Shown here: piece after piece, positions 1 through 64,000 of the stretch | Layout: the number at the start of each line of letters is the position of its first letter | Position numbering within the stretch: position 1 is the first letter of the stretch | Assembly (NCBI RefSeq): GCF_002159835.1 | Contig: NZ_NFJL01000005.1 | Location: 62,001 to 126,000, forward strand | From: Blautia sp. An249 | GTDB taxonomy: Bacteria; Bacillota; Clostridia; Lachnospirales; Lachnospiraceae | Reading direction: 5' to 3' | DNA: 64,000 nucleotides | Notes under the pieces: generated by a model | Told to the model about the DNA's origin: nothing | Database searches by the model: none | What the model saw: the letters and a program-made list of their open reading frames with translations, nothing else | Made by a program: the position numbers and the translations under genes

Positions 1-2
1 AG

Positions 3-203
3 ACAACTCATCCGGAAACCGGTCGGTTGGAATATCTCTTTCTCCCTTCTTCTCTATGGGAGGATTTCTTTTCCAGCGAGCCAACACTTTCCCTTATTAT
101 CCGATCCCAGAAAATTTTTGACCTGACCGAGTTGATTGAACGGACAAGGGATTTTTGTGCCAAAGCCGCCTGTGATTACATGCCGCCCGGAGAATTCATT
201 TAG
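3..203 (+). CDS. C-terminal fragment of an unidentified protein (cut by window edge)
   Basis: An open frame enters from the left edge and ends at TAG 201-203. It gives 66 residues ending PPGEFI. The stretch is acidic and leucine-rich with no motif I recognise. It lies 70 bases upstream of the lipoprotein gene, and the promoter-like motif at 228-242 separates the two units. The steady codon use suggests a real gene end, but the function is unknown. Confidence 0.5.
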   Translation, partial: TTHPETGRLEYLFLPSSLWEDFFSSEPTLSLIIRSQKIFDLTELIERTRDFCAKAACDYMPPGEFI

Positions 204-227
204 GTGAAAATTTAAAAAGCCTCTTAA

Positions 228-242
228 TTTCATTCATATTTA
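228..242 (+). promoter_or_regulatory. Element-type promoter motif (TTTC-N3-CATATTTA), exact
   Basis: TTTC at 228-231 and CATATTTA at 235-242, 31 bases before the ATG at 274. It matches the motif shared by more than twenty units of this element exactly. No TTGACA-like -35 box is visible. Confidence 0.7.
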
Positions 243-273
243 TTATATAGAATTTAGGAAGGAGGCTTTCACA

Positions 274-846
274 ATGAAAAAAAGGATTTTTATCGTTTGT
301 TATCTTCTGGGAATCTTACTGACTGGCTGCAACTCTTCTCTCCCTGCGGATGATCCCCCAGAAGAGGTTTCAGCATATTCCAGCAACTCACCACAAGAAG
401 ACGTGCCTTATTATGAAGATATTAAGGGTTCTTCTTTATCCGGAGATATACCGGAAAACCTTATGACTGTATCAAAGGCCCAGGAAATGTTCGGGGGAAT
501 TGGCTTTTCTGACTACGCCAAAGAAAATGTGGACACCGCCACATCGTATACAGCTACTACCGAGGCAAGTACTCTGTCCCTGAAAGCCGATGACAATGAA
601 GTTGTCACAAATATAAAGTTTACCACGAAAATGAATCCCCTGGAGAATGCATTAAAAGAAATCAACTGCTTTTTATCTATTGCTTCGGGTCAAGATCTTT
701 CGCCGGAAGAACAAACTTCCATTAAAGAAATCTTCTCCGATACGCAAAAAGAGAATACCGATGTAAACTCTGTAAAACTCAATGACCAGGTCTTCCTGCT
801 ATGGGCAGATACGAAAAACCAACAATATTCAGTTATCTGGGAATAA
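274..846 (+). CDS. Putative lipoprotein, 190 aa
   Basis: The product starts with a basic n-region and a hydrophobic core ending in the lipobox LTGC (Cys19), so it should be lipidated and anchored outside the membrane. The mature part is acidic and rich in Ser and Thr, with no recognised domain. A strong GGAAGGAGG site precedes the ATG. The gene is a single unit between an exact element-type motif at 228 and a hairpin terminator at 867. It is one of several surface proteins on this element and may take part in cell contact or conjugation; that role is inference. Confidence 0.8.
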   Translation: MKKRIFIVCYLLGILLTGCNSSLPADDPPEEVSAYSSNSPQEDVPYYEDIKGSSLSGDIPENLMTVSKAQEMFGGIGFSDYAKENVDTATSYTATTEASTLSLKADDNEVVTNIKFTTKMNPLENALKEINCFLSIASGQDLSPEEQTSIKEIFSDTQKENTDVNSVKLNDQVFLLWADTKNQQYSVIWE

Positions 847-866
847 TAAAATCCATAAAGAGAGAA

Positions 867-894
867 GGAGCACGGATACTAAAACCCGTGCTCC
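867..894 (+). terminator. Hairpin terminator after the lipoprotein gene
   Basis: Arms GGAGCACGG (867-875) and CCGTGCTCC (886-894) pair perfectly and are followed by ATTTCATTTC. The hairpin sits 20 bases after the stop. Confidence 0.7.
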
Positions 895-942
895 ATTTCA
901 TTTCTGAAGTTTCTGTTTACTTCTTCTACACGAATATCTTTT

Positions 943-1263
943 CTATACAAGTTCCTCATTGGCGTCAACCTCAGTGTAAAAACGCGATACAATAGGCACA
1001 CTTCTAATGCCATATCGATTCAGAAATTTCTCCGGTATATTGGCAAAGTCATTCCAATTAAAGCATCCGCAACTGTATTCTAATTCTCTTTTGCCTTCGT
1101 CTGTAGCCAAGTAGTCTTTTGCAATCTTGCGGAACACTTCAATAACATTTGTTTCCGTTCCTTCTTTCATCAGCTCCGCCGGAAGCTCATACATATCAAT
1201 ATACACATTGATATCCATACCATCCTGATCCCTGCGAATCATCGTATATACTCCATTATCCAC
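943..1263 (-). CDS. Hypothetical protein, 106 aa
   Basis: Small acidic protein with a CGCFNWNDF segment in the middle and no family I recognise. The start is GTG at 1263, with AAGGAG seven bases upstream. It follows the CHAP gene on the same strand by 45 bases. A CATATT sequence at the very end of the CHAP gene (about 1310-1316) could provide a separate promoter, but this may be chance. Confidence 0.7.
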   Translation of the reverse strand: MDNGVYTMIRRDQDGMDINVYIDMYELPAELMKEGTETNVIEVFRKIAKDYLATDEGKRELEYSCGCFNWNDFANIPEKFLNRYGIRSVPIVSRFYTEVDANEELV

Positions 1264-1308
1264 TTTGTGTCTCCTTATCTTTGTGTAATTTTAAATTTCT
1301 CTTTGTGT

Positions 1309-2373
1309 CTAATATGCCGGTACGCCATATCCATTGATCTTAGAACTTCCAACAGGATAGCTTCTCTGTTTACACGCATCGCTGCTGTTTCCTTCAATCG
1401 TGTATACGATTCCATTCTCGCATTTCTCAACAATCCCGACATGATCCGCGGTACCGTCACCGCCCCAGTCAAAGAAAATGATATACCCCGGCTCAGGCTC
1501 GCAGTTTCGGTCCATCCACTGACCATTTGCGATAAACCACGGCTTTCCCTGGAACTCACAATGAGCAAACTTTGGAATCACTCCAGCTTCTATGTAACCG
1601 CACTGAGACGCACACCAGCTGACAAAACATGCGCACCATTCTACCCTGCCATTAAATCCATACCACGACCAATAAGGGGCTCCACCCACATTTCCAAGCT
1701 GAGATTTTGCCACTTCGACAATCTCATCGCTTCCAGCTCCGTGTAAATCAAATACCTTGTTTGTCAGAGAACGGGAATACATATAACCGCTTATTCCGTC
1801 TTTTGTCACATATACAACTGCGTTCTCTTCCGTATCTGTATATACCTGTACCGTATCCCCTTCCTTCAGATAACAGATTGCCTCCTCCATCGAAGTGTCT
1901 TTTGTGATATATGCAAACGGCATATTCACCACCATTGTTTTGGAAGACTGTACTACAGGGATTACAAGGTTATCTGCAGATGTTCCCAGATTCACTTTAA
2001 AGGCATAGATCTCGCTTGTTTGCTTCTCTCCATCCTCACCTTTGCTCTGTCCCCATACAACGACATCATATTGATCACGTTCTAAGGTCTCTTCCGGAAT
2101 ATCCAGCACACAATACTGTTTTCCGCTTTTCCCGCTTGTTTCTACTATAGAGTCCCACACAAACTGACCATCTTTTGAGACAGCGTAAAGGATTTGGTCA
2201 GGTGCCTTCCCCTCCTTAGTGTCATAAACAGCAGTAACTTGTCCGTCCTCTTCCCTGACAGATAGAACCTCTGTCTGGAGAACTCCCTCCGCCGCCTGAA
2301 CGGGAACGGGCATATTACATAAGAGTGTCATGACTGCGAGCATACTGCAAAGTATCCGCTTCTTTCTTAACAT
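1309..2373 (-). CDS. Secreted CHAP-domain cell-wall hydrolase, 354 aa
   Basis: The ATG at 2373 is preceded by AAAGGAGGT. It begins a clear signal peptide (MLRKKR, then a hydrophobic core ending VQAAE). The middle contains an SH3b-like stretch (about 190-235). The C-terminal third is a CHAP domain: the catalytic Cys is in WCACFVSWCA and the His in DHVGIVEK, followed by YTIEGNSS. Such enzymes cut peptidoglycan cross-bridges or amide bonds. On a mobile element a CHAP hydrolase often opens the wall for a conjugation channel, which is the likely role here. It is transcribed from its own element-type motif at 2405. Confidence 0.88.
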   Translation of the reverse strand: MLRKKRILCSMLAVMTLLCNMPVPVQAAEGVLQTEVLSVREEDGQVTAVYDTKEGKAPDQILYAVSKDGQFVWDSIVETSGKSGKQYCVLDIPEETLERDQYDVVVWGQSKGEDGEKQTSEIYAFKVNLGTSADNLVIPVVQSSKTMVVNMPFAYITKDTSMEEAICYLKEGDTVQVYTDTEENAVVYVTKDGISGYMYSRSLTNKVFDLHGAGSDEIVEVAKSQLGNVGGAPYWSWYGFNGRVEWCACFVSWCASQCGYIEAGVIPKFAHCEFQGKPWFIANGQWMDRNCEPEPGYIIFFDWGGDGTADHVGIVEKCENGIVYTIEGNSSDACKQRSYPVGSSKINGYGVPAY

Positions 2374-2404
2374 TTTCGCATACCTCCTTTTCTTTTCTAT
2401 ATTG

Positions 2405-2419
2405 AAAGTATGCGAGATA
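2405..2419 (-). promoter_or_regulatory. Element-type promoter motif (TATC-N3-CATACTTT)
   Basis: Read on the minus strand, TATC-TCG-CATACTTT lies about 32 bases before the CHAP gene start. It matches the element consensus with a C in place of the fifth base of CATATT. Confidence 0.6.
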
Positions 2420-2464
2420 TTTACAGACATAAAAATCCAGCGCATAACATGACCTATTTGAACT

Positions 2465-2803
2465 TTATTGTAAAATTCCCCTTTTTCGAAATTTTTCTTT
2501 TTCTGTATTCTGGATTTTTTCCTCAGTTTCCTCATAATCACATTGTACTGCTCCGTTCTCCCAGCCAGCTTCTTTCAGGAGCTCTTCTGCGGCTTCATAG
2601 ATTGTAATCTCCTGGACATCAAGTTGACCTCCATCCAGCAATTCATATCTCTTATTTGCAAAGGTATAGTCATAGCCGTCGTCGCACTCTTGTATAAGAA
2701 AGAATCCCTGTTTGTGATTATAAAAGGCCATCTCTGTCTCAGTCGGGTTCTCGATTGCGCGATGAAGATCTTGCTCTGCTAAATGCTGTATCTTTTCTTC
2801 CAC
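2465..2803 (-). CDS. Hypothetical protein, 112 aa
   Basis: Acidic protein with a basic, glutamine- and lysine-rich tail. No family recognised. GTG start at 2803 with AGAAAGGAGAAAC directly upstream. It ends about 90 bases before the CHAP start, and the CHAP promoter motif lies in that gap. No clear element-type motif was found directly upstream, so it may be cotranscribed with the PP-loop gene. Confidence 0.65.
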   Translation of the reverse strand: MEEKIQHLAEQDLHRAIENPTETEMAFYNHKQGFFLIQECDDGYDYTFANKRYELLDGGQLDVQEITIYEAAEELLKEAGWENGAVQCDYEETEEKIQNTEKEKFRKRGILQ

Positions 2804-2839
2804 CGTTTCTCCTTTCTACAGATGTGTATCCTAATTGTG

Positions 2840-2869
2840 AGGGACCGGCTCGTTGCCCGTCCGATCCCT
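2840..2869 (-). terminator. Weak hairpin between the PP-loop gene and the next unit
   Basis: Nine-base-pair stem, AGGGATCGG against CCGGTCCCT with one G-T pair. There is no strong U tract, so termination is uncertain. Confidence 0.4.
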
Positions 2870-2918
2870 CTTCTTAATCCTATTATTTACCTGCTGCATT
2901 CCTAACTGCCGCCGCGTA

Positions 2919-3680
2919 TTAGGCGGCCTCAGTCTTTCCCGTATCTGATCCGGTTTGCACTTCTTCCATATAACTCCATATTGTAATCTGCTGGTCCTCC
3001 AGAGCAAATCTACGGTCCAAGTCATGAACCGTGCCGTCCGGCCGGAATGTACGTGGGCTCTCAACATCCCACTGCATCATCATCTTCCACAACTCTGGAT
3101 AATCGTGCCGAACCGTTCTCAACGAAGAAAGAGACTGTTTCGGGCAAAAAAAGCAACCCAATCGCTTAAATTTCTTATAAAGAGGATTCATCATGTCTCT
3201 TTCCTGCAAAAAGTTAATGCAATCCTGCTCGGTCATCCTCCAGTCAGCCAATGGTGCTCTGCAATTTGGAGTCAGATGTTTCAATCGTTTTGTTTCATCC
3301 GCTGCAATTCCCAAATAACGAATATGCTCTCCATAAGTTTTGTAGTGCTTCTCTATTGCCCGCAGTTTCAACCGATCGTTGCACCATGCCCCGATTGTAA
3401 ACGGGTACCCATAGATCGCTCCTTTCCTTGCGCCCTTCTTATAAGTCTGATGGAATCCTTCATCAAAACTGATGACTGAAGGTACTCTTGTAATTTTTCT
3501 TCCAATATAACCTTCCAATTTGTCTAAATAATCGTACATTTCCGGGAACTCTGCTCCCATGGTCGGTGTCGCCATCACATTTATAAATACAATGTCGTCA
3601 ATGACCATTCCCATTTCAATCATTTTAATCAACATAGCAGTGCTGTCTTTCCCACCACTTAAGCTTACAATATGCTTCAT
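2919..3680 (-). CDS. PP-loop ATPase of the PAPS-reductase/DndC-like family, 253 aa
   Basis: The P-loop SGGKDSTAM lies at residues 7-15, where this superfamily binds ATP and activates a carboxyl, sulfur or adenylate group. Further along are AWCNDRLKL, NCRAPLADW and the pair CFFC (about 175). These Cys are placed as in phage and plasmid PAPS-reductase-like and DndC-like proteins that handle sulfur transfer. No DndB, D or E partner is visible, so DNA phosphorothioation is not supported here; base or tRNA thiolation is equally possible. ATG 3680 is chosen because GGAG lies eight bases upstream. Phage- and plasmid-borne relatives are common. Confidence 0.82.
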   Translation of the reverse strand: MKHIVSLSGGKDSTAMLIKMIEMGMVIDDIVFINVMATPTMGAEFPEMYDYLDKLEGYIGRKITRVPSVISFDEGFHQTYKKGARKGAIYGYPFTIGAWCNDRLKLRAIEKHYKTYGEHIRYLGIAADETKRLKHLTPNCRAPLADWRMTEQDCINFLQERDMMNPLYKKFKRLGCFFCPKQSLSSLRTVRHDYPELWKMMMQWDVESPRTFRPDGTVHDLDRRFALEDQQITIWSYMEEVQTGSDTGKTEAA

Positions 3681-3807
3681 CCTTCCCATCTCCAGCGTGA
3701 ATTTTGCTATTGATGGGATAAGTCCATGCTTTCCGGTGTGTCCTTTTACTCCGTCTAACCTTCTCTTATTTTTTCGGTGTTTCTATGCGCAATCATTTGA
3801 CACCTGA

Positions 3808-3834
3808 CGGAAACCCCTATACGGGGATTTTCCG
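3808..3834 (-). terminator. Hairpin terminator after the 121-aa gene
   Basis: CGGAAACCCC pairs imperfectly with CGGGGATTTTCCG across a TATA-like loop, about 25 bases downstream of the stop at 3857. Confidence 0.5.
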
Positions 3835-3856
3835 AAGCATATCCAAAAACAGGATA

Positions 3857-4222
3857 TTACAGGGCAAGGTTTGCATAGGCTACCCGCTCTATCTCCAGAA
3901 TTTCTACATTGGATATAGCACGGTATGGTCTCCTATAATTCTCATCATCTATCCAATCCTTCAGTTTTATTTCCACTTCCATTTCAACACAGTCATGATC
4001 TCCGCTTATAGAAAAATAGTATTTTTCTCCTTTTCTTACATTTCCACGAATCGTTGTGTAGCTAAAACAGACTCTGTACAGCGGAATACACAGGATTGAA
4101 TTTAAGATCTGCTTTGGATGCAGATTCTTCAGCAACTTCCTATATTTCTCTGTCTCTGGCAAAGTTCCTCCGATTGCCGCCTCTGAAAAAAAGCAGCAAT
4201 CAGCAAACTTATGAATATGCAT
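3857..4222 (-). CDS. Hypothetical protein, 121 aa
   Basis: Small protein starting MHIHKFADCCFFSE, with a beta-rich C-terminal half. Function unknown. ATG 4222 is chosen because AGAAGGAGG precedes it at the right distance; an in-frame ATG at 4273 has no ribosome site. It is a single gene downstream of a CATATT-type motif at 4287. Confidence 0.65.
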   Translation of the reverse strand: MHIHKFADCCFFSEAAIGGTLPETEKYRKLLKNLHPKQILNSILCIPLYRVCFSYTTIRGNVRKGEKYYFSISGDHDCVEMEVEIKLKDWIDDENYRRPYRAISNVEILEIERVAYANLAL

Positions 4223-4286
4223 ACATTTCCTCCTTCTGCAATGCGTATCTAAATTCCGGCCTCCTTTCGTCATTGTATTTTCCTAT

Positions 4287-4301
4287 TGAATATGAAATAA
4301 A
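4287..4301 (-). promoter_or_regulatory. Element-type promoter motif, variant (TTTA-N3-CATATTCA)
   Basis: On the minus strand TTTA-TTT-CATATTCA lies 65 bases before the start at 4222. It differs from the consensus in the last base of TTTC and the end of the CATATTTA block. Confidence 0.5.
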
Positions 4302-4344
4302 ATGCGTATCCCAAATACACTTGCCCTCAGCTACTGAAAGGGGC

Positions 4345-4373
4345 AAAAAAGAGGAGGTCCTTGCCTCCTCTTT
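4345..4373 (-). terminator. Hairpin terminator with U tract
   Basis: Arms AAAGAGGAGG (4348-4357) and CCTCCTCTTT (4364-4373) are perfect, and the minus strand reads into TTTTTT. It closes the gene at 4389-4763. Confidence 0.8.
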
Positions 4374-4388
4374 CCTGCAGATATTCTT

Positions 4389-4763
4389 TTATAGCTCAAT
4401 CTCTATGTGGTCTGGCAGGACTGTTTTAAATCCTTTTGTCACCTTGATAAAACCCGGTATCTTGTCATCTTTCAGCTGCAGTGATGTGGACCACGGGTCA
4501 TTAGACTCATAGATATATTCCGTACCTTCTTCATCTGATTTTACCGCAGCTGCGAAAAAGAATGCCATTTCATAATGGCACAGCAAGCTTTTAAGGTGAT
4601 CTACCAAAGGTTTTATTTCATTCTCGTAGACCTCCTGTTTGTCAACAGTTATATACTTCACCTTTTCTGCCATTGTTGTTCCTCCCTGTAAATGAATTGT
4701 TTTACTTTCCTTACACCGAGAACACCATATGTACAACATTGTATCATATAGGACAATAGCCAT
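4389..4763 (-). CDS. Hypothetical protein, 124 aa
   Basis: Unknown function. Two starts are possible. ATG 4763 has GGAGAGG four bases upstream and follows an exact element-type motif by 50 bases. ATG 4673 (MAEKVKYITVDKQ) also has a good GGGAGGAAC site and gives 94 residues. The segment between them (about 30 residues with CSRC) is less protein-like, so 4673 may be the true start. A perfect terminator follows the stop. Confidence 0.65.
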   Translation of the reverse strand: MAIVLYDTMLYIWCSRCKESKTIHLQGGTTMAEKVKYITVDKQEVYENEIKPLVDHLKSLLCHYEMAFFFAAAVKSDEEGTEYIYESNDPWSTSLQLKDDKIPGFIKVTKGFKTVLPDHIEIEL

Positions 4764-4813
4764 CGACCTCTCCAGCTATTTTGTATTCGCCCTCGGAGAT
4801 AAGCTTATCATTA

Positions 4814-4828
4814 TAAATATGAGAGAAA
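4814..4828 (-). promoter_or_regulatory. Element-type promoter motif (TTTC-N3-CATATTTA), exact
   Basis: Minus-strand TTTC-TCT-CATATTTA, a full match to the consensus, 51 bases before ATG 4763. Confidence 0.7.
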
Positions 4829-4949
4829 CTTAACTGAAAATGTGTCATTCGCAATCGACATATGTATAGGGGTGTAATTTTACAATTCATATTTTCCGCC
4901 TTGTACTGAAAAGAGGGCTATCCTATAATAAAGAAAATTCGTCCGCTGT

Positions 4950-5007
4950 AACAATTCGCGGACATTTGCCTGTTATACTATCTGCAAAAAGCAAAGGAAG
5001 TGAGAAT
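4950..5007 (+). promoter_or_regulatory. Promoter and operator region of the broken response regulator
   Basis: A perfect dyad, GTCCGC to GCGGAC, lies at about 4951-4971. It is followed by an extended -10 (TGTTATACTAT) and GGAAGTGAGAAT before ATG 5008. It looks like an ordinary host-type promoter, not the element type. Confidence 0.45.
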
Positions 5008-5615
5008 ATGAAGCAGATTTTAATTGTCGAGGACGACAGTTTTTTGAATAAGATGTTAGCCTACAACCTGCGAATCCGGCTGACGGAGGTTGTCAGGGTG
5101 TGTTCGTCTACATACTTCTCGTCTATATCCCACAGCTTTTCCAAAAGCTGCCCACGGGTCAGCACTTGTCGGGGATTTTTACGGAACAGGTTCAGCATTT
5201 TGTACTCCATCGGGGATAGGGTCAGGGGCTTGCCGTTTAAGGAAGCTGTCTGCTCCGAGAAGTCCAGAAACAGCCTCCCGTCATCGTAAATGTCCTTGGC
5301 CGGTTTGTGGTGTTCCAGCATGGCGAACATGGCTTTGATTTTCCGCTGCAAGGCCCTGATCACAAAGGGCTTTGTGATGTAGTCCACCGCGCCCACCTCA
5401 TAGCCCCGTATCTGGTCGCTCTCCTGATCGTTGGCGGTCAGGAAAATCACGATGGTGTCCAGGTGCTGGGGCTTTATCAGCTTGCACAGCTCAAAGCCGT
5501 TCCCGTCCGGCAGGTTGATGTCCAGCAAGACTAAATCAAATTCCTGCGTGTGCAGGGCTTCGGTTGCTGTCCTGGCGTTCAGGGCAGAGGTCACGCTGTA
5601 GCCGTCAGCGGACAG
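5008..5615. pseudogene. Response-regulator gene scrambled by an internal inversion
   Basis: On the plus strand 5008-5070 encodes the first 21 residues of an OmpR-type receiver (MKQILIVEDD...MLAYNL). The rest of the same protein runs on the minus strand from 5615 down to 5061: SADGYSV, LVLLDINLPDG with the phosphorylatable Asp, the conserved Thr and Lys of LTAND and TKPF, and the winged-helix domain up to TTSVSRIR. It then meets the inverted start of the gene. The two halves join at a shared CTG codon. Short inverted copies of GCTGACGG (about 5080-5087) and CCGTCAGC (about 5603-5610) lie just inside both break points. The regulator cannot be made from either strand. It resembles VanR/BceR-type regulators. 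Confidence 0.8.
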
Positions 5616-5787
5616 GCTATTCCGTCATGGATAACTACGTTCACAGAACATGGAAAAGCAAAGTACAGCTTTCCCACATTCTGCAAACATAGTTCCACAC
5701 AACTCCATAAAACAGCCCGTTATACACATTTTCACAGTGCCTACGACGGACAGAATCTCACGCATCATTCTATTTATTTTTTTCAAA

Positions 5788-5813
5788 AACTATGACATAA
5801 TGGTGTCATAGTT
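5788..5813 (+). promoter_or_regulatory. Palindromic operator in front of the WYL regulator
   Basis: AACTATGACA (5788-5797) and TGTCATAGTT (5804-5813) are perfect inverted arms around TAATGG. The site is 33 bases before the regulator's start and overlaps the probable promoter. It is a natural binding site for the HTH-WYL protein itself. Confidence 0.65.
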
Positions 5814-5845
5814 AGAGTGATATGATTTAGGAGAAAGGAAAATTT

Positions 5846-6754
5846 ATGAAGATTGACCGTTTGATGGGCATTATATTACATTTGTTGAAAAATGGGAAAA
5901 CATCCGCAGCACAGCTTGCCAATAAGTTTGAAGTAAATACAAGAACTATTATGCGTGATATTGATACCTTGTGTCAGGCGGGTATTCCAATCACATCTGC
6001 TTATGGCGTTCATGGCGGATATGAAATATTAGATACCTATGTATTGGATAAGCATTTAGGAAATGAACGTGATTATAAAAACATAATCAGTGCTTTGCGT
6101 TCAATGGCAAGCGCTTATGAAAATAAAACAATCCAAGAAACGATAGATAAGATAACTTTATTAGCAGAAAATAAGGAAACTGCCATTGAAATTGATTTAG
6201 GGGCGGCACATGAAAATGTAGATACCAATACGCTGATAAGCACTTTGGAAAAGGCAGTCAACGCTCAAAGAACAGTTCAGTTTTTATACACGAATAATGC
6301 AAATGCTTCACATACCGTTTCGGTAGAGCCTGTCGGTGTCGTCTATAAATGGTACAACTGGTATCTTATTGGCTACAGCACAAAGCATGAGGATTACAGA
6401 ATGTACAAGCTGGTCAGAATGGAAGCATTATCTGTGACAGAGCAAAGCATTACGAGGAAGCATTCTCTTAGCAAAGTTATGGAGGAATGGAGTGATACCC
6501 AGCAAATTACAGAAATCAGAGCCATAGGCAGCGCACAGATTAAGATAAAATGCAGGGAGTATTTGAACATAGAGATAACAAGGGAATTTGAGAATGGAGA
6601 TTTTGAGTTTTGTATTCATGTTCCCCAAAATGAAACGTTTTGGTTTGGCGTACTGCTTTCATTTGGGAATAAAGTGAAAGTTTTAGAGCCGCAGGGCATT
6701 ATAGATAAAATTTCACAGACCTGTGAAGAAGTGTTGAGCATTTATAGGAGGTAA
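5846..6754 (+). CDS. HTH (DeoR/HTH_11) - WYL domain transcriptional regulator, 302 aa
   Basis: The N-terminus (1-60) is a winged helix: a LLKNGKTSAAQLANKFEVNTRTIMRDIDTL helix-turn-helix with the arginine-rich recognition helix, followed by HGGYEI. A WYL ligand-binding domain follows (about 140-215), with YKWYNWYLIGYSTKHEDYRMYKLVRM. Such proteins sense a ligand, sometimes nucleic acid, and control neighbouring genes. It is first in a tight four-gene plus-strand cassette and has a palindromic operator upstream. No element-type motif is present, so the cassette looks like acquired cargo. Confidence 0.88.
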   Translation: MKIDRLMGIILHLLKNGKTSAAQLANKFEVNTRTIMRDIDTLCQAGIPITSAYGVHGGYEILDTYVLDKHLGNERDYKNIISALRSMASAYENKTIQETIDKITLLAENKETAIEIDLGAAHENVDTNTLISTLEKAVNAQRTVQFLYTNNANASHTVSVEPVGVVYKWYNWYLIGYSTKHEDYRMYKLVRMEALSVTEQSITRKHSLSKVMEEWSDTQQITEIRAIGSAQIKIKCREYLNIEITREFENGDFEFCIHVPQNETFWFGVLLSFGNKVKVLEPQGIIDKISQTCEEVLSIYRR

Positions 6755-6756
6755 GC

Positions 6757-7971
6757 ATGGTGGATTTTACCATAGAAAAGTATTATACAAAGCAGCAGAT
6801 ACGCAGGGGGCTGGCGCATTATCAGAATATAGACCATTCAGAAAAATTGTATGGAACAGACGGAATAAAAAAGCTGATGAGGAAACTGCATTCCATTCAG
6901 TATGATCCGTTGAATGTGGTCGGACGCAACGCTGATTTGGTACTGCAAGCCCGAATTGCGGATTACCGAAGCGAAATGCTGGAGTACCTGCTTTATACGG
7001 AGCATTTTCTTACAGACGGATTTGATAAGGAAATGTGCATTTATATTACAGAGGACTTTGAAAGGTTTGAAAATGTCAGACAGATACAGGCGCAGTCAGC
7101 CGAGCGCACTTTGTCGTACAGAGGGCAGACAGAAGCGTTGAATATATTGCAGGAAGTAAGAGCATTTGTGTCTGCAAATGGTTTAACGGGAACAAAAGAT
7201 ATTTCAATCGGAGAGGTAAGAGAAAGCCGGTGGGGGCATAAGAAACTATCCAGTGCGGCGTTGGATTATCTGTATACAAAAGGGGAATTATGCGTTGCAA
7301 AAAAGATTGGGACACAAAAACAGTTCGATTTGACTGAACGTGTGATACCAAAAGACTATTTTTCGGGCTTTCGTTTTATGACGATAGAACAGTTTTTGGA
7401 CTGGTATGTAAAAAGGAGAATTGCGGGCGTAGGTATTTTGTGGGGAAAACGGGGCGGCGCATGGCAGGGTAATTATTTATGGGATAATGAACTGCGAAAA
7501 AGCACGATAGCCAGATTAGCAGAAAAAGGGGAACTTAAAGTTATTCATGTGGAGGGGATTACAGAAGAATTTTACTGCTGTGAGGATTTTCTCGAATCCC
7601 TGAAAAGTGAAAGGGCAAGTGACTACGCCAGATTTATCGCACCGCTTGACAACATGATATGGGACAGAAAAATGACAGAAAGTATATTTGATTTTTCATA
7701 CAGTTGGGAGGTATATACGCCAGTATCAAAACGGAAATATGGGTATTATGTCCTTCCCGTTTTATACAATGATAGCTTTGTTGCACGTTTTGAAGCTGTT
7801 CCTGTAAGTAAAGGCAAGTGCTTTGAAATTAAAAACTGGTGGTGGGAAAAGGGGGTTTTAACTGATGAAAAAATAACAAATACGATTATGGAAGAAATGG
7901 AAAGGTTTGCAGATTTGCATAACGTAACGTTAAGCAGCAAAAATCAAAAACAGTTGGAGGTAAGATTATGA
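6757..7971 (+). CDS. Winged-helix DNA-binding protein of the YcaQ/AlkX (HTH_42) family, 404 aa
   Basis: The hallmark HSIQYDPLNVVGRNADLVLQARI lies near residues 45-70, and a later WEVYTPVSKRKYGYYVLPVL segment fits the HTH_42 fold. E. coli YcaQ (AlkX) in this family is a DNA glycosylase that unhooks interstrand cross-links and removes alkylated bases; Streptomyces relatives give self-resistance to genotoxins. The glycosylase role here is family knowledge, not shown. The gene starts 2 bases after the WYL gene and overlaps the next by 4, so the set is one operon, perhaps a damage-inducible repair cassette. Confidence 0.85.
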   Translation: MVDFTIEKYYTKQQIRRGLAHYQNIDHSEKLYGTDGIKKLMRKLHSIQYDPLNVVGRNADLVLQARIADYRSEMLEYLLYTEHFLTDGFDKEMCIYITEDFERFENVRQIQAQSAERTLSYRGQTEALNILQEVRAFVSANGLTGTKDISIGEVRESRWGHKKLSSAALDYLYTKGELCVAKKIGTQKQFDLTERVIPKDYFSGFRFMTIEQFLDWYVKRRIAGVGILWGKRGGAWQGNYLWDNELRKSTIARLAEKGELKVIHVEGITEEFYCCEDFLESLKSERASDYARFIAPLDNMIWDRKMTESIFDFSYSWEVYTPVSKRKYGYYVLPVLYNDSFVARFEAVPVSKGKCFEIKNWWWEKGVLTDEKITNTIMEEMERFADLHNVTLSSKNQKQLEVRL

Positions 7972-8336
7972 GTGAAATAACCAGATTAGATGTCAGTGAA
8001 GAATGGGCACATACAGGTATTGTGAAAGCGGGGGACTACTGTTTTTTGAGTTATTGTGTCGGAAATACAGACGGCTCAACCGAGGAACAGATTAACGGGG
8101 CTTTTGATGTAATGGGGAAAAGATTAGCGTTGTTTGGCTTAACGCTTGAGAACGTAGTTCAAATGGACTGTTTATTTCGGGATGTGTGGAATATTCCTAT
8201 CATGGAAAAGGTTATAAAAGAGAGATTTCACGGGAAGTATCCAGTCCGTAAATCAATCCAGACCAATTTCGCAGACAAAGGAGGCGAAAACGGATTGAAA
8301 TTTCAAGTTGATGCCATTGCATATTGCGGGAAATAA
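7968..8336 (+). CDS. RidA/YjgF-family protein, 122 aa
   Basis: Length and pattern fit the Rid fold, with FLSYCVGNTDGSTEEQINGAFDVMGKRLALFGLTLENVVQMDCLF and a C-terminal DAIAYC strand. Most RidA proteins hydrolyse reactive enamines and imines. The usual catalytic Arg of RidA (in PxR(S/A)) may correspond to the R of PVRKSIQTNF, so deaminase activity is possible but unproven. It overlaps the upstream gene by 4 bases (ATGA). Confidence 0.8.
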   Translation: MSEITRLDVSEEWAHTGIVKAGDYCFLSYCVGNTDGSTEEQINGAFDVMGKRLALFGLTLENVVQMDCLFRDVWNIPIMEKVIKERFHGKYPVRKSIQTNFADKGGENGLKFQVDAIAYCGK

Positions 8337-8375
8337 GTGTTTATTCACAAATTAAATTTTAATGAGGGATTATAG

Positions 8376-8750
8376 TTGAAAAGAGAATTAGGAATTGCGA
8401 GGTGTGGATTAGCCTGCTGCTTGTGTTCAGAAAATGAACATTGCTCCGGCTGTAACTCCGGCGAATGTCCGGATAAAAACTGGTGTGAGAATAGAAAATG
8501 CTCACTCTCTAAAAATTTAGGGCATTGTTACAACTGTAATGAAGATTGCAAAAAGGGATTATTAGGCAAAATCAAGCCTTACGCTTTCACGCTGTTTGTC
8601 AAAAGGTATGGAGAAGAATGCTTGTTAAATTGTCTTGAAAGAAATGGAAACAATGGAATTATATACCACAGAGAAAGTTTAAATGGCGATTATGATGGTT
8701 TTGAAGATGTTGAAAAACTGATAGAATTTATAAAAACAGGACAGAAATAG
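8376..8750 (+). CDS. Cys-rich DUF3795-type protein, 124 aa
   Basis: The N-terminal half carries closely spaced cysteines (CGLACCLCSENEHCSGCNSGECP, then more Cys up to about residue 50). This is the arrangement of DUF3795 proteins, thought to bind metal. TTG start at 8376 behind GAGGG. It is last in the cassette, 39 bases after the RidA gene. Function unknown. Confidence 0.75.
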   Translation: MKRELGIARCGLACCLCSENEHCSGCNSGECPDKNWCENRKCSLSKNLGHCYNCNEDCKKGLLGKIKPYAFTLFVKRYGEECLLNCLERNGNNGIIYHRESLNGDYDGFEDVEKLIEFIKTGQK

Positions 8751-8782
8751 GGAAGAATGTCCATGCCCTTTTTGTTTACAGA

Positions 8783-8823
8783 CAGTTAAGGGGCGAATAT
8801 TGAAAAATATCGTTCCTTAACTG
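8783..8823 (+). terminator. Long hairpin closing the WYL cassette
   Basis: CAGTTAAGG (8783-8791) pairs with CCTTAACTG (8815-8823). A second stem, CGAATATT against AATATCG, is nested inside. No clear U tract follows. It may be a terminator or the scar of the cassette's insertion, since the permease fragment begins just after it. Confidence 0.5.
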
Positions 8824-8838
8824 CATAAATGGAGCCCG

Positions 8839-9261
8839 TTGACACCATTTTTTGTTGAGGAAAGGGGGAATTTCCCATGGTTGGTATTTCTCTTTTGTGT
8901 TATCAACCTGATTAACACGACACTTTCTAACCAGATAGCCAGAAAGCAAGAAAACAGTATTCTGCGTTCTATCGTTCTGACTCAAAAACAGTTATGTAAA
9001 ATGAATATCTGCGAGGGTCTATGCTATGCGTTCTTTGCGACATTTGCGACACTGATCATTGGGCTTCCAGTTTCCATCTTTGCTTGCAGAAAAATGAGTG
9101 CAGGTGCTTTTGCCGGAAATGTAGTCCCTTATCAGTTCCCAGTTTTAGAAATGGGACTGTTCATTCTGGTACTTTTCGGAATGGAATTGATTCTGTCTGT
9201 ATGGACAGTGAATAGACAGAAAAAGCAATCTCTAATCGAGCAAATGCGTTCAATGGAATAA
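8839..9261 (+). pseudogene. C-terminal fragment of an FtsX/MacB-type ABC transporter permease
   Basis: About 140 residues with two or three membrane spans (LVFLFCVINLIN, FFATFATLIIGLPV, GLFILVLFGMELIL). It carries the typical FtsX ending with ILRSIVLTQKQL and RQKKQSLIEQMRSME. Full-length permeases of this type are 400-850 residues, so only the end survives. With the broken response regulator at 5008, this suggests an old BceRS-AB-like locus whose middle was lost or replaced by the WYL cassette. Confidence 0.75.
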
Positions 9262-9271
9262 GCTCAAATCC

Positions 9272-9301
9272 AGCGGGGCGGCGTGTGCTACCCCGCTTTT
9301 T
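9272..9301 (+). terminator. Hairpin terminator after the permease fragment
   Basis: AGCGGGG (9272-9278) pairs with CCCCGCT (9291-9297), followed by TTTTT. Confidence 0.75.
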
Positions 9302-9353
9302 CTATGGTTTACTCTAACTCCTCATTTTTTACTTTTCCATGGATTTCCTCGAA

Positions 9354-9722
9354 TCAGTTCTTCAAAATAAATAATATTTTTTCCATAACATCTTCAAGAC
9401 TCAAGTACTTTGGATTTACTATAAGGTACCCCGTCAGCAACATCCGCACGATAATCTGATACTCCAGTGCCCATACCGTTGTCTCCTGTTCTGTATCTCC
9501 ATACCACTCGTCAAACTTCTTGATCAGCATATATCTCTCAAAATCCGTCATTTTCTGTTTCAGGAAATACAGTGGCTCGTCTTCATATTGGTACTGGTTA
9601 AAAACTGCCGCGGATATACTCTTTATTTCATCCTTCCACTTTATTGTAACAACGCCTCCAATATCCGTTTCCATCTTCGTCTTTAGAACATCTACAATAA
9701 TCTTTCGATATACTGTTTTCAT
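9354..9722 (-). CDS. Hypothetical protein, 122 aa
   Basis: Helical, charged protein (MKTVYRKIIVDVL start, FEWYGDTEQETTVW middle). No family recognised. The start at 9722 follows AAAGGAG by 8 bases. It is a single gene transcribed from the element-type motif at 9757. Confidence 0.7.
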   Translation of the reverse strand: MKTVYRKIIVDVLKTKMETDIGGVVTIKWKDEIKSISAAVFNQYQYEDEPLYFLKQKMTDFERYMLIKKFDEWYGDTEQETTVWALEYQIIVRMLLTGYLIVNPKYLSLEDVMEKILFILKN

Positions 9723-9756
9723 ATGCTGCACTCCTTTCGCCAATTAATTCTTACAA

Positions 9757-9771
9757 TTAATATGAAAGAAA
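9757..9771 (-). promoter_or_regulatory. Element-type promoter motif (TTTC-N3-CATATTAA)
   Basis: Minus-strand TTTC-TTT-CATATTAA, 35 bases before the gene start at 9722. Confidence 0.65.
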
Positions 9772-9835
9772 CTGCTGCCTAAATGGTTTTAATAACAACG
9801 ATCTGTCACCAACAAACTGTATTCTTAAAATAGCA

Positions 9836-9886
9836 GAGGGCCCCCGCAGGAGCCCTCCAGACTGGAGGCTTCACAATTTCCTCCAG
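9836..9886 (-). terminator. Tandem hairpins ending the operon at 10034-12013
   Basis: GAGGGC (9836-9841) pairs with GCCCTC (9852-9857). A second stem, CTGGAGG (9862-9868), pairs with CCTCCAG (9880-9886). The pair lies about 150 bases downstream of the operon's last stop. Confidence 0.6.
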
Positions 9887-10033
9887 TACAATACTGAACT
9901 AAACATACCAAAAGCTGTAAAAATATCAGGTCAATAGTTTAGTTCCTTTTCAGTATATGCGCAATTAAAATAAAAATACAGAGAAGAAACTTCCTCTTTC
10001 TATTCTGCTCTACATTTCGTTCTGTAATCATGA

Positions 10034-10336
10034 CTATTTTGAAATTATCTCTAATAACTCATTTACTGTCTCCGGTACGTATCTACATGAAAATGTACTA
10101 GTGTCCTCATCATATAAAGAGACCACACAGTTTCCTAATAGACCTTTTAGCATTATTGCGTTAAACAAAGAACTTGCTTTTTTATAATCCCGCCTCACTT
10201 TCCTGTTCGGACCATACTGCTGTTGGATTATATAGCACAATCTGTAAATTCGCTCTTTAGAATCAGCCTTCCGCAGCTGAGTATATATGCGTTTCATTTC
10301 CCACTCAAATTGTAAATCTTGGTTCAAGTTATGCAC
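10034..10336 (-). CDS. Hypothetical protein, 100 aa
   Basis: Small basic helical protein, unrecognised. The GTG start at 10336 has a poor ribosome site, so the real start may be an internal ATG (EWEMKRIY). It lies 30 bases after the DUF4116 gene and is the last gene of this minus-strand operon. Confidence 0.6.
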   Translation of the reverse strand: MHNLNQDLQFEWEMKRIYTQLRKADSKERIYRLCYIIQQQYGPNRKVRRDYKKASSLFNAIMLKGLLGNCVVSLYDEDTSTFSCRYVPETVNELLEIISK

Positions 10337-10366
10337 CTTCTTTTTCTACTATATCTTCCTGTATTA

Positions 10367-11341
10367 TCACGCTACACGCCCATAAGAAAGCTTCACTCCT
10401 GCTTCCTTAAATCTTTGCTGCAGGGATTCCATTTTTGATGGCTCGGAAAACCGATCAATTAAAATATCCTGAAACTCACGCTCTTCAAGATACTCTTTTT
10501 TAAGAACATACAGATCTGCCAACACATACTTGCCTTTTTTCACCCATATCAGTGCCGCTTCTCTATCCTCTACAAGTTCCGGAGCCCTATTAATATGTAT
10601 ATGGATGCCTGTATCTAACAGTTTCTTTACAAATTCCCTGTCCTTTCTGATTTTTGTCGGTATTACATCAGGGAGATGTTCCACAAATCTGCGCTGAATG
10701 GATGAATCAAAAGCCAACAATATGAGATCACGGTCCTGCTTCATCAAATCATTAAGTTTCCTGTAAAGGCAGCCATTTTTCTTAAGTGCCTTTATGATCA
10801 GTTCCTTATCGCTTTCATAATATTTAGGGAACTCAAAGAAAAGATCATCTGCGCACTGTTCAATATAGGACTCCGCTACCTCCCTGTCTTTTTGTAAATC
10901 CGCGTCGGCATACTGAAATGCCTGTGGACGCTTCTTGCAAATTTCCAGAACTGCTGCCTTATCATATCTTAACCGATCCAGCTCCTGATGTCTTTCCCAC
11001 CGATTAATACGCTTCTTCTCAAAGCGTGCTGCCGCGCACTCTCCTACATACTCTCCCAACCGTTCATCATCAAGAAATGAACGTAAAACGCTTGGCACCT
11101 TTTTGTATTCTTCACGCACAATTCGGCATATGTAAGTCTGCCCACTAAGTCTATACTCTCCATCCCGATAAAGTTGTGCGATCCATGATAATACTCCTTG
11201 AATTCCTCTTTCGCCCAGAATATCACTTAGCTGTTTCACCTCATATGTTTCAAAAATTCTGCGATGTAAACTACTGCTTGCACTGGTGACAAATACTTTC
11301 TTATCAGCAATCTTGATTTCGTTTATAATTAAATAACTCAT
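10367..11341 (-). CDS. DUF4116-like repeat protein, 324 aa
   Basis: From about residue 120 the protein is built of repeats of the form DK(E/D)xVLxxxKKxxxxLxxxxxxxxxDR, for example DREVAESYIEQC, DKELIIKALKKNG, DRDLILLAFDSS, DREFVKKLLDTG and DREAALIWVKKG. This is the DUF4116 pattern, a helical repeat often seen in large mobile elements and some eukaryotic viruses and probably used for protein binding. It starts 21 bases after its upstream neighbour, so the two are cotranscribed. Function unknown. Confidence 0.75.
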   Translation of the reverse strand: MSYLIINEIKIADKKVFVTSASSSLHRRIFETYEVKQLSDILGERGIQGVLSWIAQLYRDGEYRLSGQTYICRIVREEYKKVPSVLRSFLDDERLGEYVGECAAARFEKKRINRWERHQELDRLRYDKAAVLEICKKRPQAFQYADADLQKDREVAESYIEQCADDLFFEFPKYYESDKELIIKALKKNGCLYRKLNDLMKQDRDLILLAFDSSIQRRFVEHLPDVIPTKIRKDREFVKKLLDTGIHIHINRAPELVEDREAALIWVKKGKYVLADLYVLKKEYLEEREFQDILIDRFSEPSKMESLQQRFKEAGVKLSYGRVA

Positions 11342-11362
11342 AGTGTCCGTCTCCTCACTGCA

Positions 11363-12013
11363 TCATTCGTCCACCTGCTGCTCCGGCATTTTTTCTTTCT
11401 CATGCGCAAGTGTCTCCATTTCTACTTCATACGGGATTTCATTTAGGATAAAGTTAAAATCCTCACCGCTTTCTCTTTTCCATGTCTGGTATCTTTCATA
11501 TCGTCTCGCCAAAACTTCTATATATTGACTACTGAAATGGCACCAGAATCTGTCTCCGTCTTTATCCAAAGCACATATTCCAACATCTAAAAGAGTACCG
11601 CCAAGGAAGGATCTTTTAGGCATAATATCTTTACAATGCCCCAAGATTGTGTAATTTCTCTTGCCACATTCCATTGCCAATTCCCATGGGTTGCTGGAGA
11701 TCCATGCGTTCGCCTGGGTATGAGATCCGATTTCGTCCAGGTGTAGCGGTTTTTGCACGTTTCTTATTATCTCTGCAGCCTTTTCGTTATATTTGTCACG
11801 TATCTCGTCATCCGTCAACGCGATCAAAAACCATGCCTCTGAACTGATCTGTTCCTCCCTTCCGCCCGGTTCCCACATCTCAACTGTTACGTATGCAGCA
11901 TTGATTTCTTTGACATATGCCATAAAGCTTTCAGACATCCCGCCGTGGATAGTCCCGCTTATCTGCTGCCCTATTTCCAACTGTTTATAAGTAACTCTTC
12001 TTGTTTCTTCCAT
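11363..12013 (-). CDS. Hypothetical protein, 216 aa
   Basis: Beta-rich N-terminal half with YVTVEMWEPGGREEQISSEAWFLIAL and a charged C-terminus. No family recognised. ATG at 12013 with GAGGTG. Its upstream DNA is interrupted about 150 bases away by the IS110 element, which probably cut this operon off from the methyltransferase operon upstream. Confidence 0.7.
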   Translation of the reverse strand: MEETRRVTYKQLEIGQQISGTIHGGMSESFMAYVKEINAAYVTVEMWEPGGREEQISSEAWFLIALTDDEIRDKYNEKAAEIIRNVQKPLHLDEIGSHTQANAWISSNPWELAMECGKRNYTILGHCKDIMPKRSFLGGTLLDVGICALDKDGDRFWCHFSSQYIEVLARRYERYQTWKRESGEDFNFILNEIPYEVEMETLAHEKEKMPEQQVDE

Positions 12014-12179
12014 TGCTTTTTCACCTCGTATAATAAGTTTGTAGCCAAGAGAATTCAGGTTACAGACTTATTCTTTTTATGGTATAGAGGTAAGGAGTTC
12101 AAGGAGGGATCTCCCCTCATCCCATTCCCTTCTATACAGTCAATAGTTACATAGCAATAAAGTTTCTCCCGTGGTATGA

Positions 12180-12436
12180 TATCAGCAGAGTCTGATGTCT
12201 GAGGGCACTGCTTTTTCACCTTTCAGCCGGTCCGTCCGTGCCTGCTTGTGGAGCATGCAGCCCGGCGTGTATGGCACATTCTGTTTACTCAGGAGCTGCA
12301 TCCCCTGTTACAGCACCAGCAAGAAATGCTGATGGGGTGCATGCTGATAACGCGAGGTTCCAGTCACCTTACACAGCCCGGGATAAACTCTCTCCTTCAG
12401 GTTCCTCAAATCCCGATCGGAAAGGATGGTGATACC
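12180..12436 (+). ncRNA. Candidate bridge RNA region of the IS110 element
   Basis: The non-coding leader before the transposase contains several nested stem-loops. GCATCCCC at about 12298 pairs with GGGGTGC at 12334-12340, and a CAGCA...TGCTG pair lies inside. IS621 and relatives express a bridge RNA from this position that pairs with both target and donor DNA. The assignment here is by position and structure only; the target- and donor-binding loops were not resolved. Confidence 0.45.
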
Positions 12437-13735
12437 ATGTTAAAGATCAACTTCATGTCCACTCTGTTTGTCGGTATTGACGTTAGTTCAAAATCCAATG
12501 TCGTTTACGCTATGGATTTTTATAAGAACAAGTACATCTCTTCCTCTTTCGCCAATAATCAGCCTGGAGCTGAGGAATTAGCCGGTATGATCCTGGATTG
12601 TCTGCATAAGCATCCGGATCTGACAACAGTTGTGGCCGCTTTGGAATCCACTTCCGTCTACAGTGTTCATATCGCAAATTATCTGTCCACCTGCGAACGC
12701 CTTATGTCTTACAAACCCTACGTCTTTTGTCTAAACCCGAAGATGACGGCCAATTACAGAAAGTCATTCATTGGCTTATCAAAGACAGACCCTCTTGATG
12801 CGTTCGTCATCGCAGATTTTGCCAGAGCTGGGCGGATTGAGTGTGAACCATGGCGAGGCAGTCAATATCTGGCTTTAAAGCGCCTTACCAGGCACCGTCT
12901 GCATCTTGCGGGATGTATCTCCCGTGAGAAGACCTATATGGTTTCCAACCTGTATCTGAAGTTTAGTGAACTACAGCTTCTCCAAGATGATGATCGGCCC
13001 TTCAGCAATCTCTACGGTGCGGCATCCTCTGCTGTTCTTACGGAGTTTATGTCCGTTCAGGACATCATTGATGCTCCGGAAGAAGAACTGCTCCAGTTTC
13101 TGGCTCAAAAGAGCAGGAACCGGATCCAGGACCTGTCAAAGACATCGGCTTTATTAAAAAAAGCTGCTCGTGATTCTTATCGCCTGGACAAATGCATGTA
13201 TGAGCCGATCAATATCTCTTTAGCGAGTTCCTTTAATTGCATTGAAACCTATCAGAAAGAGATCAAAGCAATTGATAAAGCCATCGAAAAAACAATTCGG
13301 GGCATGACGCCGAATGCATTGACTATCCTGCAGTCCATCCCCGGCATCGGTCCTGTCTGGGCCGCAGGGATGATTGCTGAAATCGGGAGCATCTCCGCAT
13401 TTCATTCCTCAGATGCTCTGGCTAAGTATGCTGGTTTGACCTGGAGACGCAATGATTCCGGTGATTTTGAGGCCGAGGATACACCGGTTACCAAAGCTGG
13501 CAACAGCTATCTCCGGTACTATTTCGGTGAAGCAGCTAACAGTGTCCGGCGTCATATTCCGGAATATCAGGCGTATTACGCTAAAAAATATGCTGAAGTT
13601 CCTAAGCATCAGCACAAGAGAGCACTCGCACTTACATCTCGTAAACTTGTACGACTCGTTTTTGGATTGCTGGCCAAAAACCAACTGTACACCGGCGAAC
13701 AACTGGACGCCGAACCGAATAAAGAGTCGAACTGA
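12437..13735 (+). CDS. IS110-family DEDD transposase, 432 aa
   Basis: The N-terminal RuvC-like domain shows GIDVSSKSN (Asp), ALESTSVYS (Glu) and KTDPLDAFVIADFAR (the DxxD pair), giving the DEDD set. The C-terminal Transposase_20 domain shows SIPGIGPVWAAGMIAEIG and then KAGNSYLRYYF, whose Ser is the expected nucleophile. ATG 12437 follows AAAGGATGG; a longer open frame upstream lies in the structured RNA and is not coding. It appears intact. Confidence 0.92.
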   Translation: MLKINFMSTLFVGIDVSSKSNVVYAMDFYKNKYISSSFANNQPGAEELAGMILDCLHKHPDLTTVVAALESTSVYSVHIANYLSTCERLMSYKPYVFCLNPKMTANYRKSFIGLSKTDPLDAFVIADFARAGRIECEPWRGSQYLALKRLTRHRLHLAGCISREKTYMVSNLYLKFSELQLLQDDDRPFSNLYGAASSAVLTEFMSVQDIIDAPEEELLQFLAQKSRNRIQDLSKTSALLKKAARDSYRLDKCMYEPINISLASSFNCIETYQKEIKAIDKAIEKTIRGMTPNALTILQSIPGIGPVWAAGMIAEIGSISAFHSSDALAKYAGLTWRRNDSGDFEAEDTPVTKAGNSYLRYYFGEAANSVRRHIPEYQAYYAKKYAEVPKHQHKRALALTSRKLVRLVFGLLAKNQLYTGEQLDAEPNKESN

Positions 13736-13848
13736 CGTTTGTTTTTGCGTTTAGCAAAGCAAATGATGGTGAAGTGCGCCCTTTTAACGGGAAAACCCAT
13801 TAAAATTTTTTCAAAATTCTCTTGACATATCACCAGGAAGCTCTGTAT

Positions 13849-15372
13849 TTATGCTGCTTTATTGATTTTCTCATTAAACTCTAAAAAATCTTTCAGAAGT
13901 CTTCTGCTCCGCTGAGCTTTGTATCCTTTCTTCTCCAGAAAATCACAATATTCCTCCAGATAAAAGGGTATATCTTTAAGCCGGTTCACTCCGGAATGAA
14001 TGACGACACAATATGCCGCAAGCGTCTTCGCTTCTATACGATAATTCTCATGTTCACATCTGGTCCAAATATCGGGGAACTTCTCTTCAAACAACTGGTC
14101 AATCTGCCGGCAAAGGCTCTCATTACGTATGTATGTCTCTATATTTCGAGTCGTGTCAAACTCCGGGAGCTTGCTTCTGTATGATTGGTAGCCTCTTTCA
14201 TTAATCTTCTTGTACAAAGAATCTATCCTTTGAGCGATGTTCATTATTCCTTCATCCTGTAACAGCCTTTTTTCATCCTCCGTAAAGAAATCTGGAATCT
14301 GTTTCAAAACTTTATGAAGAAAAGCTTTTTGTGCTATAGTCGCCTCTCTGGGAATCATATTCACCTCATATATCTCAGAGGCAACAATCTCTTCCTCTTT
14401 AGCTTCTTCTGCGATAGCGTCCTGGGTTGTTTCCTCATCCTCTGACGTTTCATACAAAGTAAACATTTTGAAGCGGTCCACTGCCTTTTGAATAAATTCT
14501 TTACATATCTCATATACGATCGAAAAACGGTTTGTTTCCACTGCAGCCTTTGCCATATTACAGGAACCGCCAAACTGATCCAGACATACATCCTTTTCTT
14601 TGGTCAGCTGCTCGATCAGATATTTATACAAGGCAATAGGCTTCTCCGCCTGATGGCTCTTGTGTTTTCCTTTATTCGCCGGAATATCAATCTCATAGTT
14701 TAATATTCTTGTAGTCTGATATGCTTTCCCACCAGAGTTAAGACAACGTGCTTTGCCTTTGGTAAATATAACAATCTGCTCTACACCTTTCGTTGTACGC
14801 CCAGTATTGATGACTCCCTCCGGAGCTTTCCTCCAGATGACGCTCGCATAATAATTCAAATTTGCCTTCTCTGCCATCTCCTCAATCTGGTTCAGATACT
14901 TTTTATTTGTAAAGCTCCGCACAGGCAAAAACTCTGCCAGATATCCGCCTTGTATCAGTACTCTCGCTTTCTGCTCAAAATCCTCTTGTGTATAGCAAAA
15001 GGTTTCATAATCTGCAAAGCATTTCTGGTTGCCGGATTTGTGTGCTTTTTCATTCTTCCATGGATGGTCATTGATGATAGCCGATATTGAGTTATCCTCA
15101 ATTTCATCCAGTTTTCTGCCGTTCCCACGTATCAAAAGGCTGGCACTCTCTTTTCCCACCAGAAGATATACCCCCTTTGCCACACGCTTAAACCGCTGTT
15201 TCCTGTCTCTGTATATACCACAGCGAACGGATTCCTCCGGCCATTTTGATGCAGCCTTATAAATTTCTTTCAAACATGCGATCCCATTTTTCTTGCTTGC
15301 TAAGAAGCGCTCCACTGTATCCCCAATTGTTTCTGCCAGAAAATCATTTTGTTGTGTTGCACTTTCTACCAT
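13849..15372 (-). CDS. Beta-class DNA methyltransferase with unusual NDHPW motif, 507 aa
   Basis: The N-terminus (about 10-75) looks like a winged-helix or HARE-like DNA-binding segment. The methyltransferase core follows: SAIINDHPW (about 95-105) takes the place of motif IV (usually DPPY/SPPY), and VCLDQFGGSCNMAKAAVETNRF (about 260-280) is motif I, which binds AdoMet. Motif IV before motif I marks the beta class of N6-adenine or N4-cytosine enzymes. The C-terminal 200 residues have no known domain. It overlaps the upstream gene by 29 bases. No nuclease neighbours it, so it is an orphan enzyme, perhaps for anti-restriction. Confidence 0.78.
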   Translation of the reverse strand: MVESATQQNDFLAETIGDTVERFLASKKNGIACLKEIYKAASKWPEESVRCGIYRDRKQRFKRVAKGVYLLVGKESASLLIRGNGRKLDEIEDNSISAIINDHPWKNEKAHKSGNQKCFADYETFCYTQEDFEQKARVLIQGGYLAEFLPVRSFTNKKYLNQIEEMAEKANLNYYASVIWRKAPEGVINTGRTTKGVEQIVIFTKGKARCLNSGGKAYQTTRILNYEIDIPANKGKHKSHQAEKPIALYKYLIEQLTKEKDVCLDQFGGSCNMAKAAVETNRFSIVYEICKEFIQKAVDRFKMFTLYETSEDEETTQDAIAEEAKEEEIVASEIYEVNMIPREATIAQKAFLHKVLKQIPDFFTEDEKRLLQDEGIMNIAQRIDSLYKKINERGYQSYRSKLPEFDTTRNIETYIRNESLCRQIDQLFEEKFPDIWTRCEHENYRIEAKTLAAYCVVIHSGVNRLKDIPFYLEEYCDFLEKKGYKAQRSRRLLKDFLEFNEKINKAA

Positions 15373-15808
15373 CAGTACCTCCCTCTCTGCATCTTTCCTG
15401 ATTCCTGAAGCTGTAATTAAATAGGCTAATGTCTAGCTCATCATCCGCGGCAAGTTCCATACTGTCCTCAAGATATTCCCCTTGAGGTAATGAGATTTTA
15501 TCCAGTGATTTAAAAAAGAATTGCTTTGCTTCGGAAATTGTCTGCGCCTGTTCATATGGAATTTCTACAAAGCCTTTACTCGTCCATACGACCGGAAGAC
15601 GAATCGGATCTTTCTCGTGTCTGCGAATAAATCCATTGAGTTCATCCCCAAAAGCTCGGATCAGACAACCATTTTCAAGTTCTACTTCATAAATACTGTT
15701 CCTGTCATCCTTGCACTGCAGCAACACATCTATTATCTGGTACTTCATATCATTAAACTGTCGATATGATGGATCTACTGTATAAAACATTCCCTCTTTG
15801 TTCATCAT
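15344..15808 (-). CDS. Hypothetical protein, 154 aa
   Basis: No family recognised. The N-terminal half resembles a small beta barrel (YQIIDVLLQCKDDRNSIYEVELENGCLIRAFGDELNGFI). ATG at 15808 follows AGAGGAG. The coding end overlaps the methyltransferase start by 29 bases, which suggests translational coupling. Confidence 0.7.
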   Translation of the reverse strand: MMNKEGMFYTVDPSYRQFNDMKYQIIDVLLQCKDDRNSIYEVELENGCLIRAFGDELNGFIRRHEKDPIRLPVVWTSKGFVEIPYEQAQTISEAKQFFFKSLDKISLPQGEYLEDSMELAADDELDISLFNYSFRNQERCREGGTDGRKCNTTK

Positions 15809-15849
15809 TTCTCAAGTCTCCTCTTTTACAGATCACTGTTCGTCTTTCG

Positions 15850-16230
15850 CTATAATTCCATGCCACATTCGCGTAAAGACTCATTAACAATATCCATAGT
15901 CAAAATACTTGCTTCAAATGCGCTCTTACTGTAGTTTGCAACGCTTTCAAAAATCGTCACTGCGATTTCTGGTGCACAGTTGCTATGCTCAGTCCTGATC
16001 GCTTCTGTAATACAAGCTTCTGTGCTATAATCTCCGCCACCGCTGCCCCAGCATCTGATCCAATGGGCGCATTCATCCGCCAGTCCTTCTACTGCCTGTT
16101 TTGGCAGACCTTCAAGCCATGCGTCATATTCTTTACAAGGTTTCTGCAAAAAATCCATAATCATACCTGTTGAAGCCCTCCTTAACATCTGTTTTGATAA
16201 ATTTTTCGTGTTCTCTGATTTTTCTTCCAA
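15850..16230 (-). CDS. Hypothetical protein, 126 aa
   Basis: Helical protein with a W-rich centre (CAHWIRCWGSGGGDYS), unrecognised. TTG start at 16230 behind AGGAGGT. It is first in the operon that continues into the methyltransferase and has an element-type motif 38 bases upstream. Confidence 0.65.
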   Translation of the reverse strand: MEEKSENTKNLSKQMLRRASTGMIMDFLQKPCKEYDAWLEGLPKQAVEGLADECAHWIRCWGSGGGDYSTEACITEAIRTEHSNCAPEIAVTIFESVANYSKSAFEASILTMDIVNESLRECGMEL

Positions 16231-16267
16231 TTGCTCTGTTACCTCCTCTCATCTGTATGATTCACTA

Positions 16268-16282
16268 AAAATATGCATGAAA
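16268..16282 (-). promoter_or_regulatory. Element-type promoter motif (TTTC-N3-CATATTTT)
   Basis: Minus-strand TTTC-ATG-CATATTTT, 38 bases upstream of the gene at 16230 and just after the terminator of the par operon. Confidence 0.65.
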
Positions 16283-16295
16283 CTGCTCCATACAA

Positions 16296-16329
16296 AAAGG
16301 CTGCCCTCATAAAGAGCAGCGCTTTTTGT
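16296..16329 (-). terminator. Terminator of the parMR operon
   Basis: On the minus strand AAAAAGCGCTGC pairs with GCAGCCTTTTT, nine bases after the stop at 16338, with a U tract. Confidence 0.8.
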
Positions 16330-16337
16330 TCCTTATC

Positions 16338-16868
16338 TTACTGTTTTGCCATTTCCTGAAATGCAGTCAGCCAGTCATCCCCTGTTTCCATCTCATTTTC
16401 TGTTTCTTCTGATTCTTTCATCTGGCTCTCCATTACTCTTGCCGTGTCTTCTGCCGTCGTGTACTTTCTATGCCGTTCCCCTTTCCAGAAGGATTCTGAA
16501 GAGGTTCCGTGTTCAAGCATCATTTCCATGTCCGACGTATATGGCCGGTAATCAAAAATTTCTATGGAATGCCTCAGCAATTCCTTAACAACCAGCCCTC
16601 TGCATCCTTTCTTAAATCTTTGAATCCAGTCGGCTATCTCCTCATCTTCGTTTTTATAGAAACGGATTCCTACCGTCTTCGTCTTTATTTTTCCTTCCGG
16701 CTTTCTTGGAAGCGGAATACTTTCCCGCTGTCCGGAGATTTCATTACGCAGCACCGTCTTTACCAGTGCGGAAAATCTCCGGGATAAAGGATCTGCCTCC
16801 AGCCATAGCAGATCAATGTCTTTTTCCGTAAGCCGGATTGACAGACGGTATATTGTCTGCTTCCTCAT
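16338..16868 (-). CDS. ParR-like DNA-binding partner of ParM, 176 aa
   Basis: The basic N-terminus (RLSIRLTEKDIDLLWLEADPLSRRFSALVKTVLRNEI) has the look of a ribbon-helix-helix. A second similar stretch, TVGIRFYKNEDEEIADWIQRF...LVVKELLRHSI, lies at about 65-105. The tail is acidic, as in ParR proteins that contact the ParM filament. Its start codon overlaps the parM stop (ATGA). The assignment rests on synteny and shape rather than clear sequence similarity. Confidence 0.65.
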   Translation of the reverse strand: MRKQTIYRLSIRLTEKDIDLLWLEADPLSRRFSALVKTVLRNEISGQRESIPLPRKPEGKIKTKTVGIRFYKNEDEEIADWIQRFKKGCRGLVVKELLRHSIEIFDYRPYTSDMEMMLEHGTSSESFWKGERHRKYTTAEDTARVMESQMKESEETENEMETGDDWLTAFQEMAKQ

Positions 16869-18034
16869 TTTGTTCGTTTCAGCATGCTGGCCAGGAAGAG
16901 ATAATAACCTCGTACAATATCATAGACGGAAGAAAGATTGTCACTCGGGCTGCTCTGAATCACCTCAATTCCCATCTCCTTATATCTGTCCTTGAGCTGT
17001 TCATACCACGCTGCCCCAGTTCCCCCTGCAACAACAAGCATATCCGTTCCTATGAAACTATCATACGCAAGTTCCATTCTCGTCATTGTCTCAATGCAAA
17101 GCTGTCTGGTATGCCGTTCCAAAATATCTGCGAAGGAAACTTCTTTTTTCCTTCTTGCCACTCTGTCTACTACCGGGATTTTGCCCGTCTGCAGATACCT
17201 CTGGAATGCATGTACAGCAATCTCTGTACCGTAAATATCCTGTATATCCGCCACAGTTCTGCGGAATATTTCCTTCATGGCACCTGCCGGGAACGTTTCC
17301 TTATTTGTAACCTTGTGCGTTTTTGCTGAAATGAGGCACCCGTCAATTGTACCAAATCCCCCGTCCATTATGACAACCTCCAGCTTTCTATAGATCCGAT
17401 TGCCCAATGCTGTCATATCCGCATTGTTATTCAGACATGTAGAATAATATGCCCCCAAAGGCTGCTGAAGAATCACCAGGTCCTCTTTTTCAATCTCGAA
17501 CTCATATGTTTCCCACGGGTTGCTTCCTATTTTCAAATCAAATCTGTGGTGTCCCTCTAACACGTTCCGCAAAGGGGCGGCGTCTGCAATATGATATTTT
17601 GCAGGGAGTCCGCTGACTATTTTAAGCTTGTCTTCCTCTTTTTTCGCTCCTATTTTGTTCGCCCGCATTGCCATAGCCATACTGGTTTCCGCCAATGTCT
17701 TGAACATGGGATTGTGATAACGGTATCTGGAATACAGCGTGTTCATGCTGTCATCCACATCATTCGGGCTGAGGGAATTGTTCGCCATCTCCCCCACATC
17801 CCAGAGTACGCCTTTGTCATCCCGATACAGAATATCAGAGTTCTTCATCTTCCCTACTTCAGCAATCCCTTCTCTTCTTACTCTGGCAAAACTCGGGAAA
17901 CAAAGTACTGCATTCGGGGCGTACACTTTAACACCGGAATACCCCACATCAATCCCAATCGGCCAGTATCCATCAACAGATACATTTTTTCTGGGAATGT
18001 ACTCGCTCTTTGTCTTAAAATCATAAATATTCAT
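16865..18034 (-). CDS. parM: ParM/StbA-like actin-family plasmid segregation protein, 389 aa
   Basis: The actin-fold landmarks are in order. The phosphate-1 loop is GIDVGYSGVKVY (about 27). Phosphate-2 is VVIMDGGFGTIDG (about 205-218). The adenosine motif is MLVVAGGTGAAWYEQL (about 335-350). ParM proteins polymerise with ATP and push sister plasmids apart through ParR bound at a centromere. Its presence argues that this element exists, at least at times, as a replicating circle. Good GGAGGTG site before ATG 18034. No clear parC repeats lie directly upstream. Confidence 0.85.
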   Translation of the reverse strand: MNIYDFKTKSEYIPRKNVSVDGYWPIGIDVGYSGVKVYAPNAVLCFPSFARVRREGIAEVGKMKNSDILYRDDKGVLWDVGEMANNSLSPNDVDDSMNTLYSRYRYHNPMFKTLAETSMAMAMRANKIGAKKEEDKLKIVSGLPAKYHIADAAPLRNVLEGHHRFDLKIGSNPWETYEFEIEKEDLVILQQPLGAYYSTCLNNNADMTALGNRIYRKLEVVIMDGGFGTIDGCLISAKTHKVTNKETFPAGAMKEIFRRTVADIQDIYGTEIAVHAFQRYLQTGKIPVVDRVARRKKEVSFADILERHTRQLCIETMTRMELAYDSFIGTDMLVVAGGTGAAWYEQLKDRYKEMGIEVIQSSPSDNLSSVYDIVRGYYLFLASMLKRTK

Positions 18035-18056
18035 CTCTACACCTCCATCGTTTCTT

Positions 18057-18071
18057 CCAATATGACTGATT
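18057..18071 (-). promoter_or_regulatory. Element-type promoter motif (AATC-N3-CATATTGG)
   Basis: Minus-strand AATC-AGT-CATATTGG, 23 bases upstream of parM. Two bases differ from the consensus at the ends. Confidence 0.5.
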
Positions 18072-18111
18072 CTGTCCTTTTGTACTATCCATGTTTCTTC
18101 TCATAACTATG

Positions 18112-19524
18112 TCAGATAAATATTTCAGCGATGTAGAAATATCCATTCTTTTCTACAACGGCAATCCCTATGTGGGTGTAGGATCTGCTCATCCGCGCTG
18201 CTCTGGAGTATTCCTGCACCTGAAATCTAGTATGAATATCTTTTGCTGTTTTTGTAGCAGTTGTACGCCATAAGGTTTCCGACGGAGCTGCTGACTGGAT
18301 ACCAAAACGGCTCAGAAGATTCGATAGGTCTCCATACACCGGTGAGTCAAAATCCGAGTGATTATAGATTGCCATATCAGCAGCCTTAATCCGGGCAATC
18401 TTGTAAACATCACTGCCCGCCGACAGCTTCAGTGCTTGCAGCCCGTTTGAGGTGCGCTCCTCATTCAGTTTAGAAAGTACGCTTTGTGCAATATCATCCC
18501 GATATTTCAATCCAGATGAAACACGTTCATACTCCTCGGAAAGAGTTGCTCTGACCGCACTTGCGTCAGGAGCGCTTCCGCTTCCTGTTACACTTTGCAC
18601 CTTACTAATCTCTGTAGGGCCTGTTTTCTTTGTGCTGACCAGTTTACCGCTGGCGTCATATGTCCGTGTGATAACCGTCTGGTAAGTAATAATCCAGCCA
18701 CCGCTTGTTTTCTTGTCTACTATCGTTTCCGTTTCAACATAGCCACCACCGCTGATTTCTTCTGTAGTAATTCCCGGATTGATAATCGTGATACCGTCGC
18801 CACCAGTCTGACCGGTTGATTCTTCTGTTTGCTCTGTTTGCTCCTGCCCAGTCTGTTTTTTTGTCTCATTTTCCTTTTTCACATTTTCCTTTGGCTTTTG
18901 GCAGGCTTCCCATGTATAATTCCCATCATCGTCCAGAACTCTTTCCATATAGCCTGTAACCACACCATGCTCGTTGACTACCGCATAAACATTCCCCTGA
19001 ACTCGATGGTAATTCTCCGGGATGACCATTCCATTGTCTTCCTTCTGGTGAATTTCATTTCCATGTTCATCTACTTCCACAAAATAATATGTATCATCTG
19101 CGTTCCTTACATATCGCAGATATTTTACAGAACCATCCGCGTTTGTTACCTTATACACATTTTCAAGCCCTTCAACCGCTTCATAGTCTTCCGGTATATC
19201 AGGATTTACATCTTGCCAAAGCCAGGAACCGTCCTCTTGTTTTATTCTCTGTCTGTATCCCTCAATCCTGCCATCTTCTCCGATAACCATATACAGTTCC
19301 TCTTCTCCAAGAACGGGAACATAATTCTGGGGGATTTCCGGATCAAGATACCATTCTTCGCCAACATCCGGTAAATCCTCTGCCCTCAGCCACCAGGCTC
19401 CCTCTTTCTCATCTGCCCCATACGCATAAGCATCAGGCCGTTCTTCGGGTTCCTTTGCTTTAACCGCCCATAAACTTCCAAATGCTATCTGCAGGAAACA
19501 AAACAGCAGTACTAATTTTCGCAT
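18112..19524 (-). CDS. Secreted protein with three tandem repeats and a C-terminal CAP domain, 470 aa
   Basis: ATG 19524, preceded by GAGGAGG, opens a signal peptide (MRKLVLLFCFLQIAFGSLWAVKA). Residues of about 55-215 form three repeats of roughly 50 residues of the form IPxxYxxVxGxxxVYxVxxxDGxxxGYxxRxxxxDGxYxW. A Thr/Gln-rich linker follows. The last 130 residues are a CAP/SCP-like domain (LSKLNEERTSNGLQALKLS, AADMAIYNHSD, YTHIGIAVVEKNGYFYIAEIF). Bacterial CAP proteins are secreted and often bind wall or membrane components. Role on the element unknown, perhaps adhesion during transfer. Confidence 0.82.
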   Translation of the reverse strand: MRKLVLLFCFLQIAFGSLWAVKAKEPEERPDAYAYGADEKEGAWWLRAEDLPDVGEEWYLDPEIPQNYVPVLGEEELYMVIGEDGRIEGYRQRIKQEDGSWLWQDVNPDIPEDYEAVEGLENVYKVTNADGSVKYLRYVRNADDTYYFVEVDEHGNEIHQKEDNGMVIPENYHRVQGNVYAVVNEHGVVTGYMERVLDDDGNYTWEACQKPKENVKKENETKKQTGQEQTEQTEESTGQTGGDGITIINPGITTEEISGGGYVETETIVDKKTSGGWIITYQTVITRTYDASGKLVSTKKTGPTEISKVQSVTGSGSAPDASAVRATLSEEYERVSSGLKYRDDIAQSVLSKLNEERTSNGLQALKLSAGSDVYKIARIKAADMAIYNHSDFDSPVYGDLSNLLSRFGIQSAAPSETLWRTTATKTAKDIHTRFQVQEYSRAARMSRSYTHIGIAVVEKNGYFYIAEIFI

Positions 19525-19619
19525 TCTCTCTGCGCCTCCTCTCTTATTCTCAGCCCTCTGGGTACTCAAGCTTGGTCTTCTGCATTTTCATCTCCTCCTT
19601 CCTTCTTATAAGTTCAAAA

Positions 19620-19634
19620 AAAATATGCCGGAAA
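19620..19634 (-). promoter_or_regulatory. Element-type promoter motif (TTTC-N3-CATATTTT)
   Basis: Minus-strand TTTC-CGG-CATATTTT, 96 bases upstream of the CAP-domain gene. Confidence 0.6.
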
Positions 19635-19671
19635 CCGACATATTATAAATTCCATCCCCCATTTTCCTATT

Positions 19672-19716
19672 GCGCATACAAAGTGTATAACCCGACATAC
19701 AGAGTGTAAACCCCGG
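19672..19716. repeat. Two imperfect direct repeats with dyad character in a 450-base gene-free stretch
   Basis: GCATACAAAGTGTATAACCC and ACATACAGAGTGTAAACCCC stand head to tail about 23 bases apart. Each contains the dyad-like CATAC-N3-GTGTA. The surrounding region 19635-19960 holds no gene but several hairpins (for example AAACGA-N9-TCGTTT near 19804, and AGCAGGA pairing with TCCTGCT near 19858). This could be a regulator or partition-protein binding site; no function is shown. Confidence 0.4.
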
Positions 19717-19962
19717 TCGTTTTTCTATCCCTTCCACTTCTTTTTCTCTCTTCGCATCCTCTATGGACAGCTTTTGAGTAGATTAAAAGAGAAATGAGCA
19801 GGAAAACGATAGCTGCGGTCGTTTAAACTGTCATACGCACGTTTTTTTCTTCTCCTGCTTTTTTACTTCAAAATTACTTCTTATCACCTTCTAAAGAGAG
19901 GCCGTTTATAAATTCATCCTTTTTTCTTAAGATTATACCGTTTGGTACGATTTTATTGTCGA

Positions 19963-19977
19963 TTTCCTGCATATTTA
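19963..19977 (+). promoter_or_regulatory. Element-type promoter motif (TTTC-N3-CATATTTA), exact
   Basis: TTTC at 19963-19966 and CATATTTA at 19970-19977, 47 bases before the plus-strand PP2C operon. Confidence 0.7.
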
Positions 19978-20023
19978 GGATAGCGAAAATTATGTAGAAT
20001 TTTGAAAGGAGATAATTTGTACC

Positions 20024-20716
20024 ATGTATGGATTGCTCGGACCACAACAAAAACTATCCGAAGTTCAGGAAATGTTACTGGGGAAACGCCAGCACTATTC
20101 CGCAGCTTTTCTGGATCGTATCACCGGAGATATTAATATCTATGAAGCTCTCCGGTATATTTTTGAAGCCTATCTGGAATGGACGCCCTATCAGGTCAGG
20201 GACTGCCTAACCCATGATATTATCCGCCTGTTAAGGCTGGAGCCATTAATTAACCGAATTCCGTGCCCACCGGAATTAGACCGTACAAGGGATCTGGAAT
20301 ATATCGCATGGTATATTTATCCTCAGACCGTCAACTGCAATCAGCGTGATCTTGCCATCAAGGTGTATCACCGTCTGAACAAAGGCGAAATTTCCCGGTT
20401 CCCAAAAGGATATTTTGACGGTACTGTTCAAGGATGGTTCCGTGCAAGATGTGCCTTTCAGTGTATGCTGATTGAATATCTGCCCCCTTTTGAGAATCTG
20501 GAAGCGTTATATGCATACTTTGCAAGCCCCAGAGGAAAGGACGCGATCCGCAAATATAAACTGTTGGTTCCACTGAGAGAGTTGTATGAATCCCCTCTTG
20601 AATACCTGCATGATTCTTTGAGTTCACAGCAAAAGGACGAAGCTTTATATCAGAAATACAGGAAACGACACTCTGGCAGTCCTAAAAAGGAAGGAGGCTT
20701 TCCAATTGAAACGTAA
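20024..20716 (+). CDS. Hypothetical protein, 230 aa
   Basis: Soluble, helix-rich protein with many aromatics (YEALRYIFEAYLEWTPYQVRD, LEYIAWYIYPQTVNCNQRDLAIKVYHRLNKG). No family recognised. ATG 20024 follows AAAGGAG. It is first in a three-gene operon with a lipoprotein and a PP2C phosphatase; the overlaps suggest linked function. Confidence 0.75.
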   Translation: MYGLLGPQQKLSEVQEMLLGKRQHYSAAFLDRITGDINIYEALRYIFEAYLEWTPYQVRDCLTHDIIRLLRLEPLINRIPCPPELDRTRDLEYIAWYIYPQTVNCNQRDLAIKVYHRLNKGEISRFPKGYFDGTVQGWFRARCAFQCMLIEYLPPFENLEALYAYFASPRGKDAIRKYKLLVPLRELYESPLEYLHDSLSSQQKDEALYQKYRKRHSGSPKKEGGFPIET

Positions 20717-21197
20717 AATTTTATTTTATGCTTTTTCTGTAAGCCTGTTATTTTCCGGATGTTCCTCCAAAAGTATATCTGGTAATGACTGGTTGCTGGA
20801 GCAGTCTTTTTCGTACTCAGATTTGGAACAAGCCAGTTTAAGTATTTCGGATCTCTTTTCACTCTATTTTGTAGGTGCGGTTGATAAAAAGGACATCCTC
20901 AATGAATTAGAACTTTTGACTGCCCAGATTTCATTCAGTCAGGAGCAATACCTTGAAGGAATAGAGGCGATCTCTCCGTCCAGTCACTCCTATGCGTCTA
21001 AGAGCGGGGAAGAAGCTCTTACTACTTCCTATGAGATTACATTGGATTTTCTTGATAATGCGGAACTGCTCCTAAAAGCAGGCGAACAGCAACAGCTCAT
21101 GTATGAATATTTAGAATGGCGTGAACTATTGATTACTCAAATCGCTACATATTGCACAGCAATAGATCTTGTATCTGAAAAGGAGGAGAACCCATGA
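20706..21197 (+). CDS. Putative lipoprotein, 163 aa (TTG start)
   Basis: TTG at 20706 follows AAGGAAGGAGG and begins MKRKILFYAFSVSLLFSGC, a lipoprotein signal with lipobox FSGC. The mature part is helical and acidic. The gene overlaps both neighbours (11 and 4 bases), so translation is coupled. It sits with a PP2C phosphatase and could be the membrane partner of that signalling unit. Confidence 0.8.
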   Translation: MKRKILFYAFSVSLLFSGCSSKSISGNDWLLEQSFSYSDLEQASLSISDLFSLYFVGAVDKKDILNELELLTAQISFSQEQYLEGIEAISPSSHSYASKSGEEALTTSYEITLDFLDNAELLLKAGEQQQLMYEYLEWRELLITQIATYCTAIDLVSEKEENP

Positions 21198-21979
21198 CCA
21201 GTATTTATTCCTATGATGGGAAATCAGACATCGGATATCAAAAAAGTATCAACGAAGATTTCATTGATGCTGTGGAACTTGACGAGCGCACTTTACTGCT
21301 TTTTGTAGCAGACGGAACCAACAGCGATCCAGACGGCGGCTTACAGCCAGCTTCCATTGCAATACACGAAATGGGTACTATGCTTAAGCGTATTTTCGAG
21401 AAATCAGCCTCTGCATTTTTGATGAATCCCGAGCTGTTTCTGACAGAAGCCTTTGAATTCACAAATCGAATTCTTATGGTTTTTACAGCCGCCAACAAAG
21501 ATCGCTTTGCAGGATTCGGGTGCAGTCTCGCCTGCTGTCTCATATACCAAAAAGAGAATCAAACCTGTGCCACTGTTGTAAATGCCGGGAATACCCGTTT
21601 CTATTTAATCCGGTTAACCAAAGGGACACCCGCTATTCACCAGCTTACAACTGATCATACCCGCGCTTCCGATATGGTGTTAACAGGCCAGATCTCAGAA
21701 GAGGAGTATTACTCACATTTGGACCGGCTGGTCCTGACCAGCGGACTCGGCATTTTACCGGAGCCCAAACTCCAGATTCTTGATAATCTGTCTATTAAGA
21801 AGAACGATATTTTACTGATGACAACAGACGGCATCCACTATGCGATACGACCGGAAGCGCTCTCTGATATTGTCCTCCAATCCGGCACCTGCTCGGATGC
21901 TGCGAAAAGCCTGATTGAAGCTGCAAAAATAGAGAAATATCCCGACAACATGTCTGCCCTTATTGCATACATTCCGTAA
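21194..21979 (+). CDS. PP2C-type (PPM) protein phosphatase, 261 aa
   Basis: The fold is marked by YDGKSDIGYQKSINEDF near the N-terminus, LLLFVADGTNSDPDGG (motif with metal-binding Asp), FAGFGCSLACCLI, VVNAGNTRFYLIR (the GDSR-like strand) and LLMTTDGIHY. The usual DG-G metal motif is present as ADGTNSDPDGG. PPM phosphatases remove phosphate from Ser/Thr using Mn or Mg. No kinase is visible in the window, so the target is unknown. Confidence 0.82.
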   Translation: MTSIYSYDGKSDIGYQKSINEDFIDAVELDERTLLLFVADGTNSDPDGGLQPASIAIHEMGTMLKRIFEKSASAFLMNPELFLTEAFEFTNRILMVFTAANKDRFAGFGCSLACCLIYQKENQTCATVVNAGNTRFYLIRLTKGTPAIHQLTTDHTRASDMVLTGQISEEEYYSHLDRLVLTSGLGILPEPKLQILDNLSIKKNDILLMTTDGIHYAIRPEALSDIVLQSGTCSDAAKSLIEAAKIEKYPDNMSALIAYIP

Positions 21980-22000
21980 TGTGATCCACCGTCTTTTCAT

Positions 22001-22042
22001 AAAAAAATGGACCATCGCACATTAAGCGATTGTCCATTTTTT
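22001..22042. terminator. Bidirectional terminator
   Basis: AAAAAATGGACCATCGC pairs with GCGATTGTCCATTTTTT. It lies between the convergent genes ending at 21979 and 22047. Confidence 0.85.
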
Positions 22043-22046
22043 CGGG

Positions 22047-22283
22047 TTATCCCCTCTCCTTTAGAAGCTGCATGATTTCCTCTAATTTCTGAGGTTCTAT
22101 AGTTTTTAGCAGTTCTGATGATTTCACATTCATCACTGCCAGTATAGTAATATACAACGTCGGCATATTGTTCTCTATTGCTCCTTCTTTCAGTTTACTC
22201 ATAAAACGGTTTATTGTCTCTTTCGCTATTTTTACATCACTCTCTCTTAAAGTTACTTCGTTCCCGCCAATAACAATTTTCAT
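22047..22283 (-). CDS. Hypothetical protein, 78 aa
   Basis: Small charged helical protein (MKIVIGGNEVTLRESDVKIAKETINRFMSKL). Start at 22283 with AAAGGTGG. It follows the 200-aa gene on the same strand with a terminator between them, so expression may depend on read-through. Function unknown. Confidence 0.7.
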   Translation of the reverse strand: MKIVIGGNEVTLRESDVKIAKETINRFMSKLKEGAIENNMPTLYITILAVMNVKSSELLKTIEPQKLEEIMQLLKERG

Positions 22284-22305
22284 TTGAGCACCACCTTTCC
22301 TTATG

Positions 22306-22338
22306 AAAAAAGCGCAGCCCTAAACAGTACTGCGCCTT
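22306..22338 (-). terminator. Hairpin terminator
   Basis: AAGCGCAG (22310-22317) pairs with CTGCGCCTT (22330-22338), and the minus strand runs into TTTTTT. Confidence 0.7.
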
Positions 22339-22346
22339 AACGAACC

Positions 22347-22949
22347 TTACTGCCGTCCTCTCTGAGTCAAATGATCAATAATTCCCTGAAATGCCAGTTT
22401 CTTTTCCTGCAGACTGGCATATTCTAAAAACTCATTCAGGTTTCTGTAGGAAAACATCTGGGCCAGACGTGTTTCATTAATGAGAGTTGATAAGATACGA
22501 ATCATTTTCTCTATATCTTTTTCATCCTTTACGGAGTACTTTTTTTCGCTCAGCACTTCTGACATATACTGTTTGCATGTTTTCCCAATAATCCTCTTCT
22601 TCTCCGGATCATTTATTCTCTGGAGATATCCGTACAACTCTGCCAATGCCTGTTCTCCATATTGTTTAAGTGCCTGATTTGCTGTCATCCCCGTGTAAGG
22701 GCCATCTGTTATGATCATTGAAGCAGCATACTGCTCCCTCTCCACAGGCATACTGTCACTTCGCTCGTCAACCTGCTCCAGATCCAGCACCCTTTTTTCA
22801 ACTGGCCGCCCCATACAGGATGTAAGCATCTGAAGAATTGCCTGGTCAAGATACTCTCCTGCACCATCAATCTCAATAATTATTCTTGTACCGACCTTGT
22901 ATAACCTCACATTTCTCATTGTTGTTCCCGGTTCCGCTTCCATATTCAT
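22347..22949 (-). CDS. Hypothetical protein, 200 aa
   Basis: ATG 22949 follows AAAGGAG. The beta-rich first 40 residues (VRLYKVGTRIIIEIDGAGEYLD) are followed by helices with a GPYTGMTANQALKQYGEQALAELYGYL segment. Unrecognised. It is a single gene with an element-type motif 29 bases upstream. Confidence 0.7.
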   Translation of the reverse strand: MNMEAEPGTTMRNVRLYKVGTRIIIEIDGAGEYLDQAILQMLTSCMGRPVEKRVLDLEQVDERSDSMPVEREQYAASMIITDGPYTGMTANQALKQYGEQALAELYGYLQRINDPEKKRIIGKTCKQYMSEVLSEKKYSVKDEKDIEKMIRILSTLINETRLAQMFSYRNLNEFLEYASLQEKKLAFQGIIDHLTQRGRQ

Positions 22950-22977
22950 AACACTCCTTTCATCCATTCCATTTTCT

Positions 22978-22992
22978 TAAATATGAATGAAA
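22978..22992 (-). promoter_or_regulatory. Element-type promoter motif (TTTC-N3-CATATTTT)
   Basis: Minus-strand TTTC-ATT-CATATTTT, 29 bases before ATG 22949. This is one of the shortest leaders, so the transcription start must lie within about 10 bases of the motif. Confidence 0.7.
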
Positions 22993-23115
22993 TTGTGGTT
23001 CATAATGGATTACCAGTTTTTTCCATTTTAAATGACATTGTATTTATGTATGTCAAGTGATATACTGAATTCAATAACTGGTGATGGGAATATTAAGGAT
23101 TCGAGGTTGGTACGT

Positions 23116-23412
23116 ATGAATATACTATATCTCCAGGATGATACACTCCATTTTCACGGATTCTCCAAGCTTCAAAAAACAGTTGCAATTCTTTATTCCA
23201 AGGATACAGGACCTGCAGTTATTGCACCGGGGGAAAACCATTCTTCTATTGTTTCATTTGAGATTGAGGACCATTCTTGTCAGGCGCCAAATATCATTGA
23301 ATACTTTAAGAAAAAAGGAGCAATCGGGTATGCGTTTGTAGAAACAAGTGACCGCTATATTCAGTCCCCGATTTATTGTCCTGGCATCCCGTCTGAACTG
23401 GAGGAAGTGTGA
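23116..23412 (+). CDS. Hypothetical protein, 98 aa
   Basis: MNILYLQDDTLHFHGFSKLQKTVAILYS is a compact start behind GAGGTT; the frame is open back to 23032, so a longer form is possible. Short mixed alpha/beta protein, not recognised. It is followed by a strong terminator at 23438. Confidence 0.6.
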   Translation: MNILYLQDDTLHFHGFSKLQKTVAILYSKDTGPAVIAPGENHSSIVSFEIEDHSCQAPNIIEYFKKKGAIGYAFVETSDRYIQSPIYCPGIPSELEEV

Positions 23413-23437
23413 ATCCAACTCACTATTTTTTAACACG

Positions 23438-23479
23438 TAGATCTATTCGGAAGGGCTCTCCAAATAGATCTATTTTTTT
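23438..23479 (+). terminator. Strong intrinsic terminator
   Basis: TAGATCTATT (23438-23447) pairs perfectly with AATAGATCTA (23463-23472), followed by TTTTTT. Confidence 0.85.
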
Positions 23480-23590
23480 GAGATCTCTACCGCAATAAAG
23501 GCATACTCCCTGTCAGTTTATTGACCTTCTTTTTGCTCCGCAGAACAGCCCTAAGCAAGTATATCATACTTCCTCTTTTCAGCTCCGTGT

Positions 23591-23598
23591 GCTATAAT
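23591..23598 (+). promoter_or_regulatory. Extended -10 promoter of the acetyltransferase gene
   Basis: TGCTATAAT near 23590-23597 is a good sigma-A extended -10, about 35 bases before the leader peptide. No element-type motif is present. Confidence 0.55.
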
Positions 23599-23632
23599 CA
23601 GAGGAACAGATTCTGAATTTGAGGTGATATAG

Positions 23633-23671
23633 GTGAGACGCTACATTGTAATTACCGATATAGCTGCATAA
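23633..23671 (+). CDS. Leader peptide MRRYIVITDIAA controlling the acetyltransferase
   Basis: GTG at 23633 follows GAGGTG and opens a 12-codon frame ending in TAA at 23669, 24 bases before the resistance gene's start codon. Its last codons (ACC GAT ATA GC) form the left arm of a hairpin whose right arm covers codons 2-5 of the downstream gene. This is the arrangement of drug-inducible leader peptides such as those of cat and erm genes, where a stalled ribosome opens the hairpin. Confidence 0.6.
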   Translation: MRRYIVITDIAA

Positions 23672-23708
23672 TAAAAATTATTGGAGGATTTCAAAATGGC
23701 TATATCGG
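23655..23708 (+). promoter_or_regulatory. Translational attenuator hairpin over the acetyltransferase start
   Basis: CCGATATAGC (23655-23664) and GCTATATCGG (23699-23708) are perfect 10-base arms. The loop holds the GGAGG site and the start ATG 23696 sits at the stem base, so the closed hairpin should block initiation. Confidence 0.65.
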
Positions 23709-24325
23709 AGAAAAAAATATATCCCCGTACAGGAGATAAGGAAACGGTTTATTTAAAAAGCATTGTAACAGACCCGGCTATTATCATTGATGAATTTACT
23801 ATATATAATGATTTTGTCAATGATCCTCGGGATTTTGCAAGAAACAACGTTTTATATCAATATCCAATCAACCATGATAAGTTGATAATCGGAAAGTTTT
23901 GTTCTATTGCATGTGGTGCGAAATTTTTGTTTAACAGCGCCAACCACACACAGACTTCATTATCTACTTACCCATTCCCCATCTTTTTTGAAGAATGGGA
24001 TTTGGAAATTAAGGATGTTTCAACAGCATGGGACAATAAAGGAGATATCGTCATTGGCAACGACGTTTGGATCGGTTATGAAGCTGCTATTATGGCAGGT
24101 GTTACGATTGGAGATGGTGCAATAATTGGTACCCGCGCGGTAGTAACAAAAGACGTACCACCATATACAATAGTCGGTGGTGTTCCTGCCAAACCAATTC
24201 GCAAACGATTTTCAGATGAGACGATTTCTTTACTCCTGGAGTTGAAATGGTGGAATTGGCCTATAGAAAGGATTTCACAGAATATAGAGGCAATAAAAAC
24301 CGGAAGACTGGATAAAATGAAATAA
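23696..24325 (+). CDS. CatB/Vat-like xenobiotic O-acetyltransferase, 209 aa
   Basis: This is a left-handed beta-helix acetyltransferase. [24 protein letters not shown] contains the catalytic His of the ANH motif. [57 protein letters not shown] is the hexapeptide core. LKWWNWPIE is the conserved end of Vat (streptogramin A) and CatB (chloramphenicol) enzymes. It transfers acetyl from acetyl-CoA to a drug hydroxyl; which drug cannot be told from sequence. ATG 23696 is set by GGAGG eight bases upstream. It has its own promoter and attenuator, so it is cargo. Confidence 0.88.
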
Positions 24326-24385
24326 AATACCAACCGTGGGAAGCCTAAAAAAATCCATTTCTTGCAAATCCCAGTCTATAAAGGA

Positions 24386-24428
24386 AAAGCACCGAGCGAG
24401 GGACAAACATCCCCACGTCCGGTGCTTT
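24386..24428. terminator. Bidirectional terminator
   Basis: AAAGCACCG (24386-24394) pairs with CGGTGCTTT (24420-24428). It separates the convergent acetyltransferase and polymerase operons. Confidence 0.75.
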
Positions 24429-24503
24429 ACTATGTTTCGCTTATTCATTAGTGAAATGGAAAGAAACTTCTTTTCCAAAAAGAACAAAACCGCAACAAAT
24501 TTT

Positions 24504-24911
24504 TCAATCCGCTGCCTCTATTTCCGCTATATCAGCAATTTTAACACTATCCCCGTTCTCGAACCGAAGAATTCTCTTCACGTCATCAATTCGTTTCACC
24601 CTGCCTGACATTGTTACATAGGCTCCGCCCGCTTTCCTTTGATCCGGCAGAAAATAGGTAACAGATATCTGCGGATGTTGACCGATATGTGCAGCAAGCC
24701 AATCTAACTTTCGCTTTATTTCTTCCTGGGAACTTTCACTTAGCTCCAGTCTCGGAATCGTCTGACGACCGGTCTCCTGTATGACATCACCATAACCTGT
24801 CAAAGCCGCAAATGGCGAAAACTGGGCGGCACGTTCTTTCATGGTCATCTGCGGGTGTACGCTGGAAACATGGTGAGGAAGTTCCAACATATCATCATAC
24901 GTCCGTTTCAT
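24504..24911 (-). CDS. YolD-like protein, 135 aa
   Basis: Near the N-terminus are KERAAQFSPFAALTGYGDVIQE and later LDWLAAHIGQHPQISVTYFLPDQRKAGGAYVTMSGRVKRID, the YolD-like domain. YolD proteins are almost always encoded beside UvrX/YqjW Y-family polymerases on phages and plasmids and may act as their processivity or control subunit. Its start overlaps the polymerase stop by 4 bases, so the two are coupled. Confidence 0.85.
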   Translation of the reverse strand: MKRTYDDMLELPHHVSSVHPQMTMKERAAQFSPFAALTGYGDVIQETGRQTIPRLELSESSQEEIKRKLDWLAAHIGQHPQISVTYFLPDQRKAGGAYVTMSGRVKRIDDVKRILRFENGDSVKIADIAEIEAAD

Positions 24912-26425
24912 GCTTTATGTCCCCCTATCTGGCCGTTTCGTTCTCTGGCAGTCGCCCCCTCTTCAAAACTCATGCCTCTGAGGATTGCGTTCTTTCCGTA
25001 TTTCTTCTTTATCTCCAATACGGCTTTCTGCCAGCGTTTTTCACGCTCATCATCCTGGTTTTCTTTTTTTCGCTGTTCCTCCACTGCGCTGTAATCTGTA
25101 AAAAGCTCCATCTGTTCAAAGTTATCCTCTTCCGGCACCAATGCTTCATCAATCACACGATTAGCTGTCAGATAAAGGCGTCGTACCAACAGTTTTGGAT
25201 CTGCGATCCGGTCGAACAATTCCGTGGCAGAAGCCATCAGTTTTCTTGTCGAAGAAGTATACTGCTTCAAATTTTCGGTTCCATGAGCATGCTTTGGTAT
25301 TGCGCGCCCGTAACGATCCGTTGATATTTCCCCCAGATATCGCTTCCCACTGGATTTCAAATTTTCTCTATCATACCCTACGGTCAAGACCAACTGGTTT
25401 GTTACCAGCCCCCGATCTGCCAGATCCAGAGAGAGCATATCCGCCATTTCGCGAAGTACCAGCCTCGCCTTATCAAATGGATACGGGCAGGATAGCACCT
25501 GGCCGGACCCCACGCTATTGGACTCCGGCTTATACGCTTTAATATCTGATATCGTACATGGCTCCCAGCCCCATGCATGATCTATCAACAGCTCTGCATT
25601 GACGCCAAAAAGCTGATACAGCAGTTCTTCATTATAATAATCCGTTGCCTTTCCTATGGAACAACGAGCAATATCCCCCATCGTATAGAGTCCGTGTTCT
25701 TCCAGCTTTTTTGAGTATCCACGGCCAACACGCCAGAAATCCGTTAAAGGACGATGATTCCAAAGAAGCTGCCGATAACTTTTCTCATCCAACTGGGCAA
25801 TCCTCACACCGTTCTCATCCGGCTGTATATGTTTCGCTTCAATATCCATCGCTATCTTTGCCAGATACAGGTTTGATCCAATGCCTGCAGTTGCAGTGAT
25901 ACCAATACTTTTCTGGACATCCAGAATCATCTTAGCCGCAAGATCCCTCGCAGACATGCCATAGGTTCCGAGATAAGCGGTTACATCCATAAATACCTCG
26001 TCGATGGAATATACATGAATGTCCTCCGGAGCGACATATTTCAGATACACCTCGTAAATACTGGCGCTATATTGCATATATAACGCCATGCGAGGCGGAG
26101 CCACCAGATAATCCACTGCCAGATCCGGTGAATCTATTAATTCCTGTGCTTTCCATGAAACTCCTGACAGTGTTTGTCCCGGAGCATGCCGTCTCCGGTC
26201 TTCGTTTACTTCCTGGACCCTCTGCACCACTTCAAACAGCCTTGCTCGTCCTGATATTCCATATGCTTTAAGAGACGGTGATACGGCCAGACAGATTGTT
26301 TTCTCTGTACGGCTTTTGTCAGCAACAACCAAATTTGTCGTCATAGGATCTAACTCCCGCTCAATACATTCCACAGACGCATAAAATGATTTTAAATCAA
26401 TTGCCAGATAAACCCTGTCCGCCAT
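24908..26425 (-). CDS. Y-family DNA polymerase (UvrX/DinB-like), 505 aa
   Basis: The start VYLAIDLKSFYASVECIERELDP carries the first catalytic Asp with F and Y. Next comes LVVADKSRTEKTICLAVSPSLKAYGI. The second acidic patch is YSIDEVFMDVT, where D and E bind metal. The little finger follows, with SVGSGQVLSCPYPFDKARLVLREM. Such polymerases bypass lesions and are mutagenic. ATG 26425 is chosen because GGGGAGG precedes it. Gene order 216-aa protein, polymerase, YolD forms an SOS-type mobile-element cassette. With uvrB interrupted nearby, the cell may depend more on such bypass; that is inference. Confidence 0.9.
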   Translation of the reverse strand: MADRVYLAIDLKSFYASVECIERELDPMTTNLVVADKSRTEKTICLAVSPSLKAYGISGRARLFEVVQRVQEVNEDRRRHAPGQTLSGVSWKAQELIDSPDLAVDYLVAPPRMALYMQYSASIYEVYLKYVAPEDIHVYSIDEVFMDVTAYLGTYGMSARDLAAKMILDVQKSIGITATAGIGSNLYLAKIAMDIEAKHIQPDENGVRIAQLDEKSYRQLLWNHRPLTDFWRVGRGYSKKLEEHGLYTMGDIARCSIGKATDYYNEELLYQLFGVNAELLIDHAWGWEPCTISDIKAYKPESNSVGSGQVLSCPYPFDKARLVLREMADMLSLDLADRGLVTNQLVLTVGYDRENLKSSGKRYLGEISTDRYGRAIPKHAHGTENLKQYTSSTRKLMASATELFDRIADPKLLVRRLYLTANRVIDEALVPEEDNFEQMELFTDYSAVEEQRKKENQDDEREKRWQKAVLEIKKKYGKNAILRGMSFEEGATARERNGQIGGHKA

Positions 26426-26441
26426 TTTTTCCTCCCCTCTC

Positions 26442-27092
26442 TTAGAAGCAGTTGGTGTTTGTTCCATATTTTTCTATTGCTGCTACAGCGAGCAGTCTCT
26501 TTTTCAGCACTTCCCTAAGTGAATGCTTTTCCTCTTTCTCCAGCGAATAGTTCTGAAGAAGCATGGATTCCCCGACTGCCTCCTGAAGTCTTTTCCGTTC
26601 AGCTTCTGCCTCCTCTTCCGTAAATCCCCAGAAAGTCATTTCGTAGACAATAGCCGCCGCAAATTTTAACGAACCAATATCATTCAAATTTTGACTGTCC
26701 AATTTGTACCCCAATACTTCATTCCACGGAGAAAATTCAAAACGATTTTCTTTCGGAAGATCTACACGCTCAAGGAGCTGCTCCATATCTTCTGGAGAGA
26801 ATGCATCCAGTTCTGCAACATCTATTCTCGGAGGATCACCACTAAGAAAACGATGAAGGTCTTTACATGCATACAGCAAAATCTCAATCTTTTCTTTGGT
26901 TTCCTCTATATCTTTTATTCCTAAAAGCAGATGCTCTGTTTCCACAGCTTGTCTCTTCTTTAAATTTTCGACAAATGCAGTATAGCTCCCGCGAACACTC
27001 GTCTGCTCATTCTCGTCCACACAACACAATGTCAAAACTTCTGAAACAACTGTTTCCACAGGACATTGCTCAATCAGTTCTTTTACAATCAC
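26442..27092 (-). CDS. Hypothetical protein, 216 aa
   Basis: Acidic helical protein (MIVKELIEQCPVETVVSEVLTLCCVDENEQ). No family recognised. GTG start at 27092 behind GAGGTAAG. It is first in the polymerase operon, 16 bases upstream of the polymerase start, and so may be a regulator or partner of mutagenic repair. Confidence 0.7.
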   Translation of the reverse strand: MIVKELIEQCPVETVVSEVLTLCCVDENEQTSVRGSYTAFVENLKKRQAVETEHLLLGIKDIEETKEKIEILLYACKDLHRFLSGDPPRIDVAELDAFSPEDMEQLLERVDLPKENRFEFSPWNEVLGYKLDSQNLNDIGSLKFAAAIVYEMTFWGFTEEEAEAERKRLQEAVGESMLLQNYSLEKEEKHSLREVLKKRLLAVAAIEKYGTNTNCF

Positions 27093-27163
27093 TCATCTTA
27101 CCTCGATTCTGAATTATCCGCATACTATATCCCTTTGAGGGGCTTTGCTTTTTACCCTATCTT

Positions 27164-27192
27164 ATTATATTCATTATCTATTTCTCTAGCAA
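27164..27192 (-). promoter_or_regulatory. Sigma-A-like promoter of the polymerase operon
   Basis: On the minus strand TTGCTA (27187-27192) and TATAAT (27164-27169) are separated by exactly 17 bases. This contrasts with the CATATTTA-type promoters of most other element genes. Confidence 0.7.
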
Positions 27193-27231
27193 GGGGATCT
27201 TCTTTCTGCTCTGATAGCACTCGCCTCTAAT

Positions 27232-28062
27232 TTACCGTTTTTCTGAACCCTCCTTTAGTACTTTCTCCAAATATTCGATCTTCTTTAGTTCATTGTCATA
27301 GTAGTTTTGTTCCCAATCAGTATGTTTCGATTTCACCCATTCCTCAGCCCTCGTATCAATATACTCAGAAAGCATATCCGCAAGAATTTTAAATGCTCCT
27401 TCACAGTCACTCCTCACTCTGGGCCGTAGCTTTTCAAGTGAATCATACCGGGATTCCATTGTCGCACGGTACATTGGATCTGTGGCCACATCTTCTGCCT
27501 TTTTGATTGCTGCGAGTTTCTTTTCCAAGTCTTTAAATTTTAGTACTTCCATACTGTACCCCAGCCAGGCATAGGGAACTTTTGAAAACAAATCGCTTTT
27601 CAGCACGTCAGACCAAAATTTTGCAGGCGCAAAGACCTCCGGATCTGGATCATATTCATTGATAAAATTGAGTACAGCTTTTTCCTCCATATGCATTTTT
27701 TCGCAGATATCCTGAATTTCAAGATTGCAGCTTCTTACCGGAACCACCCCATACAGGTAGTCCAATGAGCAATCAAAAAGTCTGCTGTAAGCATAAAGGT
27801 ACTTGCTTGGAACAAGGTATGCATTTTCTTCATCAAAATGAGTCTGTACTCTTCTCCTGATAGCATCTATATCATGCTTACGGTCTTTTACGATTTTCCC
27901 GTGCTTATTTCTGCGCTGAGCTGGTTCTATTAGATCGCGGCAGTTCTCATACAGTGCTTCTGCTAACTGTAGTGGTGATCCTATATTCTTTTCACGTGCA
28001 AGCTCCATTAACCTCCGGCCAAAAGCCGGAAAGTCCTCAATTTTTGTTTTTGCGAATGACAA
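27232..28062 (-). CDS. XRE-like DNA-binding regulator, 276 aa
   Basis: The first 110 residues resemble a helix-turn-helix repressor head (FGRRLMELAREKNIGSPLQLAEALYENC, then LVPSKYLYAYSRLFDCSLDYLYGV, the usual end of an XRE domain). A long insertion separates the two halves. The remainder is a helical effector or dimer region. TTG start at 28062 behind GAAGGGG. It is divergent from the small gene at 28233, with a dyad in between, so it probably represses its own promoter and perhaps the neighbour. Confidence 0.7.
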   Translation of the reverse strand: MSFAKTKIEDFPAFGRRLMELAREKNIGSPLQLAEALYENCRDLIEPAQRRNKHGKIVKDRKHDIDAIRRRVQTHFDEENAYLVPSKYLYAYSRLFDCSLDYLYGVVPVRSCNLEIQDICEKMHMEEKAVLNFINEYDPDPEVFAPAKFWSDVLKSDLFSKVPYAWLGYSMEVLKFKDLEKKLAAIKKAEDVATDPMYRATMESRYDSLEKLRPRVRSDCEGAFKILADMLSEYIDTRAEEWVKSKHTDWEQNYYDNELKKIEYLEKVLKEGSEKR

Positions 28063-28087
28063 ACAATCCCCTTCTTTCTTGTTATAG

Positions 28088-28128
28088 ATATTATTATCTA
28101 TTTTAATTGATAATCCAAAGAAAACAGA
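28088..28128 (-). promoter_or_regulatory. Sigma-A-like promoter and dyad upstream of the XRE regulator
   Basis: On the minus strand TTGGAT, 17 bases, then AATAAT. The -10 overlaps the dyad ATAGAT-N6-ATCTAT, a plausible autoregulatory operator. Confidence 0.55.
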
Positions 28129-28160
28129 TATAATTTCAGACTAATTTATCCTTTACTTTG

Positions 28161-28174
28161 TTATATCATACTGC
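28161..28174 (+). promoter_or_regulatory. Possible element-type motif (TTATAT-CATACTGC)
   Basis: CATACTGC at 28167-28174, 59 bases before the gene at 28233. The upstream TTTC part is missing, so this is a weak member. Confidence 0.35.
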
Positions 28175-28232
28175 TATTATGAAGGCAAGAAGAGCTCTTC
28201 AATATTAAATTTGAAATCGGAGGGACAAGCGT

Positions 28233-28610
28233 ATGACAACTACCGGAATGCAAATTGTTGACCTGATAACAGATAACGGTAAACCGGCTCCTGATATGAC
28301 GCATGCTTTAAAACTTCTCGGAAACGGAAGCATGCAGGCAGGACTAACCCGTATCGGAAATCACTTTAAAGCTGAGATCTCGGCGGCGTTCTCCAAAGGA
28401 CTGACCAAAGGAAGAATTCAGGGGAGTATTCTTGGTATACTAGGTACAATTGCAGCAGGAAAAACTATTGCTCTTACGGTAAACAAGCAGAAAAAGAGTG
28501 CTGCGCATGAAACCGAGGGGAAAGATATACTGAGGGCTATGGAAACGTCTCCCATTCCCGCATCTTCCTCCTCAGCCGAAAACGAACATTTACAGACTTC
28601 TGGTAAATAA
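28233..28610 (+). CDS. Small protein with one possible membrane segment, 125 aa
   Basis: A glycine-rich helix, GSILGILGTIAAGKTIALTV (about 65-85), could span the membrane. It is flanked by basic residues and a Ser-rich, disordered tail. GGAGGG precedes ATG 28233. Function unknown. It diverges from the XRE regulator. Confidence 0.7.
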   Translation: MTTTGMQIVDLITDNGKPAPDMTHALKLLGNGSMQAGLTRIGNHFKAEISAAFSKGLTKGRIQGSILGILGTIAAGKTIALTVNKQKKSAAHETEGKDILRAMETSPIPASSSSAENEHLQTSGK

Positions 28611-28635
28611 ACCTTTTGTTGCTTCTCTAAAAAAT

Positions 28636-28662
28636 TCCACCGTACCATTCCGGTACGGTGGA
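28636..28662. terminator. Bidirectional terminator
   Basis: TCCACCGTACC and GGTACGGTGGA form an 11-base perfect stem with a 5-base loop between convergent genes ending at 28610 and 28667. Confidence 0.85.
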
Positions 28663-28666
28663 GCAC

Positions 28667-29872
28667 TTATTTGATACGTTCAACCTGGAAGCCTTCCGCA
28701 ATCTGCAATTGTCCACTGGAATCCAAATCGAAAAGCCAGTTATCCTGAAGCATGGAGGGAGTTATTTCCTGTTGGATATAGTTTGTCTGTATGAATTCTT
28801 CCCCGCTGCTGCGATTATAAATAAACTGCTTGCCTGCCCCTTCCGAGCTCCATAACAGCTGTCTGGTCTCTGATATCAGCCAATATTCCAGTTTTTGTGT
28901 TGAGACAACATCCGCTCTCGTTACATGGTGCTTTTGGTATGCCTTGATATAATAGGTTCCGGCCCGACTGAATGACAGCCTCAATGTTCGTCCATAGGTA
29001 TGAGTTGTCTTCAGCAGATTTCCCTCGGTGTCATAGATTTCCCATTCATACTCTCCTACCGGTTGTTTATTAATAATCTTTTGCTGTTCCTCTTTGGAAA
29101 TTCTGTATTCCGTTATGTTGGTTGTCTCAATATTATCTGTCATTCCTAACGAGTTGACATAGGCTTTCAAAATCTGATACCTCAGTTCCTGATAAGGCCA
29201 GTCGATCATTCCGCCTCCGACCAAATCGGTCCGGAACTGGGTCCATGTATGATTTTGAAGAATGTGCTCCCATGCAGCAACCAAATCCTCGGACCATGAT
29301 TTTGTATCAATGCTCTGGAGATAATCCCATGTAAGACCGCTGCCAATAGTAAAAGGAACACTGCCTCCCACATTTTGTCCCCCTGCAACCTGCTCTCTCA
29401 GCTCATTAAGAGCCCTGTCCGTATTTTCTGATTGCTGTACATTTCCTCCCTCACTATGCTGGATACCCAGAAGTCCGGGAATCCCCTCAAACTTTAATCC
29501 GTTTGTAATGTAAGGAAGAATATCTTGTGCCGATATTGGTATTTCTTCTTTCACCACAATGCTTTTCCCCGGTACATATACAACCATGGATTTTTCTATA
29601 CTATCCTTTATAATCGATTCTTTAATTTCCCTCTGTTCTTTACTGAGCGAAGTATTCTGACTTGCAATATTCTGATCGACTTCATTTTCAGTATTAGTCG
29701 TCCCCTCACCAGATTGGCTGCCCTGGTGCTGACCTGCAACAAAAATAACTTCATCTGACTCTCCCGCAGGCTCATATATCTCGACATTGTCAATCGGAGC
29801 TGCCGAAACATTGATCGAACAACTTAAAAGCACAGCAGTCAATAACAGTGTTGTAATTTTTCTGCGACTCAT
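28667..29872 (-). CDS. Secreted protein of unknown function, 401 aa
   Basis: ATG 29872 after AAAGGAGG starts a signal peptide (MSRRKITTLLLTAVLLSCSINVSAA). The mature protein has a low-complexity region rich in Gln, Ser and Gly. Beta strands with Ig-like spacing follow (YEWEIYDTEGNLLKTTHTYGRTLRLSFSRAGTYYIKAY), a PKD-like stretch near residues 270-315. Last in an envelope operon (32410 to 28667); overlaps and short gaps join the three genes. Probably a surface or periplasm-like component of the transfer or attachment apparatus. Confidence 0.75.
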   Translation of the reverse strand: MSRRKITTLLLTAVLLSCSINVSAAPIDNVEIYEPAGESDEVIFVAGQHQGSQSGEGTTNTENEVDQNIASQNTSLSKEQREIKESIIKDSIEKSMVVYVPGKSIVVKEEIPISAQDILPYITNGLKFEGIPGLLGIQHSEGGNVQQSENTDRALNELREQVAGGQNVGGSVPFTIGSGLTWDYLQSIDTKSWSEDLVAAWEHILQNHTWTQFRTDLVGGGMIDWPYQELRYQILKAYVNSLGMTDNIETTNITEYRISKEEQQKIINKQPVGEYEWEIYDTEGNLLKTTHTYGRTLRLSFSRAGTYYIKAYQKHHVTRADVVSTQKLEYWLISETRQLLWSSEGAGKQFIYNRSSGEEFIQTNYIQQEITPSMLQDNWLFDLDSSGQLQIAEGFQVERIK

Positions 29873-29888
29873 TATGTATGCACCTCCT

Positions 29889-31850
29889 TTAATCATCCCA
29901 TACTTTCGGCGGTCTCCAGCCGTTTTCTACCTGCCACTCTATTTCTTTGTAACGGTTCTTGCTCATATCCATTGCTGTCATCGGAAAATAGCTATTGTCT
30001 TGCTCACTATACTTTGGATCATTCAGAAGAGAAATGTCTGCCTCATAGACATTAACTACAGAAATGTTTTTATAGCATAGCCCAAGAAATCCATAGCTTG
30101 CGTTCTTACTGAAAGACTGTGTTCCTTGATCATTGGTAATCTCAATCAGACCGTTTTTCCTTTTAATTCCCTCGATTTTACTACAAAGAAGATCAAAATC
30201 AGAGCCCTCATAATCAGGCAGATAAAACTTGCCTTCCCCTGCGTAAACGCCCAGATACTGCTGGGTAGAAACACTCAGAATGCGAAAATCGACCACTTCA
30301 AATACCACAAGGCTCCCGGGCAGAAAACGATTATAGGCACTCACATTTTTAGTCTGATAGGTGAAGGGTAGTGAACTCAGTTTCCCATCCTTAATATAAC
30401 CCTGCATTTGCTCTGAAAGCCGGTCTCCATATTCTCTCAGTTGTTCATTCTGAGAGAGGCTTCCTTTAATCTCCGCATGATCATTTCCCATGTTAAAATC
30501 GCCAAGCACATCAAAGCTATCCATATCTCCTGGTGTGCCAGTATAACACTCCATTAGTTTTTCATAATTTTGCGGCAGACGGTTATCCCATCCCAAAATC
30601 CCTTTATAGATATCTTCTGTAATTGCTTTTCCATAAGAATCTGCCGGAGCATTGATTATCTCATCCGATAAGTGTGTATCCCAGATTTTCCCAAGCAGCT
30701 CTCCAACGACTTCTTTATCAATCTCTATCTTCAGGATATCCTCTGCATGTTCTTCTTCGTACTTTTCCACGCGTTCTTCTTCATCTGCCTTTTCTTTTAG
30801 AGCTTCGTTTCTTTCTCTGATAGCCTCCGTCTTTCCATTACTGTACAAATCGTTAGCGGCTTCACCTATAATCTGCATGGGATCTTCCTCAATCACTGCA
30901 TCCAAATATGCATCTGGTACCTCACCACTGGATACTCCGTTTTCCTTCTCTTTTTTCAGGATATCCTTCAGCGCCTCTTCTACCGAATCCGCATCTTCCA
31001 AAAGCTGTTCACGTGTCAGTTCAATCACATCCGCAAGATCCCCTCCTTCTACGGTTGGCAAATCAAATTGTGAAATACCGTACATATAGTACTCAGAAAG
31101 CATGCTCTGTTCATATATGATTTTCCGGATATTTTCTGCCAGAGCGTCCTCTTTTACACTATCTGAAAATCGGATATTCTCATGGTTTGTATAATACTGC
31201 TTTCCTTCATACTCAATCTTGTAAGTATAAGTACCTTTATACAATACCAACACTTCCGTTCCTTCAGGCAGCTTTAGATAGAGACCATCCTCCCCTACAG
31301 ACGGCAGATCATCATTTGGTCCATCCTTTAAGGCAGCATTTTCTTTTGCGATATATCCCATCCGGTTCATTTGAACGATCGTATCTCCGCTACTATCAAC
31401 AGTAAAATCAGAGAAAGACAGTTTACAGCTGAACTGACTTCCGCTGCCCTGATCTGTCAGACCACTCGCCTCTTTTTCAAAACTGCCGATAAGTACATAC
31501 CGGTCAGCATCGTCCTGATCAACGGAACCACCCTCTATCATTTGAAGGTTTGTTTCAAAATCAACTTCATCTGCCTCCTTCTGCGACTGAGTGAGCTTGA
31601 GCACTGTAACGTCCGTAACTGGTGCCATCAAACTCAGATCAAATACTGCAAAAGTAAGATAGCCGCAGTCTTCATCTTTGATTGCAAAAGCAGCATCCGC
31701 GTCACTTTTATTAACCGCTCCTCTTACAGATATCACATCGTTTTGTATGCTGGCTTCTGCGTGAGTTGCTGCCTTCACCTGAAGCGGCACAGATGTTGTC
31801 GCGCATGCAAACGTCAGAAGCCCGACTAGCAATCCCGTTTTTCTTTTCAT
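29889..31850 (-). CDS. Large secreted protein of unknown function, 653 aa
   Basis: Signal peptide MKRKTGLLVGLLTFACATTSVPLQVKAA. About residues 290-380 are very acidic and helical (LKDILKKEKENG, EEERVEKYEEEHAED), likely a coiled coil. The rest alternates beta strands. No catalytic motif seen. It overlaps the lipoprotein gene upstream by 4 bases. It is too long and too variable for a known family I can name. Confidence 0.75.
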   Translation of the reverse strand: MKRKTGLLVGLLTFACATTSVPLQVKAATHAEASIQNDVISVRGAVNKSDADAAFAIKDEDCGYLTFAVFDLSLMAPVTDVTVLKLTQSQKEADEVDFETNLQMIEGGSVDQDDADRYVLIGSFEKEASGLTDQGSGSQFSCKLSFSDFTVDSSGDTIVQMNRMGYIAKENAALKDGPNDDLPSVGEDGLYLKLPEGTEVLVLYKGTYTYKIEYEGKQYYTNHENIRFSDSVKEDALAENIRKIIYEQSMLSEYYMYGISQFDLPTVEGGDLADVIELTREQLLEDADSVEEALKDILKKEKENGVSSGEVPDAYLDAVIEEDPMQIIGEAANDLYSNGKTEAIRERNEALKEKADEEERVEKYEEEHAEDILKIEIDKEVVGELLGKIWDTHLSDEIINAPADSYGKAITEDIYKGILGWDNRLPQNYEKLMECYTGTPGDMDSFDVLGDFNMGNDHAEIKGSLSQNEQLREYGDRLSEQMQGYIKDGKLSSLPFTYQTKNVSAYNRFLPGSLVVFEVVDFRILSVSTQQYLGVYAGEGKFYLPDYEGSDFDLLCSKIEGIKRKNGLIEITNDQGTQSFSKNASYGFLGLCYKNISVVNVYEADISLLNDPKYSEQDNSYFPMTAMDMSKNRYKEIEWQVENGWRPPKVWDD

Positions 31851-32410
31851 TTCGTTTCGCCTCCTCTCGTGACAAATTTTATCGTTCCCGTGAAGTCATC
31901 CCGTACAACTTTTACCTCTGACTTGCGAGCAGTACCCGTTAGATCAGAACTCTGGATATACCAGCCATCATTACTTTTTTTCATGTCCATTCTTACAATG
32001 AATAAGTAGATATCTTTTGGCGTGCTCCAATCAGAATACTCTGCCTCACATATTGTCAGACATTGGATTTCCTCGCTTTTTTCTGTGTAGATGTCTGCAA
32101 CCGAAAACCCCTTTAGTTCCGACTCTGTCTGATTACTGCTGTATGTATCTTCCCAGTCTTTTGCAGATTCATTTGGCGCAAGCTTCTCCAACTGTTTCTC
32201 ATCTACATTCCCGTTTTCAACATCAAACAGGCATTTTGCATACTGCTCTGCAATCCTTTTCGCCTCACTGGTATCCTCATCACACAACTCTGCATTTCCG
32301 TAGATTTTTAATACTGTATCCGTATCATATCCCTGTAGTTTCTCAGTACATCCTGTAATCCCCAGCAAACTCCCTATCAGGCATAAGGATAACATTTTCC
32401 TTCTACTCAT
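31847..32410 (-). CDS. Putative lipoprotein, 187 aa
   Basis: ATG 32410 follows AAAGGATGG. The signal MSRRKMLSLCLIGSLLGITGC has lipobox ITGC. The mature part (about 165 residues) resembles a small alpha/beta lipoprotein such as DUF4878/NTF2-like folds (SEAKRIAEQYAKCLFDVENG), which is inference. First gene of the three-gene envelope operon with an element-type motif 37 bases upstream. Confidence 0.78.
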   Translation of the reverse strand: MSRRKMLSLCLIGSLLGITGCTEKLQGYDTDTVLKIYGNAELCDEDTSEAKRIAEQYAKCLFDVENGNVDEKQLEKLAPNESAKDWEDTYSSNQTESELKGFSVADIYTEKSEEIQCLTICEAEYSDWSTPKDIYLFIVRMDMKKSNDGWYIQSSDLTGTARKSEVKVVRDDFTGTIKFVTRGGETK

Positions 32411-32446
32411 GATTCTCAACCATCCTTTCTACTCTACTTCACATGC

Positions 32447-32461
32447 TAAATATGATAGACA
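32447..32461 (-). promoter_or_regulatory. Element-type promoter motif (TGTC-N3-CATATTTA)
   Basis: Minus-strand TGTC-TAT-CATATTTA, one base from consensus, before the envelope operon. Confidence 0.65.
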
Positions 32462-32559
32462 TTCCCTGCCCGTACTCATACCTGTTTACAATGATTGAAA
32501 ATCTCAAAAAAACAGCCGATACCAATCTATGTATCGACTGCTTTCTCAGAGCCATATCT

Positions 32560-32958
32560 TTATCTCCCTTTTTTGCGTTCTCTTTCCCGACGCTCTGTCA
32601 TATACTCCCTATAACGCTGCTGCTCTCTTTGATAATTTGTCTGCGTATCCTGCAGCGCCTTTCTTTCCCTCTGTTCTTTCTCCCTTTTCAGCTGATTGCC
32701 ATGCTTCGTTCCAGTAATCGCCGCTGTTATAATTGCAACCAGCTTAAATAGGACCCCTGCTACCACGATAATACCGCATACAACAAACCCCGTGTGTGCC
32801 AGACTTCTCCGTTCTTCAAATTTCTGATGAGACTCTGAAAATTCCTGCTCCAGCGTCGATGCCGGCACCGGTTCTGGTTCTTTTTCTTGTTCCTTCACAC
32901 AGCCCGTACTGAAAGCCATCATGCATATAAGCAAAAGAACCATTGCAATTTTTCTCAT
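32560..32958 (-). CDS. Lipoprotein with a membrane anchor and basic tail, 132 aa
   Basis: MRKIAMVLLLICMMAFSTGC is a lipoprotein signal (lipobox STGC). A second hydrophobic segment, TGFVVCGIIVVAGVLFKLVAIITAAI (about 55-80), spans the membrane. It is followed by a strongly charged coiled tail (QLKREKEQRERKALQDTQTNYQREQQRYREYM), so the C-terminus would lie in the cytoplasm. Function unknown. Preceded by a CATTTT-type motif at 33000 and also by a TATAAT box. Confidence 0.75.
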   Translation of the reverse strand: MRKIAMVLLLICMMAFSTGCVKEQEKEPEPVPASTLEQEFSESHQKFEERRSLAHTGFVVCGIIVVAGVLFKLVAIITAAITGTKHGNQLKREKEQRERKALQDTQTNYQREQQRYREYMTERRERERKKGR

Positions 32959-32999
32959 AGACTTCGCCTCCTGTCATTCCCCTTACAGGTATTATACTT

Positions 33000-33014
33000 G
33001 TAAAATGACAGAAT
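33000..33014 (-). promoter_or_regulatory. Element-type promoter motif, variant (ATTC-N3-CATTTTAC)
   Basis: Minus-strand ATTC-TGT-CATTTTAC, 42 bases before the gene. A TATAAT lies a few bases downstream, so an ordinary promoter is also possible. Confidence 0.4.
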
Positions 33015-33060
33015 TAAAAATATTTATTTTTCACACGCAGGAAAATTTGTATGCTATGCT

Positions 33061-33774
33061 CTACTTCATCTGATCAAAAATATCATCTACGCCGTCTTCT
33101 CCTTTACTGATAATATCCCTCATATCTTCCACCGCATTCCAAAAAGAATCCTGGCTGTTCTGTCCAAGCAGCTTCCCCGATTCTGTGAACAAATCCAACG
33201 TATTTTCCTTAAGGGCTGCCTGACTGCTTTCATTATTGTCTTTCTCGTTCTGCGCATGAGAATTAAAATTTTGCTGAAACTGGTTCGTCAGCAGGCTTTC
33301 CGCACTGGGGAGGCCCCCAGACACCTGTTTCCATACACTGCCAATGTCCATATGCCCCATGACGTTCTGATACGTCTGACTGGAACGTACTTCTCCAAAC
33401 ATCTCATTTCTTAAATCCATAGCGTCCTGCATCCACTCAGAAGCCGAGAAATCCTCGGGGATCTCCGCTTTGCCTAATTGTATCTTACTCCAAAGATCCC
33501 CATAGGAATCCTCAAACAATTGCACCGCATCCATCGAATATCCGGTAAATTCAGACCGTTCTAACTGAAATTCTTCTCCGAAGCCGCATGCTTTAAGCGC
33601 CTGAAGCATCTCAGTATATTTCTCATTTAGGCCCTCAGTATCCATTGTTAATCCTCCCAAATTCTCCCGGGCATGCTCACGTGCCGTTATTCCCTCATCT
33701 TCTGCTGCGCTGACTGGCATAGATGTTCCCACAATGAGAACTGCAGCAATAACAATCATTTTTCTTTTTAGCAT
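33061..33774 (-). CDS. Secreted helical protein, 237 aa
   Basis: ATG 33774 after AGGAGGTG opens signal peptide MLKRKMIVIAAVLIVGTSMPVSAAED. The mature protein is almost all helix and acidic, like small TrbJ/VirB5-type conjugation proteins, but no clear motif supports that. Single gene; an element-type motif lies 19 bases upstream, and the divergent remA gene has its own. Confidence 0.7.
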   Translation of the reverse strand: MLKRKMIVIAAVLIVGTSMPVSAAEDEGITAREHARENLGGLTMDTEGLNEKYTEMLQALKACGFGEEFQLERSEFTGYSMDAVQLFEDSYGDLWSKIQLGKAEIPEDFSASEWMQDAMDLRNEMFGEVRSSQTYQNVMGHMDIGSVWKQVSGGLPSAESLLTNQFQQNFNSHAQNEKDNNESSQAALKENTLDLFTESGKLLGQNSQDSFWNAVEDMRDIISKGEDGVDDIFDQMK

Positions 33775-33792
33775 TTGCCTCACCTCCTGATT

Positions 33793-33807
33793 CAAATATG
33801 CGTTTTA
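33793..33807 (-). promoter_or_regulatory. Element-type promoter motif, partial (CATATTTG)
   Basis: Minus-strand CATATTTG at 33793-33800, but the TTTC part is AAAA here. Confidence 0.4.
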
Positions 33808-33840
33808 CTGAACTGACGGAAAAATTTCTGGTTCGTCCAA

Positions 33841-33855
33841 TATCTCTCATATTTT
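33841..33855 (+). promoter_or_regulatory. Element-type promoter motif (TATC-N3-CATATTTT)
   Basis: TATC 33841-33844 and CATATTTT 33848-33855, 46 bases before the remA-like gene and divergent from the motif at 33793. Confidence 0.65.
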
Positions 33856-33900
33856 TCTTGGAATACAAATTCAAAAATCCAATCAAAGGAGGGCTTTCTC

Positions 33901-34155
33901 ATGGTAGAAATGATCAATATCGGATTCAGCTCCATGATTCCTAAAAACCGCATCATCGGAATTGATGATGTCAGTTCTTCCCCTATTAAACGCATAATAA
34001 AAAAAGCAAAGGAAGAAGATCGTGTCATTGATGTGACACATGGAAGAAAAACAAAATCTGTGCTTTGGCTTGATAACGGAACTGTTTATCTGTCTTCTGT
34101 ATCTACAGCCACACTGACCAACCGCATGCAGGAAGATCTGCAAAAAAGGGAATAA
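33901..34155 (+). CDS. remA: RemA-family DNA-binding regulator, 84 aa
   Basis: The pattern INIGFSSMIPKNRIIGIDDVSSSPIKRIIKKAKEEDRVIDVTHGRKTKSVLWLDNGTVYLSS follows Bacillus RemA (DUF370) closely, including the SxPIKR and G(R/K)(K/R)T segments. B. subtilis RemA is a ring-forming DNA-binding activator of matrix and osmoprotection genes. Here it is encoded on a mobile element, away from the chromosomal gmk/rpoZ setting usual for remA, so it is probably an element copy used to control many promoters. AAAGGAGGG precedes the ATG. Confidence 0.87.
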   Translation: MVEMINIGFSSMIPKNRIIGIDDVSSSPIKRIIKKAKEEDRVIDVTHGRKTKSVLWLDNGTVYLSSVSTATLTNRMQEDLQKRE

Positions 34156-34159
34156 ACAG

Positions 34160-34199
34160 GAAAAAGACGGGCAAGAGTTGTATCTTACTCGTCTTTTTC
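34160..34199. terminator. Bidirectional terminator
   Basis: GAAAAAGACG (34160-34169) pairs with CGTCTTTTTC (34190-34199) between convergent genes. Confidence 0.8.
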
Positions 34200-34203
34200 A
34201 TAT

Positions 34204-35133
34204 TTAGGCAGCTATCTTTCTCTGCCCTTTCTCACCTTTTTCAACCAGAAACCATACACCTCTTTCCGTTGATCCAAACAAGTCATAAATCTGAAGTGTC
34301 TGTCTTATTTTTTCTTTCCAGTTTTTATTACGCTCTGTGCGCTTATGTCCTTCAATGGCCGTATATATTTCAGCCAAAGTAACTTTTCCGCCAGACTCCT
34401 CCAGAACTCCGGCCACAACATCCTTCCATGTGGGCAGGTTCAAATCTCGTATGTCGCCTTCCACATTTCCAGTTAATTGATAATTATACATCAATGCATG
34501 GTCTTTTCTTAAAATCAGGAGATATTCATGGACAATCGGTATAAATGGTTTCCCCGAATAATGGATTCCATCACTGACACAATTATGCTGTGCTTTTATT
34601 ACAATCTGCTCAATAGTGCCCGGTTTTGCTATTTCTAATATCATAGAATACAATTTACGCTTTTTCTTTACATCGCCCATCAGAATCGCAAGATGGCCGC
34701 CTTTTTCCAGTGCCGCAAATTGCTTTACCGTACAATAGTCAATTTCTTTTAAAAAGTGTTCCCAGCTCTGCTTTCTGGATAAATCACTGGCACTCGGATC
34801 AATTCCATACTTGCTTACAACCTCTTCAATTCTGTACTGCTCGCCGGAATATCTGATGATATCCCAATAGGGTGGGTGCCAAAACATAAAATCCGGACGC
34901 TCTTTGATTTCATTATTGAGCAGATCGAATCCTCTGTTCAGATCATAGCAAAAGGATGGAATGCCCATCCGTTTTGCCACATCTCCTGTTGTACCGCTGC
35001 CCACCATGTAATCCGCGATTGTATCCGGATTGTATTGCCGGATCAAATCTTCGATTAGCAGGGGGCTGCAATTTCCCCTATATGTATTTTTCCCTCCGCT
35101 TCCACGCTCCGGATAAGAAACAATGCTTTTCAT
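34204..35133 (-). CDS. DNA methyltransferase with HPPY motif and C-terminal winged helix, 309 aa
   Basis: Motif I is IADYMVGSGTTGDVAKRMGI (about 35-55), the AdoMet loop, followed by SFCYDLNRGFD with the acidic ribose contact. Motif IV reads MFWHPPYWDIIRYSG (about 85-100), with His in place of the usual Asp, Asn or Ser. Motif I before IV suggests a gamma- or alpha-like N6-adenine or N4-cytosine enzyme. The last 70 residues look like a winged helix (WKDVVAGVLEESGGKVTLAEIYTAIEGHK). ATG 35133 follows GGAGG. No restriction enzyme beside it. Confidence 0.8.
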   Translation of the reverse strand: MKSIVSYPERGSGGKNTYRGNCSPLLIEDLIRQYNPDTIADYMVGSGTTGDVAKRMGIPSFCYDLNRGFDLLNNEIKERPDFMFWHPPYWDIIRYSGEQYRIEEVVSKYGIDPSASDLSRKQSWEHFLKEIDYCTVKQFAALEKGGHLAILMGDVKKKRKLYSMILEIAKPGTIEQIVIKAQHNCVSDGIHYSGKPFIPIVHEYLLILRKDHALMYNYQLTGNVEGDIRDLNLPTWKDVVAGVLEESGGKVTLAEIYTAIEGHKRTERNKNWKEKIRQTLQIYDLFGSTERGVWFLVEKGEKGQRKIAA

Positions 35134-35175
35134 ACTGCGGTCCTCCAATCACTGTATTTCTCTGGAGAAGAAGTG

Positions 35176-35661
35176 CTAAACCACATAGTATTCTCCAATA
35201 ATTCTGATCAGCGTATCACCCTCTATATTTTTGTACAGCCTTACAACTAATTCAAAAACATCTTCTAAGGATAAGCCATTTACTTCGATAGAAGACATAA
35301 GCTCCTCTATACATAAATCCTCTTTCAGATATATTTTGATAATATCATCAAATGCTTCGTCTATGCCTTTAGCCTCAATCAAAGTCCGGCTGTTATCCGT
35401 TTCGATACGCTCTATTTTCGGCGTCACTGCGTGATCCAAAAGCTTCTGAAAAGTCTCAGCATCCGAATCCGGAAAAAATGTTCTGGCATCTCTATATAGC
35501 TGTCCAATATTAAGCTGCAAAGAATTCTCTATGAATTCACGGTTTCCAGGCAAATCCGCGTCCTCTGACAACGCATATTCAACGGCGTCCCTCAAGCTGA
35601 CACAAGGCGTTTCTATATAGCCCTTCATTCCCCATTTTACAGGTATTTTATATCCTTCCAT
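35176..35661 (-). CDS. Hypothetical protein, 161 aa
   Basis: Acidic helical protein (IPVKWGMKGYIETPCVSLRDAVEYAL). Not recognised. ATG 35661 follows GAGAGGG. Lies 42 bases upstream of the methyltransferase start on the same strand, in one operon with the 96-aa gene before it. Confidence 0.68.
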   Translation of the reverse strand: MEGYKIPVKWGMKGYIETPCVSLRDAVEYALSEDADLPGNREFIENSLQLNIGQLYRDARTFFPDSDAETFQKLLDHAVTPKIERIETDNSRTLIEAKGIDEAFDDIIKIYLKEDLCIEELMSSIEVNGLSLEDVFELVVRLYKNIEGDTLIRIIGEYYVV

Positions 35662-35693
35662 CTGCAATTCCCTCTCTGATTTATTTCTTTGTT

Positions 35694-35984
35694 TTATTCC
35701 AGGTATTTTTCGATTTCACTTTTTTGACAAAGTATTTTCTTGCCATCTTCCACCGCATATACCGCATAGGTATCGTTCCCCTCCGGTTTCACGATATATT
35801 TCATCTCTCTGCGTAAAACCTGTCTGTCACCCACACAGTAGTCTGATCTACATGTACGGATGCACAAACCATCATTCCTGTTTTCTATTGCGTCCGCAAC
35901 TCGGTCAATCGCCCGAATCAGTTCAGGCAGCTGACTTTCAAAAAAAATCTTTCCATATACTGTCTCATGTAATTGAAATCCCAT
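35694..35984 (-). CDS. Hypothetical protein, 96 aa
   Basis: Begins MGFQLHETVYGKIFFESQLPELIRAIDRVADAIENRN and has CIRTCRSDYC in the middle. Family unknown. ATG 35984 follows AAAGGAGAG. First gene of the operon leading into the HPPY methyltransferase. Confidence 0.68.
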   Translation of the reverse strand: MGFQLHETVYGKIFFESQLPELIRAIDRVADAIENRNDGLCIRTCRSDYCVGDRQVLRREMKYIVKPEGNDTYAVYAVEDGKKILCQKSEIEKYLE

Positions 35985-36017
35985 ATATAACTCTCCTTTC
36001 ATCTTTTGGTTCCATCT

Positions 36018-36032
36018 GAAATATGCCCACCA
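36018..36032 (-). promoter_or_regulatory. Element-type promoter motif, partial (CATATTTC)
   Basis: Minus-strand CATATTTC, 34 bases before the gene at 35984. The upstream part is TGGT instead of TTTC. Confidence 0.45.
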
Positions 36033-36061
36033 TTCGCGTGACTAAATCTCATAACAAGAAC

Positions 36062-36077
36062 CGGCCTTCCGGCCGGC
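36062..36077 (-). terminator. Hairpin after the 315-aa gene
   Basis: CCGGCC-TTCC-GGCCGG, about 10 bases after the stop at 36087. U tract is poor. Confidence 0.55.
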
Positions 36078-36086
36078 TCCCGATCT

Positions 36087-37034
36087 TTAAGCCACTTGAT
36101 CTTGTGGATTCGATTTCAGATATTCTCTCAGCATTCGTTCCTGTTCCACTGATTCCTTAAACATTTTAGGGAAATAAGCCTGCTCAAAATTGGTCTTTCT
36201 CTTCACAATTTGATCTGTAATATACCCCATTTCATAGTCTGTCAGCATAATACTGCTGGAAGCCTTTAAAATAGCTGTTTCCGGAATTGTCTGTATTGTC
36301 TCATTTTTCATCTTCTTGATTTTGCAATAGGAATTGTGGATTTGAATCTGCCACGGATATTCATACCCACTTAGACATTCAATTTTGAAAGAATATACAA
36401 AATAGTGCTCCTTTGTCTCGCCTTTTGCCGGACGGTTTTCCAAAATCTTTTGTGGTATATTGTAGATTACAATTGATCCGTTCTCAGCTGCTTCTTCAGA
36501 CAAGATTCCTTTTTCCAGAAAAGAAACAGCTTCCTCTATTGCATTAATCTGCTGTTCATTCGCTTCTCGGTATCTGGAATTTTCACCCTGTCCTCTTAAG
36601 TATTGCACCACATTTAGAAGCTGCTCCTTCTTTGTGCCGTCCTCTAATAGTATACTTGCCGGGGTCCTGCCTTTAAATTCTCTCATACGCAGTTTTACTG
36701 TATATGCGGGGGATCTGCTATCCTCTTTTTTTATTGTTTTGCTATCTAGCAAAATATTCCTCTGAATAACAGCGTCCACTCTCTTGCTGAAAGTCGCCAC
36801 ATCATCAAAAGGGATATTTGCGGAAGGATAAATTGCAGTCACACCTGACGTGTCAATCAAAGTCCATTTAAAACAGGATCTCGGTCCATGTCCAGTCAGA
36901 GGAGGTACCACATATTCCTCACCACGGCTGTTATGCGCAACACCCGCAAGTTCAAAATTGGCTTCAATACTTAAAGTAAGCTTCTTCCTTTTTATAACCG
37001 CAATCTGTCTTGGATATTTGCATACCGGTGCCAC
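36087..37034 (-). CDS. Hypothetical protein, 315 aa
   Basis: Beta-rich protein (RKKLTLSIEANFELAGVAHNSRGEEYVVPPLTGHGPRSCFKWTLID at the start). The C-terminus has IMLTDYEMGYITDQIVKRK. I recognise no family. GTG 37034 behind AAAGGAGGT. It begins 2 bases after the recJ stop, so it is translated with recJ and may be a nucleic-acid-binding partner. Confidence 0.7.
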   Translation of the reverse strand: MAPVCKYPRQIAVIKRKKLTLSIEANFELAGVAHNSRGEEYVVPPLTGHGPRSCFKWTLIDTSGVTAIYPSANIPFDDVATFSKRVDAVIQRNILLDSKTIKKEDSRSPAYTVKLRMREFKGRTPASILLEDGTKKEQLLNVVQYLRGQGENSRYREANEQQINAIEEAVSFLEKGILSEEAAENGSIVIYNIPQKILENRPAKGETKEHYFVYSFKIECLSGYEYPWQIQIHNSYCKIKKMKNETIQTIPETAILKASSSIMLTDYEMGYITDQIVKRKTNFEQAYFPKMFKESVEQERMLREYLKSNPQDQVA

Positions 37035-37036
37035 TG

Positions 37037-38728
37037 TTACCTCCTTTCTTCAGCGAACTGCATAAAATGAAGAAGCATTTCCTGCTGAAGAGCTGTACTT
37101 TCGTTTTCCTTTTTTTCGCTCTCTTCAAAAGCAATCGCCTCAATCTCAATCTGACTGTTTCTTCTATAATTTGTATGGACAAGATATCCAATGACATTAA
37201 TCACATCCGGTTCTCCCATTTCTATATACTCCGCTGCTTTGTGAAATGCCATAACAGAAAATTCTCTTCCTAAAAGTCGAATGTGTTCCTTTTGATTGCC
37301 CAGCAGACGATATAATTTCCCCGCCTGGGGAAGTAAAAGAATACGGTCTACACGAATAACCGGTCTTGGATTTCCTTCACCAAACGGCGCATATTTCTCC
37401 AAATCTTCCATGATCCGCGGAATTTCCTCTGCATTCACCTCCAGATCATACAAATACTCGCCCTGCTCTGGCCTATTGTAATCCTTAAGAAGCAATTCCA
37501 GCTTTTCTGTAAAAGATGACAGATTTCCCTTCCTTAAACCCAGACCTGCCGCTTTTTCATGGCCACCATAGTTTAGCAGATATTCTTCCGCACTTTCCAG
37601 AAGATTCCTTAGATGGACACCCCCATAAGTTCGGCCGCTTCCTTTTATTGTTCCTTCTTGACCAGATGGAGCCAGCACAATTGCCGGTGTCTGATATTCC
37701 TCAGCCAGACGGCCTGCAAGCAAACCAGCAATTCCTGACAGCAGTTCCTGATCATATATGCAGATGGGATTTTTTTCTTCCATATGATTATCCCGAATAT
37801 ATTTGTGTGCTCTCTCCATCGCACTTTTTACCAGTGACTTTCGCTTTTCATTGATCTCAATGAGCTCATACGCCTTCTCCTCAGCCTCTGCATAATCCTC
37901 CATGATTAATAATTCGAGCGACTTCTCTGCTCCAGTGTCTTCCAGCCGTCCTGCCGCATTCAGCATCGGTGCTATAGTAAATCCAATATTCTGCTCATCA
38001 ATCTTCTTCAGGCCGGTTGCATTAATTAATGCCAGAAGTCCTACCGGAATCTCTCTCTGATTTATATAGCGCAGACCTTCTCTTGCAATACAGTGGTTAT
38101 CCCCGACCAGCGGAACAACATCAGCAATTGTTCCAACTGCCGCCAGAGCACACATTTTTTTCAGAAATCGGTTATCATCGATCAAAAGCTGGGACAGCTT
38201 AAATGCCAAACCTGCCCCACAATAGTCAGAAAAGCCTGATTGTTCAGGGGCAATATGAGGATCTACGATAACATCGGCATTCGGCAGTTCCTTCCCCGGC
38301 AAATGATGATCTAAAATAATCACTCTGAGCCCTTTTTCTTTAGCACATCTGATTGGCTCTATCGCTGCAATTCCATTATCTACTGTAATCAAAAGCCCTT
38401 CATCGACTTCATCTACAACCCTCATTGATAATCCGTATCCTTCTGTATAACGTCTCGGCAGCCTCAGATGTGCATTTATACCAAGATACCGCAGCATATA
38501 CCACAGGATTGCCGTAGATGAAATCCCATCCACATCGTAATCTCCAACTACCGTTACTGGGATTTTATCGCGCACAGCTTTATCTATCAAATCCGCTGCG
38601 TCTTCCATGCCCACAATGGTTTCTGACGAAACCGACTTATGCAAAGTAACATCCTCCATGCTCAGCCTGCTGATCTCCTTAAACGCTTCGGTAATATTTC
38701 TCGCATTTCCTCTTTTTCTCCAAGCCAT
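37037..38728 (-). CDS. recJ: RecJ-family single-strand DNA exonuclease, 563 aa
   Basis: DHH-phosphoesterase motifs in order: VVGDYDVDGISSTAILW (about 60), LLITVDNGIAA (about 110), RVIILDHHLPGKELPNADVIVDPH (about 135-155, the DHH motif) and the DHHA1 motif NYGGHEKAAGL (about 395). RecJ degrades single strands 5' to 3' in repair and recombination. Slightly shorter than chromosomal RecJ, as is usual for phage and plasmid copies. Together with the 315-aa gene it forms an operon with an element-type motif. Confidence 0.9.
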   Translation of the reverse strand: MAWRKRGNARNITEAFKEISRLSMEDVTLHKSVSSETIVGMEDAADLIDKAVRDKIPVTVVGDYDVDGISSTAILWYMLRYLGINAHLRLPRRYTEGYGLSMRVVDEVDEGLLITVDNGIAAIEPIRCAKEKGLRVIILDHHLPGKELPNADVIVDPHIAPEQSGFSDYCGAGLAFKLSQLLIDDNRFLKKMCALAAVGTIADVVPLVGDNHCIAREGLRYINQREIPVGLLALINATGLKKIDEQNIGFTIAPMLNAAGRLEDTGAEKSLELLIMEDYAEAEEKAYELIEINEKRKSLVKSAMERAHKYIRDNHMEEKNPICIYDQELLSGIAGLLAGRLAEEYQTPAIVLAPSGQEGTIKGSGRTYGGVHLRNLLESAEEYLLNYGGHEKAAGLGLRKGNLSSFTEKLELLLKDYNRPEQGEYLYDLEVNAEEIPRIMEDLEKYAPFGEGNPRPVIRVDRILLLPQAGKLYRLLGNQKEHIRLLGREFSVMAFHKAAEYIEMGEPDVINVIGYLVHTNYRRNSQIEIEAIAFEESEKKENESTALQQEMLLHFMQFAEERR

Positions 38729-38797
38729 ACTGCATTCACTCCTTTGTCTGTAGTCATTCTTCTGTCTTTGCTCCTTCCTTCTCTGTAATGTACGTTT

Positions 38798-38812
38798 TTA
38801 ATATGATGGAAC
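38798..38812 (-). promoter_or_regulatory. Element-type promoter motif (GTTC-N3-CATATTAA)
   Basis: Minus-strand GTTC-CAT-CATATTAA, 70 bases before recJ. Confidence 0.55.
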
Positions 38813-38828
38813 ACGCACTAATTAAAAC

Positions 38829-38857
38829 TGCGGGGAATTTCCTACTTCTTCCCCGCA
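38829..38857 (-). terminator. Hairpin terminator
   Basis: TGCGGGGAA (38829-38837) pairs with TTCCCCGCA (38849-38857); minus strand continues GTTTT. Ends the operon at 38893-39988. Confidence 0.8.
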
Positions 38858-38892
38858 ATCCCTTTACACCTAGTATGCCTGATATTCGGCTG

Positions 38893-39381
38893 CTATCTTA
38901 ATTTTTCGATATAATCACGTAATTTTTCGTTTGTTCCTTCCCTCAGCCAGTGAATCGCTTCTTCCAGATTGTCCACATCTCTAAACTCCTTATTTAAGCA
39001 AACATACGGTGATGGAGCTTTTAAAAAGTCTGCACTTAAACATGTGGATATTACGATAGTATCTAAATCTCTCCTATACGCTTCCCATTTATCATCTGTT
39101 AAGCGCATTTTTTCTTCATTACTCATCTTCAGCAGCTTTGAGTTATGTAATGCTGCAGTAATCCCTACATTGTCACTCAACTTGCCGTCTAAAACGAAAG
39201 CACCTCCGCTTTTCCGATCCGTATTAAAGCGGATCGTAATTTTGACGCCATACATTTCATACAATTTATGAGCTGCTTCTTCCACAATCTGATCCAGTTC
39301 CTCGGTAAAACCACTTCCACCTGCGCCCACTAAATATCCCAGTCCGGTACTTATCCCGTAACATCTTTCTATCATTGCCAT
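38893..39381 (-). CDS. Hypothetical protein, 162 aa
   Basis: Glycine-rich start (YGISTGLGYLVGAGGSGFTEELDQIVEEAAHKLYEMYG) and mixed alpha/beta body. Unrecognised. ATG 39381 follows GGGAGGAG. It follows the 197-aa gene with a 13-base gap, in one operon. Confidence 0.68.
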   Translation of the reverse strand: MAMIERCYGISTGLGYLVGAGGSGFTEELDQIVEEAAHKLYEMYGVKITIRFNTDRKSGGAFVLDGKLSDNVGITAALHNSKLLKMSNEEKMRLTDDKWEAYRRDLDTIVISTCLSADFLKAPSPYVCLNKEFRDVDNLEEAIHWLREGTNEKLRDYIEKLR

Positions 39382-39394
39382 AGTTACTCCTCCC

Positions 39395-39988
39395 TTAATA
39401 ACAAAACCAAGCTCCATCTCTTTTTACCATTTTCTCACAAGGTTCCAAATCATATGTTTCCATCAAAGCATCAACCTGTTTTTCTTCGGAAAATACAATT
39501 TCTCTGTCCGACATGTCGTATACTGCTACTGCATATTCCCCATCCTTATCAATATGGACCAGTTCACAAAATCTATGAAACAGAATTTCCACGATTTCGG
39601 GCAACTCTACTTCATTCCAAAACCTGCCATACCCACAGCTCGTATAAAAACAATAGTCCTTCTGCGTTGCTTTCATCAATGCAGTCCTTAATTCCAAAGG
39701 AAGAAATTCTTCCAAAGCTGAATTTATTTCCTCAGCTTTTTCATACAGCTCATCCACTGTATCAATTTCTCTGGCCGCCGTCATACGAAGCCGCTGTAAG
39801 TAATCCTTATACACAACCTCCCTGCCCTTTTGTGCTTGCTGTCTCCATAGCAGCTGCGTATTTTGATCTGCTTTTATCTCCTGAGACAAATCCGCCATCA
39901 GAGTGCTCAGGTTGAATATAATTGCGATCATAATATAATAAGTTCGCTTCAAATCGTCCAACGCATAAATAGGTTCTTTTCTGTACAT
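39395..39988 (-). CDS. Hypothetical protein, 197 aa
   Basis: Helical protein with a hydrophobic stretch YYIMIAIIFNLSTLMADL (about 17-34), perhaps a single membrane span, and an acidic C-terminus. No family recognised. ATG 39988 behind AAAGGGG. First gene after the element-type motif at 40021. Confidence 0.68.
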   Translation of the reverse strand: MYRKEPIYALDDLKRTYYIMIAIIFNLSTLMADLSQEIKADQNTQLLWRQQAQKGREVVYKDYLQRLRMTAAREIDTVDELYEKAEEINSALEEFLPLELRTALMKATQKDYCFYTSCGYGRFWNEVELPEIVEILFHRFCELVHIDKDGEYAVAVYDMSDREIVFSEEKQVDALMETYDLEPCEKMVKRDGAWFCY

Positions 39989-40020
39989 CTCTATCCCCTT
40001 TCTTCAATTTATGGATAACT

Positions 40021-40035
40021 TAAATATGACAGATA
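40021..40035 (-). promoter_or_regulatory. Element-type promoter motif (TATC-N3-CATATTTA)
   Basis: Minus-strand TATC-TGT-CATATTTA, 33 bases before ATG 39988. Full CATATTTA. Confidence 0.7.
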
Positions 40036-40188
40036 TTAAAAAAAGAACATTTCTGAGGAACAAATTGCATCTTTATTATCTTATGAGCTCTTTTTTCTTC
40101 CTCCATTTCTTCATTCTTTTTCTGGTTTCAATATGTATGACCCCGTCCCCAATAAATATCTGACAGACTGTTACTTTTCTCTGTTCAA

Positions 40189-40203
40189 TGTCTCGCATAC
40201 TTA
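40189..40203 (+). promoter_or_regulatory. Element-type promoter motif (TGTC-N3-CATACTTA)
   Basis: TGTC 40189-40192 and CATACTTA 40196-40203 at the head of the long leader of the radical SAM gene. Confidence 0.55.
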
Positions 40204-40222
40204 TAACAGAAGCTCATTTGAC

Positions 40223-40290
40223 GCGGGGTGATGTAAAGAACATATCTGGATGCTTTACCAGATTATTGCAGGGCAGTACTGCTCCCCGCC
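40223..40290 (+). ncRNA. Structured leader RNA, three-way-junction or tRNA-like fold
   Basis: GCGGGG (40223-40228) pairs with CCCCGC (40284-40289). Inside are stem ATCTGG/CCAGAT (40244-40249, 40258-40263) and the palindrome GCAGTACTGC (40273-40282). Size and layout resemble a cloverleaf, but the T-loop lacks TTC and the D-arm lacks GG, so it is not called a tRNA. It may be a riboswitch or protein-binding leader for the gene downstream. Confidence 0.45.
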
Positions 40291-40320
40291 ATTATTTTAC
40301 GATAGAAAGAGGTGATTCCA

Positions 40321-40353
40321 TTGTTTTTATTTGATGAAACTTTTAACGTATAA
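40321..40353 (+). CDS. Possible leader peptide MFLFDETFNV
   Basis: TTG 40321 stands seven bases behind GAGGTG and runs ten codons to TAA. It is in the same frame as the radical SAM gene and lies between the structured RNA and that gene. The strong ribosome site suggests it is translated. Confidence 0.35.
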   Translation: MFLFDETFNV

Positions 40354-40494
40354 TGTTACTTCCTTACTTTTTTTCTTCTTTTTGCTTTCAAAACATTTAG
40401 AACGGAGGGAGGTGATAGAAGCGAATTTAAAAGCTTTTACAAAACAGTATCCGGAAATGAAGGCAGCAAATGTAAATACAGCACCCGATTAGAT

Positions 40495-41250
40495 GTGTAC
40501 GGATGTGGTTGCCAGCATAATTGCTCTTATTGCTACGCCCGAACCTTACTGGATTTTCGTGGACTTTGGAATCCCACAAATCCAAGAATCGCAGATATTG
40601 AAAAAATCAAAAGAAAGATTCACCGCCTGGAGCCTGGGACGATCCTCCGAATGGGAGGCATGACAGATTGTTTCCAGCCTTTAGAAACTCAGTCTCGTGT
40701 TGCTTATAATACTATTCTCGAATTGAACAAACAAAGAATCGGTTATCTTATAGTCACAAAATCCCACCTCATAGCCGAGCCGGAATATCTTGCAATCCTT
40801 GATCCGAAGCTTGCACATATACAAATAACAGTCACCTGTATGGATGACAAGAAAGCACTGACTTTTGAAAAAGCAAGTGTTCCCAGCCAGCGCATTCAGG
40901 CCATCCTCAAGTTACAGTCTCTGGGATTTGACGTAGCAATACGTCTGAGTCCTATTATTGAGGAATTAATGGATTTCGATGATTTAAACTCACTGGAAAT
41001 CAACAAGTGTATTGTCGAATTTCTCCGTATAAATTCCTGGATCAAGCAATGGTTTCAGGAAATTGATTTTCAGAAATACACGCTGCGGCATGGCGGATAC
41101 CTGCATCTTCCTTTAGAAGAAAAGCTGAGGATCATGCAGAAAATCCATATCCCTGATGTTTCCGTCTGTGAGGATGTGACCGAACATTACATATACTGGA
41201 GAGATCATTTCAATCCAAATAAGGAAGATTGCTGCAATCTCAGGATATAA
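40495..41250 (+). CDS. SPL-like radical SAM protein, at least 251 aa; true start upstream
   Basis: The cluster CGCQHNCSYCYA (CxxxCxxC with C-x3-C-x2-C spacing) is the 4Fe-4S/AdoMet site. LRMGGMTDCFQPLE and YLIVTKS are typical of spore-photoproduct-lyase-like radical SAM proteins, several of which act on DNA. The homologous frame continues upstream of GTG 40495: SEFKSFYKTVSGNEGSKCKY lies at about 40420-40480 and GGAGG at 40408-40412. However, there is no ATG, GTG or TTG in frame there. The start codon is therefore lost or non-standard. Single gene with element-type promoter and structured leader. Confidence 0.8.
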   Translation: MYGCGCQHNCSYCYARTLLDFRGLWNPTNPRIADIEKIKRKIHRLEPGTILRMGGMTDCFQPLETQSRVAYNTILELNKQRIGYLIVTKSHLIAEPEYLAILDPKLAHIQITVTCMDDKKALTFEKASVPSQRIQAILKLQSLGFDVAIRLSPIIEELMDFDDLNSLEINKCIVEFLRINSWIKQWFQEIDFQKYTLRHGGYLHLPLEEKLRIMQKIHIPDVSVCEDVTEHYIYWRDHFNPNKEDCCNLRI

Positions 41251-41257
41251 AGCAAAG

Positions 41258-41300
41258 AGACGAGGTATGATGTTTCTCTTGTAAACACCACACCTCGTCT
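41258..41300. terminator. Bidirectional terminator
   Basis: AGACGAGGT (41258-41266) pairs with ACCTCGTCT (41292-41300), T tract after it, between convergent genes. Confidence 0.75.
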
Positions 41301-41301
41301 T

Positions 41302-41661
41302 TTATGCCATATGTCTTCTCTTTTTATAGCACTCTAATTTTCTGTACAGCTCCCTGGACTGCATTACTTGATTTTCATACTCTGCCATCCAGCTCTTCAA
41401 TGCTCTTTTCAACTCTGGGGAAAACATTTCCAGCGGGCATGTCTGGCAAATTTCTCGCAAAATCTGCGTTTCGTGCTTTTGCCATTTCTCAGCCTCATAC
41501 ACCATCGCGGCTAAAGAGCTCAAAATGCATAAGGTCTCTCTGTCGATTTCCACTGTATTCTCATCTGGATTTATGCAGCCTTCTATTTTCCTGATAAAAG
41601 CATTCAGAACTTCCTCTCCCTTCGAAATGTCATCACCGGTACCGTTTAATAACGTATGCAT
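41302..41661 (-). CDS. Hypothetical protein, 119 aa
   Basis: Helical, charged protein with several Cys (ILREICQTCPLEMFSPELKRALKSWM). Unknown. ATG 41661 follows GAGGAG. Single gene behind the motif at 41694. Confidence 0.68.
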   Translation of the reverse strand: MHTLLNGTGDDISKGEEVLNAFIRKIEGCINPDENTVEIDRETLCILSSLAAMVYEAEKWQKHETQILREICQTCPLEMFSPELKRALKSWMAEYENQVMQSRELYRKLECYKKRRHMA

Positions 41662-41693
41662 TGACTTCTCCTCTCATCTTTCCATATTCATTT

Positions 41694-41708
41694 CAAATAT
41701 GACAGGAC
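41694..41708 (-). promoter_or_regulatory. Element-type promoter motif (GTCC-N3-CATATTTG)
   Basis: Minus-strand GTCC-TGT-CATATTTG, 33 bases before ATG 41661. Confidence 0.55.
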
Positions 41709-41762
41709 TTATCTGTCTTAAATAAAGCAGCTTCCCAATACCTTTGTTACGATACATCAAGT

Positions 41763-42506
41763 TCATTCAAGGCTAATGGCTCTGTAGAAAAGAACCTCAA
41801 TCGCAATAATCTCGCCTTCTTTTTCTGCATAGCGCAGGGGAAACATCCCGCTTCCTGTTCCCGTTGTGCAAATAACACCAACTTTAGTTCCACATAACTC
41901 AACGAATACAAGTTCTGAAGACGAGATCTTTTCGCAGGCAGCGGCGAAATCCGCTTTCGCCTTTTCATCTGCTTCAAACAACTCTGCTGATCCGTTCTTT
42001 CTTCTGTAAAATCTATCACCAATGACTATCAGCCGATGACTGTCTACTCCTAATTCTTTTCCTTCTATCCAGTTAAGGTCTTCTTTATCCGTAACACTAT
42101 TATGTAATAAAGAAATAGCGTAGGTTCTTTCTCCGCGCATATCAAGTTCATCCACCGCGTAAAAAACTTTCCATCTTCCAGGCTTAACATTCATCATCTC
42201 GGTCATACATCCAACTGATCTTGAATATGATGGATCAGATATGCATATATGATTCCCAAACAGTACTTCTCCGCCTTCGTAGGTTGATAACGTAACATCG
42301 TCCGCTTCTATCCACCAATAATACAACTCCTCACTTTGATAATCAAACAGCAGATTCACATGTACCTTATTATTGTTATGTGGCATTTCCCCATATGCTA
42401 TAATTCTGGACTCTCTCTCGTTAACTGTGACTCTGTTTAGTCTGATATCTCTGTTTATACTCTCTTTTGCTTTCTGTTCAAGAAAATCTTTGTTCACTAT
42501 TTTCAT
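41763..42506 (-). CDS. Possible DUF4241-like protein, 247 aa
   Basis: ATG 42506 behind AAAGGAC. Segments ICISDPSYSRSVGC, VKPGRWKVFYAV, YAISLLHN and LGVDSHRLIVIGD are spaced as in DUF4241-type beta proteins, but the match is by eye only. No catalytic residues known. Single gene with a CATATTAG motif about 52 bases upstream. Confidence 0.65.
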   Translation of the reverse strand: MKIVNKDFLEQKAKESINRDIRLNRVTVNERESRIIAYGEMPHNNNKVHVNLLFDYQSEELYYWWIEADDVTLSTYEGGEVLFGNHICISDPSYSRSVGCMTEMMNVKPGRWKVFYAVDELDMRGERTYAISLLHNSVTDKEDLNWIEGKELGVDSHRLIVIGDRFYRRKNGSAELFEADEKAKADFAAACEKISSSELVFVELCGTKVGVICTTGTGSGMFPLRYAEKEGEIIAIEVLFYRAISLE

Positions 42507-42557
42507 ACTATTGTCCTTTCTAAGCAGCTCCGCTCCTTGCGTCAATCCGTTCCCTTT

Positions 42558-42572
42558 CTAATATGCATTTTA
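42558..42572 (-). promoter_or_regulatory. Element-type promoter motif, partial (CATATTAG)
   Basis: Minus-strand CATATTAG at 42558-42565; TTTC is replaced by AAAA. Confidence 0.4.
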
Positions 42573-42607
42573 TGCGGTCTCGTAAATCATCTATAGATTC
42601 CCAATAT

Positions 42608-45511
42608 TTAAGCACTGCATAGTTCTTCATATTCTTTTTGTAAACCTGAGAGACGAAAAGGAGGAATCCATGAATGATTGATACCTTTTCGTCTTTCCAT
42701 AAAAATGTATGCAGAAAGGGGAACTAATGTATGATGAAATTTGTTAAAGTGCATTTCAATCACAACACTGCTGAAAAAGAGTATACCTTCATTACTGAAA
42801 TCGATCTGCAGCCCGACGATATCGTGGTCGTTGATACCCGGCATGGAATGACTCTGGCTACAGTCATTTCTTTGACTGACACACTGCCGCCTTTCCTGGC
42901 CCTGGAGGATATGAAGTATGTCATCGACAAGGTCGATATAACAGCTTATAAGGCACGTAAAGAAAAATCCGAAAAACGCAGAGCCCTGCGCATGCAGATG
43001 GATGAAATGGTCAGCGAATTGCAGAACCTTGCAGTCTATGAAGCACTGGCCGCTAAAAATCCGGAGATGAAAAAGCTGTATGAAGAATTCATCGGACTGA
43101 TCTGATATTCTATCAGCGTTAAAGGGGAGCCAGCATTCCGCTGGCTCCCCTTCTATCATATTCACATCATTTGTATTATCATGTTGTGCTATTCTAAGAT
43201 CTAATTCATGTTCAGAGATTCTGCTCTCTACTATTGTGGAATATCGGGCATCAGTATAAAAATCCATTTTCTTCACCATTAATGGCTCTAATTTATTAAA
43301 ATAGATACTCTTTCCTTGAGATAGTATTAAATCATTATAATTGTTTCCCTGCACAACAAAATCAAGACGGTGTATGTTCATCAGATATCCAGCTGCCTTT
43401 ATGAAACAGTTTGTCATCTCCTGGCAAAATCGTTGATAATTCGGATGGACCTCTATATTATCTAATACAAGACAATTATAAGGCTCATTTATCCATATAA
43501 GAGAATTTGCTACAATTCTTTCTTTGTAATACACATTGATGATCCCAAATCCTTCTTCTTTTGCATACGCAACCGCTTTTCTTGTTCCATACCCCATGCA
43601 ACATACGCTTGCGTCCCCTGCTACCAGAAACTCTGGTGCTCCTTTCTGTTCGATTGTCGCACGAAAATTGAGCAGTTTCCCTATTCTTTGCTCCACATCA
43701 GCCGCGTTATGATACTTCAGAATTTCTATAACTTTTTTGGCATGGTCCAGAGGCAAATCACCTTCTAAAACGGCATCCAAAAGGCCATTTCTTTTTAAGC
43801 CGGTATAAATATGTTTCGCTTTCCTCGATTTTATCTTTAATGTCTGCTTTGTCAAATCAACTAGCGCATCATACGAAGGCGTTATTATGGCCTTTTCAAA
43901 AACACAGGGATAAGTTCCTTTTACAAATTGCTTCATACATTTCTTTCCAAAATAAAAATACAAATTTTGCAACGTGACAAAATTACAGTACTTTTTCATT
44001 CGCTCTATAAAATCGTATATTTCTCCGGCTTCCTTTTCAGGTATCTGTATGTGTCTGCTATACCAAAGCAAGGCAGCCTCCGACAATTCATTTACATAAA
44101 TAGAACAGTCCTGCCCCTTTCTCAAAAGACTGCTCAGCCTTTTCCTAATCTCCTTAATGCCAAATGCTTTTTCCAGTTTTTTATCTATCAATACAGTATT
44201 ACGAATCGCGTTGATGTGATCACAGATACGTCTTGCCTCGTTATATGACTTCATGAGGATCGCGGACACTGCGCCTTGCGTAAGAATCTCACGATTCTCG
44301 TATAAAGTAGTAACTACCATATCCCAATCATGAAAATATTGAGATATGTTTAATGTTGCGTTTTTTGCTATGTGCTCCATGCATTGATACGCCGTACTAT
44401 GTGGTAACATCTTCCATGTGCGGCGAATTGAACGTTTGATACATACTTTATCCGCCTCAGCACAAATTTCAAATCTTTTGCACAAATCTAAAACATACTC
44501 ATACTGTCTTACCCAGTAAAAGTAATTCCGATCTGTTAAATAAGGAACCGGAAGCATTGGATGCTGCACCCCATATTTATTATAATATGTCATGTATCCT
44601 CCATTCTTCATCCCTGCCTCAAATTTCATTTCTTTCTTACACAGCCAACGATATCCTGAAAGCTTTCCCGGATGGGCCGTGTTCCTTATCTCAATTACTG
44701 AATTAAGCACCAGACTGTTCCCGTATTGAAAGAAATGTTTGTCTGAGGGCATCTGATTTTCCTCATATCCTCTTTCTATCAGCGTACGTATCGCTTTTTT
44801 TATCGTATTCCCAGATCCTATACCTCGTTTACAATTTAGATAAGTATGGATTGTTCCTTTTATATTTTCATCGTATAGCTGATAATAATCTAATATTGTC
44901 TCAGAAATCTTTTTGATGATAAAATTTTTGTTCCGCTCATTATATAAATCCACACCCATTTCAATCGCTTCAAACAATATATCTCCCAATATGGTTTTCA
45001 CATCCATTGGAGATTTATATAAAAATTCAGCATATAAGTGTCTAAGAAGCTTGCCTTTCCAATCTCCGTTTAAAATCGACTCTAAATCTATTGTAAATAC
45101 AACTTCATTCGCGCTTTCTCCATTTGGATAATACTCAGGATACTTTATATCCTCTAAAATGGATACAGCATCCGGATATCTAGTTTCAAGCTTTTTCAAA
45201 ATCTGATAAGAGTTATTTCTAAGGTGAGCGGATATTTTAATGTCTTCAAAAAGCCTAAAAGCTGTAATGAGTAACGGTTTTAAATATTTACTGCTTGTTG
45301 AAACCAAATCTGAAATATATACCTCTTTTCCAAAAGGCTTACGTTCTAACAAGATGTAACATACAAGCTCTCCTTTCTCAAATCCGCATAGCGAACCATG
45401 ATCTGCCTTTCTCAGCTCGTCTATACCCAGCACCAGTTCTTCCGGATATACTCTTTGTTCAAGTTCAGCAATTAGTCCAAAATATTCTTTTTTTACATAA
45501 TCAATAAACAT
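42608..45511 (-). CDS. Very long ORF with two GNAT-like regions, 967 aa; last ~165 codons run antisense through another gene
   Basis: The first 110 residues look like a GNAT acetyltransferase (ELRKADHGSLCGFEKGELVCYILLERKPFGKEVYISDLVSTSSKYL). A second GNAT-like part lies near residues 660-780 (VCCMGYGTRKAVAYAKEEGFGIINVYYKERIVANSLIWIN and LVLDNIEVHPNYQ). The middle is helical and of unknown role. From about residue 800 the frame runs through the terminator at 43122 and is fully antisense to the plus-strand gene 42731-43105. That tail is low in protein-like character, so an original stop near 43200 was probably lost. ATG 45511 follows AAGGAG. Confidence 0.65.
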   Translation of the reverse strand: MFIDYVKKEYFGLIAELEQRVYPEELVLGIDELRKADHGSLCGFEKGELVCYILLERKPFGKEVYISDLVSTSSKYLKPLLITAFRLFEDIKISAHLRNNSYQILKKLETRYPDAVSILEDIKYPEYYPNGESANEVVFTIDLESILNGDWKGKLLRHLYAEFLYKSPMDVKTILGDILFEAIEMGVDLYNERNKNFIIKKISETILDYYQLYDENIKGTIHTYLNCKRGIGSGNTIKKAIRTLIERGYEENQMPSDKHFFQYGNSLVLNSVIEIRNTAHPGKLSGYRWLCKKEMKFEAGMKNGGYMTYYNKYGVQHPMLPVPYLTDRNYFYWVRQYEYVLDLCKRFEICAEADKVCIKRSIRRTWKMLPHSTAYQCMEHIAKNATLNISQYFHDWDMVVTTLYENREILTQGAVSAILMKSYNEARRICDHINAIRNTVLIDKKLEKAFGIKEIRKRLSSLLRKGQDCSIYVNELSEAALLWYSRHIQIPEKEAGEIYDFIERMKKYCNFVTLQNLYFYFGKKCMKQFVKGTYPCVFEKAIITPSYDALVDLTKQTLKIKSRKAKHIYTGLKRNGLLDAVLEGDLPLDHAKKVIEILKYHNAADVEQRIGKLLNFRATIEQKGAPEFLVAGDASVCCMGYGTRKAVAYAKEEGFGIINVYYKERIVANSLIWINEPYNCLVLDNIEVHPNYQRFCQEMTNCFIKAAGYLMNIHRLDFVVQGNNYNDLILSQGKSIYFNKLEPLMVKKMDFYTDARYSTIVESRISEHELDLRIAQHDNTNDVNMIEGEPAECWLPFNADRISDQSDEFFIQLFHLRIFSGQCFIDCKVLQFADHFIHLHAQGSAFFGFFFTCLISCYIDLVDDILHILQGQERRQCVSQRNDCSQSHSMPGINDHDIVGLQIDFSNEGILFFSSVVIEMHFNKFHHTLVPLSAYIFMERRKGINHSWIPPFRLSGLQKEYEELCSA
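42622..42635 (+). promoter_or_regulatory. Element-type promoter motif (GTTC-N2-CATATTCT)
   Basis: GTTC 42622-42625 and CATATTCT 42628-42635, with one base fewer in the spacer, at the head of the leader of the 124-aa gene. Confidence 0.5.
42651..42694 (+). promoter_or_regulatory. Leader hairpin with a three-codon ORF in its loop
   Basis: AGACGAAAAGG (42651-42661) and CCTTTTCGTCT (42684-42694) form a perfect 11-base stem. In the loop AAGGAGG is followed by ATG-AAT-GAT-TGA (42670-42681). The hairpin sequesters this mini-ORF's ribosome site and may control the gene downstream. Confidence 0.45.
42731..43105 (+). CDS. Conserved small protein, 124 aa
   Basis: MMKFVKVHFNHNTAEKEYTFITEIDLQPDDIVVVDTRHGMTLATVISL is a beta-barrel-like start, and the C-terminal 45 residues form a basic helix. 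The pattern resembles small RNA- or DNA-binding proteins often found on Clostridia mobile elements (similar to the N-terminal part of PcfB/RapZ-neighbour DUFs, not assigned). AGAAAGGGG before the ATG, strong terminator after the stop. Its integrity argues that it, not the antisense ORF, is the real gene here. Confidence 0.75.
   Translation: MMKFVKVHFNHNTAEKEYTFITEIDLQPDDIVVVDTRHGMTLATVISLTDTLPPFLALEDMKYVIDKVDITAYKARKEKSEKRRALRMQMDEMVSELQNLAVYEALAAKNPEMKKLYEEFIGLI
43122..43152 (+). terminator. Strong perfect terminator
   Basis: AAGGGGAGCCAGC and GCTGGCTCCCCTT form a 13-base perfect stem with loop ATTCC, 17 bases after the stop of the 124-aa gene. Confidence 0.85.
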
Positions 45512-45566
45512 TCTCATCTCTCCTTCATTCAACCCATTCTTTAAATACGAAATCTTTATTCAAAAA

Positions 45567-45601
45567 CCTGCGGTAGATACGTCTTTGTATCACACCGCAG
45601 G
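45567..45601 (-). terminator. Two-tier hairpin terminator
   Basis: CCTGCGGT (45567-45574) pairs with ACCGCAGG (45594-45601), and GATAC/GTATC pair inside. The minus strand then reads TTTTTG. Confidence 0.8.
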
Positions 45602-45628
45602 CTTTCATTACTTCCATCTGTTAGTTTG

Positions 45629-45871
45629 CTATACTTCTTCCAATGCTTTAAGTAAAGATACCGACAAATCAATCACTGCAACAAATCCTTCACGATCTTT
45701 TGCAGGCCTCAGCCCCTGTATCGCCCAGGACATCAAACATGCAGATCCTCTCATATAATCCGTCAACATAATTCGAGTACGCCCTTCTTCATCTTCAGAT
45801 GATTGAAGATAAATTTTGCAGTTCCTGTCTATGGTTTGGTCAAGCTGACCTAATGTCATCATATTGTCCAT
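45629..45871 (-). CDS. Hypothetical protein, 80 aa
   Basis: Small acidic protein (MDNMMTLGQLDQTIDRNCKIYLQSSEDEEGRTRIML). Starts 19 bases after the recombinase-like gene, hence same operon. Function unknown. Confidence 0.65.
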   Translation of the reverse strand: MDNMMTLGQLDQTIDRNCKIYLQSSEDEEGRTRIMLTDYMRGSACLMSWAIQGLRPAKDREGFVAVIDLSVSLLKALEEV

Positions 45872-45889
45872 TTTCTTCTCCTCTCCGAC

Positions 45890-46708
45890 TTACTCCACAC
45901 CTATTTCTAATTCATTATTTTTCCAGAACTCAGAAGACATCCTCCTTAATTCAAGGCCGCGCATACCAATCTCACGTTCTACTTTTATCATTGCCGCATC
46001 TCTTCTGATTGGTTCTGTCGAGTCTTTATTCAAAAACAGATAACCACTGCCTTTATTACGGTCTCTGAGATATAAATCCCAAAGTACCCTTACCTCATAC
46101 GGTAATCGAATTTGAACGGTCTTATTAAATTTTTGCATTTTGTAGCTCAGTATTCCTGTCTCATAATCCAGATCAGTAGTCTGTAAATTACAGATTTCTG
46201 AGTAACGCACTCTGCAGAGCAGCAAAAAGATCATCAGCCATACATCCGCACATTGATTAACAAGACCTTTCTGGATTTTTTCTCTTTCTTGCAAAAGCAT
46301 ATTAAATACTTCTCTGTTCGATGTTTTTTCCAGTCCGCTTTTTGACGTGTCTCTTCTTTCTCTGCAATACATACGGCACACTTCTGTCGCCGCCGGGAGG
46401 TCCTCCTGTACACCATGCTCTACCAGGAACTCGTTATATTTCTTTACTGCAAACAAAGCGTGCAGCAACTGAGTACTTTTCTTCTCTTTAAGAAACGCCA
46501 AAACTCTCCCTTCGCTTAGAGGAAATACTCTCATATAGAATCGGAACATACCGTATTCTTTTACCTGCATGCCTACATACTCATCTCTTATTTTTAGATA
46601 TCTTTCCACTGTACCTGGCATGATCTCTTGCTTCACCAGCCAGTCTTCATAAGTTTTACGTCGTCTGACTGATATCCACTTCCTTATATTACGAATCAAT
46701 TGTATCAT
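45890..46708 (-). CDS. Tyrosine-recombinase-like protein lacking the C-terminal catalytic box, 272 aa
   Basis: The N-terminal SAM-like part (WLVKQEIMPGTVERYLKIRDEYV ... LAFLKEKKSTQLLHALFAVKKYNEFL) and LCRVRYSEICNLQTTDLDYETGILSYKMQKFNKTVQIRLP match the first half of an integrase catalytic domain, with the first Arg of RVRYSEI present. The HxLRH box and the nucleophilic Tyr are not visible before the end; the protein stops where they should be. It is therefore probably inactive as a recombinase or a DNA-binding paralogue. ATG 46708 behind AAAGGCGG. Confidence 0.7.
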   Translation of the reverse strand: MIQLIRNIRKWISVRRRKTYEDWLVKQEIMPGTVERYLKIRDEYVGMQVKEYGMFRFYMRVFPLSEGRVLAFLKEKKSTQLLHALFAVKKYNEFLVEHGVQEDLPAATEVCRMYCRERRDTSKSGLEKTSNREVFNMLLQEREKIQKGLVNQCADVWLMIFLLLCRVRYSEICNLQTTDLDYETGILSYKMQKFNKTVQIRLPYEVRVLWDLYLRDRNKGSGYLFLNKDSTEPIRRDAAMIKVEREIGMRGLELRRMSSEFWKNNELEIGVE

Positions 46709-46776
46709 CTGTCGCCGCCTTTCTGCTTCAGTTGTTGAAGCCAGTTTTCCTTGTTTCTTTGTTATACTTTCCAAAA

Positions 46777-46791
46777 TTAAAATGCAAGATA
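46777..46791 (-). promoter_or_regulatory. Element-type promoter motif (TATC-N3-CATTTTAA)
   Basis: Minus-strand TATC-TTG-CATTTTAA, 69 bases before ATG 46708. Confidence 0.5.
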
Positions 46792-46863
46792 TTGAACAAT
46801 CCTCTAATGCTTTACCGCCATAGAAACTAAGACTTCAAATAAGTACCACTGTTATCATTCCAA

Positions 46864-47523
46864 TCATCTTTGGAACTTATATAGAAGTCTTTGAGTTTCC
46901 GTCATTCCATTATGCACATCTCGAAACGCAGGATGAGAGGGATATTCTTTTCTTAGAAGTTCATTACGGGCAATCCCTTCCTCCCGGCTTCCTTCTGCAG
47001 CCACATACATGTAATATTTATCGCACTTTCCGAAATTGCATTTCTGATGATTTTTCACCTGCTGCTTTTCCAAATACTTTTGTACAATATATCTCCTCAC
47101 CCCATCCGCACTAAGGTTGTGTTTCAGCGTGGCATAGCGTAAATCGTAGATGTCTCTTTCCAGAAACTCTATCGACAAATCCAATACATGGTCATACAAC
47201 AGCACAAAACTATGATGAACCGGATATGTACCCTCACCAGAAAATAACCATCCTACATACTGAATCGCAGGGTAGCCTTCCTTTCTAAGTGCTTCTGTTA
47301 ATTTTTCAGCATTTGAATAACACTTTCCGACTTCATATTTTATGCTATCAAAAATGTCTGCAATTTTCTGTTCCTCAACTGGTCTTGTATTTTCGTCATT
47401 AATAAGTTGATAGCTTTTTCTTTCTAATGGGAAGAGGCGGGAGGGAATAACCACTTTTTCCTCGTCCTCCAAAGCAACAACAAGCCGATCCTTCTTGTTT
47501 CGATATTGAAATCTGTATGGCAT
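46864..47523 (-). CDS. Putative papain/transglutaminase-like protein, 219 aa
   Basis: ATG 47523 (MPYRFQYRNKKDRL) behind AAGAAGGA. The stretch KCYSNAEKLTEAL (Cys, about residue 72), TYPVHHSFVLLYDHVLDLS (His and Asp, about 115-130) gives a Cys-His-Asp order seen in small papain-like and transglutaminase-like folds. The assignment is inference. The C-terminus has another Cys-rich, basic part (CNFGKCDKYY). It starts 6 bases downstream of the preceding stop, so it is translated with the 85-aa gene. Confidence 0.65.
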   Translation of the reverse strand: MPYRFQYRNKKDRLVVALEDEEKVVIPSRLFPLERKSYQLINDENTRPVEEQKIADIFDSIKYEVGKCYSNAEKLTEALRKEGYPAIQYVGWLFSGEGTYPVHHSFVLLYDHVLDLSIEFLERDIYDLRYATLKHNLSADGVRRYIVQKYLEKQQVKNHQKCNFGKCDKYYMYVAAEGSREEGIARNELLRKEYPSHPAFRDVHNGMTETQRLLYKFQR

Positions 47524-47528
47524 ATGCT

Positions 47529-47786
47529 CTATCCTTCTTTCCAATAATGTGTTGTCTGCCAGTAAAGGCTGCCTTTTGCGATAGGAAATGCTGCCAGAAC
47601 AGCTTTCTGTTTCGACTTTGGACAACGCATAACCATGCGGTTCATAATATCGCAACAGAAATTAGTCTTTCCGATTCCAAATTCCCGCAATTCCTCCACT
47701 CTTTTTATAGTCTCATCGCTTAAATATCCAAGATCGACCAGCATTTCTTTTTTCTCTTTCATTGCATTTTCTAAAATGAATCCCAT
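47529..47786 (-). CDS. Hypothetical protein, 85 aa
   Basis: Helical, basic protein (LVDLGYLSDETIKRVEELREFGIGKTNFCCDIMNRMV). ATG 47786 with AGGAGG. First gene of a two-gene operon. Unknown function. Confidence 0.65.
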   Translation of the reverse strand: MGFILENAMKEKKEMLVDLGYLSDETIKRVEELREFGIGKTNFCCDIMNRMVMRCPKSKQKAVLAAFPIAKGSLYWQTTHYWKEG

Positions 47787-47893
47787 GTAGCTCCTCCTAG
47801 TTTCTTACATTTCTCAGCAATGTCTTCTGCGTGTCGCTCCAATTTCCATGGTTCTTTCTTCTGATCCTCCTCTCATCTTTTATGATTTCAATA

Positions 47894-47908
47894 CAAAAAT
47901 GTAAGAAA
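47894..47908 (-). promoter_or_regulatory. Element-type promoter motif (TTTC-N3-CATTTTTG)
   Basis: Minus-strand TTTC-TTA-CATTTTTG, 108 bases before ATG 47786, giving an unusually long leader that may hold a very small gene. Confidence 0.5.
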
Positions 47909-47930
47909 AAGACCATACTAAAAAAGGATC

Positions 47931-47950
47931 ATCCACACCGGACGATCCTT
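47931..47950 (-). terminator. Hairpin terminator
   Basis: AAGGATC (47934-47940) pairs with GATCCTT (47944-47950) within a longer imperfect stem; minus strand reads TTTTTT. Follows the gene ending at 47993. Confidence 0.7.
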
Positions 47951-47992
47951 CCTTGAACCAAATAGTACTTTTAACTTTTAGTTTTCCACAAA

Positions 47993-48322
47993 TCATATTC
48001 CACAGTAGTCAAACACCTCTGAGTCATCCTCAATTTCATCTAAATCCTGTATACTATGCCCATCTTCCAAATAGGCTTTTACAGCATCAAAATAGAATCT
48101 TTCCGGTGTATCCCTCATATCAATATCGGTAATATCCAAATCACTAACCAGAAAAGCAAGGCATTCTTTAATTATATTTTGATCCGCAGTGCTATACCCT
48201 GAAAGCTCAGTTTCAATAAACGCCTGAACTTTTTCCATATTAAACACTAACTGTTCTCCATTCTTGTATACAGTTCTTTCAGTCATGTCGGAATCTGAAA
48301 GTATACTTTCCACGATATTCAT
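47993..48322 (-). CDS. Hypothetical acidic protein, 109 aa
   Basis: Very acidic (ends DLDEIEDDSEVFDYCGI), similar in charge to DNA mimics or antirestriction proteins, though no motif shows this. Third gene of the operon 49136 to 47993. Confidence 0.65.
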   Translation of the reverse strand: MNIVESILSDSDMTERTVYKNGEQLVFNMEKVQAFIETELSGYSTADQNIIKECLAFLVSDLDITDIDMRDTPERFYFDAVKAYLEDGHSIQDLDEIEDDSEVFDYCGI

Positions 48323-48384
48323 TTCCCTTCACTCTTTATCGCAGCAAAAAGCATAATCGCTAAGTTAAATAGCAGCCCTTTGAA

Positions 48385-48627
48385 TCATTCCATCGAATAT
48401 GCCTCAATATATTCTTCCAGCGCTTTTGAATTGATCTCCAATGATTTAGAAATAGAGTCAACATTAATATGACCTTCAAATCGATAAAATGGACCTGCTT
48501 TAATTACACACGAATATGTTCCCATTTCTCGTTTCATTTTTCTCTCCATTTTTTTCCGCTTATCTCTTGTAATCTTAACTCCTGTTTCGGTTTCAACAAT
48601 TTGCAGAAGATTATCAATTAATATCAT
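48385..48627 (-). CDS. Hypothetical protein, 80 aa
   Basis: Basic centre (KITRDKRKKMERKMKREM) and acidic end. ATG 48627 follows GAGGTGAAC. Second gene of the operon. Unknown function. Confidence 0.65.
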   Translation of the reverse strand: MILIDNLLQIVETETGVKITRDKRKKMERKMKREMGTYSCVIKAGPFYRFEGHINVDSISKSLEINSKALEEYIEAYSME

Positions 48628-48698
48628 ATCTTTAGTTCACCTCGAATAACATTTATCTGATACTCTGACATTTTCTTAATATTCAGTATCTACATCAT

Positions 48699-49136
48699 CT
48701 AAATCACCTTTCTCAAAGCGACTTCTGATGCTTTATTGAACCCATTCAGCAACTTTTCATTATTTTGAACATCTTCCCATGTCAGGCCAAGTGCTTCCAA
48801 CGTGTCTTTCGGATCACCTGTCCAACCATATCCATAGTTTCTCATCTCCCGCAGGAACATCTTATATACAAACTCTTCTCCAGATTCATCTGCAGAAATA
48901 AAATCTCTGATTTCCTTTCTATGTCTGGAAAACATCTCGTGCATATTATCCCGATCTTTTTTCTGCACATATCCTCCATTCCCAATGCTGACGATCTTGT
49001 TGATATCCTTTTCGTAATCTAATCCCCATTTTCTCATCATTTCGACAAACTGAGCCGGGCTAAAGGCAAACCCAAACGGGAACTCATTAACCTCTTTTTG
49101 ATGCCTCTTTTTTAATTCTAAATAACTCTCCATCAT
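48699..49136 (-). CDS. Hypothetical protein, 145 aa
   Basis: Helical protein (MMESYLELKKRHQKEVNEFPFGFAFSPAQFVEMM) not recognised. Several close ATG codons near 49136-49142; AGAGGTTG favours 49136. First gene of the operon, with an element-type motif 96 bases upstream. Confidence 0.65.
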   Translation of the reverse strand: MMESYLELKKRHQKEVNEFPFGFAFSPAQFVEMMRKWGLDYEKDINKIVSIGNGGYVQKKDRDNMHEMFSRHRKEIRDFISADESGEEFVYKMFLREMRNYGYGWTGDPKDTLEALGLTWEDVQNNEKLLNGFNKASEVALRKVI

Positions 49137-49231
49137 ATTCATCAACCTCTTGAATCTTAAAAACAATATACTCAAATTTCTATTTCAATCCCTACTTTTC
49201 TGCCCTCCCTTCTTCTTTGGTATACTCACTT

Positions 49232-49244
49232 AGAATATGCGATA
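49232..49244 (-). promoter_or_regulatory. Element-type promoter motif, variant (TATC-N1-CATATTCT)
   Basis: Minus-strand TATC-G-CATATTCT, with a shortened spacer, before the operon at 49136. Confidence 0.4.
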
Positions 49245-49318
49245 ACATCTGGTTATTAAAAAACTGACAGCGTTCATTTCCCGAATATTTTTACGCATCT
49301 GTTGTACACAGATAAGCC

Positions 49319-49351
49319 GAGGGCTGTTGCACTAAATGTACAACAGCCCTC
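49319..49351 (-). terminator. Hairpin terminator
   Basis: GAGGGCTGTTG (49319-49329) pairs perfectly with CAACAGCCCTC (49341-49351), downstream of the duplicated Rpn gene end. Confidence 0.8.
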
Positions 49352-49376
49352 CATTGTTTCAATAATCTATTCTGTT

Positions 49377-49573
49377 TTTCAAAGCTACTTCTTTGCTAAT
49401 GCCCTTGTATATTCTTCCCGTTCGGATTCCGGTATTCCAAGAGCCCCCATTGCCTGCTCTTTCGTCAATTTCATGTTTTTCATAAGATTCATAAGAGAGA
49501 GGATAACGCCTTCCCGATGCCCTTCCCGACGTCCCTTTTCTTCTACTCCTTTACTCAGGTTACACATTGTAAT
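49377..49573 (-). pseudogene. Duplicated 3' end of the Rpn-family gene
   Basis: The sequence repeats 49608-49820 with only scattered differences. It encodes CNLSKGVEEKGRREG ... SLMNLMKNMKLTKEQAMGALGIPESEREEYTRALAKK without the nuclease part. It lacks two 12-base repeat units present in the intact gene. A tandem duplication of a gene end; it may be expressed as an extra tail by read-through but has no clear start. Confidence 0.75.
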
Positions 49574-49607
49574 TTTCCCTCCACAACGAGACAGCAATTA
49601 ATACTTT

Positions 49608-49820
49608 CAAACTATTTCTTTGCCAATTCCCTTGTATATTCTTCCCGTTCGGATTCCGGTATTCCAAGAGCCTCCATTGCCTGCTCTTTCGTCAATTTCA
49701 TGTTTTTCATAAGATTCATAAGGGAAAGGATTACGCCTTCCTGACGCCCTTCCTGACGCCCTTCCTGACGCCCTTCCCGACGTCCCTTTTCTTCTACTCC
49801 TTTACTCAGGTTACACATAA
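49608..49820 (-). repeat. Tandem copy pair and internal 12-base repeats
   Basis: This copy pairs with 49377-49573 as a head-to-tail repeat about 231 bases apart. Inside it CTTCCTGACGCC is repeated three times (about 49736-49775), giving RQEG repeats in the protein. Confidence 0.75.
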
Positions 49821-50598
49821 GCTGCACCTCACTTTCAAATGTTCTATCCATCTCAATAGAAAACTCTTCTTGCAATATCTTCTTTTTCTCATCGGCTTCT
49901 CTTTCAGAGGATAAGAGTACTTCCAATAGCTTCAAAATACCCGAGTCTGCATTTTCGCTTTCCCCGCTCATGCAAAGCATAACCGCTGATAAAAGATCAT
50001 AATTCTCAACCGCCTCTGTCGCGTTTCCCACCAGCTTCTCTTCTGTTATAGAATAACGGTTAATTGTATTCTTCCGCTTTTCCGGCGGATTTTTACATAA
50101 CCATATGGAGCACACTTTTTTAATCTTATCGTACTTCGGAGCAGTAAACTCAGTTCCGTACTGGGAGGAAATCATCCTTGAACAGTAATAGATTGCCCTT
50201 TTAATGATCGGATATCCCGGGTAAAAATTCGACTGCGCTTCTATGTTAATGAATAAACTTACCATATCGTCTGTCCCTGGCACCAGAGCTCGAAAACGAA
50301 TATCATAAGTGATTGTTCCTTCATGTATCGTGCTGTCCTCAGTATTCATTCCCTGGATTTGTTCATTACCTACTATTTCATCTGGGTTTACCGGCTCCTG
50401 TGCGATCTGTGGAGTACCCTCGATATATTTCTCCGCAATCTCCTTCACGTCGCATTCTCTGTATTCCTCCAGACAGCTTTTCATAATCCATGCCAAAATA
50501 ATCTTATTGGCGAGCAATCGTTTGCATGCCGAATCATAAGCCGCGCTTTCTCCCGCTGCCGTTATATGTTTTGCCAATGTATTTTCCAATTTCACCAT
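49612..50598 (-). CDS. Rpn/PD-(D/E)XK nuclease-family protein, 328 aa
   Basis: YDIRFRALVPGTDDMVSLFINIEAQSNFYPGYPIIKRAIYYCSRMIS is the Rpn-type nuclease signature: Asp, then the E-x-Q of IEAQ, then an Arg/Lys helix. The tail holds GRQEGRQEGRQEG repeats and KLTKEQAMEALGIPESER, typical of Lachnospiraceae Rpn proteins. E. coli Rpn proteins promote RecA-independent recombination and variable tail repeats are a known trait. No element-type motif upstream, so it may have been acquired separately. Confidence 0.85.
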   Translation of the reverse strand: MVKLENTLAKHITAAGESAAYDSACKRLLANKIILAWIMKSCLEEYRECDVKEIAEKYIEGTPQIAQEPVNPDEIVGNEQIQGMNTEDSTIHEGTITYDIRFRALVPGTDDMVSLFINIEAQSNFYPGYPIIKRAIYYCSRMISSQYGTEFTAPKYDKIKKVCSIWLCKNPPEKRKNTINRYSITEEKLVGNATEAVENYDLLSAVMLCMSGESENADSGILKLLEVLLSSEREADEKKKILQEEFSIEMDRTFESEVQLMCNLSKGVEEKGRREGRQEGRQEGRQEGVILSLMNLMKNMKLTKEQAMEALGIPESEREEYTRELAKK

Positions 50599-50749
50599 GT
50601 TCCTTTCCGGTATGTTCCTATTTTGATTTTATCATAGCCGTCAAAAATAATCTATTCTTTTTTATTGCTGACAGTTAGCTGTTAGCATTCACTCAATATT
50701 TATTTTTCCCACCAATAAGACCTCCGTTTTTTTCATTGCAATGTTAACA

Positions 50750-51076
50750 CTATTCACTAATAAGATATTCATACGGTCCATATTTTAAAAAGAGCCCTAT
50801 ATTCTCTATTTCATGTATCCTAAGTTCATCTCCTTCTCGTTCTCCATTCATAAATATGAACCTCTCATCTATCAGAGTAGTTTCAGTAGAATTTTCTTTG
50901 CATCTTTCTCGTATTCGTAATCCTATTCCCAATGACTTCAAAACGCGAACCGCACCGCCCTTAATAAAATATTGGCGCAAGTTTTCCGTACATCTATTCA
51001 GATGTTCATTAGTAAGTGGAACTCCGTAAAAATATTTTGAAACTATATCTCTGTATTCGAAATAGTTACAAGTCAT
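50750..51076 (-). CDS. Hypothetical protein, 108 aa
   Basis: Small mixed protein (MTCNYFEYRDIVSKYFYGVPLTNEHLNRCTENLRQYF). ATG 51076 follows GGAGG. Starts 40 bases after the zinc-ribbon gene, likely cotranscribed. Unknown function. Confidence 0.65.
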   Translation of the reverse strand: MTCNYFEYRDIVSKYFYGVPLTNEHLNRCTENLRQYFIKGGAVRVLKSLGIGLRIRERCKENSTETTLIDERFIFMNGEREGDELRIHEIENIGLFLKYGPYEYLISE

Positions 51077-51116
51077 CATTTCCTCCAATCTTTTCTACAC
51101 TTCAAAAAAAACTGCC

Positions 51117-51740
51117 TTATCCTTCCATTTCCCCATACAGAACCTCTAGCTTACCATCACGGAACTGTGTAACATAACTATGTTCCTTGTATTCCGATTC
51201 TTTTGCCAGTTCTAGTGCTTTTTCTACACCCAGATCTTCAAGATAATAAAGCGCTCCTCCTAAACAACATATACCATGCCCTTGTTTCTCTTCTTGTCTT
51301 GGTACAGGATGGGTATGTTGCAAAAAAGTTTTGCTGTCTTCTTTTATGATCTTCCTGTTATACCAGAAAGATAAATAGACTTCTATTTCCTCCTTTTTGC
51401 TGTCTGTTTTCACAATATAGGCCTTTTTGTCTATACTGTTCAATTCTTCTTGCGTAATATTACGACTAAAAGGACAAAATCTTTTTAGGAGCTCCATTTC
51501 CGACTTTACATAATCAAAGCTAGGTCCTTTAGGAATATATCCTATCGTCTTTTCATCTATTTCATATAGATCTGTTTTCATTACAAAGTTTCCACTTTCA
51601 TCCGTTTCATATGTATAACTCTTCTTGTAACCACATCTGGGACAAAAAGTCAATCTTTCTCCCGTCCTATAGTTATAATCGTCCATTGCGAATTCATATG
51701 AGCACTGCTCGCACTCGATACACATCTGTACACTTCCCAT
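51117..51740 (-). CDS. Zinc-ribbon protein, 207 aa
   Basis: ATG 51740 follows AGGAGG. The first 35 residues hold two Cys pairs, CIECEQC and CPRCGYKK, 19 residues apart, a zinc ribbon. The rest is alpha/beta with a short CCLGGALYYLEDLG segment. Such ribbons bind nucleic acid or protein partners. No known family named. It lies next to the element end, with an element-type motif upstream. Confidence 0.72.
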   Translation of the reverse strand: MGSVQMCIECEQCSYEFAMDDYNYRTGERLTFCPRCGYKKSYTYETDESGNFVMKTDLYEIDEKTIGYIPKGPSFDYVKSEMELLKRFCPFSRNITQEELNSIDKKAYIVKTDSKKEEIEVYLSFWYNRKIIKEDSKTFLQHTHPVPRQEEKQGHGICCLGGALYYLEDLGVEKALELAKESEYKEHSYVTQFRDGKLEVLYGEMEG

Positions 51741-51821
51741 TTTATTTCCTCCTGTCTTCTTCAACCAAAAAGTATCCTTTTTTCTCTCTTGTCCCTCCAT
51801 TCATCATTTTCTAGTCCATAT

Positions 51822-51836
51822 TCAGTATGAAAGAAA
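51822..51836 (-). promoter_or_regulatory. Element-type promoter motif (TTTC-N3-CATACTGA)
   Basis: Minus-strand TTTC-TTT-CATACTGA, 82 bases before ATG 51740. Confidence 0.55.
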
Positions 51837-51853
51837 TATAAGAACACAAAAAA

Positions 51854-51887
51854 ACGGAGGACGCTTTAAATGTCTTCCGGTTTCATT
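51854..51887 (-). terminator. Hairpin upstream of the last element operon
   Basis: AAAACGGAGGAC pairs imperfectly with GTCTTCCGGTTT; the minus strand reads TTTTTTTG. It could stop transcription coming from the uvrB side. Confidence 0.55.
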
Positions 51888-52030
51888 CATTTTATTTTAT
51901 ATGCAATTAACAGTAAAATCTGGAGCGCATTACCCAAAGAAATCTGCGGCCTATATTACACTATCCAGATTTCCTGCGATTGTCTAATATGTCATTGAAA
52001 ACCCCTACAAGTCCCTGTCCTGTATTTCAA

Positions 52031-52099
52031 ATAAATGTATAAATATACATTCAAGTATACCGCATATAATACGTCTTTTTTCTATAAATGTATAAATAT
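52031..52099. repeat. 16-base direct repeats with a palindrome near the element end
   Basis: ATAAATGTATAAATAT occurs exactly at 52031-52046 and 52084-52099. The first overlaps the palindrome ATGTATA-AA-TATACAT (52035-52050). They lie 150-220 bases inside the junction with uvrB, where integrase arm-type or excision-factor sites are expected. The rest of the 51,890-52,220 gap holds no gene. Confidence 0.5.
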
Positions 52100-52219
52100 G
52101 CAGGCTAATAGACAGATATTTGCTATTGTACGAATCAGGTCACCCGTTCATCTGGTATCACCTAATCCTTATAGTATCATCCTGTCCACCCGTGACATAC
52201 AAAATGATATTAAATGGTA

Positions 52220-52534
52220 CTAAACAGCACTGTAAAACACTATTTTTTTCGTCCCCGAATAGTAGGAGACGAAATACTCCACCGCATTATTAGGAAAAAA
52301 TTCCTTAAACTCGCCGTATAACTGTGCCGCCAAGGTCTTGTTGTGGGCGATAATAAGGGTTGGTTTATTCAGTTTTTGAATCACGTTTGCCATGGTAAAC
52401 GTTTTTCCCGATCCGGTAACTCCCAGAAGGGTCTGACATTGGTTGCCTTCTTTGAAGCCCTGTACTAATTGCTCGATAGCCTGGGGCTGATCGCCGGTAG
52501 GCTTATATTCCGATACTAATTCAAAATGATCCAT
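52220..52534 (-). pseudogene. uvrB: uvrB, truncated after codon 92 by the element
   Basis: The frame encodes the authentic UvrB N-terminus, with [20 protein letters not shown], the Walker [14 protein letters not shown] and [30 protein letters not shown]. It then leaves the family at [12 protein letters not shown] and stops, whereas real UvrB continues DYYQPEAY for another 560 residues. UvrB is the damage-verifying helicase of nucleotide excision repair. Unless a second copy exists, this strain lacks that pathway while the element is integrated. The remainder of uvrB should lie beyond the element's other end. Confidence 0.9.
52247..52274. other. Element-chromosome junction (attachment site) in uvrB
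   Basis: TTTCGTC (52247-52253) and GACGAAA (52268-52274) are perfect inverted arms around a 14-base centre in which the uvrB frame is lost. GACGAAA is native uvrB and TTTCGTC belongs to the element. Such paired arms around a crossover core are typical of site-specific recombinase attachment sites. Confidence 0.6.
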
Positions 52535-52560
52535 AGAAATTCTCCTTCATGAATCTAGTA

Positions 52561-52594
52561 TTTTCATTCTCTTCTGGTATTATAGCAGAGTATA
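52561..52594. repeat. 34-base direct repeat, copy 1
   Basis: Matches 53208-53241 with one mismatch (G at 52585 against A at 53232). Copy 2 forms the last ten codons of jetD. The repeats bracket a 613-base island with the AbrB gene. Confidence 0.8.
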
Positions 52595-52602
52595 AAAAGA
52601 AA
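52579..52602 (-). promoter_or_regulatory. uvrB promoter
   Basis: On the minus strand TGCTATAAT is an extended -10 about 45 bases before the uvrB start. It lies in the 34-base repeat shared with the end of jetD. Confidence 0.55.
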
Positions 52603-52683
52603 GTACAGAACAAACATTCGAAATTGTACTGTACTTTGTTATTGGTATATTAGTTCTTATAAGTCAGGCAATTTTAAAGGGCA

Positions 52684-52706
52684 GTTATTCGAAATTTTCG
52701 AATAAC
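52684..52706. promoter_or_regulatory. Perfect 23-base palindrome
   Basis: GTTATTCGAAA-T-TTTCGAATAAC. It could be an operator or hairpin after the AbrB locus, or part of its mobility. Confidence 0.5.
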
Positions 52707-52743
52707 CGAAAAAGAGTAACCATAGCTGATCGCCCTGTCCCTC

Positions 52744-52820
52744 TCAATATTTTTCATTAAATTCGCTCATAGTCATAATCTCCGGATATCCGATTTCAAC
52801 AACTCTTAAATCTTTATCCT
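52744..52820 (-). pseudogene. Residual C-terminus of a toxin (PIN-type?) after AbrB
   Basis: In a frame shifted from and overlapping the antitoxin end, TEDKDLRVVEIGYPEIMTMSEFNEKY runs to TGA 52744. It resembles the end of a PIN-family toxin. No start or catalytic acidic residues remain, so the toxin appears deleted. The family is a guess from position. Confidence 0.4.
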
Positions 52821-53066
52821 CAGTTCTTCCCGGATTTCTTTCAGATAATTCTGCATTTCATCTTCATTTTGAAATCCTGCTTCTGCCGCCGCACCACGGA
52901 AGTTTTCTTCCACGTGCTGAAATGCTACATTTGCCGCATTTTCAATATAAAACCTGCCGTTTTCTTCAAGGATCAACACCTTATCTCCTGTATTTAGGTG
53001 TAAACGGTTTCGGATAGATACAGGTATAGTAATCTGGCCTTTGCTTGAGATTTTAGCAATTTCCAT
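52806..53066 (-). CDS. AbrB/MazE-type antitoxin, 86 aa
   Basis: MEIAKISSKGQITIPVSIRNRLHLNTGDKVLILEENGRFYIEN is the swapped-hairpin AbrB fold, starting at ATG 53066 behind AAAGGAG. Such proteins bind DNA and neutralise toxins encoded next to them, often PIN or MazF types. Here the toxin is only a remnant, so this is an orphan antitoxin or transcription factor. Confidence 0.85.
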   Translation of the reverse strand: MEIAKISSKGQITIPVSIRNRLHLNTGDKVLILEENGRFYIENAANVAFQHVEENFRGAAAEAGFQNEDEMQNYLKEIREELRIKI

Positions 53067-53207
53067 GTTCAGCACTCCTTTCTTGTTTTTCTTTACTTTC
53101 TTTACTTTTTTCTTTTAGTATATGCTCCTCTTCTAATTTTTACAAGATAATCTCTAATTTTTTGTCTTATTTTTATAATGACATCACAAACACTGTTCAG
53201 AGAGTAC

Positions 53208-53241
53208 TTTTCATTCTCTTCTGGTATTATAACAGAGTATA
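53208..53241. repeat. 34-base direct repeat, copy 2 (end of jetD)
   Basis: Same sequence as 52561-52594 with one mismatch. Includes the jetD stop codon. Confidence 0.8.
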
Positions 53242-54467
53242 CTAACCGCTTCCTGCTCAAGTTTCACATCTTTTTCCTGCATATACAAAAGCGTTTCCAG
53301 ATTTTCTCCCCCTTCTTCCTTCTCTTTTTCTATCAGCATACGCAGACCTTTTCTATCATTGTCTGTCAGCTTCTTTGAATAGTTTTCATAGGTCTTCAGT
53401 TCCCGGATTCCCATATGATACGTCTGAAACATAATGCCTGTTTTCTCGCAGAGATCTCTGTAAATACGAAATCCACCCACATCAATGTCTCCAAAGTGAA
53501 GATACTCTGCATCAGGAATCTCCTGATATACCATGCGCAGCAACTCTCTTCGCACAGAATTGTGATAGCCGCCGAGATAGATGATCAGGCTGGTTTCTTC
53601 TTCCCACCGGAAAAATGTGGTCAGATTTTCTATGGTGATGACTTTCTTTATGCTTTCTTTTCCACAGATCCGGATCCTTTTGATGTCTGCCCCGGAAATT
53701 CCGATTCCCTGCGCAAGAAGTGACAGCTCTATCGCAGAGCCGTCTTTTCCTGCTAATAGAAGTTTCCCTTCTCCTTTGAAATACACATAATCAGGCGTCT
53801 TGTAGATTCTGTATTCGGAGAGGATGGCGTCCGTATCCATATGGGCAAATTCCGGGCGGAAACGCCGCATGATTTTCCCAATCACTCCTGATATTTCTTC
53901 AAATATTTTAGAATCTCCAAAATGCCGGATAGAAAATTCCCGGATATAGCAGGATTCTTCGTTGCTTTCGACCTGGAAAAGTGCTGACAGTATCTGCTCT
54001 GTCCTGTCCGGAGCCGACAGATCTATAAATTCTTTTACCGTTTTTCCCTCTTCTATCCTCTGTTTCAAATAAGATACAAATGTGCCAAGCACCGGCATTT
54101 CCCTGCTTTTGGACTCCCAGGTCTCCAGGATTTCCAGATGCCTGTTTTCATTCTCTTTTTTAGGCGTACGGTTCAGATAAGCATAAACCGCTCCTACACA
54201 GGCGGTGTTTAAAAGAACTTTTTCAATGATATGTCCTTCTCTTCCCTTTTTCCATACGATCGTCAGAAACCCTTTTTGCTCTGTTTCTTCCAGAACGGCA
54301 TGGATTTCATCATAAGCAAGAGAGCTTTCATTGAAATACTCCGGCACTGTCCTTTTTGTAAAGGGAAACGGGATCTGCACCTTTACTTTATTTTCTCCCC
54401 GTGAAAGCACACTTTTTTCAAAGGAATCCAAGAGTGCATTGAGGATTTTCTCATCATACCGCGCCAT
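53211..54467 (-). CDS. jetD: Wadjet protein JetD, Toprim nuclease subunit, 418 aa
   Basis: ATG 54467 follows GGAGGAG and overlaps jetC by 14 bases. The C-terminal half has the Toprim-like core: ENLTTFFRW, then IIYLGGYHNSVRREL and YLHFGDIDVGGFRIYRDL, with the acidic DID triad at about residue 330 (DUF2220). JetD cuts the plasmid once the JetABC motor has extruded it. Its last ten codons lie inside the repeat shared with the uvrB promoter. Confidence 0.9.
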   Translation of the reverse strand: MARYDEKILNALLDSFEKSVLSRGENKVKVQIPFPFTKRTVPEYFNESSLAYDEIHAVLEETEQKGFLTIVWKKGREGHIIEKVLLNTACVGAVYAYLNRTPKKENENRHLEILETWESKSREMPVLGTFVSYLKQRIEEGKTVKEFIDLSAPDRTEQILSALFQVESNEESCYIREFSIRHFGDSKIFEEISGVIGKIMRRFRPEFAHMDTDAILSEYRIYKTPDYVYFKGEGKLLLAGKDGSAIELSLLAQGIGISGADIKRIRICGKESIKKVITIENLTTFFRWEEETSLIIYLGGYHNSVRRELLRMVYQEIPDAEYLHFGDIDVGGFRIYRDLCEKTGIMFQTYHMGIRELKTYENYSKKLTDNDRKGLRMLIEKEKEEGGENLETLLYMQEKDVKLEQEAVSILCYNTRRE

Positions 54468-57400
54468 TGTAATACTCCTCCACATAGCTGACCTTTTCAT
54501 CTGTCATCACAAGAAGTGTCTCCGACATAGCCGGACCGATATACTGGATCTTGTCCGGAGGAGCCGCGATGATAATCTGAAGGGGAAGTCTTCTTAAAAA
54601 TTCCAGCACGCCCCCGATCCGCTCATCGTCCATGTTGTTAAAGGCTTCGTCGAACATCACAAGACCTGCCGCCTCTCCACCGATATTATTGCTGTAGAGT
54701 TGGACAAAGGAAGCTGCCACTGTCACATAGAACGGTGTCTGGGTCTCACCGCCGCTCTTTTCTTCGCATACCTTAGAATAATAAGAATAGCTCCCGTCAC
54801 TGTGTATGATTTTAATATCATAATCCATATAAGTCCGGTAATCTGTAAACTCGTCTAAGGTCTTTGCATTGTTTTCATTATTAATTGCCAGCCGTTCAAA
54901 CAGTTCTTCAATCACTTCTTTATGGGTTTCATGGAAAATACCGCTGAAAATGGACTCGCCCTGCACAATATTAAAGTCATCCATGATCATTTCATAATAG
55001 TTCCGGTGCCGTTTGCTCGGCATATATAAAAATTCATACTTTTCATTGCTGAATGCAATGTCTTTCAAAGCCTTATTCAATTCCCTGAACTCACTTTGCG
55101 CCTGTTTCATATTTTCCTGCAGCTTTGCAAGGAACTGTTCCCTGAATTCTTCTTCCGCCGCCGCTCTTGCTGATTCTACCTTTTCCTCATATTCTAATAT
55201 TTCAGACGTACGAAGCCGGTCATAAATATGTGCAAACTCCGGGAATCCCTCCATCGTCGCCGCCGCGCCAAAGCTGTGCTCCGTTTTATATTCCACCATC
55301 AGACTGCGCATTTTTTCCTCTTTGTTTTGCCTTACTGTCTCGTTTGCCTTTCGCGTTCTGGCGAAATTTTCCTTAAACTGACCGAAGGATTTATCTGATG
55401 TCTGCTTCTCATATTCCTTTTTCCAAAGAAGCAGCTCCTCCCCTGCCTTAGCGGCAATCTGAGCGGCATACGTCTGTTTTCCCATTCGATTTTCTGTCTC
55501 TGCGGCAAGCTGTTCTTTTTTATTTCTGATCGACTGCTGAATCTGTCCAATCCTCTGATTCAGATTCGCAACGCTCTTTTCCAGATCCTTTCTGAGAGAT
55601 TCCAATACCTCAAGCTGCAATTGCTTTTGGATAAATGTAGCATTCTTTTCCAGTGTTTTGATGTTATCACTACATTTCCGGATCCCTGCCCGGATACGGA
55701 AAAGCTTTGGCAGAACCTCCAGCCTGTACTTTACATCTACATCATGTTCGGTAGAGAGCGGCGACAGCATGGACTCCAGTGTATCATGCTTCTCATTTAC
55801 CCCTTTTATCTCCTTATCCAGACGTTCTTTCTGATCCTTTGCCTGTTCAAGCTGAACCTTAAATGCGTTCTTTCCGATAAAAGGCACGCTGAAAATCTCC
55901 GGCCGGATCGCGCTTGCCACCCGGTTCTGATACTTCATACATTCCTTTGTAATGGAAGTCTGGTATTTTCGCAGTTCACTGTACCGCTCACACATGGTAA
56001 CTTTTCCAAGGAGCATATTGATAAACCGTTTGGCATATTTATTTTTTGATGCCACAACTGACGCCAGAGTCCCCTCCGGCGTTTTATCGTAGGTTTCCAT
56101 ATTCTGAGTATTGATAAGCCCTACGCCATATGCTTTTTTCTCTCTCCGCAGTCTGTCATAGATCCCCAGTGCAATATCAAAGTTCTCCGGCTCCACCAGA
56201 ATGTAGAAACGCTGTGTATTTAAATATCCCTCCACCGCATTTCTCCAGCTCTCATCTGTAATCTCCAGAGTTTCACATAACACACGCGGTTCTGGCTTCC
56301 TGCCGATTCTTGCAAATTCATCCCGGACTGCTTCCAGCACGCAGTTCACTGCAGTTGGGTAAGTTAATTTCTTTCGCTCTAACCTTTCAATTTTATTCTT
56401 TAGTTCCTGTTTTTCTTCCTGCAGTCTCTCCTGTGTGGTCTTCACCTCCGCCAGCTTTCCCTGTACCCTGCCATACATCTTCCCTTTGTACCTGATAACA
56501 TGTTCCGTGAGTTCTTTTATCCGGGCTATATCATGCGTCCTATCCAGGTTCGCAAGTTCATGCTCGTATTCCTTCATACACTCGTCTACATCTTTCACTT
56601 CCAACAAACGGTAAACTGCATTCAAAGCCTTTTTCGCACTGTGCTGCAATTCTCTTTTTTCTACAAGCGCCTGTTTTTCTTCCTCCTGCAGCCGTTCTTT
56701 TTCTTTTTTCTGCTCTTCTAAGGCAATAAATTCCTGATTCTGTCTCAATTCCAGCCGCAGATTTGTTTCCATTTGGAATTTTTCGTCCTTTTCTGCTGTT
56801 ACAGACAACAGTTCTTCTTCTGCATCTGCTTTTCGGCGTTCCTCTGTTCTTATCTCTCTTTCCAGACTTTGAATATGTTCTCCGGAAATGTCCACATCTG
56901 CCTGCGATAAGTAAAATTCATACATGCTGTCTTTTCTCTTGCATTCTTCCACATCACTATGCAGATGATCGATCTTTTCCAGCTTCTCCATCCTCTTTTT
57001 TACAGATTCGAGGGTTCTTTTTAAGTCCTGATAGGTACGCACATTTTCCCGAAGGACTTCTATATTCACTTCTTTTTCATCCAGCACATAAGAATATACA
57101 AAGTCTTTAATATCATCGATGGGTTTAAACGCCAGCGCTTTCGGAATCAGGCTGAAGAACTTGTCTTCGATTCGTCCAAACCTTGATTTTATCATTTTCT
57201 TCGCTTCTATCTGCGTCTTGCACCACTGGCGTATTGATTTGTTGGCGGCGCGGAATTCTGAAATTGACCGGGGAGTATTTCCCTTAAAGAACATCTCCTC
57301 CGTGAGCCTTTTATTGTCGATTAGATATCTGCCTGTCGTCTCCTGGCCTTCGGAAGCAGAATCCACAACCGCTCCTACAATAAAGTACCGGTCTTTACTC

Positions 57401-57693
57401 TCCTCGTAAAACTCAAGGGCGATATGTGCGCTGATCTGCCCGGTACGCTCGTAAGGTCTGCTCTCCTTTCCCGTTTTACAGCGCACATATCCCGTCAGCT
57501 TTCTCTTTCCGTTTTCGTGGGCCGCCTTATTAAAGGCATTGGCAGAACAGGTGATTACAAATTGAATGGCGTCCAGAAGGGTAGATTTTCCGGCTCCGTT
57601 TTCGCCGGAAATCAGCGTAGAATCTTCAAAATCGATGGTACAGTTTTCAAAGCGATGCCAGTTAATCAGCTTCATTCTCGTCAGTTTTTTCAT
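54454..57693 (-). CDS. jetC: Wadjet protein JetC, SMC-like ATPase, 1079 aa
   Basis: The MukB-like head starts with LINWHRFENCTIDFEDSTLISGENGAGKSTLLDAIQFV (Walker A GENGAGKS). Long coiled-coil arms run from about 230 to 430 and 620 to 880, with a hinge between. The signature EKSGGETQTPFYV and Walker B AAGLVMFDEAFNNMDDERI (about 1000-1040) complete the ATPase. JetC forms the loop-extruding motor that recognises small circular DNA. Start ATG 57693 overlaps jetB by 31 bases. Confidence 0.93.
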   Translation of the reverse strand: MKKLTRMKLINWHRFENCTIDFEDSTLISGENGAGKSTLLDAIQFVITCSANAFNKAAHENGKRKLTGYVRCKTGKESRPYERTGQISAHIALEFYEESKDRYFIVGAVVDSASEGQETTGRYLIDNKRLTEEMFFKGNTPRSISEFRAANKSIRQWCKTQIEAKKMIKSRFGRIEDKFFSLIPKALAFKPIDDIKDFVYSYVLDEKEVNIEVLRENVRTYQDLKRTLESVKKRMEKLEKIDHLHSDVEECKRKDSMYEFYLSQADVDISGEHIQSLEREIRTEERRKADAEEELLSVTAEKDEKFQMETNLRLELRQNQEFIALEEQKKEKERLQEEEKQALVEKRELQHSAKKALNAVYRLLEVKDVDECMKEYEHELANLDRTHDIARIKELTEHVIRYKGKMYGRVQGKLAEVKTTQERLQEEKQELKNKIERLERKKLTYPTAVNCVLEAVRDEFARIGRKPEPRVLCETLEITDESWRNAVEGYLNTQRFYILVEPENFDIALGIYDRLRREKKAYGVGLINTQNMETYDKTPEGTLASVVASKNKYAKRFINMLLGKVTMCERYSELRKYQTSITKECMKYQNRVASAIRPEIFSVPFIGKNAFKVQLEQAKDQKERLDKEIKGVNEKHDTLESMLSPLSTEHDVDVKYRLEVLPKLFRIRAGIRKCSDNIKTLEKNATFIQKQLQLEVLESLRKDLEKSVANLNQRIGQIQQSIRNKKEQLAAETENRMGKQTYAAQIAAKAGEELLLWKKEYEKQTSDKSFGQFKENFARTRKANETVRQNKEEKMRSLMVEYKTEHSFGAAATMEGFPEFAHIYDRLRTSEILEYEEKVESARAAAEEEFREQFLAKLQENMKQAQSEFRELNKALKDIAFSNEKYEFLYMPSKRHRNYYEMIMDDFNIVQGESIFSGIFHETHKEVIEELFERLAINNENNAKTLDEFTDYRTYMDYDIKIIHSDGSYSYYSKVCEEKSGGETQTPFYVTVAASFVQLYSNNIGGEAAGLVMFDEAFNNMDDERIGGVLEFLRRLPLQIIIAAPPDKIQYIGPAMSETLLVMTDEKVSYVEEYYNGAV

Positions 57694-58276
57694 CTGCTTT
57701 CTTCCCCTTTCTGTACAGTTCAAGCTTTTCATAAGCCTGTTTAATATCCTCGATCCTGACTGCCATCATGATCGAATCATAAATGAGAACCCGGGACTCT
57801 TCATTTCCCAGATCCCGGTCAAGAATCTCAATCAACTGAAATCTGCGGAACATGGTCAATGCATTTCTCATGGTTGTCTTATCGATCATCTTATCCCGGA
57901 TCTGAAGGCTTAAAAACTTATCCTGAATATCCCCCAGATTGATAATCGCCTCATCGCTGGCGGACAGTTCCCTCTTTTTCTCGTCATAGAGAATCCTTAA
58001 AATCAGCAGAATAATGGATTCATACAATTTCAGATTCAGCCGGTTATAGTTCTGCGGATTGGTAAGTTGGATCACCCCGTCCTCTTCATTAATCTCAAGT
58101 CGATACCCCAGCACAGACAGATATTCTCGGAATTCACTCCGGTATTTAAGCACAAAATAGTAATCCGCCTTATTTGTCACATTCCCCTTACACAGAAAGC
58201 AATGACTGAGGAGCCGGTTGCATATCCGCTTAAATTCATCTTTATCCTTTTGCAGCATATTTCCCAATAATTCCAC
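57662..58276 (-). CDS. jetB: Wadjet protein JetB (DUF4194), 204 aa
   Basis: Winged-helix kleisin-partner type protein with NRLLSHCFLCKGN, LGYRLEINEEDGVIQLTNPQNYNRLNLKLYESIILLILRILYDEKK and a LRNALTMFRRFQLIEIL core, the DUF4194 pattern. It is the MukE-like subunit that bridges JetA and JetC. GTG start at 58276, two bases after the jetA stop, behind GGAGG. Confidence 0.9.
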   Translation of the reverse strand: MELLGNMLQKDKDEFKRICNRLLSHCFLCKGNVTNKADYYFVLKYRSEFREYLSVLGYRLEINEEDGVIQLTNPQNYNRLNLKLYESIILLILRILYDEKKRELSASDEAIINLGDIQDKFLSLQIRDKMIDKTTMRNALTMFRRFQLIEILDRDLGNEESRVLIYDSIMMAVRIEDIKQAYEKLELYRKGKKADEKTDENEAD

Positions 58277-58278
58277 TA

Positions 58279-59655
58279 TTATTTCCTCCAGATCCTGAAA
58301 TCTCTGAACCGGAATCCGTTTACCTCTTTTTCTTCTCCGGTCTCCACTCCATACCTCATATTTTTCCGCTGGCCATACAGGCGCACATAGATGATCTTCA
58401 CAAAATCCTCTGCGTCGGACAGCGGCAGCTCTGTGGCAAGCATTTCTTTTCTCTCACCCATACACTCGTCCACATAACGTCCGATCTTCTCAGCGCTTAA
58501 GATTTTCTGCATCTTCTCCACCATGCGGCGCATTTTCTCCTGACGCAGCCTGCTGTCCGGTTCCCGGTTTATGATCTGCTGAGGTTCAAATGTCTTCTTT
58601 CCCTCGATCGGCGAATACAGCGAACTTTCATCTAAGAATCCACAGCTGTAGATCCGCACGAGATTGTCAAGGAACCCGATCTCATAAATCCCTCCAAGCT
58701 CCATTTTCTCTTCGTTCATCACTTCATTGATTCCCAACAGGAGTTCCTTGAGCTGTCCGCGGATATCTTCATTCCCTGACAAAAGGAATCTGGCTCTGTT
58801 TATGGCCGCGCGCTGATACTGCGTGTTCTTCTGATTGATCTCATTTAAAATGTCGTCCATATTACGGAATGCCTCAATAATCTCATGAAGATACCGGTAG
58901 ACATTCTCCCGTGCCGTATCCACATCCGTCTCCTGTAAGCCTGCAAGCTCTGACGCAGCCTTTTCTATATAGGAACGGCTTTTGCTCCTGCTCTCCAGTC
59001 TTTCGATAATCTCCGGACGAAATTTCGATACATTGTCAGAAGTAAGAAGCCTGTGATACGCTTTATCCACGATATTGGTAATATAGTCATTAAACAGGGC
59101 GTCCATGATTTCCGCCACCGTACTGTGTTTCGTAAGTTCATCTATGTAATGCTTAATATTAGAATTCAGATTCTTAAGCCCGGTAATTAAAAGATCCGTA
59201 TTCTCCATAATCTGAAGCAGGACGACTCCGGGGTTGTCTGTATTTCCTCTTACCAGACTATATATCGTATAAATATATCCCTGGTACTCAATCTGCTTTC
59301 CATCTTCGATCTCCAGCAGCGTCTTCATTACCCGCACGGCATATTCTTTAAAATTCACCCGCTGCACATAACTTTTGTCCGTCTCAATTTCAATCCATCC
59401 ATAGTGTTCCAGTTTCCGCAGAATCCCGTTTGCCTTTCCCCTGCTGTCAGCCCCCGCGAAATCCTCCTCTACGATTTCCGCTGCCGCGGACTGTTCAAAA
59501 TAATACTGCAGCTCATCCGCGACTACTTCTCTTTCTATACCAAAAGAAAGCTGATAATCCATGACAGAAAACAGCTTACAGATACACTCCCAATATACAG
59601 TTTTATTCGGTGATGCAAGGGGAACAAAAAAGTTCCCCGGCAGGACATGAAACAT
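58279..59655 (-). CDS. jetA: Wadjet protein JetA, kleisin subunit, 458 aa
   Basis: The start MFHVLPGNFFVPLASPNKTVYW and the length match Wadjet JetA. A winged-helix N-terminal part (about 40-120) is followed by long helices, as in kleisins such as MukF. First gene of jetABCD in the order of intact systems (A-B-C-D with overlaps). The whole operon protects cells from plasmids by cleaving them. Subtype not assigned with certainty. Confidence 0.88.
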   Translation of the reverse strand: MFHVLPGNFFVPLASPNKTVYWECICKLFSVMDYQLSFGIEREVVADELQYYFEQSAAAEIVEEDFAGADSRGKANGILRKLEHYGWIEIETDKSYVQRVNFKEYAVRVMKTLLEIEDGKQIEYQGYIYTIYSLVRGNTDNPGVVLLQIMENTDLLITGLKNLNSNIKHYIDELTKHSTVAEIMDALFNDYITNIVDKAYHRLLTSDNVSKFRPEIIERLESRSKSRSYIEKAASELAGLQETDVDTARENVYRYLHEIIEAFRNMDDILNEINQKNTQYQRAAINRARFLLSGNEDIRGQLKELLLGINEVMNEEKMELGGIYEIGFLDNLVRIYSCGFLDESSLYSPIEGKKTFEPQQIINREPDSRLRQEKMRRMVEKMQKILSAEKIGRYVDECMGERKEMLATELPLSDAEDFVKIIYVRLYGQRKNMRYGVETGEEKEVNGFRFRDFRIWRK

Positions 59656-59703
59656 GATCTAATTCCCTCTTCTGTGTGCTATTTTCCACTGCGTTTTTCG
59701 CTT

Positions 59704-61398
59704 TTATTTTCCTTCCCCGATCAGGATTTCCTTCCCCCGGAAAGCAAAGCCATATTTTCTGATCCGCTCAGACTGTATTCCTTTTCCAGTCAGCACGGAT
59801 TCATAGTTCTTCGTTTCAATCTGGCTTAATGCCGCTTCGACGGTCTGTGACAAGTCATTCTCATCCTGATCCTGGATTTTGAATTCCATAATGATAGCAG
59901 GATCTGCTTTCTCTTTCGGCTCTATTATCACATCATATCTTCCAAATCCGCTTTCACGGTTTGATGTGATCTGATAGCGGTCTTCAAGATCCACAATCAG
60001 CCCTAATACGAAACCATGGTAAAACCGTTCCGGCTCTGTGACTTCAGAAGGCTTTTTCCCTGTATCAAAATAGCTGAAAACAGCGGATGCAACCCGGTTT
60101 ATATAAACATTCATCGCTTTCACATCGCCCATAAGCAGCGCTTTTACAAACTCATTATAATTTGACGATGATGGGGCAAACCAACTGCGGACCATCTTTT
60201 TCAGCATGATAAGCACCTCAAAATTTGTGATACTTACCCCATAGACATGATCCCATTCATCACTTGTTTCTATCGTCCTGCTGTCACTCACTTTCAAATA
60301 ACCGCTTGTCAGCATCAGACTCCATATCGCATTCTCATCAATATCCAACTGCCCATATATGATCTGTTCGTCAATTTCCGTATAAATACATTCCCGGCGC
60401 AGCAGCTTTTCAAAGGATTCCTTTACTTCCTTATTTCCTTCCTGCAAAAGTTTGCTGATCAGCTGATTGCTGCTGGTATTTACCCAGTACGGCGCTGCCG
60501 TCTTCGTATCAAGGTAATTCAGTATAGACCAGGGGTTATAGATATCTTTTACATTCCCAAAGCAGAAGCCGTCATACCATTTTTTGACTTCATCTTTCCT
60601 GCCGCCAAGCCCATATTCCTCCAGGGAACGGAAAACTTCTTCTTCCGTAAATCCAAAGCAGTCTGCATATTCATTCGATGTTGTCGTTACCACCTTCAAA
60701 TGGTTCAAGTCAGAAAAAATAGATTCTTTGCTGATCCTTGTGATTCCCGTCATAATTCCCCGTTCCAGATACGGGTTGTCTTTAAAGGACGCATTTAATA
60801 AGTTTCTGACAAAATCCGCCAGTTCCTGCCAGTAGCCTTTTACATAGGCTTCCTGCATAGGGGTATCATATTCATCCAGAAGCAGGATTACTTTTTTCTT
60901 ATAAAAGCGCTCCAGGTAACCGGAAAGTTTTTTCAGCGTCATAGTTGCTTCATACTCCGGCATCTCAGCTGAAACTTTTAAAAACTCTGCTTTTTCCTGC
61001 CCGTTCAGGATATCTCCTTCCAGCAGAAACTGGTATTTCTGGTACAACATCTGGAGCGTGGCGCAGATCTTTTTCCTTGCCTCTTCAAAATTCCGTTCTT
61101 TAATGGATGAAAATGTAAGCGAAATCACAGGATAAGTCCCCTGTATCTCCCGGTATTTTTGTTCTTTCCAGATATCCATGCCCCGGAAACACGGATTGTC
61201 TGCATGTTCAATGGAGAAAAAATGTTCCACCATGCTCATAGTCAGCGTTTTTCCGAAACGCCGCGGGCGGGCGATCAGAGTCACCTCATCCTTCGATTCC
61301 CACCACTCTTTAATAAACCGCGTTTTATCAACATAAAACACATTCTCCCTCTGGATTTTAAAGAAATCCTGTATCCCAATCCCGACTACTCGCGCCAT
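59704..61398 (-). CDS. AAA-ATPase-like/DUF1703 protein, 564 aa
   Basis: VGIGIQDFFKIQRENVFYVDKTRFIKEWW, then the P-loop LIARPRRFGKTLTMSM (about 45) and the Walker B segment VILLLDEYDTPMQEAY (about 175) define the AAA-ATPase-like domain. The C-terminal GFGRYDVIIEPKEKADPAIIMEFKIQ (about 480-510) is a PD-(D/E)XK nuclease-like module (DUF1703). Common in gut clostridia and Bacteroides, with unknown role; possibly defence. Lies 48 bases upstream of jetA on the same strand. Confidence 0.88.
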   Translation of the reverse strand: MARVVGIGIQDFFKIQRENVFYVDKTRFIKEWWESKDEVTLIARPRRFGKTLTMSMVEHFFSIEHADNPCFRGMDIWKEQKYREIQGTYPVISLTFSSIKERNFEEARKKICATLQMLYQKYQFLLEGDILNGQEKAEFLKVSAEMPEYEATMTLKKLSGYLERFYKKKVILLLDEYDTPMQEAYVKGYWQELADFVRNLLNASFKDNPYLERGIMTGITRISKESIFSDLNHLKVVTTTSNEYADCFGFTEEEVFRSLEEYGLGGRKDEVKKWYDGFCFGNVKDIYNPWSILNYLDTKTAAPYWVNTSSNQLISKLLQEGNKEVKESFEKLLRRECIYTEIDEQIIYGQLDIDENAIWSLMLTSGYLKVSDSRTIETSDEWDHVYGVSITNFEVLIMLKKMVRSWFAPSSSNYNEFVKALLMGDVKAMNVYINRVASAVFSYFDTGKKPSEVTEPERFYHGFVLGLIVDLEDRYQITSNRESGFGRYDVIIEPKEKADPAIIMEFKIQDQDENDLSQTVEAALSQIETKNYESVLTGKGIQSERIRKYGFAFRGKEILIGEGK

Positions 61399-61496
61399 AC
61401 CATCACCACCTCAAATATGTTTAACTGCTCCAGTGAATTTTTTATCATTATACTTGAATTCTATGGTAAAGTAAATTTTTCATTTTGTCTAAAAAT

Positions 61497-62750
61497 CTAT
61501 CTCCCACAGCATTTTTTATACTTTTTACCGCTTCCGCAGGGACACGGATCATTTCGTCCTATTTTCTTTTGTACCTTTGGTGTTTGTATTGTCCCCATTT
61601 TCCATTCCGGCGCCACAGTTACGTTTATTTCTTTCTTTTGTCTCCCCAGTTCCTCATCTGTAAAGCCTCTGTTACTCCACCTTCTCACTGTATACACCCA
61701 TGCGCTGCAGTTCCCGGCAAAGTTTTCTCCGCTTTTCCTGCTTTTAAATGCAATCCCTCTTGCAAACAGCAGATTCATAATGTCCTGTGCCGAAAAGTCA
61801 TTCTGCGCTACCATGTATTCCAGTTCAAACATCAGATTATCTGCCCTCGTCTTATCTCTCATAAGCCCGGTTAGATCTTTAAGCATCTTTTTATAACATG
61901 GATTTTCTATATCCACTATATGTTCCGCATACAAATAAATCTCTTTCCTGTCTGGTATGTAATATTCCTGCCCTGATACCTGTTTCAGAAATTGTTTATA
62001 CTGTTTCCGATTTTCAAAATCATTACTGATAAACCACTCTCCTTCCTGCCAAAACGCTCCCTCTTCGCGCTGGCAGAGAATTTGAAGCGTCTCTTCTGCT
62101 TTTTCAGGCAGCCATTCCAGTTCCTTTTTCTCATCCTCCGATAAATCCGGATACTCAAACATTTGGTTCATGATAATTTGGAGTACCTTTTTCTTTTCCA
62201 CAATTCCAAACAGATTTATGCAGGCACGCAAAGTCAGCCGTACTCCTGTAACAAGCCCCAGTAAATTTTTCGCTTTTTCATCTTCCAGATTTGTGAGTAT
62301 TATTTCCCGTATTTCATCCGGCACAACAAAGTCGCATTCATTATCTTTACAGACCATAAAGACCCAGCCTTTGCAACAATAATTTTCCTGCAAAACCGCC
62401 ATCTGTATCATTGATAACGGATGACCGTTCATTGTCCTTAACAGAATTTCTATGTCTTCCTTATCAAGAAAAATAAATTCTTTCCGGATGGATTCCAGAA
62501 TCAGATCATATACACATTTCTCTTTCTTATTACGGGAAACAGACATATCTGTTTCTTCTGTCCAGTTTTCTATTATTCTGTCAAGCAGGGCCTCAGGCGC
62601 CCTTTTTAACAGTTCTTTAAGATCTTTTGTCTCTTCTCCTTGTATCATAAAGTTTTCCGTATAATCTGATGCCATTTGACTTAACATGTCGTTATCAATA
62701 TCCAGGCGATTTAAAAATTCATCCATCTCTTTTATTTCTGATTTTCGCAT
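61497..62750 (-). CDS. SEC-C motif protein, 417 aa
   Basis: The last 20 residues, [18 protein letters not shown], form the SEC-C zinc motif, also found at the end of SecA. The rest is helical and acidic with CxxC-poor sequence and no known domain. ATG 62750 behind AAAGGAG, overlapping the ugtP end by 19 bases, so coupled. Function unknown; such proteins have been linked to protein handling and to defence loci. Confidence 0.82.
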
Positions 62751-63874
62751 AGGCAGCTCCTTTTCTGAATTCCCTCTTCTATCAAAATTGTTATTTTCTC
62801 TGCTGCATCTTTTGGAATATTTAATCGCTGCGACTTTTTCATCTTTTCCATTCCTTCTTTGGACGTTAACAGTTTTTTCCCGGCTCTGGCCTGCTCCTTT
62901 ATGGATTTAGGGGAAATACACATCCCCAGTCTCTTAAAAAATCTGCGGTTTTCTGTCTCACAGCCGGGAATTTCCGAGGTATGAACCAGGGGAATCTCGG
63001 AAACTGCCGCCTCTGTGGAAGTCAGTCCTCCCGGCTTAGTATAAACAATGTCGCAGGCCTTCATATATAAAGGCATCTTATTGGTTTTGCCAAGAATAAA
63101 AATATCTTCTTCTCCCCTGTATTTTTTCTCCAGTTTTTCGCAGACTTTCTCATTGCTTCCGCAAATCAGCACCATGCTGACATCTCTCTCATTTTCTTTC
63201 CAGATCCGGGCGGCCAGTTTCTGAAGGTTTCCTGCGCCCATACTTCCTCCGATAATCAGATACACCTGTTTCTCCAAAGGAAGCCCCAGCAGTTCCCTCG
63301 CTTTCTTTCTGCCTGTTTTCATAGAGAATCGACTGCTTACGGGAATTCCGGCAGGTATTAGCTTTTCCTTTGGAATTCCTCTGCGTACGCACTGGGGAAT
63401 CAAATCTTTGTGGGGAGCTATATAATAGTCGCAGCAGGTTTCTTCCCAGAAAGGAATGCAGGTATAATCGGTCATAACCGCTATGGTCAAAGGCAGGTCA
63501 AATCCTTTTCTCTTCATATAAGTTATGGTCTCTGCCGGATAGAGGTGCGGCATAACAATGGCGTCGAAGTCTTCTCTCTCCAGATAAGTTTCCAGATATT
63601 TGGCCATTTTCCCATTTATATAATATACGGGAGATTTTTTGGTAATTCTGCTTACTGCCATCCCCGCCTTATAAGCTGCACCAAAGGCATGGGGAACCTC
63701 TTTTACCACATTTACGTAAACGTCTTCTACCCTTTTGGAAACTTTTTCTCCGGCCAGAGTTAAATAATCGAAGAACACCGCCTGATGACCTCTGGCTTCC
63801 AGTTGTTCCTTTAATGCAAATCCGGCTGCATTGTGGCCGCCTCCGGTATTGCAGGATAAGATTAATACTTTCAT
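62732..63874 (-). CDS. UgtP/MGDG-synthase-type glycosyltransferase, 380 aa
   Basis: The N-terminal MGDG-synthase domain has [20 protein letters not shown] with the glycine-rich acceptor loop. The GT28-like C-terminal domain has [16 protein letters not shown] and [11 protein letters not shown], where the nucleotide-sugar binds. These enzymes add glucose or galactose to diacylglycerol at the inner membrane face to make glycolipids and lipoteichoic acid anchors. ATG 63874 behind GGAGGAATTAGTGT. An ordinary chromosomal gene. Confidence 0.9.
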
Positions 63875-63877
63875 ACA

Positions 63878-64000
63878 CTAATTCCTCCGGAAAACAAATC
63901 GAATCTCTCTTTCTTCTTTTTTGTCCTCTTTCCGGTGCCTCCTCCATACCAGTAAAGTAATCATGGCAGAACCCAGAAGGACTTCGGTGCTTTTAATAAA
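63878..64000 (-). CDS. C-terminus of an upstream protein (cut by window edge)
   Basis: Forty residues ending in a hydrophobic segment (VLLGSAMITLLVW) followed by a basic tail RRHRKEDKKEEREIRFVFRRN, stop at 63878. The stop is four bases before ugtP, so both are in one operon. A membrane protein; family unknown from this piece. Confidence 0.6.
   Translation of the reverse strand, partial: FIKSTEVLLGSAMITLLVWRRHRKEDKKEEREIRFVFRRN

Follow-up and report, generated by a model that had tools for sequence, protein, structure and literature searches.

A candidate promoter class and its proposed element-encoded sigma factor in a large mobile element of Blautia sp. An249

Introduction

More than twenty transcription units in a stretch of DNA from Blautia sp. 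An249 had been predicted, from the letters alone, to share one promoter block built around TTTC-N3-CATATT, which raises the questions of whether the block is real and what might read it. The stretch (the window, 64 000 nucleotides) begins at position 62 001 of contig C45 and overlaps a mobile element, taken here as C45:34–114 kb; a second contig of the same genome, C17, was held out for comparison. To our knowledge, sigma factors have been annotated on mobile elements, and their promoters are seldom known. Here a sigma factor, about 35 candidate promoters and a residue-level prediction are available together, so that testing the proposed pairing would need no more than one protein and a small number of templates.

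Results

The shared block was confirmed by a de novo motif search of gene leaders, the check that the original prediction had proposed. The final run was limited to the 65 genes preceded by 60 nt or more, and its best solution (log-likelihood ratio 166.8, 65 leaders) extended the consensus to AA-TWTC-TKK-CATATTTA; the refined block also takes in AA ahead and a pyrimidine–purine start behind. In a first, unfiltered run of 100 genes, purine-rich leader patterns ranked highest, the CATATT motif was fifth at width 18, and it was not among the seven motifs listed at width 15. Seven copies of TTTC-N3-CATATT were present in the window, as originally counted; the expectation was 0.44 and not the 0.1 guessed earlier, and seven or more copies were reached in 0 of 100 shuffles of the window. 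Allowing up to two mismatches, TWTC-N3-CATATTTA was found 51 times in the window against 23.8 expected (maximum of 100 shuffles, 35).

Sites were scored with a weight matrix trained on the C45 element itself, so the scores of window sites are partly circular; C17 provided the held-out test. Seventeen of the 20 sites listed originally scored at least 8.7, and those at 36018 (0.8), 42622 (4.0) and 47894 (6.5) did not hold up. Candidate promoter blocks in the window are given below with their strand and matrix score, 'exact' denoting exact TTTC-N3-CATATT.

228..242, + strand: candidate block, exact, 12.4
2405..2419, − strand: candidate block before a CHAP-domain gene (PF05257), 8.9
4287..4301, − strand: candidate block missed by the original prediction, 10.2
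4814..4828, − strand: candidate block, exact, 12.8
9757..9771, − strand: candidate block, exact, 12.4
16268..16282, − strand: candidate block, exact, 11.1
18057..18071, − strand: candidate block before a ParM-like gene (ALP_N; PHROG partition protein), 8.7
19620..19634, − strand: candidate block before a CAP-domain gene, exact, 11.5
19963..19977, + strand: candidate block of a three-gene run with a PP2C phosphatase last, exact, 12.9
22978..22992, − strand: candidate block, exact, 12.4
32447..32461, − strand: candidate block before genes of 187, 653 and 401 aa, 9.9
33841..33855, + strand: candidate block, 11.0
38798..38812, − strand: candidate block before a RecJ-like gene (DHH, RecJ_OB), 9.4
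40021..40035, − strand: candidate block, 12.9
40189..40203, + strand: candidate block about 290 nt upstream of a radical-SAM gene as called, 9.3
41694..41708, − strand: candidate block, 9.6
46777..46791, − strand: candidate block before an integrase-like gene (PF00589), 9.8
51822..51836, − strand: candidate block at the right end, 9.9

The block precedes 27 of the 65 leading genes of the element, 18 of these 27 in the window, so the figure of more than twenty units stands for the whole element and not for the window by itself. At a score of 8.5 the other 38 of 65 leading genes are without it, and it was found before 1 of 24 within-operon genes. Sites extend left of the window as far as C45:36380 (window position −25620). 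An equal frequency in host promoters had been named originally as grounds for rejection, and in the flanks the block preceded none of the 64 leading genes. On C17 it precedes 7 of the 25 leading genes and none of the 22 within-operon genes; 13 sites scored at least 8.5 there, where 100 column-shuffled matrices gave a mean of 2.3 and at most 9. The candidate promoters, about 35 in number, comprise 26 intergenic sites no more than 120 nt from a gene on C45 and nine intergenic sites on C17. Of 12 exact copies of the core TWTC-N-KK-CATATTWA in the genome, nine lie on the C45 element and C17.

For the three places scored, the claim that cargo genes and the polymerase operon lack the motif was upheld, with a best score of 2.3 before the first gene of the Y-family polymerase operon, 4.1 for the WYL/AlkZ operon and 3.9 for the Wadjet SMC-like gene. 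Eight control elements without the sigma factor, all distant (25–33% identical in one protein), had the motif before 0 of 305 leading genes; at least three control contigs (G369:C3, G159:C114 and G025:C33) carry other small sigma-like proteins. Control G025 contained nine sites at 9.5 anywhere in 100 kb (shuffled-matrix maximum, 7), none of them before a leading gene. In these comparisons the motif before leading genes is restricted to the C45 element and C17.

In the left flank of the element (C45:2001–22000) only scattered pieces were matched in 12 other genomes of the genus, and the right flank (C45:166001–186000) was matched in 4 of 4 genus genomes, in pieces of up to about 3.7 kb. A uvrB fragment at the right end was considered as half of a host gene and rejected: the DNA identity is 77% over a stretch of 267 bases, and contig C5 carries the host uvrB in a 669-aa open frame. 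C45 and C17 showed no overlap at their ends, either with each other or with the start of C5.

With CATATT taken as the −10 box, a purine fell at +1 in 29 of 30 sites (8 of 9 on C17) and a pyrimidine at −1 in 21 of 30 (7 of 9 on C17), and the −12 base was C in 97% of the 30 sites. The TTGACA box described as missing was indeed not enriched: at a spacing of 15–19 nt before the −10 box of 39 sites, the mean best match was 2.95 of 6, against 2.97 (s.d. 0.13) in shuffled upstream sequence, and no upstream position of the element sites exceeded 0.5 bit outside the AA-TWTC block. Given the purine at +1 and the lack of an enriched TTGACA, the block is a predicted −10 box plus a private upstream extension.

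A gene for a 337-aa sigma factor was found at C45:47947–48960, 14 kb left of the window. Its place inside the motif-bearing stretch, and a region 2.4 that fits the C of CATA, support the earlier suggestion that an element-encoded sigma factor drives a dedicated programme. A model spanning regions 2 to 4, TIGR02937, matched the protein (59.8 bits, cut-off 42.9, residues 59–282) and region 4, the −35-binding HTH, is present (PF04545, 30.8 bits, cut-off 24.1); the Pfam region 2 model (PF04542) gave no match, and the SigB/SigF/SigG subfamily model TIGR02980 scored 59.4 bits against a cut-off of 234.35. The best PHROG match was phrog_351, a general sigma family. The sigma family model matched one place in the whole genome, and the block is absent before the sigma gene itself. 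An AlphaFold model of the protein was mediocre (mean pLDDT 68.5, pTM 0.46); the VIA-align rows listed were mostly sigma factors, most with an rmsd of 22–27 over several domains, and region 4 alone fitted 1rio_H at 1.6 Å over 61 residues.

Relatives P0002–P0012 are protein records, metagenome sigmas 49–80% identical, from contigs with listed lengths of up to 126 kb; the family alignment A1 leaves out P0001 (99% identical, own cluster) and P0013 (25%). No further sigma locus was found in genome contigs searched with the sigma protein and A1, or in viral contigs searched with A1, and searches of viral contigs with four other element proteins returned nothing. Plasmids and phages (tblastn) gave 11 and 7 records, 22–29% identical, none covering 80%, and in overlapping samples of 397, 392 and 394 genomes the sigma was found in its own genome only.

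His126 of the element sigma aligns with Q437 of sigma70, at a place where host SigA keeps the Q437 equivalent; the key residue was shifted by four in 2 of 4 PDB alignments listed. Of 17 host region-2 places, nine were aligned and seven were informative (C5c and C18 were gapped at the tested place); the host sigmas are presumed to be SigA-, SigE- and SigF/G-like from their sequence signatures. His occupies the Q437 place in 11 of 11 family rows covering it and in 0 of the 7 informative host sigmas, and the E458 place is Ala in 11 of 12 family rows and Ser in one. In sigma70, Q437H suppresses a T-to-C change at −12, allowing C to be accepted there (PMC2613000).

Discussion

We put at roughly three in four the probability that an element-wide regulon has the block as its core promoter and is transcribed by host RNA polymerase with the element's own sigma factor; the sigma–promoter link is one that we infer. 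Since a shared promoter stands before many genes and the element has its own sigma, its genes are probably switched on together, as one set, by a private start signal. CATATT would form the −10 box (−12 to −7), and TWTC (−19 to −16), with the AA ahead of it, would extend that box upstream, the extension probably being recognised by sigma region 2.5/3.0 in lieu of a −35 contact; transcription would start at the conserved purine, 7 nt past the CATATT box. His126 would explain the C at −12 through putative residue–base contacts. As the sigma gene is without the block, its initial expression would depend on host sigmaA; the element sigma would then jointly activate genes for replication, partition and surface functions, along with genes of unknown function, on C45 and C17.

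A bolder proposal, about as apt to fail as to hold, is that the giant mobile element carries a rare, divergent sigma family whose regions 2 and 3 suffice to read a promoter class of its own (TWTC at −19 to −16 and CATATTTA, without a −35), that a natural counterpart of the laboratory mutation Q437H forms part of its specificity, and that one sigma drives the C45 and C17 parts, including the element's DNA polymerase III, Tad-type pilus and partition system. If the proposed pairing of this sigma with the block is right, it would be a sigma–promoter pair without a −35 box, and would show how a very large element can control replication, pilus and partition genes in a single programme apart from that of the host.

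The block might instead be the site of an element activator (or repressor) working with host sigmaA, CATATT then being a poor −10 box helped at TWTC. Several genes of the element look HTH-regulator-like by eye (e.g. C45:60582, 61086 and 51379), and activator-dependent promoters often lack a −35 box, as do these sites. We consider this unlikely, because TWTC, 3 nt from the −10 box, would leave too little room for a dimeric activator of the usual kind, the consensus shows no apparent inverted or direct repeat, and the near-invariant −12 base is C, whereas sigmaA prefers T. Slightly less probable again is transcription by a host alternative sigma, for example a sporulation sigma with a CATA-type −10. 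Such boxes are known for SigE, SigK and SigG, and SigE- and SigF/G-like factors are present in the host by sequence signature, but a conserved −35 was not seen (nothing above 0.5 bit upstream outside AA-TWTC), the block precedes 0 of 64 flank leading genes, and nine of the 12 exact cores lie on the C45 element and C17. By the consensus sequences of the sporulation sigmas, the earlier suggestion of host sporulation factors fits only in the CATA part.

It is improbable that another polymerase or sigma reads the block from among the element proteins without a known family, even though large proteins without a Pfam family exist on C45 (704, 810, 967 and 653 aa) and on C17 (1005 and 1314 aa, the latter with a marginal PHROG match): DFDGD-like strings in element proteins occur only in TSP3-type repeats and one 216-aa protein, and the consensus resembles the −10 box of a sigma promoter, with the predicted start falling at the customary spacing. 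The genome also has a single beta' gene (PF00623, contig C55), which, for multi-subunit enzymes, speaks against the element RNA polymerase once envisaged. The block might also be part of a leader copied around by duplication and itself play no part in regulation; by eye, leaders resemble one another past the block, with GAYGAAAGGAGG-type ribosome sites. This we hold to be very improbable, as the bases between and beside the conserved positions differ from copy to copy, the block occurs on both strands and on a second contig, and C17 and C45 share no DNA (blastn, 1e-3).

Comparison with known systems

SPO1 gp28 and T4 gp55 are phage-encoded sigma-like factors that redirect host polymerase to element promoters; their promoters differ in sequence from the block. 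SigE, SigK and SigG share with the element sigma a C at −12 and a region 2.4 of the shape xxEI, but at the Q437 place host sporulation-type factors have N or G and the element sigma H. SigE/SigK/SigG promoters use −35 boxes. Like the TGn extended −10 promoters of sigma70, in which bases upstream of −10 can replace the −35 (PMC2613000), the block would rely on an upstream extension; unlike them, it has T in 57% at −15 and G in 23% at −14 (30 sites), the extension being TWTC at −19 to −16, and sigma70 E458 is replaced by Ala or Ser in the element sigma family.

Conjugative transposons of Clostridioides difficile carry putative sigma factors suggested to transcribe genes inside the elements, and in a start-site paper (PMC7438776) their promoters are stated as remaining to be identified. 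Both cases place sigma genes on Firmicute mobile elements; in the present one a candidate promoter motif accompanies the sigma, as a predicted pair. SigN (ZpdN) of the Bacillus subtilis plasmid pBS32 has a regulon mainly on that replicon, including replication-related genes; SigN-dependent promoters contain both a −35 (TTTAC) and a −10 box (GATATAAA-type), in contrast to AA-TWTC-TKK-CATATTTA without a −35, and SigN activates its own gene, whereas the element sigma gene is without the block (PMC6751061 for SigN). On our best reading, the element sigma and its private promoter class would work like SigN: in both, a sigma factor on a mobile replicon would be matched with a consensus of its own.

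Motif discovery and distribution of the block

Genes were called with a simple script on C45:2001–206000, joined from the 207 kb source contig of the window (C45; window position 1 = C45:62001). Motif discovery de novo was performed with 50 random starts on 65 genes of C45:34,000–114,100 having at least 60 nt in front (leading genes). This upstream search, called for by the original prediction, returned the CATATT motif as its best solution (AattTct.tCATATT, log-likelihood ratio 166.8). In an unfiltered earlier run on 100 genes, many of them operon-internal, purine-rich leader patterns were ranked above the motif. Eight distantly related elements treated in the same way, with 12–60 leaders each, reached best values between 40.8 and 77.2, and this motif was never the best solution.

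A weight matrix was built from the element leaders, and sites were defined as scores of at least 8.5 within 130 nt of a gene. The block preceded 27/65 leading genes of the element vs 1/24 within-operon genes, and none of the leading genes in the flanks (0/23 in C45:2–34 kb and 0/41 in C45:114–206 kb). At a score of 9.5 the element held 26 matches, 21 of them intergenic and at most 120 nt from a same-strand gene; outside it there were none to the left and one, gene-internal, to the right. The window contained seven copies of TTTC-N3-CATATT (0.44 expected; seven reached by 0/100 shuffles) and 51 of TWTC-N3-CATATTTA with at most two mismatches (expected 23.8, largest shuffle 35). The observation was confirmed with three sites struck: 17 of the 20 sites originally listed scored at least 8.7, and 36018, 42622 and 47894 fell below.

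The consensus of 30 intergenic sites (at least 8.5) was AA-TWTC-T-K-K-CATATTTA. With CATATT set as −12 to −7, a purine stood at +1 in 29/30 and a pyrimidine at −1 in 21/30. TTGACA was not enriched in front of the block (2.95 vs 2.97 in shuffles, sd 0.13), in agreement with the original remark that no such box is visible. Given this purine, this pyrimidine and the lack of TTGACA enrichment, the block resembles a −10 box that has a start point and, upstream, a private extension.

The block-bearing programme extended leftward beyond the window (matrix scan, scores 8.9–12.4; negative positions lie left of the window):

−25620, minus strand, block
−24719, minus strand, block preceding a gene with a DnaG-type zinc ribbon
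−23348, minus strand, block; TSP3-repeat protein
−18760, minus strand, block preceding two RecD2-like helicase genes
−18293, minus strand, block
−9559, minus strand, block
−7820, minus strand, block
−3186, minus strand, block preceding a 704/810-aa gene pair
−2412, minus strand, block

The 704- and 810-aa gene pair (C45:54223–58763; L009:12223–16763 in the C45 piece L009) had no Pfam, NCBIfam or PHROG match; it also occurred in eight other genomes and plasmid OY725878, and marks a wider element family. An IS110-family transposase gene (12248–13735) lay within the element, as did an operon-like stretch without the block (5846–8336), whose products are a WYL-domain regulator, an AlkZ-like DNA glycosylase and, scoring below the Pfam cut-off, a Ribonuc_L-PSP-like protein.

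At the right end, Wadjet-type genes (53211–59655; JetD, SMC-like ATPase, DUF4194/MksE-like, JetA) adjoined the element, with no block before the SMC-like gene. A uvrB N-terminal fragment (104 aa, 52220–52534) was 77% identical in DNA to host uvrB on another contig, C5, and its protein had 91% identical matches on two related elements' contigs (G159:C114, G025:C33); the fragment possibly marks an attachment site that came from a different host.

Element-encoded sigma factor

Search of the remaining element for a sigma gene, as originally suggested, found one amid the motif-bearing stretch:

C45:47947–48960 (window −14053 to −13040), plus strand, 337-aa sigma-70 family protein

Few relatives exist in the databases (13 proteins at E 0.001), and in overlapping samples of 397, 392 and 394 genomes the family was found once per sample, in the element's own genome only. 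The element sigma was aligned with 11 of the 13 relatives (49–80% identical). Its region 2.4 reads FTTFVSKYIIHEI. His126 was kept in 11/11 family rows covering the place and present in 0/7 informative host sigmas; in the host-sigma alignment it stood opposite Q (SigA-like), G (two SigF/G-like) and N (SigE-like). The profile alignment to PDB sequences was less certain, with 2/4 printed alignments pairing His with Q and 2/4 shifted by four residues. According to a review (PMC2613000), a T-to-C change at −12 is suppressed by Q437H and T440I in sigma70, and −14G interacts with H455 and E458. Here −12 of the block is C, H455 is kept, TG at −15/−14 is missing and the E458 place holds Ala in 11/12 rows and Ser in 1/12. 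One of two conserved peptides chosen for pattern searches, M(V/A)HN(T/A)S(P/S)HY, falls opposite region 2.5/3.0 in the alignment and is a candidate reader of TWTC.

Three points lead us to infer that the element's sigma reads the block: the two are co-located, the motif is restricted to the element, and the residues fit. Of the dedicated programme first proposed (element sigma, element RNA polymerase or host factors), it is the sigma branch that these points favour. A conserved C-terminal extension, about 50 residues past region 4 (C45:48810–48960; L009:6810–6960), may be where a partner binds. One of the best blocks was followed by a run of three genes (20024–21979; 230 aa, 163 aa and a PP2C-type phosphatase), and this phosphatase could act as a signal source for the sigma or a partner.

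No block was found before the sigma gene (best score 2.9) or before four genes resembling HTH regulators by eye (C45:47013, 51379, 60582, 61086). A sigmaA-like TGGACT-17-TATAAT about 190 nt before the sigma gene is weak evidence, since shuffles yielded equally many such sites. A block at C45:49062 (window −12938, minus strand, score 11.2) was directed at the sigma gene 3′ end with a hairpin in between, and possibly drives a candidate antisense feedback RNA.

Related contigs and control elements

Exact TWTC-N-KK-CATATTWA occurred 12 times in the 3.94-Mb genome (six on C45, all in the element, three on the contig C17 and three elsewhere), and the reversed pattern once. C17 (54 kb) was kept out of matrix training and its first 50 kb scanned, giving 13 sites at 8.5 and 10 at 9.5, where 100 column-shuffled matrices averaged 2.3 (at most 9) and 0.9 (at most 5), respectively. 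Its blocks preceded 7/25 leading genes at 8.5, 10/25 at 7.5 and 0/22 within-operon genes; the nine intergenic sites had a purine at +1 in eight, a pyrimidine at −1 in seven and AA in front in seven. Genes on C17 include those for a DNA polymerase III alpha chain, SSB and an exonuclease, and also for parts of a Flp/Tad pilus (T2SSF, RcpC/CpaB, ParA-like ATPase); the polymerase/SSB/Flp/Tad set may serve the element for transfer or attachment. Because a 36 kb contig of another genome (G353:C44) carries homologues of C45 and C17 genes, two of them adjacent, the two contigs are probably of the same element type. Estimated contamination of the assembly was 3.2%.

As controls, eight contigs of other genomes sharing the 704/810-aa pair were used (704-aa protein 25–33% identical). 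A tblastn search with the sigma found nothing on them, and the motif preceded 0/305 leading genes at 8.5 and 2/305 at 7.5. The control contigs are distant, so the contrast is suggestive rather than a clean pairwise comparison. Other, smaller sigma-like proteins lay on at least three of them (G369:C3, G159:C114, G025:C33). G025 had nine sites at 9.5 anywhere in its sequence (shuffled-matrix mean 2.8, largest 7), so that raw density alone fails to separate it; position before genes does. Plasmid OY725878 (247 kb), with homologues of C45 and C17 genes, had 15 sites at 8.5, against a shuffled-matrix mean of 6.8 and a maximum of 16.

Comparison with known systems

Searches of an open-access library without most subscription journals listed no paper on the motif or the sigma. 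By analogy, the nearest working counterpart is SigN of pBS32 (PMC6751061), a plasmid-borne sigma with its own consensus and a regulon mainly on the plasmid. The SigN promoter described there is unlike the element's block.
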